DNA of 64,000 nucleotides from Croceimicrobium hydrocarbonivorans (GTDB taxonomy: Bacteria; Bacteroidota; Bacteroidia; Flavobacteriales; Schleiferiaceae): the NCBI RefSeq assembly GCF_014524565.1, contig NZ_CP060139.1:1433501-1497500 (forward strand), read 5' to 3'. How positions within the stretch are numbered: the first letter of the stretch is position 1; every line of letters starts with the position of its first letter. The notes under the pieces were generated by a model. That model was not told where the DNA came from and made no database searches. It saw nothing but the letters and a program-made list of their open reading frames with translations. Below, in pieces: positions 1-64,000 of this stretch. The position numbers and the translations under genes are program-made.

Positions 1-803
1 TCGCCGAATGCGAGAAATTGAAAATCCCCTTAATCGCCCATCCCAGTTTTAAGGTAGATTATGAGTATCATATGCAGCCAGGCATTAGCAGTGTTGAGCA
101 TACTGAAGATATCTTTCAGCAAGCTTTGGACTATCAATACGATCGCGAAAAATTGGATCTGGTGATCGCTGATTATGCCCAATCCCAACAAGCGCATTGC
201 CCTACCCTCACCGTATTTTTCAACCTCTCTGAAATATATCGGCTCCAAGAAGATTTCCTAAAACGAGAGCAAAATCATTATATCAATCCCTTTATCGAAT
301 TTGCGGCCGGCGACTATGAGCGTCATATCGCCCATTTGGAGGCAGATAGCAGCGCCGGGGATCGCATTTGGAAACAGCATCAATTCCATTTGAAGATTGT
401 CAAAAAACTGCATGAAGCCGGTGCTTTTATTATTTGCGGCACCGATGCGGGCATTGTAGGCACGGCAGCCGGTTATTCCATTCACCATGAATTGGAATTC
501 TACCGCCAATGCGGGATGACCAATTATGAAGCCTTACGAACCGCCACCTGGAACCCCAGTAAGGTGCATCCACAATTTAAAGATTGCGGGAGTATTGCCA
601 TCGGCATGAAAGCCAATTTCATTTTAAGCAGCCAAAATCCATTGGAGCAAATCAGCAGCCTGGAAAAACCCATTTGGGTGATGCAAAAGGGTCGCAAGCT
701 CGAGGCCAAATCCCTATCAGAATTTGAAGCCAAAGCTCACGACCGCTCTAATTTTATTGCCACGGCAGTGCGGGTGCTCAAGTATATGTTTTGGGATAAA
801 TAA
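1..803 (+). CDS. Amidohydrolase family protein, C-terminal part (cut by window start)
   Basis: The reading frame is open to the left window edge, so the start lies outside; the TTG at 18 is probably not the true start. The visible part has the C-terminal half of the metal-dependent amidohydrolase (imidazolonepropionase/dipeptidase-like) fold: a conserved His in 'SVEHTED', the metal-binding Asp in 'CGTDAG', and the usual end in which the protein 'is' a (beta/alpha) barrel followed by the 'GSIAIGMKANFIL' strand that re-enters the small beta-sandwich domain. Substrate cannot be told. It ends 22 bases before the next gene on the same strand. Confidence 0.8.
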   Translation, partial: AECEKLKIPLIAHPSFKVDYEYHMQPGISSVEHTEDIFQQALDYQYDREKLDLVIADYAQSQQAHCPTLTVFFNLSEIYRLQEDFLKREQNHYINPFIEFAAGDYERHIAHLEADSSAGDRIWKQHQFHLKIVKKLHEAGAFIICGTDAGIVGTAAGYSIHHELEFYRQCGMTNYEALRTATWNPSKVHPQFKDCGSIAIGMKANFILSSQNPLEQISSLEKPIWVMQKGRKLEAKSLSEFEAKAHDRSNFIATAVRVLKYMFWDK

Positions 804-825
804 GAGTTGTGATGCATTTTACAAA

Positions 826-1428
826 ATGAAATTCAGTCAATTAATCATATTAGTTTTTAGTTTCATAAGTACTTCCTCTTGCGAACAGAAATCCGAAAAA
901 GAAGTGACTAACTATACCTACTTTAACAAGTCATCTTCAGACTCCACGGCAAAAGAGTTTTTAATTGCAGTTACAGACGAAGAACACCTGCAATACGGCT
1001 CCCGAGTAGCTTACTTAAATAAAAAAGGAGACACAATCATTCCGTTTGGCAAGTATGGCTATTTAGGAACTGATACTTTGACCCACTATGCCAATGTGTT
1101 CGAATATCCAACTGACACCTCAAGTGGAAGACGGATTGCAATCGACAGAAACCAAAATATCCTGTATGATCTAGTATTCTTCGATAATGGCCCTGACTAT
1201 TTTCACGAAGGATTAGTTCGAGTAGAAAGAAATGAAAAAATGGGGTTTGCTAACAAATACGGTCAAATCCTTATCCCTTGTGACTATGATTTTGTTTGGT
1301 GGTTCGAAAAGGGAAAAGCGAAAGTAACATTTGACGCAAGAGAAATAAGAGACAAATATGATTACCATACCAGAATTGAATCTGAGGAATGGTTTTATAT
1401 TGACAGAAATGGAAAAAGAATAAAATAA
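826..1428 (+). CDS. WG-repeat lipoprotein
   Basis: About 200 residues. I chose the ATG at 826 because it starts a classic lipoprotein signal (MKFSQLIILVF..., lipobox-type 'STSSC'); the longer frame from 724 overlaps the upstream gene. The mature part has WG/KWG-type beta repeats, such as 'EGLVRVERNEKMGFANKYG' followed by 'ILIPCDYD', as found in many Bacteroidota surface lipoproteins of unknown role. Probably attached to the outer membrane. It is the last gene before the restriction island, and could be core or cargo. Confidence 0.7.
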   Translation: MKFSQLIILVFSFISTSSCEQKSEKEVTNYTYFNKSSSDSTAKEFLIAVTDEEHLQYGSRVAYLNKKGDTIIPFGKYGYLGTDTLTHYANVFEYPTDTSSGRRIAIDRNQNILYDLVFFDNGPDYFHEGLVRVERNEKMGFANKYGQILIPCDYDFVWWFEKGKAKVTFDAREIRDKYDYHTRIESEEWFYIDRNGKRIK

Positions 1429-1618
1429 AAAACGACACCACTACAAAGCATATAGCTTCGGCTGCCAGCAAGGTTAAAGCTTTTAACCAATTTGGTTTTC
1501 TGGTGGACAGGAAAGCGCATCAAATTGAAAATCAGCGTAGCTAAACCGCCACAAGCCATATGCAAAACGTTGTATGCCATGCGAAAAAAGAGCCTACGCT
1601 CGACTGAAATAAAAGTGA
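1429..1618. other. Left flank of the restriction island, with inverted-repeat element
   Basis: A 190-base stretch without a convincing gene. Positions 1555-1582, read on the minus strand, begin GCATGGCATACAACGTTTTG and resemble 10500-10528 on the plus strand at the other end of the island (shared core GGCATACAAC). The stretch also contains a near-palindrome around AAAACGTTGT. It probably holds the hsdR promoter as well, but I see no clear TTG/TAnnTTTG pair. Confidence 0.4.
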
Positions 1619-4441
1619 ATGACTGAAAATATTAATCAAAATCCGGAGCAGAAAGCTCGTGACAACATCGACAAAATGTTGGTTGAGGCTGGTTGGATTG
1701 TCCAGTCAAAAAAGAAAGTGGACTTGTATGCTTCGAAAGGAGTTGCTGTACGTGAATACCAAACAGACGTTGGACCTGCCGATTATGTCCTTTTTGTCGA
1801 CAGAAAGCCAGTTGGTGTAATTGAAGCGAAAAGAGAGGAACAAGGTGAGAAACTGACAGTTGCTGAAGATCAATCAAAAGATTATGCTGAAAGCAAACTT
1901 AAATACCTGAATAACGACCCACTTCCATTTGTCTATGAAAGTACGGGAGTATTAACGCGATTCACTGACTACCGAGACCCCAAACCAAGATCGAGACCGA
2001 TTTTTCATTTCCACCGACCTGAAACTCTGTTGGAATGGTTTGGACAAGTAAAAACGCTCCGAGCTAGACTGAAAGATATTCCTGAATTGGATGAGACAGG
2101 GCTGAGACCTGCACAGATTAAGGCAATCCGAAATCTCGAAACATCATTCAAAGACAATCGACCCAAGGCTTTGATTCAAATGGCGACCGGAGCTGGGAAA
2201 ACCTTTACCGCCTGCACCTTTGTGTATCGTTTGCTAAAGCATGCAGATGCCAAGCGCATTCTGTTTGTGGTGGATACCAAAAACCTGGGCGAACAAGCTG
2301 AGCAGGAATTTTTGAAATACCAGCCAACAGACGATAACCGGAAGTTCACGGAACTCTACAACGTACAGCGGCTCAACTCAAGTTACATCGCTTCGGACAG
2401 TCAGGTTTGTATTTCTACCATTCAACGCCTCTACTCTATTTTGAAAGGGGAAGAATTGGAAGAATCTGCCGAAGAAGAAAATCCGAACGAGAAAAGTTGG
2501 CAATGGCAAAAGAAAGAACCCATGCCAGTGGAGTACAATGCCAAAAACCCGATTGAACAATTTGATTTCGTCATCATTGACGAATGCCACCGCTCCATTT
2601 ACAATTTGTGGAAACAGGTATTGGATTATTATGATGCTTTTCTCATTGGCTTAACCGCTACCCCTGACAAGCGCACATTCGGTTTCTTCAATGAAAATGT
2701 GGTGAGTGAATACACTTATGAAGAATCGGTGGCTGATGGTGTAAATGTGCCCTATGATGTGTTTACCATAGAAACGGAAATAACACAGGCGGGGGCAAAA
2801 ATCAAAGCGAAGGAGTATGTGGACAAACGGGAAAAGCTGACCCGAAAGAAACGCTGGGAACGACTTGACGAAGATTATGAATACACCTCCAACAAACTGG
2901 ACAAAGATGTAGTCAATCCAAGCCAGATTCGCCATATCATAAAAGCGTACAAAGAGGCATTGCCGAGTATTTTCCCAGACCGTTTTGATGAAAACGGAGA
3001 ATTTGAAGTACCTAAAACTCTGGCCTTTGCCAAAACGGATAGTCATGCAGACGACATCATTCAGATTATCCGTGAAGAGTTTGGCGAAGGAAATGACTTT
3101 TGCAAAAAGGTGACCTATAAGATTGAGGAAGATCCTAAATCGGTTTTGAACCGTTTCCGCAACTCATGGAATCCACGCATTGCAGTTACCGTAGACATGA
3201 TAGCTACGGGAACAGATGTAAAGCCATTAGAGGTGCTGCTTTTTATGCGAGACGTGAAAAGCATCAACTACTTTGAACAGATGAAAGGCCGTGGAACCCG
3301 AACCATCAATTTTGATGATTTGAAACGGGTGACTCGAACGGCCAAACACACCAAAACTCATTTTGTGATTGTGGATGCCGTGGGCGCCACCAAATCCAAG
3401 AAAACGGATAGTCGTCCTTTGGAACGCAAACCCACTACGCCTTTAAAAGACTTGCTTGGTGCAGTAACGATGGGTGTACAAGACGAAGACTTGTTTACTT
3501 CATTGGCAAATCGCCTGATTCGATTGGAAAAACAATTGACTGAAGATGAAAAAGCCAAGTACGAAGAACTAACAGAAGGCAAAACACTGAACCAAACTAC
3601 CAAAGACCTACTCAATGCCTTTGACCCTGATTTGATTCAAAGCAAAACACAAGCTTTGGTCAGTCAGATTCCGGTGCAAGACCGAACTCCTGCTAAGGAG
3701 GAAGAATGCCGCAAGCAAGCTCAAAATGAACTGGCGCTTTGTGCGGCCAAGACCTTTACAGGAGAGCTCAATGATTACATTGTAAATGTCCACAGGATAC
3801 ATGACCAGATCATTGACACGGTGAACACCGACAAAATTCTGCGTTCGGAATGGGATAGCTTTACTAAGGACAAAGCTGAAGAAGTGGTTAAAAACTTCAA
3901 GGAATACATTGAAGCCAATAAAGATGAAATCACCGCTTTGAGCATTTTCTACGACCAACCTTACCGCAGGCGTGAACTCACTTTTAAGATGATCAAAGAC
4001 CTGCTTGATAAATTGAAATTGGAAAAACCACTTCTTGCTCCACACTATGTCTGGGAAGCTTACGCACAACTGGAAAAAGTAAAAGGCAACCCGCCTGCCG
4101 GACGGGCAGGCAGCCCGAAAAACGACTTAGTGGCTTTGGTTTCCTTAATCCGTAGAGTAACGGGAATTGACCAACAACTCACACCCTACAACACAACGGT
4201 GGATAAGAATTTTCAGGATTGGGTATTTGGCAAGCAAGCCGGTGCACTCAAATTTACTGAAGAACAAATGGGGTGGCTCAGAATGCTCAAAGATCATATT
4301 GCCAACAGCTTTCATGTGGAAGTGGACGATTTGGACTACACTCCATTTGATGCCCAAGGCGGGAGAGGAAAGATGTACCAGCTTTTTGGCGACAAGATGG
4401 ACGAAATTATTAACGAACTAAATGAAGTTCTGGCTGCCTGA
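1619..4441 (+). CDS. hsdR: Type I restriction enzyme, R subunit (HsdR)
   Basis: The 940-residue motor and nuclease subunit of a type I restriction-modification complex: it translocates DNA using ATP and cuts unmodified DNA. Near the N-terminus a PD-(D/E)xK nuclease core is visible (D55 in 'GPADY', then E69 and K71 in 'VIEAK'). Superfamily 2 helicase motifs follow: Walker A 'ATGAGKTF' near 190, DEAH-box variant 'DECH' near 321, and motif VI 'QMKGRGTRT' near 555. A helical C-terminal region would contact HsdM/HsdS. It overlaps hsdS by one base (TGATG). A GC-rich palindrome at 4093-4111 lies in frame near the C-terminus and codes for a Pro/Gly/Ala/Arg stretch. Confidence 0.96.
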   Translation: MTENINQNPEQKARDNIDKMLVEAGWIVQSKKKVDLYASKGVAVREYQTDVGPADYVLFVDRKPVGVIEAKREEQGEKLTVAEDQSKDYAESKLKYLNNDPLPFVYESTGVLTRFTDYRDPKPRSRPIFHFHRPETLLEWFGQVKTLRARLKDIPELDETGLRPAQIKAIRNLETSFKDNRPKALIQMATGAGKTFTACTFVYRLLKHADAKRILFVVDTKNLGEQAEQEFLKYQPTDDNRKFTELYNVQRLNSSYIASDSQVCISTIQRLYSILKGEELEESAEEENPNEKSWQWQKKEPMPVEYNAKNPIEQFDFVIIDECHRSIYNLWKQVLDYYDAFLIGLTATPDKRTFGFFNENVVSEYTYEESVADGVNVPYDVFTIETEITQAGAKIKAKEYVDKREKLTRKKRWERLDEDYEYTSNKLDKDVVNPSQIRHIIKAYKEALPSIFPDRFDENGEFEVPKTLAFAKTDSHADDIIQIIREEFGEGNDFCKKVTYKIEEDPKSVLNRFRNSWNPRIAVTVDMIATGTDVKPLEVLLFMRDVKSINYFEQMKGRGTRTINFDDLKRVTRTAKHTKTHFVIVDAVGATKSKKTDSRPLERKPTTPLKDLLGAVTMGVQDEDLFTSLANRLIRLEKQLTEDEKAKYEELTEGKTLNQTTKDLLNAFDPDLIQSKTQALVSQIPVQDRTPAKEEECRKQAQNELALCAAKTFTGELNDYIVNVHRIHDQIIDTVNTDKILRSEWDSFTKDKAEEVVKNFKEYIEANKDEITALSIFYDQPYRRRELTFKMIKDLLDKLKLEKPLLAPHYVWEAYAQLEKVKGNPPAGRAGSPKNDLVALVSLIRRVTGIDQQLTPYNTTVDKNFQDWVFGKQAGALKFTEEQMGWLRMLKDHIANSFHVEVDDLDYTPFDAQGGRGKMYQLFGDKMDEIINELNEVLAA
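4093..4111. repeat. GC-rich palindrome inside hsdR
   Basis: Arms GCCTGCC (4093-4099) and GGCAGGC (4105-4111) with loop GGACG, in an otherwise AT-rich gene. It keeps the frame and adds a short Pro/Ala/Gly/Arg segment between 'LEKVKGN' and 'SPKNDLVAL'. It looks like a mobile or REP-like palindromic unit landed in a tolerant loop of the coding region, rather than normal coding sequence. Confidence 0.6.
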
Positions 4442-5724
4442 TGAGAGAAGATTGGATTGAAATAGAATTAGGTAAGATTCTAAAGGTATCAAGTGGCCTT
4501 GGATTAACGTTCAAAAAAATGAGTGGTAAAGGCTACCCCGTGTATGGAGGTAACGGCATCACTGGCTTTCATTCAGAATACCTCTATGAGGATGAAAAAC
4601 TAATTATCGGTAGAGTAGGTGTTCGATGTGGAGTTACACACATAACAAAACCTAAGTCATGGGTGACTGATAATGCTTTAGTAGTTGAATTCAAGCTTCC
4701 ATGTTTTTACTTGAAATTCATGAAGCTAAAACTTCAATTCGAGAACTTAAACAAATTATCAAACTCTACTGCTCAGCCCGTAATTTCAGGTTCTAAAATT
4801 TATTCTTACTCCGTAAAGCTGCCTCCCCTCCCAGAACAACGCGCCATAGTCGCCAAAATAGAGCAGCTTTTTAGCGAGCTAGATAATGGCATAGCCAACC
4901 TCAAAGCCGCCAAAGACAAACTGGAAATCTACCGACAGGCCGTGCTGAAAAAAGCGTTTGAGGGGGAGTTGACGAAGGAGTGGAGAAAGAGGTATGATAT
5001 CAATCATGTCTGGGACATAATGCCGCTAAAAGATATTGGTGATTGGAAAGGAGGAGGAACACCATCAAAGAGTAAACCTGAATATTGGGAGAATGGCACT
5101 GTGCTGTGGGTCTCTCCCAAAGACATGAAAACAGAAGTGATCATCTCAACAATAGATAGAATCACAGAGGAGAGCATTGAAAATTCTTCAGCTAAATGGA
5201 TTGAAAAAGGGGCAATACTTATTGTTGTCAGAAGTGGTATAATTCGCAGAATGCTTCCTGTTGCTATCGCAGGACAAGATCTTACGGTGAATCAAGATCT
5301 ACAGACAATCAAACCAATTGATGCATTTACTTCAGAATTCGTGTACTGGTTCCTCATAGCAAATGACCGTGATATTAGGGAGAAGTGCGCTAAAGATGGC
5401 ACAACAGTAAATAATATTAATGTTCCTGTTCTAAAGAAGTACAAAATTCCAGCTCCTGACCTTGATGAACAAATCCAAATCGTCCAAGAAATCGAATCCC
5501 GCCTTTCTGTTTGTGATAACATTTTGGCCAACATAGAAGAAGGGCTGGAAAAAAGTGAAGCCCTGCGGCAGAGTATTCTCAAACAAGCCTTTGAAGGCAA
5601 GCTACTAAGCGAAGAAGAACTGGAAGCGTGCAGAAAAGAGCCGGATTGGGAGCCAGCAGAGAAGTTGTTGGAGCGGATTAAGAACGGAGACAAAGTAGAA
5701 TCCAAAAAAGTAAGCCATGCCTGA
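4441..5724 (+). CDS. hsdS: Type I restriction-modification specificity subunit (HsdS)
   Basis: 427 residues; the DNA-recognition subunit that directs both methylation and restriction. It shows the standard two-half layout: target recognition domain 1 (about 1-120), a conserved helical spacer with 'LPPLPEQRAIVAKIEQL' and 'AVLKKAFEG' (about 125-180), target recognition domain 2 (about 195-345), and a second conserved helix with 'ILKQAFEGKL' near 390. Both recognition domains are complete, so a bipartite target is expected; its sequence cannot be read from the gene. It overlaps hsdR by 1 base and the next gene by 8 bases. hsdM is not adjacent but over 2 kb downstream, which is unusual. Confidence 0.95.
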   Translation: MREDWIEIELGKILKVSSGLGLTFKKMSGKGYPVYGGNGITGFHSEYLYEDEKLIIGRVGVRCGVTHITKPKSWVTDNALVVEFKLPCFYLKFMKLKLQFENLNKLSNSTAQPVISGSKIYSYSVKLPPLPEQRAIVAKIEQLFSELDNGIANLKAAKDKLEIYRQAVLKKAFEGELTKEWRKRYDINHVWDIMPLKDIGDWKGGGTPSKSKPEYWENGTVLWVSPKDMKTEVIISTIDRITEESIENSSAKWIEKGAILIVVRSGIIRRMLPVAIAGQDLTVNQDLQTIKPIDAFTSEFVYWFLIANDRDIREKCAKDGTTVNNINVPVLKKYKIPAPDLDEQIQIVQEIESRLSVCDNILANIEEGLEKSEALRQSILKQAFEGKLLSEEELEACRKEPDWEPAEKLLERIKNGDKVESKKVSHA

Positions 5725-6289
5725 TGCACCGCTCAAAATAATGGTGTCCTCTACGGTTTATGGTTCAGAAAGTGATTTGGACCAGATACATGCCATTTTG
5801 AAAGGCTATGGCTATGATGTAGTTATGTCAAAAAATGGTACTGTCTACGTGCCAATCGGAGTTTCGAATGAAGAAGCTTGCTTGCAAGCAGTAGAAGATT
5901 GTGATTTGTTTCTGGGTATCATTTTCCCCAGATATGGCTCAGGAATCACCCACAAGGAATTTTCAAAAGCCATAGAGCTTGATAAGCCAAGATGGTTTAT
6001 ATCACACCACTATATCGAGTACACTCGACAATTAATGAAGCAATTCATGTTTGATGCCGCAGGAAATCGAAATGATTTTGAAATTCAGCGCACATCCGTG
6101 ATGGATAGTATCAAGGTGATTGACATGTACAATGAAGCTATTCAGAATCACTTGGACTCGGACAAAAGAAGATCGCATTGGGCTCATCCTTTTTTTAAAA
6201 CACCTGAGACTTATGACTTTCTCAAAACCCAGTTCAGCGATATGGGCAGACGCATTGACGAATTGAATAAACTAAACAATAATGAATAG
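5717..6289 (+). CDS. DUF4062 domain protein
   Basis: 190 residues. The N-terminal 85 or so residues match the DUF4062 pattern: 'KIMVSSTVYG' opening, then 'EEACLQAVEDCDLFLGI' and 'RYGSGITHKEFSKAIE', an alpha/beta fold distantly like TIR/nucleoside-processing domains. The rest is a charged helical tail with no domain I recognise. The start ATG overlaps the hsdS stop by 8 bases, and the stop overlaps the next gene by 8 bases, so it is translationally coupled inside the restriction operon. DUF4062 proteins recur in defence islands, often fused to NTPases; here it stands alone. Role inferred: accessory defence or sensing factor. Confidence 0.75.
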   Translation: MPDAPLKIMVSSTVYGSESDLDQIHAILKGYGYDVVMSKNGTVYVPIGVSNEEACLQAVEDCDLFLGIIFPRYGSGITHKEFSKAIELDKPRWFISHHYIEYTRQLMKQFMFDAAGNRNDFEIQRTSVMDSIKVIDMYNEAIQNHLDSDKRRSHWAHPFFKTPETYDFLKTQFSDMGRRIDELNKLNNNE

Positions 6290-7754
6290 CGAACAACTCA
6301 TAAAAAGCCTCCTGAAACAAGGAGAAGGCGAGCAGCTTGAGTTTAAACAGGTTGTTCGCAAAGATGCCATTGGCAAAAGCATTTGTGCCTTTCTCAACCA
6401 TGAAGGTGGTCAGGTGCTAATTGGCATTGCTGATGACAAAAAAGTAGTCGGCATTGCTGATGCTGAAAAGTGGGAAAAGGAATTGACCGATTACTTGAAC
6501 ACTACTATCATTCCAGAAGCACCGATCATGGTTTCAGTTGAGAGTGTGGGCAACAAACAAATTCTATTGGTTAAAGTATGGGCAGGCTCCAAACAGCCCT
6601 ACATTTTTGACGGTAGTATTTATTTCCGCAAGGGACAAAGCACAGTCAAAGCCACATCGCAGCAGATTTCAGACTTGATTCACAATCGCCAGAAAACAGA
6701 ATTGCATTGGGAACGTCAATTGGCATTGGGCGTTGAACTGGAGGATCTGGATATTCACGAAATCCAAAAAACCATTGATCGATCCATTAACGAAAGCAAG
6801 CTGGACGAAAGCAAAAGAAATCCGATTGACTTCCTGACCCATTTCGGACTTTTCCAGAATGGTCATTTCACCCATGCTGCTGTAGTGCTCTTTGCAAAAA
6901 ACCCTGCTCGATTTATACCCCAAACACGTGTTCGGGTTGCATTTCTTGAAAAAGGAAAAACAGCTGATGAGTTTGTGGATGATAAGTTACTGGATGGCAA
7001 TTTGTTCAAGAACATCTTAGCAGTTCAGGATTTCTTTGAGAAACATTTACGCACTACCAGAAAATTCAGTGAAAAGGAATGGGAGCGGCAGGATGAATAT
7101 GTAGTGCCCATGTCGGCATTACGGGAAGGTGTGATGAACGCCTTGGTGCATCGGGATTACAGCTTGCCATCAGCTTCTATGTCTGTGATTATTTACAGCG
7201 ATAGAATTGAAGTCTTCAATTCCGGCAAGTCACCATTGAAAGCAGCCGAGCTTAAAAAGAGTCACTTATCGCTTCCGGTAAATCCTGACATAGCCCACAT
7301 AGTATTTCTGAGAGGCTACATAGAGAAAATTGGTAGAGGTACAATAAAGATTATGGATGCTTGTAAAGCTGCTGGTCTTAAAGCACCTAAATGGACTACT
7401 ACAGATACTAGCGTAAAACTTGCTTTTCCTCTTAATGTAAAACTTGGCGGAGCTAGTGACGGTGCTTCTGACGGTGCTTCTGACGGAGCTATTGAGGGTG
7501 TTATTGGTGAAGCAATTGAGGGTGTTTCTCGCCCCGTGCGAACTCGATTGGTAGACATTGTGAGCATAGTGCTAAATGAGCCTGGCATCAAGAATATCGA
7601 TTTACAAGAGCGTTTGAAAATCTCAGAACGTACGGTCACATCTGATATGAAAAGATTAGAAAAGTTCATTGACTATAAAGGCAGCAAGAAAGGTGGCGGT
7701 TATGAACCGAATAAGGAGCTATTGAAAAGAATTGACAAAAAACCTGCGGATTAA
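6282..7754 (+). CDS. AlbA_2 (Schlafen-type) regulator with GHKL-like domain and C-terminal HTH
   Basis: 490 residues of the family often labelled putative transcriptional regulator or RecG-like. The N-terminal AlbA_2 domain (about 5-130) has 'GEQLEFKQV', 'FLNHEGGQVLIGI' and 'GSIYFRKGQST'. A GHKL-like ATP-binding module (about 275-390) has 'LREGVMNALVHRDY', 'IEVFNSGK' and 'GRGTIKIMDAC'. A linker of Gly-Ala-Ser-Asp repeats (coded by 12-base units, 7449-7520) leads to a winged-helix end ('LQERLKISERTVTSDMKRLEKF'). It is probably a DNA-binding regulator; the repeat array starting at its stop codon is a plausible target. Overlaps the DUF4062 gene by 8 bases. Confidence 0.8.
   Translation: MNSEQLIKSLLKQGEGEQLEFKQVVRKDAIGKSICAFLNHEGGQVLIGIADDKKVVGIADAEKWEKELTDYLNTTIIPEAPIMVSVESVGNKQILLVKVWAGSKQPYIFDGSIYFRKGQSTVKATSQQISDLIHNRQKTELHWERQLALGVELEDLDIHEIQKTIDRSINESKLDESKRNPIDFLTHFGLFQNGHFTHAAVVLFAKNPARFIPQTRVRVAFLEKGKTADEFVDDKLLDGNLFKNILAVQDFFEKHLRTTRKFSEKEWERQDEYVVPMSALREGVMNALVHRDYSLPSASMSVIIYSDRIEVFNSGKSPLKAAELKKSHLSLPVNPDIAHIVFLRGYIEKIGRGTIKIMDACKAAGLKAPKWTTTDTSVKLAFPLNVKLGGASDGASDGASDGAIEGVIGEAIEGVSRPVRTRLVDIVSIVLNEPGIKNIDLQERLKISERTVTSDMKRLEKFIDYKGSKKGGGYEPNKELLKRIDKKPAD
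7449..7520 (+). repeat. 12-base in-frame repeats coding a GASDGA linker
   Basis: Six consecutive 12-base units; 7461-7472 and 7473-7484 are identical (GGTGCTTCTGAC) and the others are diverged. They encode a flexible linker between the ATP-binding-like and HTH parts. Units can be gained or lost without a frameshift. Similar low-complexity linkers are common at this place in the AlbA_2 family. Confidence 0.7.
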
Positions 7755-7822
7755 CCTGCGGGATAACTTGCGGATTAAAATTTCAACTTAATCTGCGGAT
7801 TAACTTGCGGCATAACCTGCGG
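7745..7822. repeat. Six TGCGG direct repeats (iteron-like) upstream of hsdM
   Basis: TGCGG begins at 7745, 7757, 7769, 7794, 7806 and 7818: two triplets with an exact 12-base period, separated by 25 bases. The unit is close to (C/T)TGCGGATTAAC. The first unit overlaps the stop codon of the AlbA_2 gene; the last ends 15 bases before the hsdM ATG. The array fills the only gap in the island operon and is well placed to be an operator for hsdM. Confidence 0.75.
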
Positions 7823-7837
7823 AAAAAGAAAAATATT

Positions 7838-9328
7838 ATGAGTAACGAATCAGGTATAGTATCAAAAGTTTGGAGTTTTGCCAGCGTACTACGGGACGAT
7901 GGCGTTAGCTATGGTGACTATTTAACGCAACTCACCTATCTACTTTTCCTAAAAATGGTAGATGAGTTTGCCAAGCCCCCATATAATAGGGAAATTGCAG
8001 TTCCAGAAGGATGTGACTGGGAAAGTCTAAAGGGAAAAAGAGGTGCAGAACTAGAAACCCATTACACCAAAATTCTGCGGGAACTTGCAAAAGCCAAAGG
8101 TACGCTCGGGCAAATCTTTGTTAAGTCAAGAAATGAAATTCAAGACCCTGCCAAACTCTACAAGATCATAGACATGGTCGATAAGGAGAAATGGAGCATG
8201 ATGGGTGCTGACCTCAAAGGCAAAATCTATGAAGGCCTTTTGGAGAAGAATGCAGAAGACACCAAATCTGGAGCTGGACAGTACTTCACCCCAAGAGCAT
8301 TGATTAGAGCAATGGTGGCTTGCATACAACCAGAACCCATGAAGACCATCACAGACCCGGCTTGCGGAACAGGCGGTTTCTTCCTAGCTGCTTATGACCA
8401 CATTGTTAGCAGTCACGAGTTAAATCGTGAGCAAAAGGAGTTTTTGAAAAACAAAACCTTTTACGGTAATGAGATTGTAGCCAATACACGCAGAATGTGT
8501 TTGATGAACATGTTCTTGCACAATATTGGCGAAATAGATGGAGAGACCTTTATTTCTTCGGCAGACGCACTAGTAGCAGACGAAGGAAAACGATTTGATT
8601 ATGTGTTGGCAAATCCTCCATTTGGAAAGAAGTCGAGCATGACCTTCACCAACGAAGAAGGTGAGCAGGAAAAAGAAGATTTGGTTTACAATCGTCAAGA
8701 CTTTTGGGCAACCACTTCCAACAAGCAGCTCAATTTTATGCAGCACATCCGAACCTTATTAAAGGAAAATGGAGAAGCTGCCGTGGTTTTGCCAGATAAC
8801 GTGTTGTTTGAAGGTGGTGCTGGAGAAACCGTTCGGAAACAAATGCTACAATCAACCGAGTTGCACACAATACTCAGATTACCCACGGGAATATTCTACA
8901 AACCGGGTGTAAAAGCCAATGTCTTGTTTTTTGATAACCGCCCAGGTGCAAAGGAAGCATGGACAAAAGAGGTATGGATCTACGACTACCGAACTAATGT
9001 CCACCATACCCTGAAGAAAAAGCCCATGCAGTTGGAAGACCTTCAAGACTTCATTGACCGCTACAATCCAAGCAACCGAAACGACCGAACAGAAACATGG
9101 TCTGAAGAAAATCCTGAAGGACGTTGGCGAAAATTCACCTACGAAGAAATAATCGCTCGCGATAAAACCAACCTTGATATTTTCTGGCTCAAAGACAAAA
9201 GCCTAGCAGACCTTGACAATCTGCCTGATCCAGACATTTTAGCCAATGAAATCATTGAGAATATAGAAGCAGGTTTAGAGAGTTTCAAAGAAGTGATGGA
9301 AACAATTAATGGAAAGGTTGAGGAATGA
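7838..9328 (+). CDS. hsdM: Type I restriction-modification DNA methyltransferase (HsdM)
   Basis: 496 residues; the N6-adenine methyltransferase subunit. It has an N-terminal helical HsdM domain, S-adenosylmethionine motif I 'DPACGTGGF' (about 174-182), the conserved 'GQYFTPR' before it, and catalytic motif IV 'NPPFG' near 259. I chose the ATG at 7838 ('MSNESG') over an in-frame TTG at 7805, because the latter lies inside the repeat array. No Shine-Dalgarno-like sequence is visible, which is normal in Bacteroidota. The stop overlaps the DUF3644 start by 4 bases (ATGA). Separation from hsdRS by the repeats suggests independent control of methylation. Confidence 0.95.
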   Translation: MSNESGIVSKVWSFASVLRDDGVSYGDYLTQLTYLLFLKMVDEFAKPPYNREIAVPEGCDWESLKGKRGAELETHYTKILRELAKAKGTLGQIFVKSRNEIQDPAKLYKIIDMVDKEKWSMMGADLKGKIYEGLLEKNAEDTKSGAGQYFTPRALIRAMVACIQPEPMKTITDPACGTGGFFLAAYDHIVSSHELNREQKEFLKNKTFYGNEIVANTRRMCLMNMFLHNIGEIDGETFISSADALVADEGKRFDYVLANPPFGKKSSMTFTNEEGEQEKEDLVYNRQDFWATTSNKQLNFMQHIRTLLKENGEAAVVLPDNVLFEGGAGETVRKQMLQSTELHTILRLPTGIFYKPGVKANVLFFDNRPGAKEAWTKEVWIYDYRTNVHHTLKKKPMQLEDLQDFIDRYNPSNRNDRTETWSEENPEGRWRKFTYEEIIARDKTNLDIFWLKDKSLADLDNLPDPDILANEIIENIEAGLESFKEVMETINGKVEE

Positions 9329-10239
9329 AAAAAGAGGTCAAGCATCTTTATAACAAGGCTGTAGATTCTTTGGTACTGAGCATTGAACTGTTTAATAGAC
9401 CGAATGATACTGCTCGTGTTCATGGTGTCTTGATTATGATGGATCATTCTTTTGAAATGCTGTTAAAAGCCTCCATTCTTCATAAGGGCGGTAAAATCAA
9501 AGATAGAAGAGCCACACAAACAATTGGATTTGAATCTTGTGTTCGTAAAGCCTTTAGTGATGGTGAAATTAAATTTCTGACCGAAGATGAAGTATTGACG
9601 TTGCAATCACTTAACGGTTTAAGGGATGCTGCGCAGCATTACACGCTAGAAATTTCAGAGCAGCACCTATACTTTCAGGCTCAATCAGGCTTGACACTAT
9701 TCCGTGATATTGTAAAACGAGTATTTGATATTGACTTAAAGGAAGGATTACCTGTTCGTGTTTTGCCTTTAAGCACGACTCCACCGACTGATATTCAGGC
9801 ATTCTTTTCCAATGAGATTGTGGAAATAAAGAAGCTTCTTGGCCCAAACAAAAGGAAAAATATTGAGGCCATCGAAAAGCTTAGAGCATTGGCAATAATG
9901 GAAAATGCTGTTCAAGGAAATGACACCCAACCATCTGATGGGGAATTAAAGAAAATCCTGAAAACACTTGAGAAGGGAGGGAATTTTGGTCAGTTGTTTC
10001 CTGGGGTATCTACACTGAACTTCACAGCAAGTGGATATGGTCCATCATTGGATTTGAGGATTTCGAGAAAAGAAGGTGTCCCTGTTCAAATTGTGCCGGA
10101 AGGAACACCAGGTGCGCATGTTGTCGCACTCAAAAGAGTTAACGAGCTTGACTACTATAATCTTGGACGTGACCAACTAGCAAAAAAAGTCGGACTAACA
10201 GGACCAAAAACAAGTGCAGTCATTCATCATTTGAATTAA
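9325..10239 (+). CDS. DUF3644 protein, shortened by an in-frame stop
   Basis: 304 residues up to TAA at 10237-10239. The N-terminal region is helical and DUF3644-like: 'YNKAVDSLVLSIELFNRP', 'MDHSFEMLLKASIL' and 'LRDAAQHY'. The last visible part ('LAKKVGLTGPKTSAVIHHLN') looks like a helix-turn-helix. After the stop the same frame stays open for 47 more codons that continue the domain, so the gene is probably broken by a single nonsense change (TTA or similar to TAA). DUF3644 genes often sit beside restriction systems; their biochemical role is unknown. Coupled to hsdM by ATGA overlap. Confidence 0.75.
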   Translation: MKKEVKHLYNKAVDSLVLSIELFNRPNDTARVHGVLIMMDHSFEMLLKASILHKGGKIKDRRATQTIGFESCVRKAFSDGEIKFLTEDEVLTLQSLNGLRDAAQHYTLEISEQHLYFQAQSGLTLFRDIVKRVFDIDLKEGLPVRVLPLSTTPPTDIQAFFSNEIVEIKKLLGPNKRKNIEAIEKLRALAIMENAVQGNDTQPSDGELKKILKTLEKGGNFGQLFPGVSTLNFTASGYGPSLDLRISRKEGVPVQIVPEGTPGAHVVALKRVNELDYYNLGRDQLAKKVGLTGPKTSAVIHHLN

Positions 10240-10383
10240 AAAGCAGACCCAGAAAGTTTTAAAAGAATTTCAGTTGGTAATGTACATCATGACAGATATT
10301 CACAGAAAGCAATTGGGCAAATCAAAGCTGGAATAGCAGCAACTCCAATGGCTGAAATTTGGGAAAACTATAAAAACAGATAA
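10240..10383 (+). pseudogene. In-frame remnant: C-terminal end of the DUF3644 gene
   Basis: Directly after the TAA at 10237 the same frame reads through KADPESFKRIS and RYSQKAIGQI to a second TAA at 10381-10383 (47 codons). The 'RYS.KAI' helix is what I would expect at the C-terminus of this family. No frameshift is needed, only one base change in the stop codon. Alternatives are a sequencing error, or a tolerated shorter protein. Confidence 0.6.
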
Positions 10384-10595
10384 ATGATATCAGCCGCACG
10401 CATCCATACACATTGGTAAGTCGCTCAAAGCCGACCCGCAAGCCAAAACTTGCCAAAGAGTATGTCTGCCCCAACGCTGACAGAAAAGAAAATGAAAAAG
10501 CACGGGCATACAACATTGGCTATACGTAATGCGGGCGAAAGTGCTAAAAATGAAAGCTTAAAATGCCAAACGCACCATACACAAACCGTTAATCT
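10384..10595. other. Right flank of the restriction island, two imperfect palindromes
   Basis: No convincing gene. One imperfect inverted repeat has arms 10405-10421 (CATACACATTGGTAAGT) and 10448-10464 (ACTTGCCAAAGAGTATG), 14 of 17 pairing. A second element starting at 10500 (GCACGGGCATACAACATTGG) resembles the left-flank element in inverted orientation. This could be a recombination or attC-like structure; I cannot show integron core sites. Confidence 0.45.
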
Positions 10596-11267
10596 CTATT
10601 TAGCCCCGCGCGACCACATCCAAATTCCAAAGCCTAATTCGGCCACAGTCATGGGTAGACTTAAACCTAATTCCAGGGCATCCAAACTATGCTGAGAGAT
10701 TAAGGGAAAGGCCTTTAAGAAGTGGATTAAGCTATAGCTGATACCGGCGATATAAAGCAAAAAGCCCCATACTTTCGGCACTCCGTATTGCCTGTAGACC
10801 AAGGCTCCTAGTGCAAATAAGTGGGCTCCGAAGAGAATTAAACCGGCCGACCAAATGGCTTCGAAGGATTGAATTTTATGGTATATGGCTTCCGCCGAAA
10901 GGCCCTCATTAAAAATTCCCACTTGTACTAATTGACTTATGGCTCCTGCCAAAACCACTGAATAAGCTAAACGCAGGGCAAAAGTCCAATTGGCAAGGCG
11001 CTTTTGGTTCGGGCGGAAAAACTGCCAAATAGACCAGCTTACTACTACATCCAAAAAGAGTATTAATAGCCAAAGTGCGGTTTCCATCTGAAAGAGACCT
11101 AATTTGCTTTTCAGGTTCGCAGCTGTAGCTTGAGCATCACCTTGCGTCCAAATTTGAGGATGGAGATATCCAAAGGAAAAGCCGGCAGCTAGGGCCATTA
11201 ATACAATTGCGATTCCTGTGATTTTTGCCGCCCTACGCGGAGACTGATTTAAGCTAAATACTTGCAT
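10596..11267 (-). CDS. DUF4386-family membrane protein (copy 2)
   Basis: About 223 residues, with start at the ATG 11267 ('MQVFSLNQSPRRAAKITG'); the longer frame would overlap the upstream gene. Six or so hydrophobic segments are visible, for example 'ITGIAIVLMALAAGFSFGYL' and 'WLLILFLDVVVSWSIW'. It is a paralogue of the next gene upstream (same topology, same 'LILFGAHLFALG' / 'GLIFFGVHLMIMG' motif). Function unknown. It is the last gene of the minus-strand cluster read from the AraC-type regulator. Confidence 0.7.
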   Translation of the reverse strand: MQVFSLNQSPRRAAKITGIAIVLMALAAGFSFGYLHPQIWTQGDAQATAANLKSKLGLFQMETALWLLILFLDVVVSWSIWQFFRPNQKRLANWTFALRLAYSVVLAGAISQLVQVGIFNEGLSAEAIYHKIQSFEAIWSAGLILFGAHLFALGALVYRQYGVPKVWGFLLYIAGISYSLIHFLKAFPLISQHSLDALELGLSLPMTVAELGFGIWMWSRGAK

Positions 11268-11287
11268 TTTGAATGTTTTTAAGGTTC

Positions 11288-11971
11288 TTATTTCTGAATG
11301 CGGATGCCGCGAATGAGCAACCAAAGGCATAAGGAGAGTTCACCAATAACACTGGGGATCACCACCATTATTTCGAAGAAGCCGCTGTAATCATTGTAAT
11401 TCGTAAGGCTAAAGCTGGCCACGGAATCAATCACATAAACCAAACCGGCCAATTGAATCATTAAGCCAATCCAGGAAGGGAAGCGAGCCGATTTTAAGAT
11501 CAAATAGCCCATAATCATTAAGTGCACCCCAAAGAAGATCAGGCCTAATAACCAGGTATCATCAAAGCTTTGGGTTAAATGATCTACCTGTCGCAGAATG
11601 AAAAGCTCATCGCCACTGTAGGGCTTGCCCAGCAATCGCAGGAAAGAAACCAAATCCATCAGAGCCACCGCAAATACCGCGGCATTTACTAAGCGCAAGG
11701 CCGAGGAAATCATAGCCAAGCTTTGGTTTACAGAGCGTAATAAGAGGTAAAAGGGAACCGCTAAAATGGCATCCATCAAAACCATCAGCACGAAGCTTAA
11801 GATGGCCAGACTCAGCATCCCCGGGGCGGCCTTAAAATTAGCCCAGGTACCGGCCGGATCACCAGGTATTACCATCGCCTCTACTACAAAGCCGGTGGCA
11901 AAAAAGGCAGTAATAAAAATCAATAAGTATCCAAGCCCCGTCCAATGGGCCATTCGTTTTAAGTTTTGCAT
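11288..11971 (-). CDS. DUF4386-family membrane protein (copy 1)
   Basis: 227 residues, multi-pass: hydrophobic segments near 13-33, 53-77, 90-115, 140-160, 168-188 and 200-222. Typical DUF4386 signs are 'ALRLVNAAVFAVALM' and 'FFGVHLMIMGYLIL'. Function unknown. It lies 12 bases after the dehydrogenase gene and 20 bases before its paralogue, so the three are probably co-transcribed. Confidence 0.75.
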   Translation of the reverse strand: MQNLKRMAHWTGLGYLLIFITAFFATGFVVEAMVIPGDPAGTWANFKAAPGMLSLAILSFVLMVLMDAILAVPFYLLLRSVNQSLAMISSALRLVNAAVFAVALMDLVSFLRLLGKPYSGDELFILRQVDHLTQSFDDTWLLGLIFFGVHLMIMGYLILKSARFPSWIGLMIQLAGLVYVIDSVASFSLTNYNDYSGFFEIMVVIPSVIGELSLCLWLLIRGIRIQK

Positions 11972-11983
11972 AGTTGATTGTTT

Positions 11984-12985
11984 TTAGGAATGAGTTATGA
12001 TGATATTGCCTTTCTTATGACCGGCATCGATATAGGTATGCGCCTCCGCTAATTTTTCGAGAGGAAACTGTCGGTCGATTACCGTTTTATGCTTGCCTTC
12101 CGCGATCACTTCCAAAAGATGGGATAAGAGTGCACGCAATTCTGCTGGTTTCAACAATCCGGTGGCAGCGAAGAGGGCTTTTTTATCGGCCTTACGACTC
12201 AGCAGCATCTGCCATAGTAAGGGCAAGCTCATTACCGGAGACAAGTATTTACCGCCTTTCTTTAAGGCCCCTTTAGCCTCCGGAAAAGAAGACTTGCCAA
12301 TGGTATCGTAGATCAGATCATAGGCTTCGGTGCGAGTAGTGAAATCCTCTTTGCTATAGTCGATAACATGATCTGCTCCCAGAGATTTTACCAAACCTAC
12401 ATTGCGGGTACTGCATACTCCGGTCACCTCGGCGCCATAGTATTTCGCCAATTGCACTGCCGAAGTTCCCAAGGCACCGGAGGCCCCATTAATTAAGACC
12501 TTCTGTCCGGGCTTAACCATTCCAACTTCACGCAAGAAATTCACTGAGGTTACCGCGCCATCTCCCAATGGGGCAGCATCGCTAAAGGAAATAATTTCTG
12601 GCAGATGCATAAGTACATCATCCGCCGAGGTAAGTAAGTACTCAGCATTGGCGCTAAAACCCAGGGTGGTTTCACCAAAAACACGATCCCCGGCTTTAAA
12701 GTCCTTTACGCCTTCACCTACGGCTTCCACCACTCCAGCATATCCGGTTCCGGGAATAGGATTTTTAGGTTTGGAAATACCGGTAAACAAGCGCGCCACA
12801 TAAGGCTTACCGCTGCGCATCTGAGCATCAGCACGAGTAGCAGCCGATACTTCTACCTTGATTAACACTTTACCCGCTTCCACTTCTGGGCGATCGATTT
12901 CTTCTAAACGGAATACTTTAGGACTTCCGTAGCCCTGGGCCACGATGGCTTTCATTTTTATGTTTTGCTTCGTCATCATCTTCAA
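11984..12985 (-). CDS. NAD(P)-dependent alcohol dehydrogenase / quinone-oxidoreductase-like (MDR family)
   Basis: 333 residues from the first ATG. In-frame ATGs at codons 3, 4 and 11 are also possible, and the domain itself begins at codon 11 ('MKAIVAQGYG'). Medium-chain dehydrogenase fold: GroES-like N-terminal part with 'GTGYAGVVEAVGEGV' near 80, then a Rossmann nucleotide site 'INGASGALGTSAVQLAK' near 165. The catalytic-zinc Cys/His set of true alcohol dehydrogenases is absent, so a zinc-independent reductase of the quinone-oxidoreductase type is likely. Next to two DUF4386 genes and downstream of a regulator; substrate unknown. Confidence 0.85.
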   Translation of the reverse strand: MKMMTKQNIKMKAIVAQGYGSPKVFRLEEIDRPEVEAGKVLIKVEVSAATRADAQMRSGKPYVARLFTGISKPKNPIPGTGYAGVVEAVGEGVKDFKAGDRVFGETTLGFSANAEYLLTSADDVLMHLPEIISFSDAAPLGDGAVTSVNFLREVGMVKPGQKVLINGASGALGTSAVQLAKYYGAEVTGVCSTRNVGLVKSLGADHVIDYSKEDFTTRTEAYDLIYDTIGKSSFPEAKGALKKGGKYLSPVMSLPLLWQMLLSRKADKKALFAATGLLKPAELRALLSHLLEVIAEGKHKTVIDRQFPLEKLAEAHTYIDAGHKKGNIIITHS

Positions 12986-13105
12986 TGGTTTTGAATTGAT
13001 TATCCATTTTGACGAGGCAAAGATTCAGCGAAAGCTCAGGGCAGGCGTTCGCCATTCCATGCGGCAGGTTCGGAATTATAAATCGGTACAAAAAGAAATA
13101 CAGAA

Positions 13106-14884
13106 CTAAGCTTGATGCTGATTTACAAAGGCTTTAGGCGTTAAGCCCGTTTCCTTTTTAAAGCTGGTATTGAATACGGTTTTAGAATTAAATCCACTCT
13201 CATAGGCTAATCCCAATAAGGAAATATGGGAATTGGAAGGATCTAAAGCCAATTGCTTAAAGGTGTTTATCCGATAGGTATTTACGAACTCATTAAAGTT
13301 CTTCCCAAAGCTTTCATTTAGGAGCCATGACAATTGGTTGGGATGCAATTGCAATTGACTACTTAAGCTCCGCAGGGTTAGCTGAGGATTTAAATAGGGC
13401 TCCTCTTCCACCATCAGCTTTAAAAGCTCATCCCGAAACTGCTGCTCGGTACTTTCATCCATTAAAGCCTGCTTACTGCTCTTCTGCTTTTCGCGGGGCA
13501 GCTTGCCATAGATTTTGGAATGGAATAGACCAAAGCGGCTGTCGCTCCGCAAAGCTTCGGCCAAAGGATCACTAAAGGACAAAAGCAAAATGGCACTTTT
13601 AATCTCCAGGGATTTATCCAGCCATTCAAAAGCTTGATCAGCCTGCCCCTGAGCTACGTATAAAAGGTAGAGGTAACTATGTTGCTGAAAAGCCAGGGGT
13701 TCTTGGGCTTCCGCTTCTAATTGTGCTTGCACCGCAGGAGCTTCTGCCGATTGAGTTTCAAAGAGCCAAAGCGCCTTTAATCCCAAATAATCGCCCGGGG
13801 TTATATGCTCCTTTTCCTGCTCCAGAAACTTTTGGATGGCCGAATACTTCTTCAGTTTAAACCAAACATAGGCCCGTGTAACAAGAGCCGGTAAGTTTTG
13901 AGGGTTGCGCTCTAAGAGACTGTTTAGTATCGATTCGGAACGAGCATAATCCGCGATGCGATAAAAATAATAGGACTGGTAAAACAGGGTTTCCTGATTC
14001 AGGGGATCCCGATCCAAGGCTCGCTTTAAATAGCGATCGGCCAATTCGGATTCCCCATACAGCAGGTACATAAAGGCTAAAAACTGCAGTCCCTCAGGAT
14101 AGCTCGGATCGCATTCTACCGTTTTTAAGGCATGCTGAAAGCTCGCCTGATAATCTGCTTCAGTGAAAAAAGAAATATTGGCCAATTGATAATGGGCTCC
14201 GGCGGCATTAGGATCAAGCTTGAGCGCCTCCTGAGTATGCGCTACCGCCTTGCCCCAAGCTTCTTGATAATCCATCGCCTGAGTGGTGGCCAAAAAACCA
14301 TAGGCATCAGCCAAACCTATATGGGTATTGGGCTGCTGTGCATCCAGCTTTAAAGCTTCCTCCCAATTTTCAATAGCCAAGCGCGCATCTTGAGCATTCC
14401 ACTTATTAAAATGAAAGCGCGCTTTGAGATCATGCTCATAGGCCGATAAATTGGTAGTAGCCGGAAAAACCAATTGATCACCAAATTCCAGGTGACCAAA
14501 TTGCTCCCTTAATCGATCCGCAATAAGCAGGCTTATCTCATCTTGAACCTCAAATATATTGGCCAATTTGCGATCCCAGCTTTCCGACCAAAATTGATAG
14601 TCTTCATCTGCTTTGATCAGCTGAGCTGACACTCTCAAGGTATCGCCCGCCAAACGAATACTGCCCTCTAAAATCACCGCCACTTTTAATTCGCGGGCAA
14701 TCTCTGAAAGAGGCAGGTCCTTATCTTTAAAATAAAAACTGGAGCGGCGGGAAGTCACCTTCAATCCTTCCACCCGGGTTAAAGCATGGATAATTTCCTC
14801 ACTTAAACCCTCACTGAGGTATTCATTTTCAGCATCCCTACTTAAATTCCGAAAAGGAAGTACGGCAATGGAAGTTTTAGACAT
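13106..14884 (-). CDS. TolB-like/TPR sensor fused to AraC-type HTH regulator
   Basis: 592 residues, no membrane segment. It starts with a TolB-like/FlgO-type domain (about 1-125: 'SIAVLPFRNLS', 'YLSEGLSEEII', 'ILEGSIRLAGD'), has several TPR-type helical repeats (about 140-470), and ends in an AraC/XylS DNA-binding domain (about 490-590: 'NEFVNTYRINTFKQLA', 'YESGFNSKTVFNTSFKKETGLTPKAF'). It is probably a cytoplasmic transcription regulator whose TPR part senses a protein or ligand. It likely controls the dehydrogenase/DUF4386 genes directly downstream on the same strand (120-base gap). Confidence 0.85.
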   Translation of the reverse strand: MSKTSIAVLPFRNLSRDAENEYLSEGLSEEIIHALTRVEGLKVTSRRSSFYFKDKDLPLSEIARELKVAVILEGSIRLAGDTLRVSAQLIKADEDYQFWSESWDRKLANIFEVQDEISLLIADRLREQFGHLEFGDQLVFPATTNLSAYEHDLKARFHFNKWNAQDARLAIENWEEALKLDAQQPNTHIGLADAYGFLATTQAMDYQEAWGKAVAHTQEALKLDPNAAGAHYQLANISFFTEADYQASFQHALKTVECDPSYPEGLQFLAFMYLLYGESELADRYLKRALDRDPLNQETLFYQSYYFYRIADYARSESILNSLLERNPQNLPALVTRAYVWFKLKKYSAIQKFLEQEKEHITPGDYLGLKALWLFETQSAEAPAVQAQLEAEAQEPLAFQQHSYLYLLYVAQGQADQAFEWLDKSLEIKSAILLLSFSDPLAEALRSDSRFGLFHSKIYGKLPREKQKSSKQALMDESTEQQFRDELLKLMVEEEPYLNPQLTLRSLSSQLQLHPNQLSWLLNESFGKNFNEFVNTYRINTFKQLALDPSNSHISLLGLAYESGFNSKTVFNTSFKKETGLTPKAFVNQHQA

Positions 14885-14930
14885 GTTTGGCTATTGGCTG
14901 AGCAAGTTAGGAAAGGCCGCGGATATTTTA

Positions 14931-15701
14931 TTAAAACTTCAAATGGCGAATGGTTTCTCCATTATTAATCAATTGTCGCAGCGACTCAATGCCAATTTTC
15001 ACATGATTCTGATCGTAGGTCTTGGAATTTGCCGCATCCTTCTCCATGGTTTTCACTCCATCCGGAACCATAGGCTGATCGGTTACCAGCAGCAAGGCCC
15101 CGGTAGGAATCTTATTGAAAAAGCCCACCGAAAAAAGAGTGGCCGTTTCCATATCAATGGCATAGGCTCTAATCTTGCGCAGGTACTTTTTAAAATTTTT
15201 ATCAAATTCCCAAACCCGACGGTTGGTGGTATACACCGTGCCGGTCCAGTAGCTAATATCATGATCGCGAATCGTAGTACTAATAGCTTTTTGCAGAGCA
15301 AAAGAGGGCATGGCCGGGACCTCGGGCGGGAAATAATCATTGGAGGTTCCTTCGCCCCGAATCGCACCTATGGGTAAAATCATATCCCCAATCTTATTGC
15401 GCTTTTTCAGTCCACCACATTTCCCTAAAAAGAGCACTGCTTTGGGGCTTATCGCCGATAGGAGATCCATAACGGTAGCGGCATTGGGCGAACCCATTCC
15501 GAAATTAATCAGGGTGATTTCCCCACTGGTAGCCGAAGGCATGCTCTTATCCAAGCCGCGAATTTCAGCTCCGGTGCTATCCGCGAAAAGCTGCAAATAA
15601 TGCTGGAAATTAGTGAGTAAAATATAGGAGCCAAATTCTTCTAAAGGCACTCCCGTATAGCGCGGTAGCCAATTATCAACGATTTCAGATTTTGTTTTCA
15701 T
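14931..15701 (-). CDS. amn: AMP nucleosidase
   Basis: 256 residues; the short, catalytic-domain-only form normal in Bacteroidota. It hydrolyses AMP to adenine and ribose 5-phosphate (EC 3.2.2.4) and belongs to the PNP/UDP phosphorylase superfamily. Visible signatures: 'LINFGMGSPNAA', 'FLGKCGGL', 'GEGTSNDYFP', and the ribose-binding 'AIDMETATLFSVGF'. Full length, no anomaly. Divergent from the small membrane protein/XRE pair. Confidence 0.92.
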   Translation of the reverse strand: MKTKSEIVDNWLPRYTGVPLEEFGSYILLTNFQHYLQLFADSTGAEIRGLDKSMPSATSGEITLINFGMGSPNAATVMDLLSAISPKAVLFLGKCGGLKKRNKIGDMILPIGAIRGEGTSNDYFPPEVPAMPSFALQKAISTTIRDHDISYWTGTVYTTNRRVWEFDKNFKKYLRKIRAYAIDMETATLFSVGFFNKIPTGALLLVTDQPMVPDGVKTMEKDAANSKTYDQNHVKIGIESLRQLINNGETIRHLKF

Positions 15702-15767
15702 AGGGATCTTTTAGGCCTTTAAGATAATCGCCTTTCGGCGGATGAGAAAATAAAAATGTCAACTACA

Positions 15768-15803
15768 CTTGACTTTTGTAAATAAAACTTTACTTTTGTC
15801 AAG
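15768..15803 (+). promoter_or_regulatory. Promoter with overlapping inverted repeat (operator) for the membrane protein/XRE pair
   Basis: The -33 TTG at 15769-15771, 19 bases, and TACTTTTG at 15791-15798 form a near-perfect Bacteroidota promoter. The inverted arms CTTGAC (15768-15773) and GTCAAG (15798-15803) bracket it exactly, and ACTTTTGT occurs twice (15772 and 15792, 20 bases apart). This would let a dimeric repressor cover both promoter elements. Confidence 0.7.
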
Positions 15804-15831
15804 CGAACTTTACATAAACTAAAACATAAAA

Positions 15832-16245
15832 ATGAACGCACTTCACGAAAAACGACAAGCCCAACGTCACAATGCCATGCGCAAATTGGGTATGTGGACC
15901 GCTGCCTGGGTTATCAGTCAAGCCATAGTAGTATTTGGCGGCAGCCTGGCCTGGCCAGAAGTTACTAGTCTAAAACTGCTAAGTATAGGTCTAAACATCA
16001 TTCTGGGCCTGATGATGATTGGCGCAAACCGAAACCTGATTAAAACCATGGATGAGCTAGAGCGCCAACAACAATTGGAATCTATGGGAATAACCTTAGG
16101 CCTCACCTTGGTTATTGGATTAGCCTATTCTTCCCTTCATATCATCAAGCTCATGCCTTTTGATGCCGAAATCTCCTATCTGGTTATGTTTATGGGTATC
16201 ACCTATTTAGTGACTTTGGCCATCAACAAAAAACGCTTCCAATGA
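15832..16245 (+). CDS. Small membrane protein paired with an XRE regulator
   Basis: 137 residues with four predicted membrane segments (about 22-42, 48-64, 84-104, 112-130) and a charged loop 'MDELERQQQLES' between segments 2 and 3. No family I can name with certainty. Its stop overlaps the start of the following XRE-type regulator (ATGA), a common arrangement of a membrane protein with its YozG-like regulator. It starts 29 bases after the promoter/operator. Confidence 0.75.
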   Translation: MNALHEKRQAQRHNAMRKLGMWTAAWVISQAIVVFGGSLAWPEVTSLKLLSIGLNIILGLMMIGANRNLIKTMDELERQQQLESMGITLGLTLVIGLAYSSLHIIKLMPFDAEISYLVMFMGITYLVTLAINKKRFQ

Positions 16246-16439
16246 AAAACCGCATTCGCGATTTACGAAGCGCCAAAGGCCTTACCCAAGAGGATCTGGC
16301 AAAAGAAATTGGAGTGAGCCGACAAACCATTAATGCTATTGAAAAGGGAAAATTCGATCCGAGTTTACCCACGGCCTTCCGTTTATCCCTACTCTTCGAA
16401 ACGCCTATTGAGGGTATTTTCGAATTCGAGGAAGCTTAA
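16242..16439 (+). CDS. XRE-family (YozG-like) transcriptional regulator
   Basis: 65 residues, one helix-turn-helix: 'LRSAKGLTQEDLAKEIGVSR' followed by 'QTINAIEKGKFDPSLPTAF', ending with the short acidic tail usual in this subfamily. Translationally coupled to the membrane protein by a 4-base overlap; it probably represses its own promoter, where an inverted repeat covers both elements. Its 3' end overlaps the convergent asparaginase gene by 4 bases. Confidence 0.9.
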   Translation: MKNRIRDLRSAKGLTQEDLAKEIGVSRQTINAIEKGKFDPSLPTAFRLSLLFETPIEGIFEFEEA

Positions 16440-17467
16440 ACACTAAGCTCTCCACAGATATTTTCGAGATAGGCCTGTTCAAAGTCTTTGCCTTGCAGCC
16501 CCTTTGCTAAAAGCACCATTGCTTTGGTTAAGGCCGCTTCGAGCACCATATCCCCGGCACTGATCAGGCCTATTTCTTGAAATTTTCGACCGGCCTCGTA
16601 TTTCGACATCTCCACCTCACCGGCAGAGCACTGGCTTACATTAATCACCGGAACTGCTTTTTGGATCACATCGGCCAAAGCCTCTAATAGCCAGGGATGC
16701 CCCGGTGCATTACCACTGCCAAAGGTGCGTAATATGATGGCCTTATTATTTGGATTCTGAATTAAGGGTACCGCCAGTTCAGCCTGCATGCCCGGAAAGC
16801 AATGTAAAATTGCCACGCGTGGATCCAACTCCTCCAAAATTTGGAAACGACCAATACTAGCCGGCATAATCGAATTGCGATTGTACTTTATCTGCACTCC
16901 GGCCTCTGCCAACAAAGGATAATTAGGCGAACGGAAGGCCTCAAAATCTTGAGAGCTCACCTTTTGCAAGCGATTACCCCGGTATAAATTGTATTCGAAA
17001 TACACCGCTACTTCCGGCACCATTGGACCGCCTTCTTCATTGGTGGCAATGGCAATTTCCAAACTGCTTAGAATATTCTCCCGAGCATCCGAACGCGGAA
17101 TCCCTACCGGCAATTGACTACCGGTTAAAATGACCGGCTTGGCTAAATTTTGCAGCATAAAACTCAATGCTGCCGAAGTATAAGCCATGGTATCGGAACC
17201 ATGCAAAATCAAGAAGGCATCGTAATTCAAATAATCCGCCTCAATCCTGCGGGCAATGCGCAACCAATGCGCCGGAGTCATATTCGAGGAATCTAAAACC
17301 TCATCAAAACTATCCGCCTCTAATTGAGCAGGGAAATCGCGTAATTCTGGAATAAAGGATTGCAAATTCTCAAAGCTAAAGGGATGGTAGGCCCCATCAC
17401 TTTTCAGAATCATCCCGATGGTACCACCGGTATAGAGTATTAATATGCGCCGACGATTAGTGCTCAT
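16436..17467 (-). CDS. ansA: Type I L-asparaginase
   Basis: 343 residues; hydrolyses asparagine to aspartate and ammonia. The two catalytic threonine motifs are present: 'TGGTIGM' near residue 13 and 'HGSDTMAYT' near 90. No signal peptide, as expected for the cytoplasmic type I enzyme; ordinary length. The start overlaps the tatD stop by 4 bases, so the two are probably co-transcribed. Confidence 0.92.
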   Translation of the reverse strand: MSTNRRRILILYTGGTIGMILKSDGAYHPFSFENLQSFIPELRDFPAQLEADSFDEVLDSSNMTPAHWLRIARRIEADYLNYDAFLILHGSDTMAYTSAALSFMLQNLAKPVILTGSQLPVGIPRSDARENILSSLEIAIATNEEGGPMVPEVAVYFEYNLYRGNRLQKVSSQDFEAFRSPNYPLLAEAGVQIKYNRNSIMPASIGRFQILEELDPRVAILHCFPGMQAELAVPLIQNPNNKAIILRTFGSGNAPGHPWLLEALADVIQKAVPVINVSQCSAGEVEMSKYEAGRKFQEIGLISAGDMVLEAALTKAMVLLAKGLQGKDFEQAYLENICGELSV

Positions 17468-18225
17468 AACTGAAAAATCTTACGGGCATTGGCCGTGGTT
17501 ATGGCATCAACTTCTTCTAGCGGACGCTGATGTAAATCGGCAATTTTTTGGGCGATATAACTTAGATAGGCGGGCTCATTACGCTTACCGCGATAAGGCA
17601 TGGGCGCTAAAAAAGGAGCATCGGTTTCCAGCACCAGGTCCTCCGTTTGTAGTTCGGCAACCACCTTATCCAGGCCGCCATTTTTAAAGGTTACTACTCC
17701 CCCAATACCTAGTTTCAGGTTTAGGCTTAAAGCCTGATGCGCCTGTTCTAAATTTCCGGTAAAGCAATGGAATATGCCAAACAAATCATCCCCTCGGTGC
17801 GATTCCAAAACCTCGAAGGTTTCATCAAAGGCATCTCTGCAATGAATCACAATTGGCAAAGCCATTTCTTTAGCCTTGCTGATCTGCTGATCAAAAGCAA
17901 TTTGCTGCTCTTTTAAAAAGGTTTTATCCCAATAGAGATCGATACCAATTTCGCCCACCGCATAATAGTGGGTATCGGAAGCCAGTTCTTCCCAAACTAC
18001 GGCCAGTTCTTCTTCATAATCTGCCTTTACATGACTGGGATGCAAACCCATCATGGGGTAGATATGATCATGATCTGCCGCCAGGCTCTTTAAAGCAGCA
18101 ACACTTTCCTTATCAATATTGGGCAAAAACAATTCTTGAACACCCGCCTCAAATGCACGCTGCAAAAGGGCTTCGCGGTCTTCGCTAAACTGTTTTAAAT
18201 AGATATGGGTATGGGTATCAATCAT
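17464..18225 (-). CDS. tatD: TatD-family deoxyribonuclease
   Basis: 253 residues; metal-dependent hydrolase with a TIM-barrel fold. Metal ligands are visible in 'DTHTHIYL' (H4, H6), 'VGEIGID' (Glu), 'IVIHCRDA', 'FHCFTGN' and 'LETDAPFLAP' (Asp). The family acts as a 3'-5' DNA/RNA exonuclease and in DNA quality control. Upstream of ansA on the minus strand. Confidence 0.92.
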   Translation of the reverse strand: MIDTHTHIYLKQFSEDREALLQRAFEAGVQELFLPNIDKESVAALKSLAADHDHIYPMMGLHPSHVKADYEEELAVVWEELASDTHYYAVGEIGIDLYWDKTFLKEQQIAFDQQISKAKEMALPIVIHCRDAFDETFEVLESHRGDDLFGIFHCFTGNLEQAHQALSLNLKLGIGGVVTFKNGGLDKVVAELQTEDLVLETDAPFLAPMPYRGKRNEPAYLSYIAQKIADLHQRPLEEVDAITTANARKIFQL

Positions 18226-18447
18226 AGGCAGCGAAAGTAAGAAATGCCCATCGTCTGCCGAACCTGGCTCGAAATTAAAAAGCTAGCAAACATCAAAGTC
18301 CGATCGAAGTAAATCTACACTAAAAATCTCTTTTTCAATCACTTTAAATAATGATGTCACTCTGACACTACTAAAGTCAACCCCCTTAAACCGGGGCATT
18401 TAATTAGCCAAGGCCCGCCTTCTCCCTTACTTAGTAGAAAAATTAAA
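18226..18447. other. Divergent intergenic region tatD / SDR operon
   Basis: 222 bases that must hold both promoters. An inverted repeat TGTCA-CTC-TGACA is at 18355-18367, and a small CCCC/GGGG hairpin lies near 18390-18406. I see no clean TTG/TAnnTTTG pair. Nothing gene-like. Confidence 0.35.
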
Positions 18448-19182
18448 ATGCGTTTACAAGATAAAGTAGCCGTAATCACCGGAGGCGGCAGTGGTATTGG
18501 CTTAGCTGCCGTAAAGGAATTTTTAAACCAAGGCGCTAAAGTGGCCATCTGGGACCTTAACTCAGATCAGGTTCAATATCTCCTTAAAAGTGAAGGAGAA
18601 AGTCAACTGCGTTTTTATTCCGTAAACACTGCTGAAAGTGCTTCCGTAAACGAAGCCGCCGAAAAAGTAATTCAGGATTTTGGCAAAGTAGATATCCTCA
18701 TCAATAATGCCGGCATTACCCGCGATGCAACCTTGCTGAAAATGACCGATGAGCAATGGCAGGCCGTTCTCCAGGTAAACCTAACCGGGGTTTTTAATTG
18801 CACCCGTGCATTTGCACCGCATTTTAAAGCCCAGGAATCAGGTCGTATTATTAGCACCTCCTCGGTTGTAGGACTTTACGGTAACTTCGGACAGAGCAAT
18901 TATGTTGCTACTAAAGCCGGCGTAATTGGCATGACTAAAACCTTTGCTAAAGAACTAGGCAAATATGGAGTTACCGCCAATGCTGTAGCTCCGGGATTTA
19001 TCGCTACCGATATGGTTAAAACCATGCCCGAGAAAGTATTGGACATGATGAAAGACAAGGCCCCATTAAAAAGATTGGGTCAACCCGAAGATATCGCGAA
19101 AACCTACGCCTTCTTGGCTTCCGACGATGCAGCCTTCATTACAGGCACCTGCATTAGTGTTGATGGTGGCGTAACCCTATAG
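18448..19182 (+). CDS. SDR-family 3-oxoacyl-(ACP) reductase-like
   Basis: 244 residues, classical short-chain dehydrogenase: Rossmann 'TGGGSGIG' (11-18), 'NNAG' (86-89), N111, and catalytic S139, Y152 and K156 in 'NYVATKAG'. Closest in feel to FabG or PhaB-type 3-oxoacyl/acetoacetyl reductases. First gene of a four-gene unit with a KAS III-like protein, a symporter and an acyl-CoA ligase, so it probably reduces or oxidises a CoA- or ACP-bound acid in an accessory pathway rather than serving bulk fatty-acid synthesis. Confidence 0.85.
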   Translation: MRLQDKVAVITGGGSGIGLAAVKEFLNQGAKVAIWDLNSDQVQYLLKSEGESQLRFYSVNTAESASVNEAAEKVIQDFGKVDILINNAGITRDATLLKMTDEQWQAVLQVNLTGVFNCTRAFAPHFKAQESGRIISTSSVVGLYGNFGQSNYVATKAGVIGMTKTFAKELGKYGVTANAVAPGFIATDMVKTMPEKVLDMMKDKAPLKRLGQPEDIAKTYAFLASDDAAFITGTCISVDGGVTL

Positions 19183-19187
19183 AATTT

Positions 19188-20177
19188 ATGAGAGCAGTTC
19201 AGATAAAATCAACGGGAATGGCTGTACCTGAGCGCGTGGTGCCCAATTCCTATTTCAATGAAATATTAGGTGAGGATGTAGATACCTGGCTACGTGAAAA
19301 TGTAGAGATCTACGAAAGGCGATGGTTGGATGCGGATCAAGGAGTGGCCTCCCTCTGTTTGGCTGCCGCACAACAAGCGATGGATCGCGCTGGTTTAAGT
19401 AATACTGAGGTTCAGCTTCTGATTATCGCCACCGATACACCCGAATTCATTTCGCCTTCTACCGCCAGTGTTATTCAGCACCGTTTAGGTTTGGAGAACT
19501 GCGCCACCTTTGATGTAAACACCGCCTGCGCGGGATTTGTAAGTGCCCTAGATACGGCCAGCAAATACCTAAAGTCGGATGAGCAATACCGCAATGCCAT
19601 GGTAATTGGCTGCTACGGCATGAGTAAATACCTCAATTTGCAGGACAAGAAAACCGTTACTCTCTTTGCCGATGGCGCGGGAGCGGTAATCCTCAGTGCC
19701 AAGGAACCTGGCAATTCTGATATGCTCGCCGCCTTGCAAACCACCCAAGGTCAGTATTACGATTGGATGGGAATTTACAGTGGCGCCACCAAGGAACCCG
19801 TAAGTGCGGAGATCGTAGCCAACAATGATCAATACTTGAAATTCGTGAAGCGCTTCCCCAGCGAGCTAAACCCTCAAATGTGGAGTAGCATTGCCCAGGA
19901 ATTATGTAAAAGAGCGGGCATTTCCGTATCGGAGGTGCGCATGTTTTTCATGACCCAGATCAATATCAATTCCATTCGGGGCATGCTCGATATTCTGGAA
20001 TTACCGCATGATCGGGCGATTACCATTATGCATAAATTCGGTTATACCGGATCAGCAGCCATCCCTATGGCCCTAAATATGGCGGTAGAGCAAAACCTAA
20101 TTAAGCGTGGCGACCCCATCCTCCTAATTGGATCCGGTGGCGGCTTAGCCTTTGCCGGTGCATTAATGCGCTACTAA
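19188..20177 (+). CDS. KAS III-like (FabH superfamily) protein with altered catalytic triad
   Basis: 329 residues, thiolase fold. The nucleophile Cys is kept (C114 in 'NTACAGF'), but the FabH His-Asn pair is not: the HQAN motif reads 'TQIN' (T256), and GNT(G)SA reads 'GYTGSA' (Y286). These two residues drive malonyl-ACP decarboxylation in FabH, so this protein is unlikely to be a normal KAS III. It might be an acyltransferase or a condensing enzyme of different chemistry. It lies 5 bases after the SDR gene and 1 base before the symporter gene. Confidence 0.8.
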   Translation: MRAVQIKSTGMAVPERVVPNSYFNEILGEDVDTWLRENVEIYERRWLDADQGVASLCLAAAQQAMDRAGLSNTEVQLLIIATDTPEFISPSTASVIQHRLGLENCATFDVNTACAGFVSALDTASKYLKSDEQYRNAMVIGCYGMSKYLNLQDKKTVTLFADGAGAVILSAKEPGNSDMLAALQTTQGQYYDWMGIYSGATKEPVSAEIVANNDQYLKFVKRFPSELNPQMWSSIAQELCKRAGISVSEVRMFFMTQININSIRGMLDILELPHDRAITIMHKFGYTGSAAIPMALNMAVEQNLIKRGDPILLIGSGGGLAFAGALMRY

Positions 20178-20178
20178 T

Positions 20179-21684
20179 ATGGAAAGTGGGGGAGCAAATA
20201 TGAGTGTTTACGCGGGCTTGGCCTTAGGTGCCTTGGCTCTGCTTAGCATCATTCTGGCTATTCGTGGGGCCCGAAAAACAAAGAGCCTCAGCGATTATGC
20301 CTTGGGCAGCAAAGGCTTCTCACCTTGGTCGGTGGGCTTGGCTTTAGCCGCCTCCATGACCTCCGCCGCTACCTTTATTATTAACCCGGGTATCATTGGC
20401 TATTATGGTGTTAGCGCATTTATAGCCTATGCCATTGTGCTACCTATCGCCGCACTGGGCACCCTTGTTTTAGTAAGCAAAGCCTTTCGGCAGATGGGCG
20501 TAAAGCAACAGTCATTGAGTTTATCCCATTGGCTGGAAAATCAATACCAAAGCCCTTTCCTGGGTAAGCTCTTTGCCTTTCTTTCTTTATTGATGCTCAC
20601 CTTCATCGTATTGATTGTAGTGGGCTTAAGTCAGGTAATCAGCAGCAGTTTAAACATCGAAGCTCAAACCGCTATGCTTATCCTTATTGCGGTGGTTTTT
20701 GGCTACATGATGTTTGGCGGCGCCAATTCCATGGTTTACACCAATACCATCCAGGCACTGCTTATGCTGGTTGTGGCTTTTCTTTTGCTGGGTTCCGGTC
20801 ATGAGCATTTTAGCGAAGGGCTTTCGGGCTTTTTAAAGAAGCTAGAGAACATTGACCCTAAATTGGCGCAGGTCCCTTATCCAGAAAGCCCCCTGTTTCG
20901 GGATTATTTTGAAATCATAATTTGCCAAATCCTAATTGGCATTGCCATCATTTTTCAACCCCATATTATTACGAAGTCCTTATTGCTTAAAGACGACCGC
21001 GCTTTATCCAAATACCTAATTACCGCCGTAGTGGTAGAGATCATCTTCTTTATGGTGGTATTAACCGGACTTTACGCCCGCCTCGAATTCCCGGATCTGC
21101 AAGTAAATGGAAGTATCCTTTCCCCCGACCAAATGGTTTCTGTTTATGTGGTCCAGGAATTCCCGGTGTGGTTAGGTTTAATCGTGATCCTGGGCTTAAT
21201 CTCAGCAGGACTCTCCACTTTGGAAGGCTTAATCCAGGCTCTTTCCACCACCATTAATCGTGAGATTGTACAGAGCTATTTCTTCCCCGAGACTAAGAAG
21301 GCCCTCAGTGAAAGTCAGAAGCTAAAACTCAATCGCATCATCATCATTTTCTTGGCGGTAGTGAGTGCGATATGGTCTTGGCAGCAGATCGTGAATCCCA
21401 ATTTAAGTGTAGCCTTACTGGCTCAGAACGGGGTTTACGCCTTTTTTGCCGCGGCCTTTGTTCCCATTGCCTTTGGCTTGTTTATCCGCAATTTCGGGAA
21501 GGTACCGGCAACTACCGCTGCCATCCTTGCCATTGTTACTCACTTTGGAACTTATTACTTGCGCCTTGGACCCTATATGCAGGAGGAAGTGCGCAATCCG
21601 GCTGTAGCCGCCAGCTATGCTATTATTATTGCCAGCCTTAGTGGCTTAATTTTACATTTTACCCAAAAAAGATCGGCGATATGA
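20179..21684 (+). CDS. Sodium:solute symporter family protein
   Basis: 501 residues, about 13 membrane segments; SSS family (proline/pantothenate/acetate symporter type). The N-terminal 'SLSDYALGSKGFSPWSVGLALAASMTS' region is typical of the sodium-binding first helices. The first ATG (20179) is 1 base after the previous stop; a second ATG at 20200 ('MSVYAGLAL') is an alternative start. Its 3' end overlaps the ligase gene by 4 bases. In context it probably imports the acid that the ligase then activates. Confidence 0.88.
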   Translation: MESGGANMSVYAGLALGALALLSIILAIRGARKTKSLSDYALGSKGFSPWSVGLALAASMTSAATFIINPGIIGYYGVSAFIAYAIVLPIAALGTLVLVSKAFRQMGVKQQSLSLSHWLENQYQSPFLGKLFAFLSLLMLTFIVLIVVGLSQVISSSLNIEAQTAMLILIAVVFGYMMFGGANSMVYTNTIQALLMLVVAFLLLGSGHEHFSEGLSGFLKKLENIDPKLAQVPYPESPLFRDYFEIIICQILIGIAIIFQPHIITKSLLLKDDRALSKYLITAVVVEIIFFMVVLTGLYARLEFPDLQVNGSILSPDQMVSVYVVQEFPVWLGLIVILGLISAGLSTLEGLIQALSTTINREIVQSYFFPETKKALSESQKLKLNRIIIIFLAVVSAIWSWQQIVNPNLSVALLAQNGVYAFFAAAFVPIAFGLFIRNFGKVPATTAAILAIVTHFGTYYLRLGPYMQEEVRNPAVAASYAIIIASLSGLILHFTQKRSAI

Positions 21685-23153
21685 GCCTCGATTGGTTTCA
21701 AAAATGGGCCCTCTACAGCCCCGAAAAAATTGCCATCAAAGAATGGAATACTAAGCGCGCCCTAAGCTACCGCGAGCTTAATCGCCAAGCTATACAGTGG
21801 TCGCAATATCTTTTAGATCGTGGCTTTCAAAAAGGCGATCGCCTGGGAGTACTGAGTGAATTTCGTTTAGAATACTTCATCCTTCTGGGGGTAGCTCAAA
21901 AAACAGGCATCATTCTGGTTCCGCTCAATTATCGCTTAAGCGCCCGCGAATTGCAGTATATGACTCAGGATTCGGGTTGCAAGCTTTTGCTAATGGAATC
22001 CCAATTCACCCCGGATCCTAATTGTCCGGTTCCAATCGATAGTTTAGAAAGTTTTGCGGAGGAAGCCAGCAAGGTAGAAATGAATGAATTGTCTTGCCCT
22101 AAGCCCGAAGGCCAGGACCCTCTTTTTATCCTCTATACCAGCGGCACTACCGGTTTCCCGAAAGGAGCGCTCTATACCCATGAGATGGCGATTTGGAATA
22201 GCCTCAATACCGCCCTGCGCCTAGAAGTAAATGCTAATGATCGCTGCTTACAAATTATGCCTCCTTTCCATACCGGTGGCTGGAATGTACTCAGCACTCC
22301 CCTATTGCATTTCGGCGCCAGCCTCATATTAATGCCCAAATTCGAACCAGAAGAATGCTTAAGGGCCTTGGCAGAAGAATCCATTAGCCTTTTTATGGCG
22401 GTGCCTACCATGGTGCGAATGCTTAGTGAGGCACCTAATTTTGAGGCCGCTGATTTAGCTGCCTTGCGCTACTTTATCGTGGGCGGCGAAGCCCTGGCCA
22501 TCCCTTTAATTGAAAAATGGGCCGCTAAAGGGGTCCCTATTCGTCAAGGTTATGGACTTACCGAAGTTGGCCCCAATGTAACTTCCCTAAATGCCGAAGA
22601 CGCCATTCGCAAACGAGGTAGTATTGGTTTCGTTAATTTCTATTACGACTGGAAGCTCATTAGCGAGGCAGGCACAGAAGCTAGCACGGGCGAGAAAGGA
22701 GAGCTTTGGTTAAAAAGCCCCTGTGTTAGTCCAGGCTATTGGAATAATCCCGATGCCACCGCCTCCAGCCGCAAAGGTGATTGGTTTAAAACTGGTGATG
22801 TTTTAATTCGTGATGAGGAAGGTTACCTCTATTTGGTAGATCGCCTAAAGAATATGTACATCTCCGGTGGGGAGAATATTTACCCTTCTGAGATTGAACA
22901 TTTTTTAAGTCTGCATCCCGATATTTTAGAAAATGTAGTTGTAGGCGTACCCGATTCTAAATGGGGCGAAGTAGGCTGTGCTTTCATCAGTAGCAATGCC
23001 ATTTTGAATGAAGCGGATTTACGCGCCTATTGCGAAAAAGGCATGGCCCGATTTAAGATCCCCAAGCATTTCGTTTTCCTGGATGAATTACCTAAAAACA
23101 CCGCCGGAAAAATAGATCGACATGCTCTGCATAGTCGCTTCCAGCAGGACTAA
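21681..23153 (+). CDS. Acyl-CoA synthetase (AMP-forming, ANL superfamily)
   Basis: 490 residues. AMP-binding P-loop 'LYTSGTTGFPKG' near 153, 'GYGLTEVGPN' near 293, 'WFKTGDV' near 370, hinge 'LVDRLKNMYISGGENIYPSEIE' region near 390 and the catalytic C-terminal Lys in 'PKNTAGKIDR'. It activates a carboxylic acid to its CoA thioester; MenE- or medium-chain-ligase-like, substrate unknown. Last gene of the SDR/KAS/symporter unit (4-base overlap upstream). Confidence 0.9.
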   Translation: MSLDWFQKWALYSPEKIAIKEWNTKRALSYRELNRQAIQWSQYLLDRGFQKGDRLGVLSEFRLEYFILLGVAQKTGIILVPLNYRLSARELQYMTQDSGCKLLLMESQFTPDPNCPVPIDSLESFAEEASKVEMNELSCPKPEGQDPLFILYTSGTTGFPKGALYTHEMAIWNSLNTALRLEVNANDRCLQIMPPFHTGGWNVLSTPLLHFGASLILMPKFEPEECLRALAEESISLFMAVPTMVRMLSEAPNFEAADLAALRYFIVGGEALAIPLIEKWAAKGVPIRQGYGLTEVGPNVTSLNAEDAIRKRGSIGFVNFYYDWKLISEAGTEASTGEKGELWLKSPCVSPGYWNNPDATASSRKGDWFKTGDVLIRDEEGYLYLVDRLKNMYISGGENIYPSEIEHFLSLHPDILENVVVGVPDSKWGEVGCAFISSNAILNEADLRAYCEKGMARFKIPKHFVFLDELPKNTAGKIDRHALHSRFQQD

Positions 23154-23182
23154 AGGAAGGTAAATCTTGCTACCTTAGATGC

Positions 23183-24619
23183 ATGAGAAAACCCTTGGAG
23201 CATTTTTACCGCTTCTCCCATGCCCTCTATCCGCATGAACTGTATTTCCTCGAAAAATCTCAGAACTTTCAAATCGAGGAAAACCAGCGGATTATGGAAA
23301 CCTTGCTCTACAATCTGCAGCATCGGCAAAAGCCTAAAGACTTTCCGCTCGACATTGATAAACGCAAGTACAGCAATCTAAAAAAGTGGATGCAGGAACG
23401 CTTGGATCAGGCCAATGTCGACTTGCAGTTAAAACGCATCAATAGCCTGGAGCTAAAGGTGATGCTGGATGAAGTAGATGCCGATACCGAAAAGGAAATC
23501 CAGCAATTAATTCGCAATAGCGATCCGCGACATTATCACTTTAGAAAGATCTATGACCTCATCCAACATTATGAGGACTTCCTTTTGATTCGCTTACGCG
23601 AGAAAACGGACAAACCGGTAAGTGCTTATTTGCGCAGTCATCAGAAAGCTTATCGACGTTCACGCAGCATTTTCCAAAAAATGCAGGAAGCTACCAATGA
23701 TATTATTGGTCAGTATCGCCATCGTGATCAAGATCTTGAGAACTGGGAATTATCCTTGAAAGAATGGGTATACGATGAAAATCTGGATGGCATGAATCGC
23801 TATGCAGCCTTTGTACGTTTACTCTTCATTTACCTTAATCGCGGGAATCAGGAAGAACTGGAGAAGCTTTATGATTTCATGGATCAGGCTTTGGCCAAAG
23901 GGCAGTTTTACTCCCGTCGTATCCTCAGTAATTTTTACGCCAATAAGGTGCTTTTCTTATCGCGCTACCAAACTTTGGATCAAGCGGAGCAATACGGCTA
24001 CCTATCCTTAAAATTTAAGAATAGCGACTATCTGTTTTACCTCACCAATTTAAGCGCGGTACTGCTGCGACAAGGTAAAACTGAGGCGGCCCTGCAATTA
24101 CTGCGCGAGTCCTTCCCTGAACTACGACAAAATCCCAACCCACACATCAAGCTGGGCTTTATTGCCTTTTACATTAAATGTATGAGTGATGTAGGCCGTA
24201 GTAAAGATGCCATCAATTTTGCTGAAAACTATTTGAGCGCTTATAATCGCGAAATACTGAGCAGCCGCTGGCATCTCTTCTTCATTGCGCATTTCCGCGC
24301 TTTAATGATTGAAGAGAAATACAGTCGATTGCTCTACCTCAGCCGGAGGTATCAGATAGAAAAGAAAGACTTCGAAAACCAAAAACGTGCTTCCTACCTA
24401 CCCACCCTTAGTTGGTATATTTCTATGAGCCGATATGTTGAGGAAGGCCTCAGTGCCGAAGAAACCAAAGCGCAAATGACAGCGGTATTAAGCGAGCTAA
24501 TAATAGACCAGCGCAAGGAACGCCGACTAAAAGAACTACTTAAAGAATTGCGTCCAATTGCACCAAAAGTAATCGATGAAATTAAGTCCACCCTAAACCA
24601 AAGCATCATTACAAACTGA
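23183..24619 (+). CDS. Uncharacterised helical (TPR-like) protein
   Basis: 478 residues, almost entirely alpha-helical and highly charged, without signal peptide or membrane segment. The middle third shows TPR-like paired helices ('LYDFMDQALAKGQFYSRR', 'ALQLLRESFPEL'). I do not recognise a named family. A TACCTTAG that resembles the -7 element stands at 23173-23180, only 2 bases before the ATG, so a very short leader or an upstream promoter is possible. It could be a scaffold protein; function not inferable. Confidence 0.65.
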   Translation: MRKPLEHFYRFSHALYPHELYFLEKSQNFQIEENQRIMETLLYNLQHRQKPKDFPLDIDKRKYSNLKKWMQERLDQANVDLQLKRINSLELKVMLDEVDADTEKEIQQLIRNSDPRHYHFRKIYDLIQHYEDFLLIRLREKTDKPVSAYLRSHQKAYRRSRSIFQKMQEATNDIIGQYRHRDQDLENWELSLKEWVYDENLDGMNRYAAFVRLLFIYLNRGNQEELEKLYDFMDQALAKGQFYSRRILSNFYANKVLFLSRYQTLDQAEQYGYLSLKFKNSDYLFYLTNLSAVLLRQGKTEAALQLLRESFPELRQNPNPHIKLGFIAFYIKCMSDVGRSKDAINFAENYLSAYNREILSSRWHLFFIAHFRALMIEEKYSRLLYLSRRYQIEKKDFENQKRASYLPTLSWYISMSRYVEEGLSAEETKAQMTAVLSELIIDQRKERRLKELLKELRPIAPKVIDEIKSTLNQSIITN

Positions 24620-24750
24620 TTTACTGTCATTTAAACACTTTTAATTTAAAATGAAGCTTAAAGTCAAGGTTAACCTTATCTTAAGCTAAGGACAGGGAGT
24701 CTTTGAGAGCCTGTAAATTAGATGCAAATCAAATAAACTAGCGCATCAGC

Positions 24751-25269
24751 ATGAAAGCAATCCGTTTATGGTCCGTTCTTTCTCTTGCCTTTGTAGTGAG
24801 CTTAAGCTCCTGCTCTGAGGACGAGGACCCACAAGACAACAACTCAGGTACGAATAACCCAGTAGGCATCCAGGGTAAATGGTATTCCTCTGGAGACAAT
24901 GTAGCCCCTCTTTTATCGGCTTTGTTTGGAACCGACTCTATTTACATTGAATTTGCCACAGACCTCACTTACAGTGTAGAACAGTATGATACCAATGGCG
25001 CTAAATTGACTTTAAGCGGAACCTACACTCAGACCGAAAGCAATGTAACCGACATTTGGTCCATCGAGGTTAATCAAACTGCACCCGCAGTATTAACCAG
25101 CGAAGGTATTTTTAAAGTAGAAGGAAACACCATGCAATATGAGATCGTACAAACCGATCCTGATATTGGTGCCACTCCTCCAACCCCAGCTACCGGCTTC
25201 GGCTCATCAGCCTCCGGAGGCACCCCTCTGGGAACTTTGAATATCCAGAATTACGTTCGCATACAGTAA
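24751..25269 (+). CDS. Lipoprotein (lipocalin-like size)
   Basis: 172 residues with a clear lipoprotein signal ('LAFVVSLSSC'). An acidic Asp/Glu-rich stretch after the Cys is the usual Bacteroidota surface-export type signal. The mature domain is beta-rich ('GKWYSSGDNV', 'LTYSVEQYD', 'LTLSGTYTQ') and resembles lipocalin-like lipoproteins that test a 'new strand per 15 residues' pattern; no ligand can be named. Followed by a strong terminator. Confidence 0.7.
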   Translation: MKAIRLWSVLSLAFVVSLSSCSEDEDPQDNNSGTNNPVGIQGKWYSSGDNVAPLLSALFGTDSIYIEFATDLTYSVEQYDTNGAKLTLSGTYTQTESNVTDIWSIEVNQTAPAVLTSEGIFKVEGNTMQYEIVQTDPDIGATPPTPATGFGSSASGGTPLGTLNIQNYVRIQ

Positions 25270-25282
25270 TCATTAGGAGTTT

Positions 25283-25316
25283 AAAGGCGGGCGAAAGCTC
25301 GCCTTTCTTATTTTTA
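25283..25316 (+). terminator. Rho-independent terminator after the lipoprotein gene
   Basis: Ten-pair stem (25283-25292 with 25297-25306) closed by a GAAA tetraloop, followed by a T-rich run (CTTATTTTT). Confidence 0.85.
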
Positions 25317-25323
25317 AGAACAT

Positions 25324-26895
25324 ATGAAGCACCCATTACTTTGGGGTCTCGTGCTGAGCTTATCTATGCAAACCCTTTTGCAAGCTCAGGAGACCAATGG
25401 CATTCGAGTATTTGATCAGGAAGTTCCGGAGGAAAGCGAGCGTGAGTTTCAATTTCTGGCTTATTGGTTTAGTCAGGCGGTAAGCGCTAACTACTACCCT
25501 ACCAACGATTTCTTACGCGGCCAGGTATTTGGTCGGCTCTATGGTCAAAACACTACCCGCAGTACTGATACTGCCACCACCTATTATGTGGAACAAAGGC
25601 TATTGCCCTTTTTCATTTACCAACCCAAATTATTTAATGGTCGAGCCATTTTACGTGCCTCTTTCGAAATCGACTTTACCTGGGGGGACGCCTCCTACGG
25701 TTCAGGCGGAAACTTTGGGGGCGCCGTTGCCGGAGATCAGGTAAACCTGCAAACCCAAAACGTAGAATTGGAATTAATCCCCTATAAAAACTGGAGTATC
25801 AATATCGGTTTGCAAAGGATGTATGATAATCCCAACAACCCTTATCGCACGCTCTTTGGCAAACTCACCAATACCGGCTATCGCCTGATGTTTTGGGGCA
25901 CAGATGCCACCGGAATCAGTGTTCGCTACAATGGCGATTACGAGCGTATGAAATTTGGTGCCTGGCAGTTCTACGAAAACCTCATTCAGACTGATGATGA
26001 TGTAAATATGTTCGAAGCACTTTACGATCGCGATATCAGCCGCAGCTGGAGCCTAGGTGCTTCCATAAACTATGTTCGCGACCGAGCTTCGGGTCAAGGG
26101 GGTCCCAGTATTTTAGGTCAGGGCCTGAATAGCACCTTGAGCAATTACAATGGCTCTTACCGTTTCCCTTTAGGGCAAAATCCTTATCAGGCAGATGTTT
26201 TCTGGCTGGGTTCTTTCTATACCCATAACCCTGACTATATCGAAGACCGTTGGATGGCCACGGGCTTTTTGAATTACAATTTCGGAACGGTTGACACCCT
26301 AACCACGGGCGAAAACTATGGTCAGATTAGCAGCATTGGCGGCTATACCTTCAATAGCAAAACCGGTTACCGTTATGGTAAAACCAGTGGCAGCCGTGTA
26401 GAATTGGATGTTTTGTATACCAGTGGTGATGCCAATGGAATTAGCGACAATCGCTACAGTGGTGTGCTTACCGGCAATAACTGGGGCAGCCCGGTTTCGG
26501 TATGGATTAGCCATGGTGCCTATATCCTATTCCCCCACGGCAATGTGGTAAACCGTTTCGTTTCTGCGGTTAATGATGTTTCCAATTTAGGCTATGGCCT
26601 GATGGGCGGAACCTTTAATGTGTACCACGATATTATCGACAATAAACTCAATATTAAAGCAGGAACGGCCGCAGCCTTCAGCAATGTAAATCCTCAGGGA
26701 GGCGGCAATCAATTGGGCGTAGAATTAAACGGACGTATCAGTTGGCAACCCCAGGTGTATATGCAATTGGAATTACATGCCGCCAAATTATGGTTAGGTG
26801 ACTTTTACGATAGTCCGGCCGTAAACGCCAATTCCAGCAGTCGACCAGATAATCCCTGGACTGTATTCCTGACTTACAAATGGTTAATGTTCTAA
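25324..26895 (+). CDS. Outer-membrane beta-barrel protein
   Basis: 523 residues with a cleavable signal peptide (to about 'LLQAQ', residue 22) and alternating aromatic/polar strands throughout, ending in an aromatic-rich strand with a C-terminal Phe, the classical outer-membrane insertion signal. No TonB box or plug domain seen. It looks like an alginate-export/porin-type barrel, substrate unknown. 2 bases before the lipoprotein hydrolase, so probably co-transcribed. Confidence 0.75.
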   Translation: MKHPLLWGLVLSLSMQTLLQAQETNGIRVFDQEVPEESEREFQFLAYWFSQAVSANYYPTNDFLRGQVFGRLYGQNTTRSTDTATTYYVEQRLLPFFIYQPKLFNGRAILRASFEIDFTWGDASYGSGGNFGGAVAGDQVNLQTQNVELELIPYKNWSINIGLQRMYDNPNNPYRTLFGKLTNTGYRLMFWGTDATGISVRYNGDYERMKFGAWQFYENLIQTDDDVNMFEALYDRDISRSWSLGASINYVRDRASGQGGPSILGQGLNSTLSNYNGSYRFPLGQNPYQADVFWLGSFYTHNPDYIEDRWMATGFLNYNFGTVDTLTTGENYGQISSIGGYTFNSKTGYRYGKTSGSRVELDVLYTSGDANGISDNRYSGVLTGNNWGSPVSVWISHGAYILFPHGNVVNRFVSAVNDVSNLGYGLMGGTFNVYHDIIDNKLNIKAGTAAAFSNVNPQGGGNQLGVELNGRISWQPQVYMQLELHAAKLWLGDFYDSPAVNANSSSRPDNPWTVFLTYKWLMF

Positions 26896-26897
26896 TC

Positions 26898-27845
26898 ATG
26901 AGAAAAGCCATTCTATTTTTAAGCGGCATGCTCTTGCTTTTACAGTGCAGCCCCTACCAAAAACTGAGTCCCATGAAAAGCATGGTTGAGGATCTGCGCT
27001 ATCCTTTTCCCGTTAAGTTTCAGGAATTGAGCTCCGGCCCTCGCATGGCCTATATGGAGCAAGGCCAAGGCGCCGAAACCATTATACTCATCCACGGACT
27101 GGGCAGCTATTCACCAGCCTGGAAAAACAACATTCCGGCGCTGGCCGAAAAATATCGAGTAATTGCTATTGATTTGCCCGGTTATGGTAAATCCAGCAAA
27201 GGCCCTTGGACTGGTAGCCTGGAGTTTTATGCCGAAAGCTTGATGGAATTTGCAGATAGCTTAAAGCTGAAGAGCTTCCATTTAGGCGGTCATTCCATGG
27301 GTGGGCAAATCAGCATGGTTGCCGCTTTGAAATATCCGGAGCGCATTCAAAAACTAATTTTAGTGGCCCCGGCCGGTTTCGAGCCTTTTCATCCCGGGCA
27401 AAAAGATTGGTTCCGCAGTGTGGCTACTCCTTCCCTTACCCTTTTGGCCAAGCCCCGCCAGATTCGCGAAAACTTCGCCATTAACTTTTATGCCATGCCC
27501 GAAGATGCCGAGTTTATGGTTGAAGATCGGATTGCCATGCGCAGTGCCGAAGATTTTCCTGGTTATGCCTATATCGTTGCCCAAAGCATTAAGGCCATGG
27601 TAGATCGCCCCGTTTATGATTACCTGGAGCAGATTCAACAAAAGACCCTAATTGTATTTGGCAAAGATGATATGCTAATCCCTAACCGCTTTTTAACCGG
27701 GGGCAGCACCAATGATATTGCCAAGATCGGCGATGAAAAAATTCCCGATAGTCAATTGATCATGCTCGAAAAAGCGGGGCACTTTGTACAATTTGAGGCC
27801 TTCGAACGTTTTAATCAATCCGTATTAGAATTTTTAGCCCCTTAA
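26898..27845 (+). CDS. Alpha/beta hydrolase lipoprotein
   Basis: 315 residues from ATG 26898, chosen because it starts a lipoprotein signal ('MRKAILFLSGMLLLLQC'); the frame upstream overlaps the barrel gene. Alpha/beta hydrolase signs: oxyanion 'LIHGLGSYSP', nucleophile elbow 'GGHSMGG', acid in 'VFGKDDMLIP' and catalytic His in 'EKAGHFVQFE'. Envelope-bound esterase or lipase of unknown substrate. Closely spaced with the barrel upstream and a thioesterase 16 bases downstream. Confidence 0.85.
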   Translation: MRKAILFLSGMLLLLQCSPYQKLSPMKSMVEDLRYPFPVKFQELSSGPRMAYMEQGQGAETIILIHGLGSYSPAWKNNIPALAEKYRVIAIDLPGYGKSSKGPWTGSLEFYAESLMEFADSLKLKSFHLGGHSMGGQISMVAALKYPERIQKLILVAPAGFEPFHPGQKDWFRSVATPSLTLLAKPRQIRENFAINFYAMPEDAEFMVEDRIAMRSAEDFPGYAYIVAQSIKAMVDRPVYDYLEQIQQKTLIVFGKDDMLIPNRFLTGGSTNDIAKIGDEKIPDSQLIMLEKAGHFVQFEAFERFNQSVLEFLAP

Positions 27846-27861
27846 GGCCCAAACCTAAACC

Positions 27862-28305
27862 ATGATTAAACCAGCTCGAGAGTGGGACATCCCTTTGGGT
27901 GAGTTTCCCTTATTAAGCACAGATAAGCTTCGCTACGCGGACACAGATCGACAAGGACATATTAACAATGCCCTTTTTTCGACTTTCTTAGAAACCGGTA
28001 GAGTAGAGTTACTGCAACATCTGGATCTAATAAAAGACAGCTCCCCTTTTAGTTTTGTTATTGCTTCCCTGCAATTGGATTTTATGCAGCAATTATATTG
28101 GCCAGGACAGGTTCATATTGCAACCGGAATCTCTAAGCTTGGTCGCAGCTCTATACACTTGCATCAGGCTTTATTTCAAGATCAACAATGTGTAGCCAGA
28201 GCCAATACGGTGATCGTTCAAATAGAAAACATCGGCAGCAAGGCAGTACCCTTTAGTGAAGATCGGCGACAGCTTTTAATGAGCTATCAATTTTCAGAAA
28301 TATAA
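27862..28305 (+). CDS. Acyl-CoA thioesterase (hotdog fold, 4HBT)
   Basis: 147 residues; a single hotdog domain with the 4-hydroxybenzoyl-CoA thioesterase signature 'RYADTDRQGHINNALF' (catalytic Asp) and 'LETGRVELL'. Hydrolyses acyl-CoA; chain specificity unknown. Likely last gene of the barrel/hydrolase unit, ending at a shared terminator. Confidence 0.88.
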   Translation: MIKPAREWDIPLGEFPLLSTDKLRYADTDRQGHINNALFSTFLETGRVELLQHLDLIKDSSPFSFVIASLQLDFMQQLYWPGQVHIATGISKLGRSSIHLHQALFQDQQCVARANTVIVQIENIGSKAVPFSEDRRQLLMSYQFSEI

Positions 28306-28332
28306 AAAGGCGGCCTCATAGAGACCGCCTTT
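28304..28332. terminator. Hairpin terminator between convergent genes
   Basis: AAAGGCGG (28306-28313) pairs with CCGCCTTT (28325-28332). The U-run is better on the minus-strand transcript (AAAAA at 28304-28308 read as U), so it serves chiefly the porin gene and possibly both. Confidence 0.75.
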
Positions 28333-28356
28333 CAGGATAGCCAAAAATGCTATGTA

Positions 28357-29628
28357 TTAGAAACTAATGGTTGCTTCGAGAACCGCACCATTAAAATTTC
28401 CGTTGTGATAAATACTGGTGGGATCAAAGTCACTGTAGGACTGATTTACATACTCTGCTTTCATCATCACATTAGGAGTCATAAACCAACCGGCGGCCAC
28501 TGCGAAACGAGTGATATTGATATCATCAGTGCTAAAAGCCTGAGGACCGGTTACAGTATTGTAACGTGCACCAGCATAGAATTTTTCATCGGCGCCAAAG
28601 CGGTAAACCAATTCACCGTAAATCTGAGTATAGGTACGAGTTTCAGTTTCAGCGCTTAATTTACCAGAGGCAGTTTCATAGGCTCCGAAGAATTCCAAGC
28701 CTTTGTATTTCACAAAGGGGTTAATCATGATAGAAGTAACCTGATTTACGAAGGTAGGATTCCAACGACCACTGCGAGGATTATCGGTAGGGTTAGCACC
28801 CTGATCTTCCATTACCAAATAGTAGCGGCTACCAGTACGATCACCAAAGTAGATGTAATTGGTATTACCATTAGCGGTAGTGTAGAAAGATCCGGTTAAA
28901 CGCATACGTAAATCTTCGTTCATTTGTTTATCCCAACCCGCTTTACCTAAGAACACAGGAGTGTTTTTGTTGTTGGTAGCTACACTTTGATTGAGTTTAC
29001 CGTTGGTTGCTCCGATCATTACCAGGAAGTCGCCAGGAGTAAAGTAAATCTCAGCACCAGCCTCGGTATTGAAGGCATCCATAATCATGTTACCCACAAA
29101 TGGGTTGTAGATAGCACGGGCATTGTCGGTACGGCGGAAGTGATAGTCGCCATAGTTAACCTCCATCATACCAATTTTAATGGTAGTGAAATCCATCACA
29201 TTCTCTAAAAGATCCTGAGACAACCAGTTCAGGTTAGAGATTTGGATATAACCACCTTTTACCCAACTTTCGGGGTGGCGACGAGAAGAGAGGTAAGTAC
29301 GTAAGTGCATACGCATACCATCTGCTAAGGCAACGTCAACATCTAAGTTAGCGGTAGGAAGGTTGAAGTTATTTCCGATGGTGATAAGGGTATCAACAGT
29401 TGATTCTGTGCTATGGCTCAAAGCTTGCATTTGCACGGCAAAAGCTCCACCTAAGCGTACTTTGAAACCGTCATAGGCGATGTCGCTATTTAAGGCTTCG
29501 AACTGATTGATGCCCCGGAAGTCGCGGTATCGATATTGTTGAATATCGCGATTATCGAACTGAGCAAAGGCAGATACTGATACCAACACAAAGCTCAGAA
29601 CTGCACCTAATTTGGTTAGCGATTTCAT
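28357..29628 (-). CDS. Outer-membrane porin-like beta-barrel
   Basis: 423 residues with signal peptide ('MKSLTKLGAVLSFVLVSVSAFAQ') and about 16 amphipathic strands, ending in a Phe-terminated strand ('LEATISF'). It resembles the porin/phosphate-selective porin superfamily; solute unknown. It follows yceI by 18 bases on the same strand, so it is probably driven by the FNR-type promoter upstream of yceI. That would make it a microaerobically induced porin. Confidence 0.75.
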   Translation of the reverse strand: MKSLTKLGAVLSFVLVSVSAFAQFDNRDIQQYRYRDFRGINQFEALNSDIAYDGFKVRLGGAFAVQMQALSHSTESTVDTLITIGNNFNLPTANLDVDVALADGMRMHLRTYLSSRRHPESWVKGGYIQISNLNWLSQDLLENVMDFTTIKIGMMEVNYGDYHFRRTDNARAIYNPFVGNMIMDAFNTEAGAEIYFTPGDFLVMIGATNGKLNQSVATNNKNTPVFLGKAGWDKQMNEDLRMRLTGSFYTTANGNTNYIYFGDRTGSRYYLVMEDQGANPTDNPRSGRWNPTFVNQVTSIMINPFVKYKGLEFFGAYETASGKLSAETETRTYTQIYGELVYRFGADEKFYAGARYNTVTGPQAFSTDDINITRFAVAAGWFMTPNVMMKAEYVNQSYSDFDPTSIYHNGNFNGAVLEATISF

Positions 29629-29646
29629 AATTGTGGATTTTTAAGT

Positions 29647-30219
29647 TTAATTGTAATTGATTGTAAATTGAATGGTGATCTTGTCTCCGGTGGTAACAGC
29701 ACCCATCATAAAGCTGGGGGCTTCCACATCGAAGCTACTCATGTTAAAAGAGGTTACTCCGCTGATTTCGAGACCTTGATCTTTTTGTTTCACATCGATA
29801 GGAACATTTACAATGCGTTCTTTACCGGCCACGGTTAATTTGCCGCGACTTTGCATTTTAAAATGCCCGTTGGTCACTTTTTTCTGTTCAGAAACAGAAA
29901 TAAGCTCGTAGAAAATTTTAGGGTATTTATCCTTTTTCAAGGCTTTGTAAGCATTGGCATCCATAGGGCCTTTGCCACTTTTTAAGGCTTCCACCTGAAC
30001 GGTGAGCTTTAACTCTTTGATGTTGATAGATTCAGATGCTATCTCGGCATCCACGGTACCCTGGAGGTCATCCGCTTTCATCTCCCAATCATGGAGGGTA
30101 GAGGTGCCCAAAATCTTCATTGTAGATTGGGCAGAATTGGTCTTGTAAATTCGAATGGCTTCCTTATCGACGCTGAATGAAAGAAGCATTATCGGAATTA
30201 GAAGCAATAGAGGTTTCAT
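29647..30219 (-). CDS. YceI-family periplasmic protein
   Basis: 190 residues from ATG 30219 (start of the signal peptide 'MKPLLLLIPIMLLSFS'); the longer frame would begin upstream of the predicted transcript start. YceI/lipid-binding lipocalin fold: 'STLHDWEMKADDLQG', 'MDANAYKALKKDKYPKI', 'GKLTVAGKER' and 'MSSFDVEAPSFMMGAV'. The family binds isoprenoid-type lipids in the periplasm. First gene of the yceI-porin unit. Confidence 0.88.
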   Translation of the reverse strand: MKPLLLLIPIMLLSFSVDKEAIRIYKTNSAQSTMKILGTSTLHDWEMKADDLQGTVDAEIASESINIKELKLTVQVEALKSGKGPMDANAYKALKKDKYPKIFYELISVSEQKKVTNGHFKMQSRGKLTVAGKERIVNVPIDVKQKDQGLEISGVTSFNMSSFDVEAPSFMMGAVTTGDKITIQFTINYN

Positions 30220-30224
30220 CTTAT

Positions 30225-30281
30225 TGTGATTTACATCACAAAGGTGCCACCGCAAGTTTGGCTACACTATGATTTTCATCA
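30225..30281 (-). promoter_or_regulatory. FNR-type promoter of yceI with two boxes
   Basis: Box 1 at 30270-30281 is TGAT-GAAA-ATCA read on the minus strand. The -7 element CACCTTTG (30246-30239) ends 36.5 bases from its centre. Box 2 at 30227-30238 lies 43 bases further down and is embedded in the CRP-like palindrome TGTGATTTACATCACA (30225-30240), overlapping the expected start of transcription near 30234. No TTG at -33. Confidence 0.75.
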
Positions 30282-30300
30282 GCTAAAAAGCTGAGAAATA

Positions 30301-30597
30301 TCAGTTATTCAAGTCCCCAAAATAGGCCTCATAAGCCGGACTTAATTTAGCCTCCAGTTCGGACATGGTTACTAAGCCATTGGCCCTGAAGTGCTCACGA
30401 CCTTCTACAAAAAATAAGAGTCCAGGAACGGCCAACATGCGATGCTGACCGGCTAATTCTCGATGCTGACGAGCGTCTAATCGCTGCACCTTAATATGTG
30501 GGAATTTGTTTTGTAAAAGCTGCTCGACCTTGGGCCAAAGCGCATGGCAAATTCCACAATCATCCTGGTAGAAATACCAAAATTCCAAAGTTTCCAT
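30301..30597 (-). CDS. Thioredoxin-like protein
   Basis: 98 residues from ATG 30597. Thioredoxin fold with CxxC 'CGIC' near residue 12 and the cis-Pro loop 'VPGLLFF' near 58. No signal peptide, so cytoplasmic. Placed between yceI and the copper ATPase; a role in thiol redox control is likely, exact partner unknown. The longer in-frame extension upstream overlaps the divergent gene and was not used. Confidence 0.8.
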   Translation of the reverse strand: METLEFWYFYQDDCGICHALWPKVEQLLQNKFPHIKVQRLDARQHRELAGQHRMLAVPGLLFFVEGREHFRANGLVTMSELEAKLSPAYEAYFGDLNN

Positions 30598-30598
30598 C

Positions 30599-31138
30599 TT
30601 GGCAAAATTACGACCTTTGGTTGTGCCCTTAACTAAAGAACATTTCATCGAAATCCTTCGGGCCCGCCCCCGTAAGGAAGAACTGCTTAAGTATAGTGCT
30701 GATCCCGCTTACCATCAATACTTAAGGGAAATTTGTCTTAGTGATGACCTGCAACTCAATTGGCGAGCGGCCTGGCTTTTAGCCGATTTACCTGCTACAG
30801 AGCTGCAGGCTATTTTTCCTTCGGCACAAGTTTTAATTGAGATCTTATCCAGCCCTCAAAAAGACGGCTATCTCCGCGAGATTGTAAAAATCATCAACCG
30901 CTTGAAATTGGATGAAGAGGAAGAAGGGCTATTTTATGAATCAGCCCTCAAACTTTGGGAGAATTTAGCCATGGCCTCTGCCACGCGCATTCATGCTATT
31001 CGCTCCCTTTTTAAAATCGCTGAGACTTATCCCGAATTGAAACTGGAATTGAAGGCCTATAATGACGATTTTTACTTTCAAGGCTTAAGTCCAGGAATCG
31101 CTAAACAAATTCGCAGGCTTTTTGCCGGACTAAGCTAA
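30599..31138 (+). CDS. Uncharacterised HEAT-like helical protein
   Basis: Up to 179 residues. The only early starts are TTG 30599 and 30617 or GTG 30623; with a TTG start it would sit 1 base from the divergent thioredoxin gene, so GTG 30623 is equally possible. All-helical, with HEAT-like pairs ('LNWRAAWLLADLPATELQAI', 'TRIHAIRSLFKIAETYPEL'). Family unknown. Convergent with fixI, overlapping its end by 9 bases. Confidence 0.6.
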   Translation: MAKLRPLVVPLTKEHFIEILRARPRKEELLKYSADPAYHQYLREICLSDDLQLNWRAAWLLADLPATELQAIFPSAQVLIEILSSPQKDGYLREIVKIINRLKLDEEEEGLFYESALKLWENLAMASATRIHAIRSLFKIAETYPELKLELKAYNDDFYFQGLSPGIAKQIRRLFAGLS

Positions 31139-33496
31139 GACCTTGCGTGCCTTCCAAGCCGTGTAGAGGGAGCTGTAAACCACCACCGTAACCGAGGATA
31201 TAGGCATTAATATCGCAGCAAATACCGGACTTAAATAACCGGCCACCGCCACAGACAAGCCCACAAGATTATACAAGAGCGACAAGGCAAAGGCCCGATA
31301 TACAATAGGCTTATACATCCGCGAAAGCGCTAAAAATCGATGCAGCTTCGGAAAGGCATCGGCCATTAATAAGGCATCGCTGGCCGGGAAAAAGCTAATA
31401 TCCTTTTCACAAAGGCTAATCCCCACTTCACTCTGCTGCAAAGCACCGGCATCATTTAATCCATCGCCCAGCATTAATACCTTTTGTCCCTTGCTTTGCA
31501 AAGCTTGCAGGTATTCTAATTTTTGATGTGGACTACAATTAAACTGCAAATCCACCTTTGAACCTAATATCTGGCGGAAGCGCCTTTCTTCGGCGGCATT
31601 ATCACCACTTAAAAGGCTAAGGCTATACTTATCACTGAGGTCGGCGGCAATTTGATCTAAAGCATCACGGGTTTGCTGGTAAAAGCTGAAATAGCCCAAA
31701 ACCTTGGCGTCCTTTTCCAGATAAACCGCAGTGGTATTCGCTTCATCACTTAAGCCTAAGAAGGAGGCTTTTCCCAAACGGTAATAGGAGGCTCGCACCC
31801 GAGCGCCAACGCCTTCGCCACTGGCTTCTTCAAATTGTAAAACCTGACTAGCATCGGCCTCCTCAATTTGCAAATGCCCCAATAGCACTTTGGCTAAAGG
31901 GTGTTGAGCATTTAAGGCAATGGTAGCCACCGCCCATTGATCTTCAAATAAAAGCTGATCGCCATGCCACTGCACCTCAATACTGTCGGTACGGGTGAGG
32001 GTTCCGGTTTTATCGAAAACCACCTGATTCAGTTCCGGAAGCCTTTGCAGCACGGTATTATTCTTTAGAAAGAAACCGAAACGTCCAAACCAACGCATCA
32101 TGCTACCCGCGGTAAAAGGTTCGGCCAAGGCCAAGGCACAAGGACAGGCTACTATCAATACCGAAGTAAAGACTAAAACTGCTTTGGCAGAATCGATCTG
32201 CCACCAAATCAAACCCGAAACTAAGGCCACAATCAAAATGGCAGGGGTGAAATACTGACTTACTCTATCACTTAAGGTGCGCGACTTTTTAGTGCTGGCT
32301 TCTTCCTTAAAAGCATCTTGAGACCATAAGGAGCTGAGATAGGAATGATCAACGCTGCTTTGCACTTCGAGCAGGGTAGATTTTCCCAAAAGACGGGCAC
32401 CAGCGTATATTTTGGCACCGGCCTCTTTTTGCACCGGCAAACTCTCTCCACTTAAATAGCTGTAATCCCAGCGCGAATCCTGATCCAAAACTATACTATC
32501 GGCAGGTAAAACTTCACCTTGACGAATCCGAATTCGATCGCCTTCTTCCAGCTCATCAATGCCCACTGGCTTTTCGGATCCATCCTCCATCAAACGATTT
32601 GCTGCTAAGGGAAGGAAGGAACGTAAATCGCGATCGAAACTAAAATTGCGATAGGTTTTCGCCTGATACCATTTTCCAATTAAGAGGAAAAATACCAAAG
32701 CCGTGAGACTATCAAAATAGCCCGAACCCACTTGAGCAATCACCTCATAGGCACTGCGACTAAATAAAACCACAATGCCCAAAGCAATGGGAAGATCTAT
32801 ACTTAAAGCTCCGGCGCGCAGCGATTTCCAAGCGGTACTGAAATAGTCCTTTGCCGAAAACAGCACCACCGGCAGGCTAAAGGCCATCATTAAATAACGG
32901 AAGAAACTTTGCAGTTCAGGATCGTATTGCAAGCTGCCATCCAAATACTCCGGTAAGGCTAAAAGCATGGTATTCCCGAAAAAGAAACCCGCTACTCCTA
33001 ATTGCATTAAAAGCTTATTGCGGCCTTTCCGGCTTTCGCCGAGATGCGTTTTAAAATCTGGCTTATAGCCGATATGATCTAAGATCGCGGCAATCTCAGA
33101 GAGTTGAATCAGATCCTTCCGAAAACGAATATCGGCTTCCTTCTTAGAGAAATGCACCTGTACCGAGAGGATCCCCTTTTCAATAGCGGCTAGGTTCTCC
33201 AATAAATAAATGCATGAAGAACAATGAATGGCGGGTAAGTGAATCGCGATCCGTGCTTGCTGCTCATCTTCGAATTTGCAGAGCTTAGCCCTAATACTAG
33301 CCTCATCCAAATAACGCCAGGGGCCGGCATCAATCGCACTGTGATCTATCAATGAAGCATCCAAATCCATCAATTCATCTACCACCTTGCAACCATAGCA
33401 ACAGTAGACTTTAGAAGGGTCTCTACCTTCAATTCGCTCTAAGAGCGGTTGATGGCAATGACTGCACTCCGTAAGGATTTGGGCTTCTTTGGACAT
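31130..33496 (-). CDS. ccoI: Copper-transporting P1B ATPase of cbb3 oxidase assembly (CcoI/FixI)
   Basis: 788 residues from ATG 33496. Delivers copper for CcoN. N-terminal extra Cys cluster ('CSHCHQP', 'CCYGC'), HMA-type 'HCSSC' near 98, about eight membrane helices, 'SGESLPV', the ion-channel 'CPCALALA', phosphorylation site 'DKTGTLTR' and 'GDGLNDA'. The first ATG of the open frame lies in the promoter region and was rejected. The predicted transcript start coincides with this ATG, so the mRNA may be leaderless. Confidence 0.93.
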   Translation of the reverse strand: MSKEAQILTECSHCHQPLLERIEGRDPSKVYCCYGCKVVDELMDLDASLIDHSAIDAGPWRYLDEASIRAKLCKFEDEQQARIAIHLPAIHCSSCIYLLENLAAIEKGILSVQVHFSKKEADIRFRKDLIQLSEIAAILDHIGYKPDFKTHLGESRKGRNKLLMQLGVAGFFFGNTMLLALPEYLDGSLQYDPELQSFFRYLMMAFSLPVVLFSAKDYFSTAWKSLRAGALSIDLPIALGIVVLFSRSAYEVIAQVGSGYFDSLTALVFFLLIGKWYQAKTYRNFSFDRDLRSFLPLAANRLMEDGSEKPVGIDELEEGDRIRIRQGEVLPADSIVLDQDSRWDYSYLSGESLPVQKEAGAKIYAGARLLGKSTLLEVQSSVDHSYLSSLWSQDAFKEEASTKKSRTLSDRVSQYFTPAILIVALVSGLIWWQIDSAKAVLVFTSVLIVACPCALALAEPFTAGSMMRWFGRFGFFLKNNTVLQRLPELNQVVFDKTGTLTRTDSIEVQWHGDQLLFEDQWAVATIALNAQHPLAKVLLGHLQIEEADASQVLQFEEASGEGVGARVRASYYRLGKASFLGLSDEANTTAVYLEKDAKVLGYFSFYQQTRDALDQIAADLSDKYSLSLLSGDNAAEERRFRQILGSKVDLQFNCSPHQKLEYLQALQSKGQKVLMLGDGLNDAGALQQSEVGISLCEKDISFFPASDALLMADAFPKLHRFLALSRMYKPIVYRAFALSLLYNLVGLSVAVAGYLSPVFAAILMPISSVTVVVYSSLYTAWKARKVLA

Positions 33497-33500
33497 AGAG

Positions 33501-33551
33501 CAAAGGTGCCGTGATTCACCTTGGTTGACTATGACATTTATCATATCTTTG
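33501..33551. promoter_or_regulatory. Divergent FNR-type promoter of ccoI and fnr
   Basis: Box TGAC-ATTT-ATCA at 33532-33543. On the minus strand, -7 element CACCTTTG (33508-33501) ends 36.5 bases from the box centre, as in yceI; both share GGCACCTTTG. On the plus strand, TTG 33521-33523, 20 bases and TATCTTTG 33544-33551 form a full promoter for fnr, with the box lying between its two elements. Inferred: activation of ccoI and repression of fnr by the same site. Confidence 0.75.
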
Positions 33552-33579
33552 ATAGACCAAACCTCAAAAACTCCCTCGA

Positions 33580-34278
33580 TTGGAAACTCCTAACCATTGT
33601 CAATTCTGCGCTCAACATCCCGACAGTGCCTTTCACGGTATGAGCCGGGAAGGGCTGGAGGAAATCAGTCAATTAAAAACTTGTGTAAGCTTCCGTAAAG
33701 GTCAGGTTATCATGCACGAAGGGGCCCGTCCTCAAGGAGTGTATTGCATACACAAGGGTAAGATTAAACTCTACACTTTAGGTACCGAGGGTAAAGAGCA
33801 AATTATTCGTTTCGTTACTCGTGGGGATTTAATTGGTTACCGAAGCATATTAAGTGATGAACCTATCAGTGCTTCTGCCACTGCGCTCGAAGATACCTTC
33901 GCTTGCTATATTCCTAAATCTTCCTTCTTTAAAGTAATTGAGGATAATCCCAAGTTTTCCTTAAACCTCTTAAAGCTTTCTTGCCACGAATTGGGTGAAG
34001 CTGGTAAAATGATCACCAGCCTGGCTCAAAAAAACGTGAAGGAACGTTTAGCAGAAATCCTCCTGATTTTGAACACCACTTTCGGTGAAGATGAGGAAGG
34101 ATATATCGACATTAATCTCACTCGTGAGGAGATTGCCAATATGGTGGGCACCGCAACCGAATCGGTAATTCGACTAATTTCAGAATTACGTAAAGAAGGT
34201 TATATCCGCTCCAAAGGCAAGCGTATTGGCCTCGAAGACCGATCAGCATTACGCGCCATGGCATCAGTTTTTGAATAA
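33580..34278 (+). CDS. fnr: Crp/Fnr-family transcriptional regulator (Fnr-like)
   Basis: 232 residues from TTG 33580. I kept this start because the N-terminal CxxC (C7, C10) is typical of Bacteroidota Fnr proteins and would be lost at the next ATG (codon 21); no other start exists upstream in frame. A further Cys is C35. cNMP-fold domain about 25-140; Crp-type HTH 'EEIANMVGTATESVIRLISELR' near 190. Likely oxygen sensor controlling the cbb3 genes around it through TGA(C/T)-N4-ATCA boxes. Whether it carries an iron-sulphur cluster cannot be told. Confidence 0.88.
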   Translation: METPNHCQFCAQHPDSAFHGMSREGLEEISQLKTCVSFRKGQVIMHEGARPQGVYCIHKGKIKLYTLGTEGKEQIIRFVTRGDLIGYRSILSDEPISASATALEDTFACYIPKSSFFKVIEDNPKFSLNLLKLSCHELGEAGKMITSLAQKNVKERLAEILLILNTTFGEDEEGYIDINLTREEIANMVGTATESVIRLISELRKEGYIRSKGKRIGLEDRSALRAMASVFE

Positions 34279-34279
34279 C

Positions 34280-34322
34280 TGATAAAAATCATAGACCCAA
34301 TTTTCAACAGGCAGTATTTTCG
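34280..34322 (+). promoter_or_regulatory. FNR-type promoter of the cNMP-fold gene
   Basis: Box TGAT-AAAA-ATCA at 34280-34291, starting 2 bases after the fnr stop. The -7 element TATTTTCG (34315-34322, one mismatch) ends 36.5 bases from the box centre. No -33 TTG. Confidence 0.65.
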
Positions 34323-34340
34323 TCAACAAGAATACTAGCC

Positions 34341-34781
34341 GTGGACTTTTTAAACATCCCAAAGAAAATACGTGAGATCTTGCCTTTTGAGGCATCCCCG
34401 TTTATTGTGGAAGAAATTGCCATGCAAAGCAGTTATATTCCCTTTTCTGGTCCGGGAGAAATTTTGTTTAAAAAAGGCGACCCTGCTTTAGGATTCTACT
34501 GGGTTCTAAATGGCGAAGCCGAAATTATCATCCCTAATAAACGATCCATAATCCTAAGCCCTGGCGCTATGGCTGGCTTGGATTCCTTTATTGAAGAAGA
34601 CAGTGTGCCCTTTGACATCATCAATCGCGGGCGCAAACTGGACTGCATTTTTATTGATCGCCGTTGCTATAATAATATGCGGGAACACCATGAGTTTAAC
34701 CGCTATATGAACCGCATGGTACTGAATTGCCTGCGCAGCTATCGGAATCTGCTTCTTCCTTCCGAAAGAATCTACTTGTAA
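34341..34781 (+). CDS. Cyclic-nucleotide-binding-fold protein without HTH
   Basis: 146 residues from GTG 34341; single Crp-like beta-roll ('YIPFSGPGEILFKKGDPALGFYWVLNGEAE' region, about 30-120) and a C-terminal helix, but no DNA-binding domain. The gene follows fnr and has its own FNR-type promoter, so it is probably part of the low-oxygen response, perhaps as a partner or modulator of Crp/Fnr dimers. Ligand unknown. Confidence 0.75.
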   Translation: MDFLNIPKKIREILPFEASPFIVEEIAMQSSYIPFSGPGEILFKKGDPALGFYWVLNGEAEIIIPNKRSIILSPGAMAGLDSFIEEDSVPFDIINRGRKLDCIFIDRRCYNNMREHHEFNRYMNRMVLNCLRSYRNLLLPSERIYL

Positions 34782-34811
34782 TAGTATCTTTAGCCCCCTA
34801 TTCCCAAGGCT

Positions 34812-35996
34812 ATGCATCAGGTTGATGTGTGCATTGTAGGGGCTGGTCCTGCAGGAAGCACACTTTCCCATTTCCTCCATAAATTAAATATCGATCACCT
34901 CTTGATCGATAAAAGCCAATTCCCTCGCGATAAAATTTGCGGGGATGGCATTACTGTAGATGTTCTCAATGTTCTGAAAAGAATTGATCCGAGCTTATTG
35001 GAAAAATTCAGTCAGGAGTCAGAAATGCTTCCTTCCTGGGGCTTTTGTTTTCACGGCCCCAAAGGACAAGAACTGCGCTACGACTTTAAAGAGGCGGGCT
35101 TTCCGGTGGCGCCATTTTTTACTTCGCGCCGCATGGACCTCGATGATTTTCTCATTCGAGAATTACCAGCAGGAGGTAGCGGTGAATTTTGGCCAGAAAC
35201 GGAATTAAAAGGCCTGCAAAGATTGGATGAAGGCTTTGATGCCCTAGTGCATCGCCAAGGAGAAGAAGAAAAAATCCGTTGCAAAATTATCATTGGCGCC
35301 GAAGGGGAAAAGCCAGTAGTTACACGCTATTTAGGTCTGGAACATTTTAGAGAAAAAGATCACCTCCTGGCGGCCATTCGCATTTACTATAAAGACCTCC
35401 AAGGCTTTGACCCTGGAAATCACCTCGAGTTTTTCTTTGATCCCCATCTATTACCTGGCTATTTCTGGGCATTCCCGCTGAGCAATAATGAGGCGAATGT
35501 GGGACTGGGAATGTTAAGCACCAGCATTGCAGCCAAAAAGATAAACCTAAAAAAGAGCTTCGAAGAAATAATTCAAAGAAACCCGCATATCGCGCCACGT
35601 TTTGAAGGGGCGGTGGCTCTGGAAAAAACCAAAGGTTGGGGACTACCCATTATGACCCCCAAACGTAAGATTGGCGGAGACGGCTATGCCCTTATTGGTG
35701 ATGCCGGAGGAATGATTGAAGCCTTTACCGGTAAAGGTATTGGCCCTGGAATGATGAGTGCCCGCATCGCCTCTGAGCATATCGAAAAAGCCTTTGCCCA
35801 GAAGAACTTTAATTTTCAGGCCTATCACGATCATATGTATCGCTATTACCGTAGTGAGATTAAGCATACCTATCGACTACAAAAAAGCCTAAAGCATACC
35901 TGGATATTAAATCCGGTGATGAGCCTGGCCTCTTGGTCGCCCTTAACTCGCTATGCTGAAGATCGCATGATCCGCGATTTCTTAAAATGGGTCTGA
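34812..35996 (+). CDS. Geranylgeranyl reductase-family FAD oxidoreductase
   Basis: 394 residues; FAD Rossmann 'VCIVGAGPAGSTLS' at the N-terminus, 'RDKICGDGI' near 41, and the second FAD motif 'YALIGDAGGMIEAFTGKGIGPGMMSA' region near 295. The family reduces isoprenoid double bonds or hydroxylates lipids/quinones; exact substrate unknown. Located 30 bases downstream of the cNMP-fold gene, possibly co-transcribed. Confidence 0.85.
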   Translation: MHQVDVCIVGAGPAGSTLSHFLHKLNIDHLLIDKSQFPRDKICGDGITVDVLNVLKRIDPSLLEKFSQESEMLPSWGFCFHGPKGQELRYDFKEAGFPVAPFFTSRRMDLDDFLIRELPAGGSGEFWPETELKGLQRLDEGFDALVHRQGEEEKIRCKIIIGAEGEKPVVTRYLGLEHFREKDHLLAAIRIYYKDLQGFDPGNHLEFFFDPHLLPGYFWAFPLSNNEANVGLGMLSTSIAAKKINLKKSFEEIIQRNPHIAPRFEGAVALEKTKGWGLPIMTPKRKIGGDGYALIGDAGGMIEAFTGKGIGPGMMSARIASEHIEKAFAQKNFNFQAYHDHMYRYYRSEIKHTYRLQKSLKHTWILNPVMSLASWSPLTRYAEDRMIRDFLKWV

Positions 35997-36042
35997 ACAA
36001 TCAGGGGGAGAACTGTTATTTTAAAGGAATAATTCTCCCGCC

Positions 36043-37266
36043 ATGCACACCGAAAAAATTCGCTTTAGCAGTCCCGAAGGCCATGAACTAGCCGGTATAC
36101 TGGATCGCGCCCCGGGCTTTATACATGGCCCTACCGCTCTCTTTGCCCATTGCTTTACCTGTGGAAAAGACCTAAAAGCGATTCGGAATTTATCACTGGC
36201 CCTAGGTCAACATGGGATCAATACCCTGCGTTTCGACTTCACCGGCTTAGGTCAGTCAGAAGGAGAATTTCGCGATACCAATTTTAGCTCCAATCTGGAG
36301 GATTTACTGGCTGCGGCCGAATACCTAAAATCCCGAAACTGTGCTCCGGAAATTTTAATTGGCCATTCCTTAGGTGGAGCTGCCGTATTAATGGCCGCCC
36401 AAAAAATACCTAGCGTTAAAGCTGTTGTTACGATTGGCGCTCCCTCCGAAGCCCACCACGTGCAGCATCTCTTCGAAGAAAAGCTAGAGGAAATTAAGGG
36501 AACTGGTGAAGCCAAAGTATCGATTAGTGGAAGGCCTCTTACCATTAAGCGACAGTTTATCCAAGATCTGGGAGCCTATAGCATCAGTGAAAAGCTCAGT
36601 ACCTGGCGAAACCGAGCTTTATTGGTCTTACATTCCCCTCAGGACCGAATTGTGGGAATTGAAAATGCCCGAGAAATATATAAAGCGGCCCATCACCCCA
36701 AAAGCTTTGTTTCTTTAGATGGGGCTGATCATCTGCTAAGCGATGAAGCAGACTCCCGTTATGTTGGCGAACTAATTGCCTCTTGGTCTGAGCGCTATTT
36801 AAATAGTCAAAAATCTCCCCCTCCTCTAAAATCCGACAGCCTGGTTTTAGCGCAAATCGACCGCGAACCCTTTGTCAGTCAAATTAAAGCAGGGGACTTC
36901 TTGCTTTTGGCCGATGAGCCGGAAGACTTAGGCGGGCAAAACCGCGGCCCCAATCCTTATGAATACTTAGCCACAGCTTTAGCGGCCTGCACCGTAATGA
37001 CTCTACGAATGTATGCCGATCGCAAAGGCTGGCCATTGGAAGAAGCGCGAGTGCATATCGCCTTTGATGCCGATTATAAGCAAGATGCGCTGGAATGCGA
37101 AAATCAAAAACCCAAATTAGGGAAGTTTACGCGCCGGATTGAATTTATAGGTGACTTGGATGAAAAGCAAGAGGAACGCCTCTTGCAAATCGCCAATCGC
37201 TGTCCGGTGCATCGCAATTTAGAAGCGGGAATGAGCATTGAAACAAAAAAATTGGAGCCCTCTTAA
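36043..37266 (+). CDS. Bifunctional alpha/beta hydrolase/OsmC-family protein
   Basis: 407 residues: an N-terminal alpha/beta hydrolase (about 1-255; 'GHSLGGAAV' nucleophile elbow, 'LHSPQDRIVG', 'ADHLL') fused to a C-terminal OsmC peroxiredoxin domain (about 275-400) with its two active Cys in 'LAACTVMTLRMYAD' and 'NRCPVHRNLE'. This fusion is well known in Bacteroidota. The OsmC part reduces organic hydroperoxides; the hydrolase part may release them from lipid esters. Confidence 0.92.
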   Translation: MHTEKIRFSSPEGHELAGILDRAPGFIHGPTALFAHCFTCGKDLKAIRNLSLALGQHGINTLRFDFTGLGQSEGEFRDTNFSSNLEDLLAAAEYLKSRNCAPEILIGHSLGGAAVLMAAQKIPSVKAVVTIGAPSEAHHVQHLFEEKLEEIKGTGEAKVSISGRPLTIKRQFIQDLGAYSISEKLSTWRNRALLVLHSPQDRIVGIENAREIYKAAHHPKSFVSLDGADHLLSDEADSRYVGELIASWSERYLNSQKSPPPLKSDSLVLAQIDREPFVSQIKAGDFLLLADEPEDLGGQNRGPNPYEYLATALAACTVMTLRMYADRKGWPLEEARVHIAFDADYKQDALECENQKPKLGKFTRRIEFIGDLDEKQEERLLQIANRCPVHRNLEAGMSIETKKLEPS

Positions 37267-37296
37267 CTTTTGCTTAATACCCGCTTAATAATTTTT

Positions 37297-37304
37297 TAAT
37301 TTTG
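37297..37304 (+). promoter_or_regulatory. -7 element of the HAD-like gene
   Basis: TAATTTTG, a perfect TAnnTTTG, 19 bases before the ATG. The nearest TTG (37270-37272) is 24 bases upstream, longer than usual, so the -33 element is uncertain. Confidence 0.5.
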
Positions 37305-37323
37305 TGCTCCGCGAAAATGGAGC

Positions 37324-37983
37324 ATGACTCGACTTACAATTTTTAGCCTGGATACGGTAATTCGTTATTCGGAAACCAATCTGCGAAAGCTTCTCTTTCA
37401 ATTAATTAGCGAAAGAGAGGGCATTAGCATGGAATCTGACCCTGCTCCTGAAATCCGAAACTTTCAGGCTCTCCTAAATCACATCTTCCAAAAGGAAATT
37501 AAGAAAGAACTCAGCGAGGAAAATCTTGCTGCCTACCAAAAAGCCTTCAAAAAAGCGGTAAAGAAAAATTACCTGGATGATGAAGATGCTTTTGAAGTAA
37601 GGCCTGGAGTGCAAAGTCTTTTTGGGCAGATGGAAAAGGAGAAAAAGTGGAAATTCGGTATTGCCAGCGATCTCTGGGAAGAGGCTACCCAATTCCTTCT
37701 TCAAGCTTGTGGAGTATTTAGCAAGGATAAACTCACCATTTGCGCCGAAACTGCTCCAGATCGCAATGCTCAAATGGAAATCTTGGTGAGCAGAGCGCAA
37801 AAGAAAGATCAGGGACTTAAAATTTATATAGTTTGCCTTAATGGCGAAAAGCCTGAATTAAAAAGGGATTTCAAAATCATCCGCCCCAAGGCCTCAGACA
37901 AAGAGAGCAATTACTACGTCTACCCTCGCTTTAACGAGCTCTTCAAAATCAAAAAGAAAAATAAAAAGAGAAGCAGCAAGTAG
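37324..37983 (+). CDS. HAD-like protein lacking the nucleophile Asp
   Basis: 219 residues. The fold looks like a haloacid-dehalogenase phosphatase ('TIFSLDTVI' at the motif I position, helical cap about 25-95, 'RPGVQSLFGQM', 'FGIASDLWE' at motif II), but the nucleophile Asp of DxD is Ser8 here; D10 is kept. The C-terminal tail is Lys/Arg-rich ('KKKNKKRSSK'). Probably a non-catalytic or altered HAD protein; RNA or DNA contact by the tail is only a guess. Confidence 0.7.
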   Translation: MTRLTIFSLDTVIRYSETNLRKLLFQLISEREGISMESDPAPEIRNFQALLNHIFQKEIKKELSEENLAAYQKAFKKAVKKNYLDDEDAFEVRPGVQSLFGQMEKEKKWKFGIASDLWEEATQFLLQACGVFSKDKLTICAETAPDRNAQMEILVSRAQKKDQGLKIYIVCLNGEKPELKRDFKIIRPKASDKESNYYVYPRFNELFKIKKKNKKRSSK

Positions 37984-37993
37984 GCTTATACGC

Positions 37994-38023
37994 TTGAGAT
38001 TGAATTTGTCTTTGCTACATTTA
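37994..38023 (+). promoter_or_regulatory. Promoter of the aldehyde dehydrogenase gene
   Basis: TTG 37994-37996, 19 bases, TACATTTA 38016-38023 (one mismatch to TAnnTTTG). Transcription should start near 38030, after the first ATG (38028), which favours the second ATG (38040) as the start of translation. Confidence 0.6.
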
Positions 38024-38039
38024 AGCAATGCTAAAAGCT

Positions 38040-39452
38040 ATGTCTCAAGTCCCCCTTTACCGCTCCGACCTTAGCTCCAAGGATCTGCAGAAAATCTTCC
38101 AAGATCAAAAGGACTTCTTTCGTATGGGTAAAACCTACGAACTACACTTTCGTCGCAGTCAACTCAAAAAACTAAAGTCTCTCTTAAAGGACTATGAAGA
38201 TGAACTCCTGGAGGCTCTGGCCAAGGATTTCGGCAAACCCGCATTTGAAGCCTATGCTTCCGAAATTGGTTTTTTGCATGAGGAGATTAATCTTCTACTT
38301 AAAAATTTAAAATCCTGGGCTCGTCCCAAGCGCATGCCCAGCCCACTGAGTACCTGGCCCTCTCGATCTTACAGCATTCCACAACCCAAAGGCATTTGTT
38401 TGATCATTGGCCCCTGGAACTATCCGGCAATGCTTCTCCTGGCACCAATGGCCGCAGCCCTGGCAGCCGGAAATACCGTTTTTGTAAAACCCCCTGAGCA
38501 ATGTCCGCATAGCGCTAATCTTATCTGCCAATTACTCACAGAAAACTTTGATCAGGAATTAGTTACGGTGGTACAAGGCCCGGGTCATGAAGTAATCCCA
38601 CCCCTTTTAGAGCAGCATCGTTTTGATCACATCTTTTTTACCGGCAGCACTGGAGTGGGGCGTAAAATTGCGGAATTAGCGGCCACCAAACTTAGTCCTT
38701 GTACCCTAGAGCTAGGGGGCAAAAGCCCGGTGGTGATCGACCGCAGCGCGAACCTAAAAGTAGCGGCCCATCGTATTGCTTTTGGCAAATGGCTTAATGC
38801 CGGCCAAACCTGTGTAGCGCCGGATTATATTCTGGTGCAGCGCGATGTGCTGGATAACTTCCTGGAGGAAATGAAAGCTTGCTTAAAAGAGTTTTACCCT
38901 CAAGGCGCCCTCAAGAGTCCGGATTATACGGCTATCATCCATGAGCAACATTTTAAAAAGCAAGTGAGCTATTTAGAGCAGGGGGAACTCTATTTTGGGG
39001 GCGAACAAGATCCTGAAAATCTGAAAATAGCGCCAGCCTTAATCCTGGAGCCTAAGTTGGACAGCCCGCTAATGACTGAGGAAATCTTTGGACCCATTCT
39101 TCCCATTTTGGCTTACGATTTCAAAGAAGAAGCCCTGGAAATTATCGAGCGAAATCCTAATCCATTGGCCTTCTATCTCTTCACTAAGGATCGGGAAATT
39201 CAAAATTATTGGAAGCAATTGCCTTTCGGCGGAGGGGCCATAAACAATACCATCGTGCATCTGGCTAATCCTCGTTTGCCTTTCGGCGGAATTGGCCAAA
39301 GCGGATATGGTCATTACCATGGTAAATATGGCTTCGATACTTTTTCGCATCATAAATCATTAATGAAGTCTGGCACTTGGTTCGACCTTAAACAGAAATA
39401 TCCACCCTACAGTGCTTTCGCATATAAGCTGGTAAAGTGGCTGATGTCTTAA
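38040..39452 (+). CDS. Aldehyde dehydrogenase (ALDH3-like)
   Basis: 470 residues from ATG 38040; an ATG 12 bases upstream is in frame but lies before the predicted transcript start. ALDH family: 'GPWNYPAMLLLAPMAAALAAGN' region, NAD site 'FFTGSTGVGRKI', catalytic Glu in 'LELGGKSP' and catalytic Cys in 'NAGQTCVAPDY'. C-terminal hydrophobic segment of ALDH3-type fatty aldehyde enzymes is short or absent. Oxidises aldehydes to acids with NAD(P). Confidence 0.92.
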   Translation: MSQVPLYRSDLSSKDLQKIFQDQKDFFRMGKTYELHFRRSQLKKLKSLLKDYEDELLEALAKDFGKPAFEAYASEIGFLHEEINLLLKNLKSWARPKRMPSPLSTWPSRSYSIPQPKGICLIIGPWNYPAMLLLAPMAAALAAGNTVFVKPPEQCPHSANLICQLLTENFDQELVTVVQGPGHEVIPPLLEQHRFDHIFFTGSTGVGRKIAELAATKLSPCTLELGGKSPVVIDRSANLKVAAHRIAFGKWLNAGQTCVAPDYILVQRDVLDNFLEEMKACLKEFYPQGALKSPDYTAIIHEQHFKKQVSYLEQGELYFGGEQDPENLKIAPALILEPKLDSPLMTEEIFGPILPILAYDFKEEALEIIERNPNPLAFYLFTKDREIQNYWKQLPFGGGAINNTIVHLANPRLPFGGIGQSGYGHYHGKYGFDTFSHHKSLMKSGTWFDLKQKYPPYSAFAYKLVKWLMS

Positions 39453-39458
39453 ACTAAA

Positions 39459-39490
39459 AAAAGGCGATCCAAGAAATTGAATCGCCTTTT
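39459..39490. terminator. Bidirectional terminator
   Basis: AAAAGGCGAT (39459-39468) pairs with ATCGCCTTTT (39481-39490). The A-run on one side and T-run on the other serve both convergent genes. Confidence 0.85.
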
Positions 39491-39496
39491 GAAATA

Positions 39497-39901
39497 TTAA
39501 ATCGTGAAATGCGAATTGGGATGATTGCCATCAATATTCGCTAGAAACTCGAGTACCGTATCCTGATAAGGATCTTTAAAATAATACTCCAGATAATAAC
39601 GTCGGTCATCACTACCCTGCAAGGCTAAAAGATATTTAGGAACCATTTTGCCATTGGCAGGACTGAGGTAGGAATCCTTTTCCAGAAACTGATGTACTTT
39701 CCAAATTTCTAGATGCGCAGGATCATACAATCGACCATCCGGGCCCTTAGCCCTTTGCGGATTTAAAATTTGCAGAGGTTTATCAAAACCCTCTTCGGCT
39801 AATTGGTTTTTACTTTGCTGCCAAGTAGAATAAGGATCGGTATTCGCGCTCTTCAATTCCATAGCTCTTTCTATTGTTCGATAAAGCTTCTCCACATCCA
39901 A
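39497..39901 (-). CDS. Uncharacterised protein downstream of dps
   Basis: 134 residues from ATG 39901, or 121 from ATG 39862 ('MELKSAN'), which is 9 bases after the dps stop and avoids a 31-base overlap. Soluble, with two helices followed by a mixed domain ('PQRAKGPDGRLYDPAHLEIWKVH', then 'YYLEYYFKDPYQDTVLEFL'). No family recognised. Co-transcribed with dps by position. Confidence 0.6.
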   Translation of the reverse strand: MDVEKLYRTIERAMELKSANTDPYSTWQQSKNQLAEEGFDKPLQILNPQRAKGPDGRLYDPAHLEIWKVHQFLEKDSYLSPANGKMVPKYLLALQGSDDRRYYLEYYFKDPYQDTVLEFLANIDGNHPNSHFTI

Positions 39902-40383
39902 GCCGCTTTCTCGTGCACGCTTAAGCGCTCGGTCATAAGGTCTACTGTAACTTCATCACTTTCTTGATCGGCCTTAGCTAAGGCATCCCGCATATTTCGG
40001 ATCAAATTCTCGTGAGAACTCAATAAGTCTGCGGCCATTTCCAATGCTGAAATTCCGCTTTTGGCCTCTTCTATTTTACTAATCTGGCTATAGGTTTTAA
40101 AGCTACCTGGCGCATCAAAACCCAGGGCCCGTATGCGTTCGGCAATTTCATCGATAGCCGCAAACAAATCTTCATATTGGGCTTCGGTAAGGTCGTGCAT
40201 GCTTTTGAAAAGCGGACCTTTAACGTTCCAGTGGTAATTATGGGTCTTGAGCATCAGGAGATAATGATCTGCCAGAATTTCGTTCAAGTGCTCCACAATT
40301 CCCGCCCTTCCATTTTCGGAAAGTCCGGTTTCGAGTTTCACATTTCGATGTTCTGTTTTTAGATCTAGCTCTTGTAAGCTCAT
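39871..40383 (-). CDS. dps: Dps-family DNA-binding ferritin
   Basis: 170 residues, four-helix bundle. The ferroxidase ligands of Dps are visible in 'LLMLKTHNYHWNVKGPLFKSMHDLTEAQYEDLF' region (His and Asp/Glu set near 45-75). Stores iron by oxidising it with peroxide and shields DNA. An inverted repeat with 7-base arms (40424-40442) lies 41 bases upstream of the start. Confidence 0.92.
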   Translation of the reverse strand: MSLQELDLKTEHRNVKLETGLSENGRAGIVEHLNEILADHYLLMLKTHNYHWNVKGPLFKSMHDLTEAQYEDLFAAIDEIAERIRALGFDAPGSFKTYSQISKIEEAKSGISALEMAADLLSSHENLIRNMRDALAKADQESDEVTVDLMTERLSVHEKAAWMWRSFIEQ

Positions 40384-40423
40384 AATTTTACTTATTCGTT
40401 TTTGTTTATACTATTAGAACCAT

Positions 40424-40442
40424 TGAACAATCAATTTGTTCA
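40424..40442. promoter_or_regulatory. Inverted repeat upstream of dps
   Basis: Perfect palindrome TGAACAA-TCAAT-TTGTTCA in the dps/acyP divergent gap, at the distance of a regulator site for dps. It matches no consensus I know (not the PerR box). The regulator is unknown. Confidence 0.5.
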
Positions 40443-40497
40443 GGTAATTTTCAGATTTTAAATTATTTACCCTTATCCTACTAAAGAAAGCATTTAA

Positions 40498-40773
40498 ATG
40501 AAAAGCCAAAAAATCAAAGTCCGAGGCACTGTTCAAGGTGTATATTTCCGCAAATACACCCAGGCTAAAGCCGAAGAATTGAAACTTAAGGGCTGGGTAG
40601 CCAATCGATTGGATGGCTCGGTAGATATTTTAGCGATGGGGGACTCCGATACTTTGGAGCAGTTTAAGAAATGGCTGTGGACGGGTTCCCCCGGTTCTAT
40701 GGTAGGCAGTGTAGCTGCGGAAGAAACGAATCCTCAGGAACTTGAGGGCTTTAGCATTATCGATACCTTCTAG
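40498..40773 (+). CDS. acyP: Acylphosphatase
   Basis: 91 residues; the whole protein is one acylphosphatase domain with the phosphate-binding 'GTVQGVYFRKYT' (catalytic Arg) and 'GWVANRLDGSVDI' (catalytic Asn). Hydrolyses acyl phosphates such as carbamoyl or acetyl phosphate. 17 bases before rbfA. Confidence 0.92.
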   Translation: MKSQKIKVRGTVQGVYFRKYTQAKAEELKLKGWVANRLDGSVDILAMGDSDTLEQFKKWLWTGSPGSMVGSVAAEETNPQELEGFSIIDTF

Positions 40774-40790
40774 ATTCGTAATTTTGCCGC

Positions 40791-41150
40791 ATGGATGCAA
40801 GCAGACTGGATAGATTGGAGCGTCAAGTTCAAAAGGACCTGGCAGAAATATTTCGCGAAATCGCACAGAACCAATTTCGTGGTATCGTATTTACCGTAAC
40901 CCGGGTGCGTATTAGCCCCGACCTTTCTATTGGCCGAGTAAACATCAGCCTCTTTCCAGTTAAGGATAAGGCCTTGGTTTTAGACTGGATCAAGGAACAC
41001 GGCAGCCTTATTAAAGATCGCCTGGTTCGCAAAATGAAAGGCAGCTTGCGCAAGGTGCCTGATTTCTATTTCTACCTCGACGAATCGGTGGATGCCGAAG
41101 CGGAAATCGACCGCATTTTAAAGGAAGGTGGCGACAGCCCTATTAAATAG
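40791..41150 (+). CDS. rbfA: Ribosome-binding factor A
   Basis: 119 residues; KH-type fold that matures the 30S subunit's 16S rRNA 5' end. Typical 'RLERQVQKDLAEIF', 'VTRVRISPDLSIGRVNISLFP' and 'YFYLDESVDAEAEIDRIL' stretches. In Bacteroidota it commonly precedes the LolC/E-like permease, as here (2-base gap). Confidence 0.92.
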   Translation: MDASRLDRLERQVQKDLAEIFREIAQNQFRGIVFTVTRVRISPDLSIGRVNISLFPVKDKALVLDWIKEHGSLIKDRLVRKMKGSLRKVPDFYFYLDESVDAEAEIDRILKEGGDSPIK

Positions 41151-41152
41151 TA

Positions 41153-42358
41153 TTGAACTTTAGCCGCTACATAGCCTGGCGCTACTTCTTTGCCAAAAGC
41201 AGTAGTAATGCCGTTAATATTATCACCGCTATTTCGCTTAGCGGAATTTTAGTGGGCAGCGCGGCTTTAATCATTGTTTTATCAGCCTTCAACGGATTGG
41301 AAAATCTGGTGAGAGGTTTTTATCAAGATTTTGACCCCGATTTAAAAGTGCTTCCCGCCGAAGGGAAATTCTTTACCGAAGCAGAGGCTACCAAGGTCTT
41401 AGATGCCCAGGATTTCATTGCTCAGTATTCGCGAGTGATGGAAGAAAAGGCCCTTTTTAATTTTCGGGATAAAGATTATATCGCCAGTCTTAAAGGAGTA
41501 GACCATCAGTATTCCAAAGTAAATGCTATTGAGGACTATGTTCCTTTTGGCTCCTATCCGCTTAATCAAGATGAGTCAGTCCCCACCGGAGTTATTGGTG
41601 CCGGAGTAGCCTATTATTTAGGCTTTAGCCGTTCTGATTTCCAGGAGCCGGTTAATATTTTCATCCCTCGCGATATTGGTCAGGTTAGCACCGAGAGCTT
41701 TCGCTCCGAGCGCATTTATCCCTTGGGAATCTATTCCATCCAGCCTGAATTTGATGAGCAGTTTATTCTTTGCCCTCTGGATTTTTGCCAAAAGCTATTG
41801 GAGCGGCCCGGCATGCTAAGTGGGGTGGAAATTGCGCTTAAGCCTGATGCAAATCTCTTCGGGGCTCAAGAAAAATTACAAAGCGAATTAGGCCCGGAAT
41901 TCAAGGTGTTGACTCGTGATGAGCTGCAAGCTGGTTTTTTAAAAGTGATGCGTACCGAAGGGCTATTCACCTTTTTGATCTTCGCTCTTATCCTCACCAT
42001 TGCCACCTTTACCATTGCCGGTAGCTTAACCATGATCATGTTTGAAAAGCGCGCCAACCTTTTCACCCTTTGGTCGATGGGAACCCCAATAAAGAGTTTA
42101 CGAAAAGTAATATTGCAATTAGGATTGATCATCACCTTCAGCGGGGGTCTTACCGGAATTTTCTTAGGTAGCCTGATTGTATTTGGTCAGGAACATTTCC
42201 AATGGATTTCCGTGGGTGAAGGCTATATCGTAGATGCTTATCCGGTAGCGCTGCAATTTCAGGATGTACTCCTAGCCACTGCCACCATCTTTGTTTTAGG
42301 CTTTTTAAGCTCCTGGCTCAGTGCCCGACGCTTAAACCTCAAGCTCCTGCGCTCCTAA
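41153..42358 (+). CDS. ABC transporter permease (FtsX/LolC-E-like)
   Basis: 401 residues from TTG 41153, 2 bases after rbfA; no ATG fits the conserved N-terminus 'NFSRYIAWRYFFAKSSSNAVNIITAIS'. First transmembrane helix near 22-45, a large periplasmic domain (about 45-265), then three helices (about 270-390) of the FtsX/MacB permease fold. Probably the LolC/E-type lipoprotein-release permease; the ATPase is not in this window. Confidence 0.85.
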   Translation: MNFSRYIAWRYFFAKSSSNAVNIITAISLSGILVGSAALIIVLSAFNGLENLVRGFYQDFDPDLKVLPAEGKFFTEAEATKVLDAQDFIAQYSRVMEEKALFNFRDKDYIASLKGVDHQYSKVNAIEDYVPFGSYPLNQDESVPTGVIGAGVAYYLGFSRSDFQEPVNIFIPRDIGQVSTESFRSERIYPLGIYSIQPEFDEQFILCPLDFCQKLLERPGMLSGVEIALKPDANLFGAQEKLQSELGPEFKVLTRDELQAGFLKVMRTEGLFTFLIFALILTIATFTIAGSLTMIMFEKRANLFTLWSMGTPIKSLRKVILQLGLIITFSGGLTGIFLGSLIVFGQEHFQWISVGEGYIVDAYPVALQFQDVLLATATIFVLGFLSSWLSARRLNLKLLRS

Positions 42359-43356
42359 TAAGGATAGGCCATTTCCATATCCGCAAAGCGCTCCAAAATT
42401 TCATTGAGGGTATCCAAAATTTCTTCGGGCTCATTGGAGGTCACCAATTTGGTGCGGTATTCCTTAAAGTGGGAAATGCCCTTAAAGTAATTGGTGTAAT
42501 GGCGGCGGGTTTCATTAATCCCCAGTTGGGTTCCTTTCCAATCTAGGGCCATTTCGAAATGCGTACGACAAGCTTGCACTCTTTCCTCTAAACTAGGAGG
42601 AGCCAGCATTTCACCGGTATTTAAATAGTGTTTGATCTCTCTGAAAATCCAGGGATAGCCAATAGAAGCCCGGCCAATCATTAGGCCATCAACCCCATAG
42701 GTATTTTTCATTTCCAGAGCTTTCTGTGGACTGTCCACATCACCATTGCCAAAAACCGGAATTTTCATGCGGGGATTGTTTTTCACATCCGCAATCAGTG
42801 ACCAATCGGCACTGCCTTTATACATCTGCTTCCGTGTACGACCGTGAATGGAAATAGCTTGAATACCTACATCCTGCAAGCGCTCGGCCACCTCAACAAT
42901 ATGCTTGGATTCTTCATCCCAGCCCAAGCGAGTTTTTACCGTTACCGGCTTATCTACGGCTTTCACAATTTCGGCGGTCATTTCCACCATTTTAGGGATG
43001 TCGCGCAGAATGCCCGCTCCGGCTCCCTTTCCCGCTACATTTTTAACGGGACAGCCATAATTAATGTCTACGATATCCGGATTTGCGGCTGCCGAAATAG
43101 CCGCTGCTTCGCGCATGGAGCTAATTTCATTTCCAAAAATCTGAATCCCTAAGGGACGTTCGTACTCGAAGAAATCGAGTTTTTGAACGCTTTTTCCTGC
43201 ATCACGAATCAGTCCTTCGGAGGAAATAAACTCCGTAAACATCACGTCCGCTCCATGCTTTTTACACAAAGCTCTAAAGGGCGGATCACTCACATCTTCC
43301 ATCGGCGCCAGCAAGAGAGGAAAATCTCCTACTTCAACCGCTCCAATTTTAACCAC
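42355..43356 (-). CDS. dusB: tRNA-dihydrouridine synthase B
   Basis: 333 residues from GTG 43356. I chose GTG ('VVKIGAVEVGDFPLLLAPMEDVS') because homologues start there, and because the upstream ATG (43389) lies inside a perfect TACTTTTG -7 element (43386-43379). FMN-dependent barrel: 'LAPMEDVSDPPFR', 'DINYGCPVKNVAGKGAGAGIL' region with the catalytic Cys, 'ISIHGRTRKQMYKG' and 'GNGDVDSP'. Reduces uridine in tRNA D-loops. Confidence 0.9.
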   Translation of the reverse strand: MVKIGAVEVGDFPLLLAPMEDVSDPPFRALCKKHGADVMFTEFISSEGLIRDAGKSVQKLDFFEYERPLGIQIFGNEISSMREAAAISAAANPDIVDINYGCPVKNVAGKGAGAGILRDIPKMVEMTAEIVKAVDKPVTVKTRLGWDEESKHIVEVAERLQDVGIQAISIHGRTRKQMYKGSADWSLIADVKNNPRMKIPVFGNGDVDSPQKALEMKNTYGVDGLMIGRASIGYPWIFREIKHYLNTGEMLAPPSLEERVQACRTHFEMALDWKGTQLGINETRRHYTNYFKGISHFKEYRTKLVTSNEPEEILDTLNEILERFADMEMAYPY

Positions 43357-43403
43357 AAGCGGGATTTTTAGAACTTTGCAAAAGTACAAAAGATGCTGCC
43401 ATC

Positions 43404-44327
43404 ATGCTGAAAGGCCGATTTGCCCAAGAACCATTGTATTCGCAACTGCTCCTTTTAGTAGGATTGGTTTTTGTAGGGATGCTATTTTTCACCACCCTGG
43501 GGGTTTTTATTGCCAGTGCCACCTTTGGTATCAGTCCAGAAGATGTATTGAGCATCTTCCAAAATCTGGACAAAGGAGCCGGTAGAGAAGTCTTTAAATT
43601 GGTGCAAAGCATCAATACTATTGGCAGCTATTTCATTCCGGCCTTGGTGGCTGCCTACCTTTTCGATCTTCAGCCCAAACGATTTATAGGTTCCGAAACC
43701 TTCCCTGCACCGGCCTGGCTTATTGTTGCCAGCTTGGTATTGATGGCTTATAGTATGTCGGCCTTAAGCGATTTACTCTATCGCATAAGTACCGCCTTCC
43801 CCTGGCCCGAATCATTCACTGCCAATATGAAAGATATGCAGGAGGTAATGCTGGGCACCTATTCGAATGTTTTAAACATGAAGGGCTTTGGCGATTTCCT
43901 TCATGTATTAATGGTGATGGCAGTTTTGCCGGCCATTGCAGAAGAGAGTTTATTCCGCGGGGTTTTACAACCCTTGCTGCGTCGCAAATTAAATCCGCAT
44001 ATCGCGATACTTATCACCAGCTTTGCCTTTTCAGCATTACACCAGCAATACCTGGCCTTCTTATCCATTTTTGTATTAGGAATGCTATTGGGTTATCTGC
44101 GGGAATGGACCAATAGTATTTGGCCTTCTACCATTTTACACTTCTTTAATAATGCCAGTATAGTGGTATTGGTTTACTTCTTTGATTTCGACTACAGAGA
44201 AGCTCTATCTGAAAACCAAGCTATTAATTGGGCGGAAACGGGAACCCTACTCGCAGTTCTCATCTTTAGTGTACTACTCTTTGAACGCCTCAGCCGAGGC
44301 TCCCGCAATTGGAGTGATTCTAAATAA
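43404..44327 (+). CDS. CPBP-family intramembrane metalloprotease
   Basis: 307 residues, about eight membrane helices. The CAAX/CPBP (Abi) motif 'AEESLFRGVLQPLL' carries the paired Glu and Arg, followed by 'FSALHQQYLAFL' (metal His) and 'HFFNNASIV' (metal His/Asn). Membrane-embedded protease or scaffold; substrate unknown. Confidence 0.88.
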   Translation: MLKGRFAQEPLYSQLLLLVGLVFVGMLFFTTLGVFIASATFGISPEDVLSIFQNLDKGAGREVFKLVQSINTIGSYFIPALVAAYLFDLQPKRFIGSETFPAPAWLIVASLVLMAYSMSALSDLLYRISTAFPWPESFTANMKDMQEVMLGTYSNVLNMKGFGDFLHVLMVMAVLPAIAEESLFRGVLQPLLRRKLNPHIAILITSFAFSALHQQYLAFLSIFVLGMLLGYLREWTNSIWPSTILHFFNNASIVVLVYFFDFDYREALSENQAINWAETGTLLAVLIFSVLLFERLSRGSRNWSDSK

Positions 44328-44365
44328 GATTTCGAGGGTCTGAAAGGGCTGCTTTCGACCAAAGC

Positions 44366-44408
44366 TGACAAAAATCATTTTATCCACTTAGGTGCCCCAA
44401 TACTTTTG
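44366..44408 (+). promoter_or_regulatory. FNR-type promoter of the ccoS-ccoNO operon
   Basis: Box TGAC-AAAA-ATCA (44366-44377) and perfect -7 element TACTTTTG (44401-44408); centre-to-G distance 36.5 bases. No TTG at -33. If transcription starts about 5 bases after the G, the box is centred at -41.5, as in class II FNR promoters. Confidence 0.8.
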
Positions 44409-44431
44409 AAACACAAATTGAAGGGACACCT

Positions 44432-44596
44432 ATGTCGGCAATCTACATTCTCATCTCTATTAGTTTTCTCGTAGCTATTGGCTTTTTAGCGGCTTTCATC
44501 TGGAGCATCAAAAACGGCCAGTACGAGGACGACTATTCCCCGAGTGTTCGAATGTTGAAAGACGATCATGCTCCGAACCACAGACCAAAATTGTAG
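44432..44596 (+). CDS. ccoS: cbb3 oxidase assembly protein CcoS
   Basis: 54 residues, too short for many gene finders: one membrane helix ('YILISISFLVAIGFLAAFIW') followed by the conserved 'SIKNGQYEDDYSPSVRMLKDD'. CcoS is needed for cofactor insertion into cbb3 oxidase. Starts 23 bases after the -7 element and ends 3 bases before ccoNO, heading the operon. Confidence 0.93.
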   Translation: MSAIYILISISFLVAIGFLAAFIWSIKNGQYEDDYSPSVRMLKDDHAPNHRPKL

Positions 44597-44599
44597 ACT

Positions 44600-46765
44600 A
44601 TGCAATCAGAAACCTTTTTTTACGACAATAAGATCGTAAGAAACTTCACCATCGCCACCATTATCTGGGGCGTAATCGGCCTCCTAGTAGGTATTTGGGT
44701 GGCGTTCTCTCTGGTTTTCCCAGAAACTCTGAACCCCGCTTCATGGCTTTCATTCGGACGTTTAAGAGCATTGCACACCAACGGTGCGATTTTCGCATTT
44801 GTGGGGAACGCAATCTTTGCGGGAGTTTATTACTCGCTGCAGCGCCTCTTAAAAGCACGGATGGCTTCGGATCTCCTGAGTAAAATTCACTTCTGGGGCT
44901 GGCAGCTGATCATCGTTTCGGCGGTAATCACTCTACCCTTAGGGATTAGCTCATCAAAGGAGTATGCCGAATTGGAATGGCCGATTGACATTGGCATTGC
45001 CCTGGTATGGGTAATCTTTGGCGTTAACATGTTCTGGACCATCCTTAAAAGGAGAGAGCGTCACTTATATGTGGCCATCTGGTTCTACATTGCCACCTTT
45101 GTTACGGTTGCGGTTCTGCATATTGTAAATAACTTGGAACTTCCTGTTTCCTTCACCAAGTCTTACTCCATTTTCGCCGGTGTGCAAGATGCCCTGGTGC
45201 AGTGGTGGTACGGACATAATGCGGTGGCCTTCTTCCTTACTACTCCGGTACTGGGATTGATGTACTACTTTGTACCGAAGGCCGCTAACCGTCCGGTATA
45301 TTCCTACCGACTTTCGATTGTACACTTCTGGGCTCTGATCTTTATCTATATCTGGGCCGGACCTCACCACTTACTTTACACTGCCTTACCCGATTGGGCT
45401 CAAAGTTTAGGTACTGTATTCTCTATCATGCTGATTTTCCCTTCTTGGGGTGGTATGATTAACGGTTTGCTTACGCTGAGAGGCGCTTGGGATAAAGTGC
45501 GGGATTCTGCCGTATTGAAATTCTTCGTAGTGGCGATTACCGCTTATGGTATGAGTACTTTGGAAGGTCCACTTTTAAGTTTGAAAAGCTTAAACGCGAT
45601 TGCTCACTACACTGACTGGATTCCTGCTCACGTACACATCGGTACCTTAGGTTGGAACGGATTTTTAATCTTCGGTATGATCTACTGGTTAATGCCTAAG
45701 ATGTATCGCACCAGCTTGTTCTCTGAAAAATTAGCGAATGCACACTTCTGGATTGGTACCACCGGTATTTTATTCTGGGCCCTTCCTATGTACGTTTCTG
45801 GTTTTACCCAAAGCTTAATGTGGAAAGAGTTTAACCCAGATGGAACCTTGGTATACGGTAACTTCTTGGAAACTGTAACTCAGCTTATCCCATTATACGC
45901 CACTCGTGCGATTGGTGGTAGCTTATATGTAACCGGTATGTTGATTATGGTATACAACGTAATCAAAACCGTAAAAAGCGGATCCTTCCTGGCCCAGGAA
46001 GAAGCCAGTGCACCAGCTCTTGCTGAAGACTACACTGCTCCTAAAGGCGATTACTGGCACCGTTGGATTGAGCGTAAACCCGTTCAATTAATGGTAGGTG
46101 CAACTATCGTGATTTTGATTGGTGGTGTTATCGAGATTGTTCCCACCATTATGGTGAAGAGCAATGTACCAACCATAGAAGATGTGAAACCTTATACCGC
46201 CCTTGAGCTTGAAGGTCGTGATCTTTATATCCGCGAAGGCTGTAATGCCTGCCACTCGCAAATGATTCGCCCCTTCCGTTCTGAGATCGCACGATATGGC
46301 GATTACTCTAAAGCCGGTGAATTCGTATACGATCATCCATTCCTGTGGGGATCCAAACGTACCGGTCCGGACTTACACCGTGTAGGAGGAAAATACCCAC
46401 ACAGTTGGCACTACAAGCACATGGTTGATCCTCGTAGTATGAGTGCCGGATCTATTATGCCAACCTACGAATGGTTGTCTAGCAATGAATTGGACACAGA
46501 GCTTACCAGCAAGAAATTGGAAGCTATGCAAAGCCTGGGTGTTCCTTATAGCGATGAGTACATTGCTAATGCGAATACGCATCTGATGGCTCAAGCTGAG
46601 GAAATTGCTGCCGACTTAAGCCGCGATCTGGAGCAAGAAATCAGTCCTAAGGAAGAAATGGTAGCCTTAATCGCTTACCTGCAACGCCTGGGAATCGATA
46701 TCAAAGGTGAGCACAGCAAGCATGTGGAGGCTACTACAGCCGGAACCTTAACCGCTGAAAACTAA
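44600..46765 (+). CDS. ccoNO: Fused cbb3 cytochrome c oxidase subunits I and II (CcoN-CcoO)
   Basis: 721 residues. CcoN part (about 1-480): 12 or more membrane helices with the haem/copper histidines in 'ALHTNGAIF', 'WYGHNAVAFFLT', 'AGPHHLLYT' and 'HYTDWIPAHVHIGTLG'. CcoO part (about 490-715): one membrane helix and a mono-haem cytochrome c with 'EGCNACHSQM' and distal Met in 'GSIMPTYEWL'. The fusion is known in Bacteroidota. High-affinity proton-pumping oxidase for low oxygen. Confidence 0.95.
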   Translation: MQSETFFYDNKIVRNFTIATIIWGVIGLLVGIWVAFSLVFPETLNPASWLSFGRLRALHTNGAIFAFVGNAIFAGVYYSLQRLLKARMASDLLSKIHFWGWQLIIVSAVITLPLGISSSKEYAELEWPIDIGIALVWVIFGVNMFWTILKRRERHLYVAIWFYIATFVTVAVLHIVNNLELPVSFTKSYSIFAGVQDALVQWWYGHNAVAFFLTTPVLGLMYYFVPKAANRPVYSYRLSIVHFWALIFIYIWAGPHHLLYTALPDWAQSLGTVFSIMLIFPSWGGMINGLLTLRGAWDKVRDSAVLKFFVVAITAYGMSTLEGPLLSLKSLNAIAHYTDWIPAHVHIGTLGWNGFLIFGMIYWLMPKMYRTSLFSEKLANAHFWIGTTGILFWALPMYVSGFTQSLMWKEFNPDGTLVYGNFLETVTQLIPLYATRAIGGSLYVTGMLIMVYNVIKTVKSGSFLAQEEASAPALAEDYTAPKGDYWHRWIERKPVQLMVGATIVILIGGVIEIVPTIMVKSNVPTIEDVKPYTALELEGRDLYIREGCNACHSQMIRPFRSEIARYGDYSKAGEFVYDHPFLWGSKRTGPDLHRVGGKYPHSWHYKHMVDPRSMSAGSIMPTYEWLSSNELDTELTSKKLEAMQSLGVPYSDEYIANANTHLMAQAEEIAADLSRDLEQEISPKEEMVALIAYLQRLGIDIKGEHSKHVEATTAGTLTAEN

Positions 46766-46769
46766 GGTC

Positions 46770-46964
46770 ATGCTAAAATTCATTAAACACAATATGGAGA
46801 CTATTGATGGGGTATCGATTTACCCCATCCTCTCCTTCCTTATCTTCTTTAGCATCTTTATTCTGGCCATCATTTACGTGATTCGTAAGGACCGGAAAAG
46901 CATTGAAGAAATCAGCCTCTTACCACTAAACGATAATGCCAATCCTCATGAAAAGACTAAATAG
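46770..46964 (+). CDS. ccoQ: CcoQ-like small subunit
   Basis: 64 residues, one membrane helix ('YPILSFLIFFSIFILAIIYVI'); FixQ/CcoQ in size, topology and place between ccoNO and ccoP. A second ATG at 46794 is possible. The 3' end overlaps the ccoP start. Stabilises the complex. Confidence 0.8.
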   Translation: MLKFIKHNMETIDGVSIYPILSFLIFFSIFILAIIYVIRKDRKSIEEISLLPLNDNANPHEKTK

Positions 46965-47895
46965 AACCATCATCATTTTTGTGGTCTTACTGATGGCTGG
47001 AGCAGCTGCAGTAACCACCCTGGACCCTAGCAGTTCCTCCGAAATATTAGCCAATCCCTTATACTGGTTGGTAATCGTTGCGGCCTTCTTCCTGGTAATT
47101 GCCTTTATGGCCACCTACGAAGCTTTGGAAGCAATGAAGAAAATGATCAAAGGTGCGAATGGCGAAGTAGCCGAAGAATTAATCGAAGAAGAAGACAGCT
47201 GGGTAGACGATATCCTGCATAAGTTAACCGATGCCGCGCCATTAGATCGCGAAGAAGAAGTAGCTACTGACCACGAATACGACGGTATTCGCGAATTAGA
47301 TAACAATCTTCCCCCTTGGTGGTTGATCGGATTCTATCTTTCGATTGTTTTCGCAGTGGTTTACATCTTGCGCTACCACGTTTTCCAAAGCGCGCCATTA
47401 AGTGAAGGTGAGTTAAAAATCGCATTAGTGGAGGCTGAAGCCGCTAAAGCAGAATATCTGAAAACTGCAGCGAATTTGGTAGATGAAAGCAATGTGGTTG
47501 CCCTTACCGATGAGAGTCGAATTGCAGCCGGAGCAGACATCTTTGCTAAAAACTGTGCAGTATGTCACGCCGCAGATGGTGGCGGTGGTGTAGGTCCTAA
47601 CTTGACCGACGCCTATTGGTTGCACGGAAACGACATTAAGGACGTTTTCAAAACCGTGAAATACGGTGTGCCTGCAAAAGGTATGATTGCCTGGAAAGAT
47701 CAATTAGGTGCTGCTGATATCCAAGACGTGTCTTCCTATATCCTAACACTGGAAGGTACCAGTCCTGCCAATCCTAAAGAACCCCAAGGTGAGCTCATGA
47801 GCAAGGAAGCTCCTGCTGCTACCGAAGCTACCGATAGTACAGCCAGCACTGCTGACAGTACCATCACCGCAGTAGAGGTTTCTGAGGAAGAATAA
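46948..47895 (+). CDS. ccoP: cbb3 oxidase subunit III (CcoP), single haem
   Basis: 315 residues from ATG 46948 ('MKRLNRT'); an in-frame ATG 12 bases upstream is less likely. Two membrane helices (about 30-55 and 125-145), then a single cytochrome c domain with one 'CAVCH' and Met in 'AKGMIAWKD'. Proteobacterial CcoP has two CxxCH; here only one is present. Acidic Thr/Ser-rich tail. Overlaps ccoQ by 17 bases. Confidence 0.9.
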   Translation: MKRLNRTIIIFVVLLMAGAAAVTTLDPSSSSEILANPLYWLVIVAAFFLVIAFMATYEALEAMKKMIKGANGEVAEELIEEEDSWVDDILHKLTDAAPLDREEEVATDHEYDGIRELDNNLPPWWLIGFYLSIVFAVVYILRYHVFQSAPLSEGELKIALVEAEAAKAEYLKTAANLVDESNVVALTDESRIAAGADIFAKNCAVCHAADGGGGVGPNLTDAYWLHGNDIKDVFKTVKYGVPAKGMIAWKDQLGAADIQDVSSYILTLEGTSPANPKEPQGELMSKEAPAATEATDSTASTADSTITAVEVSEEE

Positions 47896-47898
47896 ATA

Positions 47899-47921
47899 GC
47901 AGTACATTTTACTGCCTTTTT
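47899..47921 (+). terminator. Weak terminator or attenuator between ccoP and ccoG
   Basis: GCAGTA (47899-47904), loop of 5, TACTGC (47910-47915), then CTTTTTA. Short stem; may lower, rather than end, transcription into ccoG. Confidence 0.45.
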
Positions 47922-47944
47922 AAGAACATAGATACGTTTCTGAC

Positions 47945-49402
47945 ATGAAACCAAAAGACACGGAAGAAGTACTGAAGGAGACCCTGGAGATGGATCAATC
48001 CTTCCGTGACTCAGTAGCGACAATTAGTGAGAAAGGATCGAGAAATTTCTTGTTCCCCAAAAAACCAAAAGGTCGTTACACCAACCGTCGCCAAATGATG
48101 AGCTATGTGCTCTTGGCGATATTCTTTAGTCTTCCCTTCATCAAGATAGGAGGCCAACCTTTCCTTATGCTCAATGTATTGGAGCGCAAATTTGTAATCT
48201 TCGGGCAGATCTTCTGGCCCGAAGATTTTTTCATTTTTGTGATTGCCATGATCACTGGCGTACTTTTCGTTGCAGTATTTACGGTGGCTTTTGGCCGTCT
48301 TTTTTGCGGATGGATATGTCCACAAACCATTTTTATGGAGCATGTGTTCCGTAGAATTGAATACTGGATAGATGGCGACCGCAACCAGCAATTGCGCCTG
48401 GCTCGCATGCCTTGGAACGGCGAAAAAATTCGGAAGCGCGTAATTAAGAATGGGATATTCTATGCCATTTCTTTTACCATCGCCAACTTCTTTTTAATGT
48501 ATATCATCGGAAAGGATGCCTGGTTCGAAATTGTGAGCGATGCTCCTTCTGAACACCTAGGAGGCTTGAGTGGAATGCTCATTTTCTCCGGTGTATTCTT
48601 CTTTGTCTTTGCCTGGTTCCGGGAGCAAGCCTGTATTATTGTTTGCCCTTATGGTCGTTTGCAAGGCGCCATGCTCGATCGCAACTCGGTGGTAATTGCC
48701 TATGATTATTTACGCGGCGAGAAGCGAGGTAAATTCCGCAAAAGCGAAGATCGCAAGGCGGAAGGCAAAGGCGATTGTATTGATTGCAATCAATGTGTGG
48801 ATGTTTGCCCCACCGGAATTGACATCCGTAATGGTACGCAATTAGAGTGCATCAACTGTACGGCCTGTATTGATGCCTGCGATAATATTATGGATAAGAC
48901 CAATAAACCTAGAGGTCTGATCCGTTACGATTCTGAAAACAATATTGCCTCTGGTACCGGTAAGATTTTTACCGGACGCGTAAAGGCTTATATGGGCATT
49001 CTAGTTGTACTTTTATCAATATTCACCTACCTCTTGATGAGTAGAGCTGATGTTGAATCGATTTTCCTGAGAGTGCCTGGCCAACCGCTAACCAAGGTAG
49101 ATGAAGACACCTATAGCAATGCCTACAACTTTAAACTGCTCAATAAAACAGCAGAAGACAAGGTTTATCAATTTAAGGTAATTGAACCTACCGAAGGCAT
49201 TAGACTTAAACGTGCTGGTGAATCTGAGCTTATTGAAGTGAAAGCTTCCGAGCTAGCCCAAGGGGCGGTGATTTTGTACCTTGACACAGATCAAATGACC
49301 GGTATGACTACCGATATCAAAATCGGTGTTTACGATGGAGATGAATTGGTGGAAACCTTGAAAACTTCCTTCACCGGACCATTCATTAAACCCAAAAAAT
49401 AA
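47945..49402 (+). CDS. ccoG: cbb3 oxidase accessory protein CcoG (FixG)
   Basis: 485 residues; membrane ferredoxin-like protein. Membrane helices near 50, 88, 170, 200 and 340; two 4Fe-4S clusters in 'CIDCNQCVDVCP' and 'CINCTACIDACD'; C-terminal Ig-like FixG domain. Acts in copper reduction during cbb3 assembly. 6 bases before ccoH. Confidence 0.93.
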   Translation: MKPKDTEEVLKETLEMDQSFRDSVATISEKGSRNFLFPKKPKGRYTNRRQMMSYVLLAIFFSLPFIKIGGQPFLMLNVLERKFVIFGQIFWPEDFFIFVIAMITGVLFVAVFTVAFGRLFCGWICPQTIFMEHVFRRIEYWIDGDRNQQLRLARMPWNGEKIRKRVIKNGIFYAISFTIANFFLMYIIGKDAWFEIVSDAPSEHLGGLSGMLIFSGVFFFVFAWFREQACIIVCPYGRLQGAMLDRNSVVIAYDYLRGEKRGKFRKSEDRKAEGKGDCIDCNQCVDVCPTGIDIRNGTQLECINCTACIDACDNIMDKTNKPRGLIRYDSENNIASGTGKIFTGRVKAYMGILVVLLSIFTYLLMSRADVESIFLRVPGQPLTKVDEDTYSNAYNFKLLNKTAEDKVYQFKVIEPTEGIRLKRAGESELIEVKASELAQGAVILYLDTDQMTGMTTDIKIGVYDGDELVETLKTSFTGPFIKPKK

Positions 49403-49408
49403 CTCGTC

Positions 49409-49849
49409 ATGAAATTTAATTGGGGAACAGGGCTGGTAATAGTCCTGGCACTTTTTATTCTAGGTATGGGAACCGCTGTTTATAAAGCTACTCAAGCCCG
49501 CCATGATTTAGTGACTACAGAATACTATCAAGAGGAATTAGCCTACCAAGGCACCATTGATGGCAAGCGAAATGCTCGAGAGCTCAGTGGCCATTGTCAG
49601 CTTAAGGTTGAGGATCAAAAACTGATACTGCACTTTCCGGAGGACCTAAAAGATCAAAGCGCTAATCTGCAGGTATTAATGTACTTCCCTACCGACGCTA
49701 AAAAGGACTTTGAACTTAAGGAGGAAAACTGGAAGGTCGGATCTTATGAAGTTCCCGGCTCCAAATTAGGGGCTGGTAAATGGATTGCTAAAATTCGTTT
49801 AGAGAGCGGAGACAAAATGTATTACTTCGAGCCCGAAATTGTACTCTGA
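49409..49849 (+). CDS. ccoH: FixH-family protein (CcoH)
   Basis: 146 residues; N-terminal membrane anchor ('GTGLVIVLALFILGMGTAVY') then the FixH periplasmic domain ('LVTTEYYQEELAYQGTIDG' near 31). Needed for cbb3 assembly. Its TGA shares a base with the following ATG (TGATG). Confidence 0.9.
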   Translation: MKFNWGTGLVIVLALFILGMGTAVYKATQARHDLVTTEYYQEELAYQGTIDGKRNARELSGHCQLKVEDQKLILHFPEDLKDQSANLQVLMYFPTDAKKDFELKEENWKVGSYEVPGSKLGAGKWIAKIRLESGDKMYYFEPEIVL

Positions 49850-50535
49850 TGTACGGGGTAGCCTTTACATTCGGGCTGCTTTCTTCTTTGCATTGTTTGG
49901 CCATGTGCGGCCCTTTGCAAGCGGTAGTTATGGGTCAATGGCTGCAGAGTAAACATCAAGCCAACTGGATTAGCTACCACGCTGGGCGCTTAGGCACCTA
50001 TATGCTTTTGGCTATAATCGCCTCCTTATTGGGCTCTGGCCTAGGCATACCTGATATGCAAGGTAGTTTCACCATCCTCGCGGGCCTTATTCTTTTACTG
50101 GGTTATTTTGGCTTTAAAGCCCTGAAATGGGATCGTAAAACCTTGCAGCTTATTGGCCCCATTTTATCCAAACTACAAAGCAAAGTTCGAGGCAAAAAGC
50201 ATCCGCTTTGGTATCTCATCAGCGGAAGCTTAAACGGCCTTTTACCTTGCGGAATGGTCTACGCTGCTTTGGTTCCTGCCTTGGGTCTGAGCTCCTGGAC
50301 AGAGGCCATTCTTTATATGGGTGCTTTTGGATTGGGAACTTTACCGCTCCTCTTAAGCTTTAACCTCTTTTCGAATGCCCTATTACTTCGCTTTGGACCC
50401 TATCTCAATCGACTGATTCCCTTGAGCATCGTGCTCATTTCGGCCCTGCTTATATTAAGAGGAATGGAATTGGACATCCCCTATTTATCTCCTGAAATGC
50501 CAGTGCCGGGAGCTTCCACCGAAAGTTGTGGCTAA
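49849..50535 (+). CDS. Sulfite exporter TauE/SafE-family protein of cbb3 cluster
   Basis: 228 residues, six membrane helices; 'LSSLHCLAMCGPLQAVVMG' and 'NGLLPCGMVYAAL' are the two paired Cys motifs of the UreH/DsbD-like branch. In cbb3 clusters this protein is thought to help copper or thiol handling. Ends the operon at a terminator shared with hemN. Confidence 0.88.
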   Translation: MYGVAFTFGLLSSLHCLAMCGPLQAVVMGQWLQSKHQANWISYHAGRLGTYMLLAIIASLLGSGLGIPDMQGSFTILAGLILLLGYFGFKALKWDRKTLQLIGPILSKLQSKVRGKKHPLWYLISGSLNGLLPCGMVYAALVPALGLSSWTEAILYMGAFGLGTLPLLLSFNLFSNALLLRFGPYLNRLIPLSIVLISALLILRGMELDIPYLSPEMPVPGASTESCG

Positions 50536-50555
50536 GCCTAAAAGTAGCATTAAAA

Positions 50556-50587
50556 AAAGGCTAAACCTGTTTCCAAGCTTAGCCTTT
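50556..50587. terminator. Bidirectional terminator
   Basis: AAAGGCTAA (50556-50564) pairs with TTAGCCTTT (50579-50587); A-run before and A/T after serve the convergent cco operon and hemN. Confidence 0.8.
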
Positions 50588-50611
50588 AAAACCAAACACT
50601 ATCTAATTCTA

Positions 50612-51961
50612 TTATACCGCCTTACTAAAGGTGGGTTTTTGCAATTCGCCGGCACTTAGCTTACGGTCGAGCACCGAACATACATTGCGAATAAAAGCCC
50701 GGCCCTTGCGTGTTACTTTCACTTGATAGGGGAATACCTTAAGCAAGCCATCTTCTTCCAATAATCTAAATCGCGACTTCAAGAAATCATCAAAATAGTC
50801 GCGCTCATCCAGCCATTCTCCTTCAAAATGACAAATCAAATTGAGGAGCTTAGCGCGAGTTTTCAGATCCTCATCCGAATGGTAATGGGTCTTGATTAAA
50901 GGAGGATAATCTTCGGTATTCACCCGATGGAGATAATCCTTCAATTTCTTTTCATTCTGGGCAAATGCCGACCATACATCGCTGATGGAACTGGCTCCTA
51001 AAGCTAAAGCCAGATGGGTATGATGCGGGGTATAACCCATAAAGTTGCGATGTAATTTATGAGCACGGGCCGACTTGGCTAAATCATCTTGAGGCAGGGC
51101 GAAGTGGTCCATCCCTATTTCCTGATATCCCATTTTCAAGAAACCATCTGCTCCTAAGCGATAGAGATTCCATTTTGCTTCGCCCAGAGGCAAATCGCTT
51201 TCATCATAAGCTCTTTGACTGGGTGCTACTCCTGGCACATGAGCATAACTGTAAAAGGCAATGCGATCGGGCTTTAAGGACTCTACCCATTTTAGATTAG
51301 TCCGGATATTGCCTTCGGTTTGCTGCGGCAAACCATAAATCAAATCGAAGTTAATCGACTCATAGCCAATCTCTCGCGCCTTGCTTACAATATGTTCTAC
51401 TTGCTCTGCTGTTTGAAAGCGATTAATCAAACTGAGGATCTTAGGATCAAAATCCTGGATTCCTAAGCTTAGACGATTGAATCCTAAATTGAATAAGGTT
51501 TCCAAATGCTCATCACTGGTACTAAAAGGATGGGCCTCGAAGCTGAATGAATGAAAATCAGCCACCTCGGCTTCAGCTAAAATGCCCTCAATTAAAACTC
51601 GAAGATTTTCGGGACTGAAGAAAGTTGGTGTTCCCCCACCCAAATGAATTTCGCGAAGAATAGCTTTCTCCGGGAAACGACTGGTATACATGCGCCATTC
51701 TTTTAAAACAGCTTGCACATAGGGCTGCTCCACCAAATGATTTTTGGTAATGTGTTTATTGCAACCGCAGTAAGTACACAAACTTTCGCAATAGGGTAAA
51801 TGGATATACAAGCTTATTTCACGATCCTTTTCAAAGGCCTCCACTACCTGATTCATCCAACGCTCCGGATTCAAATCCGTACTATCCCACAAGGGAACAG
51901 CCGGATAGGAAGTATATCTAGGAACGGCCACATTGTATTTCTCTACCAGTCGGTAATCCAT
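50612..51961 (-). CDS. hemN: Oxygen-independent coproporphyrinogen III oxidase (HemN)
   Basis: 449 residues; radical SAM. 'YCESLCTYCGCNK' carries the 4Fe-4S Cys set plus the extra HemN Cys, 'GGGTPTFFS' binds SAM, with the HemN C-terminal domain after about 330. Makes protoporphyrinogen without oxygen. The promoter has an FNR-type box with the same spacing as the cco genes. Confidence 0.95.
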   Translation of the reverse strand: MDYRLVEKYNVAVPRYTSYPAVPLWDSTDLNPERWMNQVVEAFEKDREISLYIHLPYCESLCTYCGCNKHITKNHLVEQPYVQAVLKEWRMYTSRFPEKAILREIHLGGGTPTFFSPENLRVLIEGILAEAEVADFHSFSFEAHPFSTSDEHLETLFNLGFNRLSLGIQDFDPKILSLINRFQTAEQVEHIVSKAREIGYESINFDLIYGLPQQTEGNIRTNLKWVESLKPDRIAFYSYAHVPGVAPSQRAYDESDLPLGEAKWNLYRLGADGFLKMGYQEIGMDHFALPQDDLAKSARAHKLHRNFMGYTPHHTHLALALGASSISDVWSAFAQNEKKLKDYLHRVNTEDYPPLIKTHYHSDEDLKTRAKLLNLICHFEGEWLDERDYFDDFLKSRFRLLEEDGLLKVFPYQVKVTRKGRAFIRNVCSVLDRKLSAGELQKPTFSKAV

Positions 51962-51978
51962 AACATCTAATTCTAAAA

Positions 51979-52041
51979 CAAAACTAGAATGAGCCTAAGA
52001 GCTCCGAAATGACAATTATCAGCACCGAGCCGCTATTTTTG
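51979..52041. promoter_or_regulatory. Divergent promoter hemN / hemJ with FNR-type box
   Basis: Box TGAC-AATT-ATCA (52010-52021). Minus strand: TAGTTTTG (51986-51979), a perfect -7 element, ends 36.5 bases from the box centre. Plus strand: TATTTTTG (52034-52041) is a perfect -7 element for hemJ, with ATG only 4 bases later, so hemJ may be leaderless; no -33 TTG is seen on either side. Confidence 0.75.
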
Positions 52042-52045
52042 CAAG

Positions 52046-52591
52046 ATGAATTGGTACTTCTTTTTTAAAGCCCTCCATATAATTGGATTCGTAAGTTGGT
52101 TCGCGGGACTTTTTTACTTAGTTCGTCTTTTTGTATACCACCGCGAAGCCTGGGAAATGGATCCAGAATTGCCTGAGGGCCCTATCCTGCGCAAGCAATA
52201 TCATGTAATGGAAAGCCGCCTTTACCGGATCATTCAAAGTCCGGCCTTAATTCTAACTCTGATTGGCGGGATAGGTATGCTTAGTATAAATCCGGCTTGG
52301 TTGAATATGCCTTGGATGCATCTTAAATTAAGTCTGGTTTTCTTCCTTATTATTTACCATTTCTCCTGTGCGCGACACATTAAAAGCTTAAGAGAAAACA
52401 GCAAAGGATTGAGCAGTTTTGGCTATCGTCTTTACAATGAAGTTCCTACCTTGATTTTAATCGCGGTGGTGATGCTGGCCGTTTGGAAAAACCTCTCTGG
52501 ACTATGGATTGGCTTAGCCACTTTATTGATACTTGGCCTACTATTTTTCATCGCGGCCAAACTCTATAAAAGGAAGCGCGAAAAAAACTGA
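52046..52591 (+). CDS. hemJ: Protoporphyrinogen oxidase HemJ (CopD-like)
   Basis: 181 residues, four to five membrane helices. 'FKALHIIGFVSWFAGLFYLVRLFVYH' carries the two conserved haem-ligand-type His; also 'MHLKLSLVFFLIIYH' and 'NEVPTL' near 130. HemJ converts protoporphyrinogen IX to protoporphyrin IX. Divergent from hemN. Confidence 0.88.
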   Translation: MNWYFFFKALHIIGFVSWFAGLFYLVRLFVYHREAWEMDPELPEGPILRKQYHVMESRLYRIIQSPALILTLIGGIGMLSINPAWLNMPWMHLKLSLVFFLIIYHFSCARHIKSLRENSKGLSSFGYRLYNEVPTLILIAVVMLAVWKNLSGLWIGLATLLILGLLFFIAAKLYKRKREKN

Positions 52592-52663
52592 AAATTTTCC
52601 GATTGAGACTCAGTATGTTAACTGAATGTTAAGTGCTCAAGTGTGGATTTTTGCAATTATGAT

Positions 52664-52695
52664 TTGCAAAATTTAATTTCCCTGCTTTATATTTG
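52664..52695 (+). promoter_or_regulatory. Promoter of small RNA copy 1
   Basis: TTG 52664-52666, 21 bases, TATATTTG 52688-52695 (perfect TAnnTTTG), 5 bases before the conserved RNA segment. Confidence 0.65.
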
Positions 52696-52700
52696 TCCCA

Positions 52701-52767
52701 GCGAAGCAGATTAATCAGGTTAAGGTTTTACCCCGATATCCTCTCAGGATGTCGGGGTTTTTCTTTT
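52701..52767 (+). ncRNA. Tandem small RNA, copy 1
   Basis: Conserved 5' segment of about 35 bases beginning GCGAAGCAGATTAATC, then an 11-pair hairpin (52731-52741 with 52747-52757, loop TCTCA) and a T-run. No open reading frame of note. The unit has a promoter and a terminator of its own, so it is a free-standing RNA gene of about 65 nt. The hairpin may just be the terminator while the 5' segment is the functional part. Family not recognised with certainty; Rfam Flavo-1 should be compared. Confidence 0.8.
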
Positions 52768-52879
52768 ATTATCTTCTGGTTAAATAATTCAATCCTGTTC
52801 ACCCAAAATTTTAATCACTCGTTTTCAGACATTTAGACCTTTATAAAGTCTAAATAAGAATATTACACACACTAAGGTG

Positions 52880-52908
52880 TTGCAGGCAAAGAATTAAATG
52901 TATATTTG
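52880..52908 (+). promoter_or_regulatory. Promoter of small RNA copy 2
   Basis: TTG 52880-52882, 18 bases, TATATTTG 52901-52908 (perfect), again exactly 5 bases before the RNA segment. Confidence 0.7.
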
Positions 52909-52913
52909 AGTCT

Positions 52914-52980
52914 GCGAAGCAGATTAATCAGGTTAAGGTTTTACCCCGGTTTCCTTTATGGAAGCCGGGGTTTTTCTTTT
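52914..52980 (+). ncRNA. Tandem small RNA, copy 2
   Basis: Same 5' segment as copy 1. The hairpin (52944-52954 with 52960-52970, loop TTTAT) differs at several positions, yet all 11 pairs are kept, including A-U to G-C and A-U to U-A exchanges relative to copy 1. T-run 52971-52980. Confidence 0.8.
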
Positions 52981-53068
52981 ACCCTCCTTTTCAATTGGCA
53001 ATCCCAGCAACATGAGTTGCATTTTTTAATAATTTATCGAAAAACGCAATTAAAATTTGCAACAATGC

Positions 53069-53098
53069 TTGCGCATTAGAAAACTTGTTGTACTTTAG
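53069..53098 (+). promoter_or_regulatory. Promoter of small RNA copy 3
   Basis: TTG 53069-53071, 19 bases, TACTTTAG 53091-53098 (one mismatch), 5 bases before the RNA segment. Confidence 0.65.
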
Positions 53099-53103
53099 CG
53101 TCA

Positions 53104-53166
53104 GCGAAGCAGATTAATCAGGTTAAGGTTTTACCCCGATATCCTCTCAGGATGTCGGGGTTTTCC
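53104..53166 (+). ncRNA. Tandem small RNA, copy 3
   Basis: Identical to copy 1 through the hairpin (53134-53144 with 53150-53160); shorter T-run (TTTT). Ends 33 bases before the convergent cyclase gene end. Confidence 0.8.
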
Positions 53167-53199
53167 ATTTTTAGACCCTAAGTGATTGATTTACAATTT

Positions 53200-53940
53200 C
53201 TACTTCTCTTTCACCGGATAGAATACCGGCCTGGAAGGCGCTGCATCATTATGCAGCGGTGCTACCTGAAGGTTAACAAAGTACATCCCCTCAATTAATT
53301 CATCTGGAAAATAAGCCAATTCCGTGATCGTAGCCTGCTTTCGAATCGCATCCGGATATTGCCAAAATGCACGGTGCGCCGCCAAGGCACCCCCATCCTC
53401 CTCCCGATCGACCGAAGGTAAATTAGTAAGCAAATGACTTACCCCGGCTTCAGCTAAAAACTGACATAGCTTCGCCTCAAAATAGGGAGGATTCGTATTG
53501 CTGAAATTCTTAGGAAAGGCTAATCCATCGGCCGCCAGAGCTACAAAAGCTGGCAAACCTTCTTTAGGAACTTTAAGATCCTCCAACTTCAATATCAAAT
53601 CTCCAGCTTCCTCGTGCATCGGTAAGCGCTGAAAATAGAGCCAGCCGTGATGCTCTTCCATCAAATCACCTACCTTTTGTTGCTGCTGATCAATATGTCC
53701 ATAGCATTCCGTGTGGGTTCCATTACCATGTGGATTGAGCTTCACTTCAAAGAAGTTTACACTGCCACCTTCGGCCACTGAGCCAATCCAATCACCCATA
53801 CGAACGGGCTGAATAGACACCGGATCAACATACCAGGCTGCCGGCTCCCGTTTTGGATCTCCCAATGTGCTGCTGCAATCAATCCCCTTACTTAGGTCTA
53901 CTGAATATTTCCGCTCCCCGCGAGCCAGCTCTATAATCAT
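53200..53940 (-). CDS. Cyclase-family (kynurenine formamidase-like) hydrolase
   Basis: 246 residues. The metal-binding signature 'HGNGTHTE' (usual HxGTHxD/E) near residue 72 and 'SVDREEDGGALAAHRAF' (second His) near 180 place it in the cyclase/KynB family. Substrate unknown. 1 base downstream of hemW on the same strand. Confidence 0.85.
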   Translation of the reverse strand: MIIELARGERKYSVDLSKGIDCSSTLGDPKREPAAWYVDPVSIQPVRMGDWIGSVAEGGSVNFFEVKLNPHGNGTHTECYGHIDQQQQKVGDLMEEHHGWLYFQRLPMHEEAGDLILKLEDLKVPKEGLPAFVALAADGLAFPKNFSNTNPPYFEAKLCQFLAEAGVSHLLTNLPSVDREEDGGALAAHRAFWQYPDAIRKQATITELAYFPDELIEGMYFVNLQVAPLHNDAAPSRPVFYPVKEK

Positions 53941-53941
53941 C

Positions 53942-55072
53942 TTAATCTTCTTTTAGATAAAATAAATCCGAAGCTAAGCCATCGCTAAAAAAGCGCTGCT
54001 CTCCGGGAATAAATATGCGTTCTTCTGTCTTTTGCAGTCGACCTCCCTCAATTAGTTTATTGGCCTCCTTCCAAAAATGATCCTGCAAGTATTCCGGCCA
54101 ATTTGCCAATTCCTTGATTGAAATGCCCGCCTTCAATCGCATTCGAATCATTACAAATTCATTAAAGCGATCCTCAATGGAAAGCACTTCCTCTTCCGGT
54201 TTCCAATCCTCCGTATGAATAGCCTTTAGGTAAAGCTTATTATTGGCCACATTCCAATGTCTGGCCCTTCCATTATAGGAGTGGGCACTGGGACCCAAGC
54301 CTAAATAAGATGCTCCTTGCCAATAAGAACTATTGTGCACCGCTTGATGCCCTGGTCGACAAAAATTGGATAGCTCATACTGCTCATAGCCTTCCGCCTG
54401 AGCAAAGTCTTGCAAAATTTTAAAATGTCGAGCGGCAGCCGATTCATCCACCTCCACTTTGCCTTGCTTTACCCAATGCGCCAAAACGGTTTTAGGCTCG
54501 ACGGTTAAGGCATAGCTCGAAAAATGCGGCACCTTATAAGCCTTAATTTGCTCCAATTGCCAAAGCCAATCTTCATCAGTCTGATTGGGAATCCCATAGA
54601 TCAAATCCACGGTAAGATTATCAAAACCATATTGTCTGGCCAACTCCAGGCATTTTCGAGATTCCTCTGCCGAATGAGCGCGATTCATTAAACGTAAATC
54701 CTCCTCCTTAAAGCTTTGCAAACCGATAGACAATCGATTCACCTCCGTTTGAGCCAAGGCCTTAATGTAGTCTTCATTTAAATCATCCGGATTAGCCTCC
54801 AAACAAATTTCAGCCGATGCGGTCCATTCAAAGTCCTTTCGCAAGGCATCAAGGATCGCTTGAATCTGGGCAGGATCCAATAAACTTGGGGTCCCTCCTC
54901 CGAAATAGATGCTTTTAAGCTCTCGAGTTCCTAGATAATCCCGCCTTCGAGCCGCCTCTTTTATTAAGGCCTGCACCATGGTATCTTTATCGGTATGGAG
55001 GGTACTGAAATGAAAATCGCAATACACACAAGCCTGGCGACAAAAGGGTATATGCAAGTAAATACCAGCCAT
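53942..55072 (-). CDS. hemW: Radical SAM haem chaperone HemW
   Basis: 376 residues; 'CRQACVYCDFHFS' has three Cys for the 4Fe-4S cluster but lacks the extra HemN Cys, 'FGGGTPSLLD' and 'LGLGPSAHSY' are typical of HemW. It binds and transfers haem rather than oxidising coproporphyrinogen. Shares a base with the kinase stop (TAATG). Confidence 0.92.
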   Translation of the reverse strand: MAGIYLHIPFCRQACVYCDFHFSTLHTDKDTMVQALIKEAARRRDYLGTRELKSIYFGGGTPSLLDPAQIQAILDALRKDFEWTASAEICLEANPDDLNEDYIKALAQTEVNRLSIGLQSFKEEDLRLMNRAHSAEESRKCLELARQYGFDNLTVDLIYGIPNQTDEDWLWQLEQIKAYKVPHFSSYALTVEPKTVLAHWVKQGKVEVDESAAARHFKILQDFAQAEGYEQYELSNFCRPGHQAVHNSSYWQGASYLGLGPSAHSYNGRARHWNVANNKLYLKAIHTEDWKPEEEVLSIEDRFNEFVMIRMRLKAGISIKELANWPEYLQDHFWKEANKLIEGGRLQKTEERIFIPGEQRFFSDGLASDLFYLKED

Positions 55073-56226
55073 TAAGCAGGAACCTTTGGCAGAAGAATTC
55101 GGAAGGTGGTACCGCCTTCTAAGACCGATTCCGCTACGAAGATTTTGCCTTTATGGTAATCTTCAATGATTCGACGTGCTAAACTTAAGCCCAATCCCCA
55201 GCCTCTTTTTTTGGTTGAGTAGCCAGGGCGAAATACAGAATTCACCTTTTGAGGCGGAATGCCTTTACCGGTATCCACCACATCAATTTGTACTTTGGTA
55301 TCGGTAGAACTTAGATAAACATCAATGCGCCCTTCACCTTCAATGGCATCAATCGCATTGCGAATTAAGTTTTCAATCACCCATTCGAAAAGGGGTAAAT
55401 TCACTTCCGAGTATATCGGTTCAAATGGAACATGGCATTCTACCTCAATCTTTTTAGGGCTGCGTGTTCGCAAATACTCCACTGCTTGACGAGTGCTAAG
55501 CAGCATATCCGTTTTACGCAAGGCCGGCTGAGATCCAATCTTGGAAAAGCGATTAGTTATGGTCTCCAGACGCTTCACATCCTTCTCCATTTCCTTAACC
55601 ATATTCGGATCTACTTCCTGCAATTTCATCAATTCCAACCAGCCCATCAAAGAGCTTAAAGGCGTTCCAATCTGATGCGCGGTTTCCTTAGCCAAACCGT
55701 TCCAAACCTGATCTTGCTCTGCCTTACGAGCCCCACTAAAGGCAAAATAGGCCACTAATATAAATAGGCTGATCACCCCTAAAAGGGCAATGGGATAATA
55801 GCGCAGTTTGGTAAGCAAGTTGGAGCTTTCATAATAGACTACAATCTTCTTATTGGGAACATAATAGTCTTCGATAAAGAGACCATTCTCCCGCATTTGC
55901 TCCAGGCGCTTCTTCAGATAGTCTGGGTCATTGGCGCGGGGCGAATTCAAATTGGCGGAGTGCACAATCGAATCCGTGCCATTGGTAATGATTACCGGAA
56001 TAGTAGTGTTGGAGTTGATGATCTGCGAGACCAGCAACATATCGGCATTCTTCTCTGCCCTCAGCGCCGAACTCATGGCACTGGCCCACTGATTCACCTT
56101 CTTCACCTCTTCATTACGGAGCTCCTTCAGAAAGCTTTCGGTATAGAAAAGAGTTACCAGTCCAATTAGAATGGCAAAGACGAAAAGTAAAAACTTCCAA
56201 AGGTTCTTGCGTCCGTAAAAATCCAT
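55072..56226 (-). CDS. Sensor histidine kinase (orphan)
   Basis: 384 residues: membrane helix near 10-30, extracytoplasmic domain (about 30-145), second helix near 150-170, then the HisKA helix with 'ETAHQIGTPLSSLMG' (phospho-His near 185) and HATPase N box 'ENLIRNAIDA', G1 'DTGKGIP' and G2 'GWGLGLSLARRI'. No response regulator is nearby. Upstream of hemW. Confidence 0.9.
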   Translation of the reverse strand: MDFYGRKNLWKFLLFVFAILIGLVTLFYTESFLKELRNEEVKKVNQWASAMSSALRAEKNADMLLVSQIINSNTTIPVIITNGTDSIVHSANLNSPRANDPDYLKKRLEQMRENGLFIEDYYVPNKKIVVYYESSNLLTKLRYYPIALLGVISLFILVAYFAFSGARKAEQDQVWNGLAKETAHQIGTPLSSLMGWLELMKLQEVDPNMVKEMEKDVKRLETITNRFSKIGSQPALRKTDMLLSTRQAVEYLRTRSPKKIEVECHVPFEPIYSEVNLPLFEWVIENLIRNAIDAIEGEGRIDVYLSSTDTKVQIDVVDTGKGIPPQKVNSVFRPGYSTKKRGWGLGLSLARRIIEDYHKGKIFVAESVLEGGTTFRILLPKVPA

Positions 56227-56274
56227 AGGCTAGCAAACAAAAATAAGCGAATAATATTGCCGGCCTGGCGCGGC

Positions 56275-57273
56275 TTAGTTCATTTCCAGAAGCTGATTAA
56301 GCTCGCTAAGATTGGGCGTAATGATAATTTCGGTACGACGGTTTTTCGCCTTTCCCTCGGGAGTATCATTGCTGGCCACCGGAACGTATTCGCTTCTTCC
56401 GGCTGCGGTGATATTGGCTTTGTTCACGCCCTCATTAGCTACCAAAATCTTCACAATGCTGGTGGCGCGCATCACACTTAGATCCCAATTGTCTTTAACA
56501 GCGGTACGACCATTAAAAGCATCGGCATCGGTATGACCTTCCACCATAACTTGCAAATCTGGGTTCTCCGCCAAAACTACTGCTAGTTCTTCGAGGGCCT
56601 TACGACCTTCTGCTTCCACCGTCCAACTAGCGGATGGGAATAATAAGCGGTTCTCTAAAGATACATATACCTTACCATCGCGCTCTTCCACAGTAAGACC
56701 CTTACCATCGAAATTACGCAGGGCATCACGTAAGCGCTGACGTACCATTTCCACAGTACTATCCTTACGGGCCATCGCAGATTCTAATTCGCTGATACGT
56801 GCTTCACGCACCTGAATTTCCTGTCCTAATTTCTGCAAATTGGCATCCAGCTTTTGCAGGCGATCATTCTCCAAGCGCAGGGAATCTTCCTTGGCTGATA
56901 ATTCAGCTTGAAGCTTATTCAATTTAGCCACGAGCTTTTTATTCTCCGCCTGATTGGAGGCTAATAACTCATTATTATTCTCCAATAAGTATTCGTAGGA
57001 ACGATTTAAATCCTGATAACGATTGTTAAGATTCTCTAGCTCTTGCTTGGTCTCAGAGCTTTTTTGACGCAGAGTAGCCAGTTCTGATTCCAGGTTTTTG
57101 ATTCGCGATTGCGCCACTTCTTCCGCTGCCTGCGCTCCGTCACGCCCCTTGCGAAGGGTAGAGTTTTCTGCCTCCAGATCAGCAAATTTGGCTTGTAGAT
57201 CTTTATACACCTTACTACTCACGCAAGATGAGGCCATAAAGGCCAGAATAGCAAATAGGGCAAGCTTTTTCAT
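56275..57273 (-). CDS. OmpA-family lipoprotein with coiled coil
   Basis: 332 residues; lipoprotein signal ('FMASSC'), long heptad coiled coil (about 25-190), then an OmpA peptidoglycan-binding domain ('VMVEGHTDADAF', 'LSVMRATSIVKIL', 'GRSEYVPVASNDTPEGKAKNRRTEI' region). Links outer membrane to the wall. 31 bases after the upstream lipoprotein gene on the same strand. Confidence 0.9.
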   Translation of the reverse strand: MKKLALFAILAFMASSCVSSKVYKDLQAKFADLEAENSTLRKGRDGAQAAEEVAQSRIKNLESELATLRQKSSETKQELENLNNRYQDLNRSYEYLLENNNELLASNQAENKKLVAKLNKLQAELSAKEDSLRLENDRLQKLDANLQKLGQEIQVREARISELESAMARKDSTVEMVRQRLRDALRNFDGKGLTVEERDGKVYVSLENRLLFPSASWTVEAEGRKALEELAVVLAENPDLQVMVEGHTDADAFNGRTAVKDNWDLSVMRATSIVKILVANEGVNKANITAAGRSEYVPVASNDTPEGKAKNRRTEIIITPNLSELNQLLEMN

Positions 57274-57304
57274 AGTAACATTTGCCTCAAAATTAAGGCT
57301 CTGC

Positions 57305-58981
57305 TTATTGCCCTACAGCAGTACTGTCAGATTTTAACAACGGCTCTTTGTTGATAGCTTGCTTTGCACGATATCGCCATTCCAACTCCAATTCCCAATT
57401 GGCACGAATCTCCAATTCTTCCCGATAAGGAACGCGTTTTTCCGCCTGCCGACCCTGGTAAAAATCTCCGGTAGTATACTCACCATTTCCATCCTCATCA
57501 ATAATGATAAAGGCCTTTAATTTTCGAGGAAAGGTGTTTTTAAGCAATACTGAGGTTGAATCGCGGAAGGATTGCTCCAGCAATATCCGGTCATTTTCTT
57601 CAACTATTTGTAAAATCATGGCTTTCGCCGAATCGGCCACCACCTTAAAGGTCAAGGTGCCTAAATCTTCGCCTTTCAGTATGTCAACCTTGAAATCTAC
57701 AGAATCTTCCAATTGAAGTTTCTCGCTATAAAAAGCACCGGGCTTAAAACGCAGCTTAAAGGAACGTGGATGAGGAGGAGGCAAATACCATAAAAAAGGA
57801 TCGGTACTATCGGGCAGCAGGCTCACATTAAGGGTGTCTTTATCATTAATCTTATAAATCGAATCGGGGTTCCAGCCTTTGAGAAGCATGCTAGATCGAA
57901 AGGGCAAGCTATCCCAGGGCCGCAATTGTTTTATCGCCGTATTAATACTTAATTCAGGTTCCTTCATTTCCCGCAGGCGAATAGTGTAGATAGAATCCAC
58001 AAACAGGCTATCGTAATTCAATTTGAACTGCAAACTATCTGCCTTGAAAGAGAAGTAGTAGTTCAATGTATCCTTGTCCTTATTCCAAAGAAAAAATGAA
58101 GAATCCGCCGCTCTCCCTAGGGGTTCCACTTTAAAATTAGAGGCCTCCTTATTGAAGGCAAACTGAATCTTAGAGGAGTTTTTCTGCTTGGCATTCAGAA
58201 AGCGAAAGTCGGGTTCGGGCTCGAAGAGAACCAAGTCATAGAGGTACAGACTATCAGGTCGTAATCGAATTGTATCCGAATGAAAAGCGAGGGGCGAATC
58301 TCGGCGCAGCAATTTAAAAGTACCGCCCTTTTCTTCGAAGGCCACCATTAAATAATCGCCTTCTCCCAAATAGGACATACCAAAGGAACCAGTTTCATCG
58401 GTGAAGGTATAATAGTCCGGACGCTCCTTTAGCAGAAATGAATCGCGATCTTCCGCCTTCTTCACATCATAAAGACCCACTAAATGGTTGCTGAGCGGCT
58501 CATTGGAATAGGCCTTGCGCAGGGTTCCGGAAAGATGCAGGCTATCTATATAGCTTCCGGTAGAAAAAACGTACTTAAACTTTGTGTTCTCATTACCCTC
58601 ATTAAGGTCGGCCAAACTTTTGCCAAAAGAGATTATATAAGTGGTATTGGGACGTAAAGTATCCTTTAACAAAATCTCCACCTTCTTACCTCTGGCAATA
58701 ATTTCCAGGTCTTCTTTAAGAAGTGGATTGATATTAATATTCTGTTGAGGACTTTTTAAATTCAGATACTCATCAAACTCTAAAATGATTTTATCCGCTT
58801 TAAAAAAGAGAGTCTGATTGGGAGGGAAAGCCGTATCCAAACGGGGCGCCAGCGTATCCTTGTCGCCACCACTGGGACTGGACTTACTGGCACAGGAACT
58901 AATACTGGCTTCAAAAAAAACAAATACTGCAATTAATAGGAGCAGAGAAGTTAAAGTTCGAATATTCGAATTAGTTCGCAT
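57305..58981 (-). CDS. Lipoprotein with N-terminal Ig-like (Big_5) domain
   Basis: 558 residues; lipoprotein signal ('EASISSC'), a SbsA/Big_5 Ig-like domain (about 45-145: 'TAFPPNQTLFFKADKIILEFDEY'...), then a long beta-rich region including 'DEDGNGEYTTGDFYQG' near 500. A protein type common in Flavobacteriia; function unknown. Confidence 0.8.
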   Translation of the reverse strand: MRTNSNIRTLTSLLLLIAVFVFFEASISSCASKSSPSGGDKDTLAPRLDTAFPPNQTLFFKADKIILEFDEYLNLKSPQQNININPLLKEDLEIIARGKKVEILLKDTLRPNTTYIISFGKSLADLNEGNENTKFKYVFSTGSYIDSLHLSGTLRKAYSNEPLSNHLVGLYDVKKAEDRDSFLLKERPDYYTFTDETGSFGMSYLGEGDYLMVAFEEKGGTFKLLRRDSPLAFHSDTIRLRPDSLYLYDLVLFEPEPDFRFLNAKQKNSSKIQFAFNKEASNFKVEPLGRAADSSFFLWNKDKDTLNYYFSFKADSLQFKLNYDSLFVDSIYTIRLREMKEPELSINTAIKQLRPWDSLPFRSSMLLKGWNPDSIYKINDKDTLNVSLLPDSTDPFLWYLPPPHPRSFKLRFKPGAFYSEKLQLEDSVDFKVDILKGEDLGTLTFKVVADSAKAMILQIVEENDRILLEQSFRDSTSVLLKNTFPRKLKAFIIIDEDGNGEYTTGDFYQGRQAEKRVPYREELEIRANWELELEWRYRAKQAINKEPLLKSDSTAVGQ

Positions 58982-59024
58982 TATTTAGTATAGAAGTTCC
59001 TGACTAATCGGCAATTAATATTTG

Positions 59025-59032
59025 TACTTTTG
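59025..59032 (+). promoter_or_regulatory. -7 element of the T9SS-secreted protein gene
   Basis: TACTTTTG, perfect TAnnTTTG, 28 bases before the ATG at 59061. No TTG at the expected distance. Confidence 0.45.
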
Positions 59033-59060
59033 AATTTGCACTAATACTAACCCTTTTTTT

Positions 59061-62000
59061 ATGGCTCTGCAAAGATTACTCTTTTTGGGCGTTTTACTGA
59101 CTATGGCCTTCACTGGAAACGGTCAGTGTCCACCCCAAAGTTTGCCTTTTAGCGAAAATTTTAATTCCAGTCTGGGATGCTTCACCGTTACAGATGGTGG
59201 TAGCACTACTGACACCTGGGTTCAAGCTGGACCTGGCGGCGGTAGCACCGGTGGCGATTTAGATGGCAGCGGACTGGTTATTGTCGACAGTGATGATGCC
59301 GGCAGCGGCAATACTCTGGATGAAACTTTAAGCTCACCTTATATTGATGCTTCCAATTTCAGCGGAACCCTTTACTTAGAGTTTGATCACTTCTTCCGTT
59401 CCCTAAACACTAATGACAGTGGCTGGGTAGAAGTTTGGGACAGCACCCAATGGGTAAGTGTATACAGCACTGCTACTACCATTGGCGCTTTTAACAATCC
59501 TGATCATCAGCAAATTGACATCACTGCCTATGCGCATGATAGCTTACAAGTTCGCTTCCGTTATGTGGATAATGGTAGTTGGGCCTGGTGGTGGGTCATC
59601 GACAATTTCAAAGTTCAAACTGTTCTTTGTCCTGCCCCAAATATTCAATCCCTCAGCGTAACTAGCGATACCAGCTTTACTCTTAACTTATTAAGCTTAG
59701 AAGATACTATCGCCTTCGAATGGGGTCCGGTAGGCTTTAGTCAAGGTTCGGGCTGCATTGGCAGCAAGGCCACCAATGGCAACCTTAGTATTGATTTGAA
59801 AAACTCCGATGCCGGAACTTGCTTCAATCAACTTTCTGCTGGTCAATGCTATGATATTTACATTGCGGGTTCTTGTCCTGGTGGAGGATACTCAAACTAT
59901 ATCGGACCTTTTACTTTCTGCACTCCCTGTGCGACCGTATCCTTACCCTTTACCGAAAACTTTGATCAGGGCTTAGGTTGTTTTAATGTTGTGGATGGGG
60001 GTACCAGCACTGATACCTGGAGACCAGCTCCTGCTGGCGGTGGATCTACCGGTGGTGACCTCGATGGCACCGCTCATGTAGAAGTAGACAGTGATGATGC
60101 CGGATCAGGGGAAACCCTTGATGAATTATTGCTCAGCCCAATTATGGATGCCAGCAATATCAGCGGTAGCTTAATCCTCGAATTTGATCAGTACTACAAC
60201 AATATCGGTGCAGACTCGGCAGCGGTAGAAGTTTACGATGGTACTACCTGGCATCTAGTCTATAGTGAACAGAGTGATAAAGGAGCATTCGGAAATCCTG
60301 ATCATCAGTTCATTGATATTTCGGCTTATGCGAATGCTAATTTGCAAGTACGCTTTGTGTATCGCGACAATGGCTCTTGGGCCTGGTGGTGGATTATCGA
60401 TAATTTCTCCGTTCGCGACGTTCTATGTACTCCTTCTAGCGGATTTACGGCTGGCTATGTGGGCAGCGATAGCGTAAACCTGAATTGGAATTTAGGTACT
60501 TCACATGGCTATATTATCGAATGGGGCATCAGTGGCTTTAACCCGGGTAGTGGGACACAGACTTCCAGCACCACCGCTAATAGTATGGGTATTCCTAACC
60601 TTAGCCTAAACACCACCTACGACTTTTACCTTTTAGATAGCTGCTCGGGTGCCATAACAGACACTTTAGGCCCTATCACTGTTTCTACCGCATGTGCAAC
60701 CCAAAGCATTCCCTTTAGTGAAAACTTCGACTTAGGTCAGGGCTGCTTTACCATCATAGATGGCGGCAACACTACCGATACTTGGGTAGCAGCACCGGCT
60801 GGTGGATTAACCAGTGGGGGCGATTTAGATGGCACACCTATGATGGAAGCGGATAGCGACAATGCCGGCAGCGGCGGGGTTACCATGTTCGAGACCCTTA
60901 CTTCACCCATTTTAGACGCTACGGCTTATATGAGTGCCGGGGCATTAACCTTAAGTTTTGATCAATACTATCGTCACCTAGGCTCAGGTTCTGCTTCGGT
61001 AGAGGTTTTTGACGGTACTACCTGGAATCAAGTAGCGAATTTCACCTCAACCCTAGGTGCTTTTAGTGCACCCGATTCGCAAAGCATCGACATTACCGCC
61101 TATGCCAACCCTAATCTTCAAGTACGCTTCATTTATGATGATGGCGGTTCTTGGGCCTGGTACTGGTTGGTAGATAACTTTAAAGTAGAGGGACAGCCAT
61201 GTGGTGCGGTTTCATCTGCTGACACCATCAGTGTTGGCACCAACAATATCAATTTCAACTGGGTATCTGCCAATGGTAGCCTTTGGAACATTAACTGGGG
61301 ACCTCAAGGTTTCCGCCAAGGGACCACCGTAAGTGGTAATTACATTGCAGGAGTTAACACTAATAGCTACAACCTTACTGGCTTGCAGTCGGGAAGTTGC
61401 TTCGACATTTATATTCAAGACACCTGTGCTGGTGTAGGCAGTGGCTACTGGTTTGGACCGCTTACCGTTTGCACCGATACCAGCTGTTTTCCTCCCAGCA
61501 ATATTAGTTTCAGCAATATTACCGGCAGCAGTGCCTCTGCTTCATGGGTCGGCTTTGCTGGATCTTATGAATACTCTTTAGTTACCAGTGCAACCGCTAA
61601 TCCAGCCAATGGAACCATTGGCAGCACCAGTAGCCTAAATGCCAGTTTAAACGGCCTTAGTTCGGCAACTGCCTATTGCTTGTTTGTGCGAGGGATATGT
61701 GCGCCCGGCGATACCAGTGCCTGGGCCGGACCAGTATGTTTCACCACGGCTTGTCAAAGCTTTACCGCTCCCTACCTCGAAGATTTCGAAGGGCCTACCA
61801 GCGCTTGCTGGAGCAATGTTCAAATTAGCGGAACAAATAGCTGGTCTGTTGGCTCAGGTTCCAGTGGAGGAGGCATTACCTCAGCCCATGGTGGTATGTT
61901 TAATGCCGTATTTACTAGCAGTAATGGCGGACCTTATGTAACCCAATACGTTTCACCGATTATTGATGCCAGCGGCTTAAGTGCAACGGAGCTTAGTTTT

Positions 62001-63017
62001 TGGTACGGACAAGAAGCTTGGTTTGGCGATCAAAACACCCTTACCGTATACTACCGAACCAGTCCCAGCGGAGCATGGACCCAAGTTTGGCAAAATCAAA
62101 CCGATGTTTCCTCCTGGACCAAAGTCGTAATTGCTATTCCTTCAAACTCAAGCACCCTTCAATTTGCCTTTGAGGGCACTGATAATTGGGGACATGCCAA
62201 TGTTTTAGATGATATTCGAGTAGATGTACCCGGTGGTTCCAATATCTGCCCACAAGTAACCAACGTGAGTAGCGCCAATCCAAGTTGTGGAAGCATCGAC
62301 TTAAGCTGGGTTTCCTCCTCTGGCGGTTCGATTATTGAATACGGTCCTACTGGATTTAGCCCAGGTAGTGGATCCTTCACCGGAGTAGTTACCTCGCCCT
62401 ATACCTTAAGTAATTTAAACGCTAACACTTCTTATGATGTGTATATCGCTGATACTTGTGGAGTGCAGGATACCGGAGCTTTCAATGGCCCAACTACAGT
62501 AAGCACGAACAATGCAGGCTCAGCCAATGCGAGCTTTACCTACAGTAATAGCACTACTAATTTTATGACTTACAATTTTGATGCATCGGCTTCCACCGGA
62601 AATATTCAAAATTATGTTTGGGACTTTGGTGATGGCTATGTAGGCAATGGTATTACTGTAAACCATACTTATACCAGCGCTGGCGTTTATGCTGTAGAGC
62701 TGATATTGGTAAGTGCCTGTGGCAATGACACCCTAACTCAGACCATAGCTGATGTGAGTACTTCAGAATGGAAAGCCAGTGATTTAAAATTGTATCCTAA
62801 TCCGGCTCAAGATCAAATTAAACTGGAGCTACCTAAGAGCGGAAAAGTAGAAATTGCCTTACGTGATGCTAGTGGACGTACGGTTCGCAGCTGGACCCTT
62901 GAGGTAGAAGCTCAGGAAGCACAGGAATTAAATCTGGAAGGATTAAGCAAAGGCGTTTACTTGATTGACGTGAATCAAGCTGATCTTCATAATCGTGAGC
63001 GCTTGCTCTTGAAATAA
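59061..63017 (+). CDS. Large T9SS-secreted repeat protein with type A sorting domain
   Basis: 1318 residues. Signal peptide (to about 22). Three near-identical MAM-like beta-sandwich repeats (about 23-190, 291-460, 547-715), each with 'FSENF' or 'FTENF', 'GGDLDG' and 'WAW(W/Y)W(V/I/L)(I/V)DNF', each followed by an FN3-like domain. Then another FN3-like domain, a fourth diverged MAM-like domain (about 900-1055), FN3, a PKD domain ('YVWDFGDGY' near 1190) and a C-terminal sorting domain ('LKLYPNPAQDQI', ending in 'LLLK'). Exported through T9SS to the cell surface; likely an adhesin. Confidence 0.9.
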   Translation: MALQRLLFLGVLLTMAFTGNGQCPPQSLPFSENFNSSLGCFTVTDGGSTTDTWVQAGPGGGSTGGDLDGSGLVIVDSDDAGSGNTLDETLSSPYIDASNFSGTLYLEFDHFFRSLNTNDSGWVEVWDSTQWVSVYSTATTIGAFNNPDHQQIDITAYAHDSLQVRFRYVDNGSWAWWWVIDNFKVQTVLCPAPNIQSLSVTSDTSFTLNLLSLEDTIAFEWGPVGFSQGSGCIGSKATNGNLSIDLKNSDAGTCFNQLSAGQCYDIYIAGSCPGGGYSNYIGPFTFCTPCATVSLPFTENFDQGLGCFNVVDGGTSTDTWRPAPAGGGSTGGDLDGTAHVEVDSDDAGSGETLDELLLSPIMDASNISGSLILEFDQYYNNIGADSAAVEVYDGTTWHLVYSEQSDKGAFGNPDHQFIDISAYANANLQVRFVYRDNGSWAWWWIIDNFSVRDVLCTPSSGFTAGYVGSDSVNLNWNLGTSHGYIIEWGISGFNPGSGTQTSSTTANSMGIPNLSLNTTYDFYLLDSCSGAITDTLGPITVSTACATQSIPFSENFDLGQGCFTIIDGGNTTDTWVAAPAGGLTSGGDLDGTPMMEADSDNAGSGGVTMFETLTSPILDATAYMSAGALTLSFDQYYRHLGSGSASVEVFDGTTWNQVANFTSTLGAFSAPDSQSIDITAYANPNLQVRFIYDDGGSWAWYWLVDNFKVEGQPCGAVSSADTISVGTNNINFNWVSANGSLWNINWGPQGFRQGTTVSGNYIAGVNTNSYNLTGLQSGSCFDIYIQDTCAGVGSGYWFGPLTVCTDTSCFPPSNISFSNITGSSASASWVGFAGSYEYSLVTSATANPANGTIGSTSSLNASLNGLSSATAYCLFVRGICAPGDTSAWAGPVCFTTACQSFTAPYLEDFEGPTSACWSNVQISGTNSWSVGSGSSGGGITSAHGGMFNAVFTSSNGGPYVTQYVSPIIDASGLSATELSFWYGQEAWFGDQNTLTVYYRTSPSGAWTQVWQNQTDVSSWTKVVIAIPSNSSTLQFAFEGTDNWGHANVLDDIRVDVPGGSNICPQVTNVSSANPSCGSIDLSWVSSSGGSIIEYGPTGFSPGSGSFTGVVTSPYTLSNLNANTSYDVYIADTCGVQDTGAFNGPTTVSTNNAGSANASFTYSNSTTNFMTYNFDASASTGNIQNYVWDFGDGYVGNGITVNHTYTSAGVYAVELILVSACGNDTLTQTIADVSTSEWKASDLKLYPNPAQDQIKLELPKSGKVEIALRDASGRTVRSWTLEVEAQEAQELNLEGLSKGVYLIDVNQADLHNRERLLLK

Positions 63018-63041
63018 TTTTAAGAAGACCAACCACCATAG

Positions 63042-63067
63042 CCACCCCCTCGGGGGTGGTTTTTTTG
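63042..63067 (+). terminator. Terminator after the T9SS protein gene
   Basis: CCACCCCC (63042-63049) pairs with GGGGGTGG (63052-63059), followed by eight T. Very strong; it sits at the convergent gene end. Confidence 0.9.
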
Positions 63068-63070
63068 TTT

Positions 63071-63778
63071 TTAGGCATGGGCCAGAGTTAATACCGAGAA
63101 ACGACTATCAGGAGCCTGAGCCAGACTTTGCAAGCAAGCTTCTAAGGTGGCGCCAGTAGTAATCACATCATCCACCAAAAGAATATGTAAACCCGCCAGG
63201 CTCGCGGGTTCCTTCAATTGAAAAACGGAATGCACCTGCTGCCAGCGATTGAAGCGCTTTTCCTTAGTTTGGGAATTGCGATAGCGGATACGATTCAACT
63301 GCCCTAATACCAAGGGTTTCTTTAATTCGGCACTTAAACCTTCGGCAATAGCCTGCGCCTGATTATAACCTCTTTTCCTCTGCTTACGTGGATGCAGGGG
63401 CACCGGAATAATTACATCGGGGGAGGCGAGCAATGGACTATCGCGCCACTCCTTAGCCAATTGACGACCGAGATAAACAGCTAGCTTCTCCTGATCCCGA
63501 TACTTAAAAGCATGCATAAGCTTTTGCACCTTGCCTGCTTTTTGGAAGTGCAACCAGGCTCCGGCAAAGCGTAAGGGAAACCTGCCAATGAAACGACGAA
63601 AGACTGGATTGTCGTGAAATTTCTCGAAGTCAGTTCGAGGTAATTCGGCTTTACAAGCCAAACAGATATGCCTTTCCGGCCGAAATAGTTTTTGCTCACA
63701 AGCCAAACAATGAGGAGGAAAAACCAAGTCGATGAAATCCTGTATATAAGGGTATAGCTTCATTTTTTTTCGAGCCAA
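63071..63778 (-). CDS. comF: ComF-family phosphoribosyltransferase
   Basis: 235 residues (start at 63778 or ATG 63763). N-terminal Zn-finger-like Cys pairs ('CLAC' near 25 and 'CLAC' near 39), then a PRTase domain with the PRPP loop 'ILLVDDVITTGATLEAC' near 195 and 'RGYNQAQAIAEGL' near 132. ComF acts in DNA uptake or purine-type PRTase reactions; exact role in Bacteroidota not settled. Confidence 0.9.
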   Translation of the reverse strand: MARKKMKLYPYIQDFIDLVFPPHCLACEQKLFRPERHICLACKAELPRTDFEKFHDNPVFRRFIGRFPLRFAGAWLHFQKAGKVQKLMHAFKYRDQEKLAVYLGRQLAKEWRDSPLLASPDVIIPVPLHPRKQRKRGYNQAQAIAEGLSAELKKPLVLGQLNRIRYRNSQTKEKRFNRWQQVHSVFQLKEPASLAGLHILLVDDVITTGATLEACLQSLAQAPDSRFSVLTLAHA

Positions 63779-63826
63779 ATACCCGCTTTGAAAAGCAATA
63801 GCCCGAAATCAAACATTTAAAAACGA

Positions 63827-64000
63827 CTAAAGAAATGCTTTCACCTGAAGGTTGCCGGTGTGGATTGCAAAGGCCTCGCGGCTAAAACGCCCGGAATAAT
63901 TAAGACTTAAAACAATGTTCTTTAAAAAAGTACGCTGCAGGGTAAGGCTGATCGCCAGGTTATCTCCCGGCTTAAAAGCCTGTAACATTTCAAATGCGGC
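63827..64000 (-). CDS. C-terminal end of a beta-barrel-like envelope protein (cut by window end)
   Basis: The minus-strand frame is open from the window edge to TAG at 63829-63827, giving 57 residues: 'GDNLAISLTLQRTFLKNIVL' then a 'YSGR' strand and 'IHTGNLQVKAFL' at the end. Alternating strands and the C-terminal aromatic region suggest an outer-membrane or T9SS-associated protein. Too short for a name. Confidence 0.6.
   Translation of the reverse strand, partial: AAFEMLQAFKPGDNLAISLTLQRTFLKNIVLSLNYSGRFSREAFAIHTGNLQVKAFL

Follow-up and report, generated by a model that had tools for sequence, protein, structure and literature searches.

The closest described systems are the FNR-type regulons. 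The Escherichia coli FNR regulon is of class II, with its site centred at -41.5. The classical site is TTGAT-N4-ATCAA, the recognition helix of FNR is E--SR, and FNR proper has four cysteine ligands, three of them N-terminal and one internal. In Proteobacteria, FixK, FnrL and ANR control cbb3 oxidase and hemN genes, and in enterobacteria the small RNA FnrS lies behind an FNR-type site.

Bacteroidota are unusual in both their primary sigma factor and their promoter. The published accounts drawn on here are PMC9723704, PMC7366714 and PMC8510549. The Bacteroidota Crp/Fnr proteins HcpR, PgRsp and MalR share superfamily and phylum with the regulator considered here, but their descriptions, as excerpted, deal with sugar control, haem/redox and nitrosative stress. 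Judged by titles and the beginnings of abstracts, none of the open-licence papers listed describes a class II FNR-type regulon in Bacteroidota, and in the literature searched little is described about how activators act on promoters of this phylum.

The window (the whole 64,000-nucleotide stretch of DNA that was analysed) had been predicted to carry five promoters, upstream of yceI, ccoI, a cNMP-fold gene, ccoS and hemN, each combining a TGA(C/T)-N4-ATCA box with a TAnnTTTG-like -7 element at constant spacing and lacking a -33 TTG. All five boxes and elements are present, correct to the base (Table 1). We define the gap as the number of base pairs between a box and its -7-like element. This gap is exactly 23 in all five cases, i.e., the box centre is 36.5 bases from the last G, as originally claimed, and no TTG occurs 17-23 bp before the -7 in any of the five. 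The motifs themselves required some adjustment. Read 5' to 3' towards the gene, the boxes of ccoI and hemN both have the form TGAT-N4-GTCA, which makes the general pattern TGAY-N4-RTCA. A -7 element is found in all five promoters, but C is the first letter in two of them and the seventh in one.

Table 1. Positions of promoter elements and selected genes in the window.
Feature	Position	Strand	Sequence	Remark
Third yceI box	30227..30238	-	TGATGTAAATCA	immediately after yceI -7, overlaps predicted start
yceI -7-like element	30239..30246	-	CACCTTTG	
yceI box	30270..30281	-	TGATGAAAATCA	centre -41.5 if +1 = 30234
Degenerate second yceI box	30292..30303	-	TGATATTTCTCA	22 bp upstream of yceI box (-63.5)
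ccoI -7-like element	33501..33508	-	CACCTTTG	
fnr -33 TTG	33521..33523	+	TTG	20 bp before fnr -7
Shared operator, ccoI (-) / fnr (+)	33532..33543	.		23 bp to ccoI -7, 0 bp to fnr -7
fnr -7 element	33544..33551	+	TATCTTTG	abuts operator
fnr-like regulator	33580..34278	+		cNMP_binding + HTH_Crp_2, 232 aa, TTG start
cNMP-fold gene box	34280..34291	+	TGATAAAAATCA	gap 23
cNMP-fold gene -7-like element	34315..34322	+	TATTTTCG	
Stand-alone cNMP-fold protein	34341..34781	+		146 aa
ccoS box	44366..44377	+	TGACAAAAATCA	heads ccoS, ccoNO, ccoP, ccoG
ccoS -7 element	44401..44408	+	TACTTTTG	
hemN -7 element	51979..51986	-	TAGTTTTG	
hemN box	52010..52021	-	TGATAATTGTCA	

In the window, 12 places together give 18 strand matches to the narrower pattern TGAY-N4-ATCA (expected, 4.2; maximum over 100 shuffles, 10). 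Among the 24 matches to TGAY-N4-RTCA on both strands, exactly the five have a -7 element at gap 23 agreeing in at least 5 of 6 letters, and when gaps from -20 to +60 are considered, there are five matches at gap 23 and at most one at each other gap. Inverted repeats in the 23-bp spacers were suspected by eye and then rejected, as their longest stems average 2.73, against 2.72 in shuffled sequence. An Rfam search of the window gave no match at gathering score.

In a published start-site map of Flavobacterium psychrophilum, as excerpted, TAnnTTTG occupies positions -12 to -5, with its last G at -5. Given this G at -5 and a gap of 23, the box is centred at -41.5. It would thus lie over the -35/-33 place, i.e., at the class II position that had been claimed, with start sites in this genome being predicted ones. 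The claim assumed that transcription starts 5 bases past the G, and both the excerpted map and the start codons of ccoI are in line with this. The ccoI ATG in the window begins at 33496, which is G+5; across 13 loci, the ccoI start codon is at G+5 in 11 and at G+6 in two. Because of this position, the ccoI mRNA may be leaderless.

The arrangement recurs in related genomes. In 13 fnr loci we found 41 gap-23 promoters, versus none with four control boxes, and beyond the window 34 of 36 such promoters precede the cNMP-fold gene, ccoI, yceI, ccoS or hemN. The cNMP-fold gene, whose product matches no HTH family in Pfam or NCBIfam, has the gap-23 arrangement in the window and in all 12 other loci. 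The ccoI gene has it in 11 of 12 loci beyond the window (the exception is L023) and yceI in six of the eight loci that hold it (L012, L016, L017, L018, L019 and L021, but not L013 or L015). For ccoS, gap 23 is found in 4/4 loci holding the gene and in 4/4 fetched regions, with one genome common to both sets. At hemN it is present in all 19 scorable genomes, our own included (two of 21 were not scorable), and is kept at orthologues with as little as 48% identity.

These promoters also inform the consensus of the box. Its core, TGAY-N4-RTCA, is the search pattern itself, but the outer bases were free. In all 41 gap-23 promoters, base -1 is A or C, and base +12, which lies outside the search pattern, is T. 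These sequences yield the box [A/C]TGAY-N4-RTCAT, which differs from the classical FNR site; E. coli FNR has T and A as outer bases. Of the 13 genome matches that precede an ORF and lie outside the window, 6 have no T behind RTCA.

Additional boxes, absent from the original prediction, occur at yceI, where a degenerate box lies upstream and a third one downstream of the -7. A second box (at least 5 of 6 core letters) at offset 22 is found in 11 of the 41 gap-23 promoters, while other offsets from 12 to 60 account for at most two each. The third yceI box is in a possible repressor position; inspection by eye shows it in L012 and L016 and a degenerate form in L017, but none in L018, L019 or L021.

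The original prediction proposed to scan the whole genome and to compare relatives, and in both gap 23 stands out; as detailed above, it is kept at all five genes, with exceptions in yceI and ccoI. Allowing at most one mismatch, the genome contains 24 matches at gap 23, whereas the reversed pattern yields 5 and a shift to gap 28 yields 7. In a comparison of 31 possible gaps in this genome, 5 of 11 matches are at gap 23, ccoS and hemN being two of these five. In the order, among the 150 matches listed, 35 are at gap 23 and 17 at gap 24. Across 148 genomes of the phylum there are 246 exact matches at gap 23 versus 29 at gap 28, with the excess outside the class being small (39 versus 15). The claim that the spacing is not due to chance therefore holds in genome, order and class. 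The refutation test set by the original prediction was run in part, against other gaps and controls, and the prediction withstood it. A regulon of five promoters is too low a number, given 24 matches in the genome. Sorted manually by ORF context, 18 of these matches precede an ORF, one precedes a candidate small RNA, and 5 lie in coding sequence or have no fitting gene; the last group may be due to chance. Downstream genes include those for cbb3 oxidase, hemN, nadA and a CoA-transferase gene, a cytochrome c and NosZ-like operon, MbnP/di-haem peroxidase, rhodanese, and a second Crp/Fnr gene (L043) with its own gap-23 box. A TonB receptor, a DUF4386 protein, a symporter and a family-less protein are encoded downstream of matches and have no clear respiratory role.

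The box at 33532 has the fnr promoter on its far side, which is absent from the original prediction. The fnr -7 directly adjoins the operator in 12 of 13 loci, such that the operator overlaps the core promoter of the gene encoding the regulator. Of the 13 fnr promoters, 11 carry a TTG 17-23 bp upstream of the -7, compared with 7 of the 41 gap-23 promoters. Among 60 genomes of the family, 15 of 19 gap-0 matches precede the fnr orthologue. However, among 28 more distant fnr relatives, none has an fnr-side -7 at 0-6 bp from a box, and a divergent promoter with gap 22-24 was found in only 6 of 28 (190 bp scanned). We conclude that the two-way operator is shared within the family at most. Within the family, it distinguishes this system from E. 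coli FNR, in that the operator abuts the regulator's -7. This geometry suggests that ccoI is activated in one direction and fnr autorepressed in the other.

The fnr-like gene had been noted in the middle of the region, and its product is indeed a Crp/Fnr superfamily member (PF00027, E 1.9e-24, and PF13545, E 4.7e-19, both above cut-off). Cysteines C7, C10 and C109 do not vary among 13 sequences and match cysteines of FNR in the alignment (CxxC, ACYIP). The third N-terminal cysteine of FNR has no counterpart in the alignment, and the ligand set thus differs from the standard 4Fe-4S set of FNR proper. Three more cysteines, C35, C56 and C135, are invariant in the 13 sequences at other places. In the recognition helix, E194 and R198 are invariant, but the serine of FNR is replaced by I197 in 13/13. 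The product scores 109.8 bits against the NCBIfam Fnr model PRK11161, below its cut-off of 228. Its best PDB matches include FNR structures, with the top match, 2gau, being another Crp/Fnr protein. The predicted structure is too weak (mean pLDDT 66.9, pTM 0.49) for ligand geometry to be read from it.

Taken together, we consider it likely that these promoters form an FNR-type low-oxygen regulon on the primary-sigma promoter of Bacteroidota, with the fnr product acting as class II activator and autorepressor. Class II activation by an FNR-like protein is the best reading of the sequence data. A drop in oxygen would enable the fnr product to bind [A/C]TGAY-N4-RTCAT, presumably as a dimer. At -41.5, the bound box would replace the usually missing -33 contact and recruit RNA polymerase to the cbb3 oxidase genes, the copper ATPase gene ccoI, hemN, the cytochrome c/NosZ-like operon, nadA and the second Crp/Fnr gene. 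At fnr, the operator fills the spacer between the -33 TTG and the -7, and for this reason its occupancy should repress fnr while activating ccoI; the operator would then be a two-way switch with negative feedback. With E. coli FNR, such a system would share the Crp/Fnr fold, the TGA...TCA half-sites, the class II position, haem and respiratory targets, and a site in the regulator's own promoter. However, the primary sigma factor is different, the -7 is TAnnTTTG, and most activated promoters have no -33 TTG. The FixK, FnrL and ANR systems likewise target a high-affinity oxidase together with its maturation, and also O2-independent haem synthesis, but differ in phylum, promoter and regulator subclass.

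It is important to consider other explanations. The palindromic box is short and TAnnTTTG is frequent, occurring at 210 places in the 13 fnr loci, so the two might coincide by chance or composition. Yet matches are far scarcer with shifted gaps, the reversed pattern or control boxes, and the spacing survives at diverged hemN orthologues; we give chance virtually no credence, and as a general explanation it is refuted by these controls. We also think it very improbable that the regulator is a carbon- or cAMP-responsive factor of the CRP/MalR type and not an oxygen sensor. This idea draws on CRP/FNR homologues in a Flavobacteriales MAG that are placed close to the main MalR cluster but not within it, and for which carbon sensing is predicted, according to an excerpt of the source (PMC8510549). 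It fits poorly with cbb3 oxidase, haem and cytochrome genes as targets, with the FNR structures among the best PDB matches (below the top match, 2gau) and the aligned CxxC and ACYIP cysteines, or with the excerpted report that cbb3 oxidase and haem genes of F. psychrophilum are up under oxygen limitation.

A more serious alternative, although still an unlikely one, is that the boxes are mainly bound by another Crp/Fnr protein, e.g., a HcpR/DNR/NnrR-type NO sensor, the fnr product being just one of several users. The genome encodes two further proteins with HTH_Crp_2 above cut-off (three in total), L043 has its own box, and NosZ-like and rhodanese genes are among the targets. Moreover, class genomes without an fnr match still have many gap-23 matches. 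Nevertheless, the box goes together with the fnr gene itself, whose -7 it adjoins in 12 of 13 loci. Gap-23 matches are also more numerous in class genomes that carry an fnr match at E <= 1e-50, with a mean of 7.2 versus 3.8 (Mann-Whitney p 0.012, uncorrected for relatedness).

Beyond a regulon directed by the fnr product, we tentatively raise the possibility, somewhat short of an even chance, of a separate oxygen-responsive FNR subclass in Bacteroidota. This subclass would have its own cluster ligands and half-site, a class-wide regulon of promoters mostly without -33, an operator serving a leaderless ccoI while repressing fnr, and an FnrS-like small RNA. An arrangement that recurs to the exact base through the class provides a criterion by which probable low-oxygen control can be recognised in genomes, of which many come from uncultured organisms; oxidase, haem and NosZ-like genes and a small RNA are the responders that it predicts. 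The compact two-way operator, in turn, makes it testable whether class II activation is alike on a different polymerase.

The candidate small RNA, absent from the original prediction, is a conserved sequence of ~130 nt behind one gap-23 site, lying at G000:C1:760581-760713, and is probably part of the regulon. Like FnrS, it is located behind an FNR-type site and ends in an intrinsic terminator. Unlike FnrS, it is a candidate known from sequence alone, and no Rfam match near it approaches gathering score: three weak matches, each below half its gathering score, were taken as chance. A 31-base pattern (at most 3 mismatches), which misses the diverged small-RNA copy of our own genome, gave 3 small-RNA matches in 60 family genomes, all within the same genus. 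In the aligned candidate sequences, the helices differ by insertions.

At the five window promoters, the box (a TGAY-N4-RTCA palindrome, first given as TGA(C/T)-N4-ATCA) was originally described as standing at a constant distance from the Bacteroidota -7 element, and this is indeed the case: the spacer between the box and the TAnnTTTG-like element is exactly 23 bases in all five (see table). We refer to this distance as gap 23; it puts the box centre 36.5 bases from the last G of the -7 element. The window has TGAY-N4-ATCA at 12 places, which give 18 strand matches, versus 4.2 expected in shuffles and 10 in the largest. In a scan of both strands at gaps from -20 to +60, requiring at least five of the six specified -7 letters, gap 23 has five matches and every other gap at most one. 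The remaining box places sit within open frames, with the exception of 30227. Three box-like sites lie at yceI (window 30227-30303): a degenerate one at -63.5, one at -41.5 and one across the predicted start.

Promoter elements in the window and the candidate small RNA (L001, locus in the C. hydrocarbonivorans genome, G000)
Feature	Position	-7 element	Remark
yceI		CACCTTTG	23 bases past box
ccoI		CACCTTTG	23 bases past box
cNMP-fold gene		TATTTTCG	23 bases past box
ccoS		TACTTTTG	23 bases past box
hemN		TAGTTTTG	23 bases past box
Candidate small RNA	L001:1548-1680 = G000:C1:760581-760713		~130 nt; predicted start and terminator-like site

The supposition that transcription starts five bases past the last G (G+5) agrees with a start-site map of Flavobacterium psychrophilum and independently with the ccoI start codons. 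In that map TAnnTTTG spans -12 to -5 (PMC9723704, section 15), and therefore the last G is at -5 and the box centre at -41.5. In 11 of the 13 loci a ccoI start codon is at G+5, and in the other two at G+6 (ATG in 12, GTG in one), a position that would fit a leaderless mRNA beginning at or adjoining +1. The start at G+5 is itself the presumed one, because the longest ccoI frame in the window begins further upstream. The same study reports that oxygen limitation strongly induces haem enzymes and the cbb3 oxidase; its main text, in a word search, contains no mention of FNR or Crp. As far as sequence can tell, the original interpretation of class II FNR control is right, with binding and oxygen response as predictions. 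Class II Crp/Fnr activation is of a kind already known; we consider this variant new because of its promoter context, half-site, regulator cysteine set and two-way operator.

The association of box and spacing extends to the whole genome (4,035,598 bases, in which the window is C1:1433501-1497500). With at most one mismatch, gap 23 has 24 matches, versus 5 for the backwards pattern and 7 for gap 28. With an exact TAnnTTTG and gaps of 8 to 38 there are 11 matches: five at gap 23 (two being the window's own ccoS and hemN), two at 24, one at 22 and three elsewhere. By our sorting, 18 of the 24 lie upstream of a same-strand ORF and one upstream of a candidate small RNA, while five (L026, L027, L028, L037, L040) are within coding sequence or lack a fitting gene. 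Thirteen of the ORF-linked members are from outside the window; six of these (L009, L029, L038, L039, L041, L042) have no T after the box and are weaker candidates.

Target genes were named by Pfam and NCBIfam. They include ccoS followed by ccoNO, ccoI, hemN, yceI, the cNMP-fold protein, nadA (the next gene reads like nadB), MbnP with a di-haem peroxidase, a cytochrome c/FTR1 protein, a rhodanese and a CoA-transferase. A further target is a cytochrome c; the Sec-dependent NosZ-like frame that comes after it is truncated by the locus end and scores 411.6 bits against a cut-off of 625 set for the whole protein. A second Crp/Fnr gene (L043, G000:C1:2878246-2878288) has a gap-23 site whose single mismatch is in the -7 element, which suggests a possible regulatory cascade. 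Near-miss sites precede PEP carboxykinase (gap 22) and a rhodanese and a NUBPL-type NTPase (gap 24). Counting against a low-oxygen reading, the site is also found at a TonB-dependent receptor, a DUF4386 protein, a symporter and family-less proteins.

The arrangement was also followed into related genomes. Scanning with the protein of the window's FNR-like gene (fnr), whose closest named record is from Flavobacteriales bacterium UBA7878 (98% protein identity), gave 14 loci; we counted 12 Bacteroidota loci with the gene, leaving out weak matches in other phyla (L024, L025). Together with the window, these 13 loci have 150 box strand matches, of which 41 are gap-23 promoters (orthologues being counted repeatedly); four control palindromes (82 matches) have none. 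Outside the window, 34 of 36 gap-23 promoters precede cNMP (12/12 loci), ccoI (11/12; in L023 the -7 element has only 4/6 letters), yceI (present in eight loci, six of which have the promoter; exceptions L013 and L015), ccoS (4/4) or hemN (1/1), and two are unassigned. Gap-23 promoters at L018:3889 and L019:4986 (+ strand) diverge from yceI and have no gene assigned. All 41 promoters have a T directly after RTCA and an A or C directly before TGA, neither of which was a selection criterion.

The hemN gene matched at E <= 1e-60 in 21 of 41 family genomes and was located by motif in 19; all 19, our own included, have the box at gap 23 although gaps 22-24 were permitted (six-letter core perfect in 14, one mismatch in 5). 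Four relatives, three of them the genomes of L015, L016 and L019 and hence overlapping the 13-locus set, have 16 gap-23 matches in the 40 kb around fnr, and 15 of these are immediately upstream of ccoI, cNMP, ccoS, yceI or hemN. In 59 genomes of the order, gap 23 accounts for 35 and gap 24 for 17 among the 150 matches listed. Across 148 phylum genomes, 246 matches have gap 23 and 29 have gap 28 (138/11 within the order, 69/3 in the remainder of the class and 39/15 in the remainder of the phylum).

A single box lies between ccoI and fnr. On the ccoI side it is at gap 23; on the fnr side it directly adjoins TAnnTTTG (gap 0) in all of the 13 loci but L013, where it is 4 bp from the fnr -7 element, and the TTG distance is still 20 bp. 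A TTG lies 17-23 bp upstream of the -7 element in 11/13 fnr promoters versus 7/41 gap-23 promoters (Fisher p 1.9e-5, uncorrected for relatedness), and in 33/210 of all TAnnTTTG in these loci. Since the box fills the spacer of a complete fnr promoter, this arrangement suggests that fnr may be repressed. In 60 family genomes, many coinciding with the 12 loci, the abutting pattern has 19 matches, at most one per genome, and 41 genomes have no match. Judged by N-terminal translation, 15 of the 19 are upstream of an fnr orthologue; there, the opposite-direction gap-23 -7 element has at least 5/6 letters in 14 and 4/6 in one. At L083, by eye, the abutting pair instead precedes a frame with a secreted-cytochrome-c-like N-terminus. 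Among 28 more distant fnr loci in the phylum (E <= 1e-50, 190 bp scanned), the fnr -7 element is in no case 0-6 bp from the box, and many have no box in the scanned stretch; six have a divergent promoter at gap 22-24, and in several a box is, by eye, 8-11 bp from a -7-like element. The hemN box is 12 bp upstream of TATTTTTG of a divergent UPF0093 gene (window 52010-52046), whose ATG at 52046 is exactly at G+5; this is possibly a second two-way arrangement, with a leaderless gene.

Six cysteines of the fnr product (C7, C10, C35, C56, C109 and C135) are kept without exception across 13 sequences, and the protein scores under the cut-off of the NCBIfam Fnr model. Aligned with FNR structures, its CxxC pair and ACYIP cysteine match FNR cysteines, but FNR's third N-terminal cysteine is without counterpart. 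The E and R of the FNR recognition helix are kept, whereas the Ser is Ile, a change that the altered outer box base may accompany. The 146-aa stand-alone cNMP-fold protein (window 34341-34781), whose gene adjoins fnr and has a gap-23 box in 13/13 loci, could modulate the regulator.

The candidate small RNA follows a perfect gap-23 site (G000:C1:760534-760576) after which no ORF is convincing, the one frame of 61 codons running into the terminator. Its terminator-like site is at L001:1653-1679. DNA searches match all seven genus genomes, the seventh match being short and doubtful. By eye, six genus genomes, our own included, have the gap-23 box, although in one copy (L103) the -7 element ends in A. 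The 5' end is kept and the hairpins vary; all five folded copies have a terminator-like terminal hairpin, with z from -2.5 to -4.5. Elsewhere in the window (1619-9328), by eye, a type I restriction-modification set can probably be read, interspersed with other genes.
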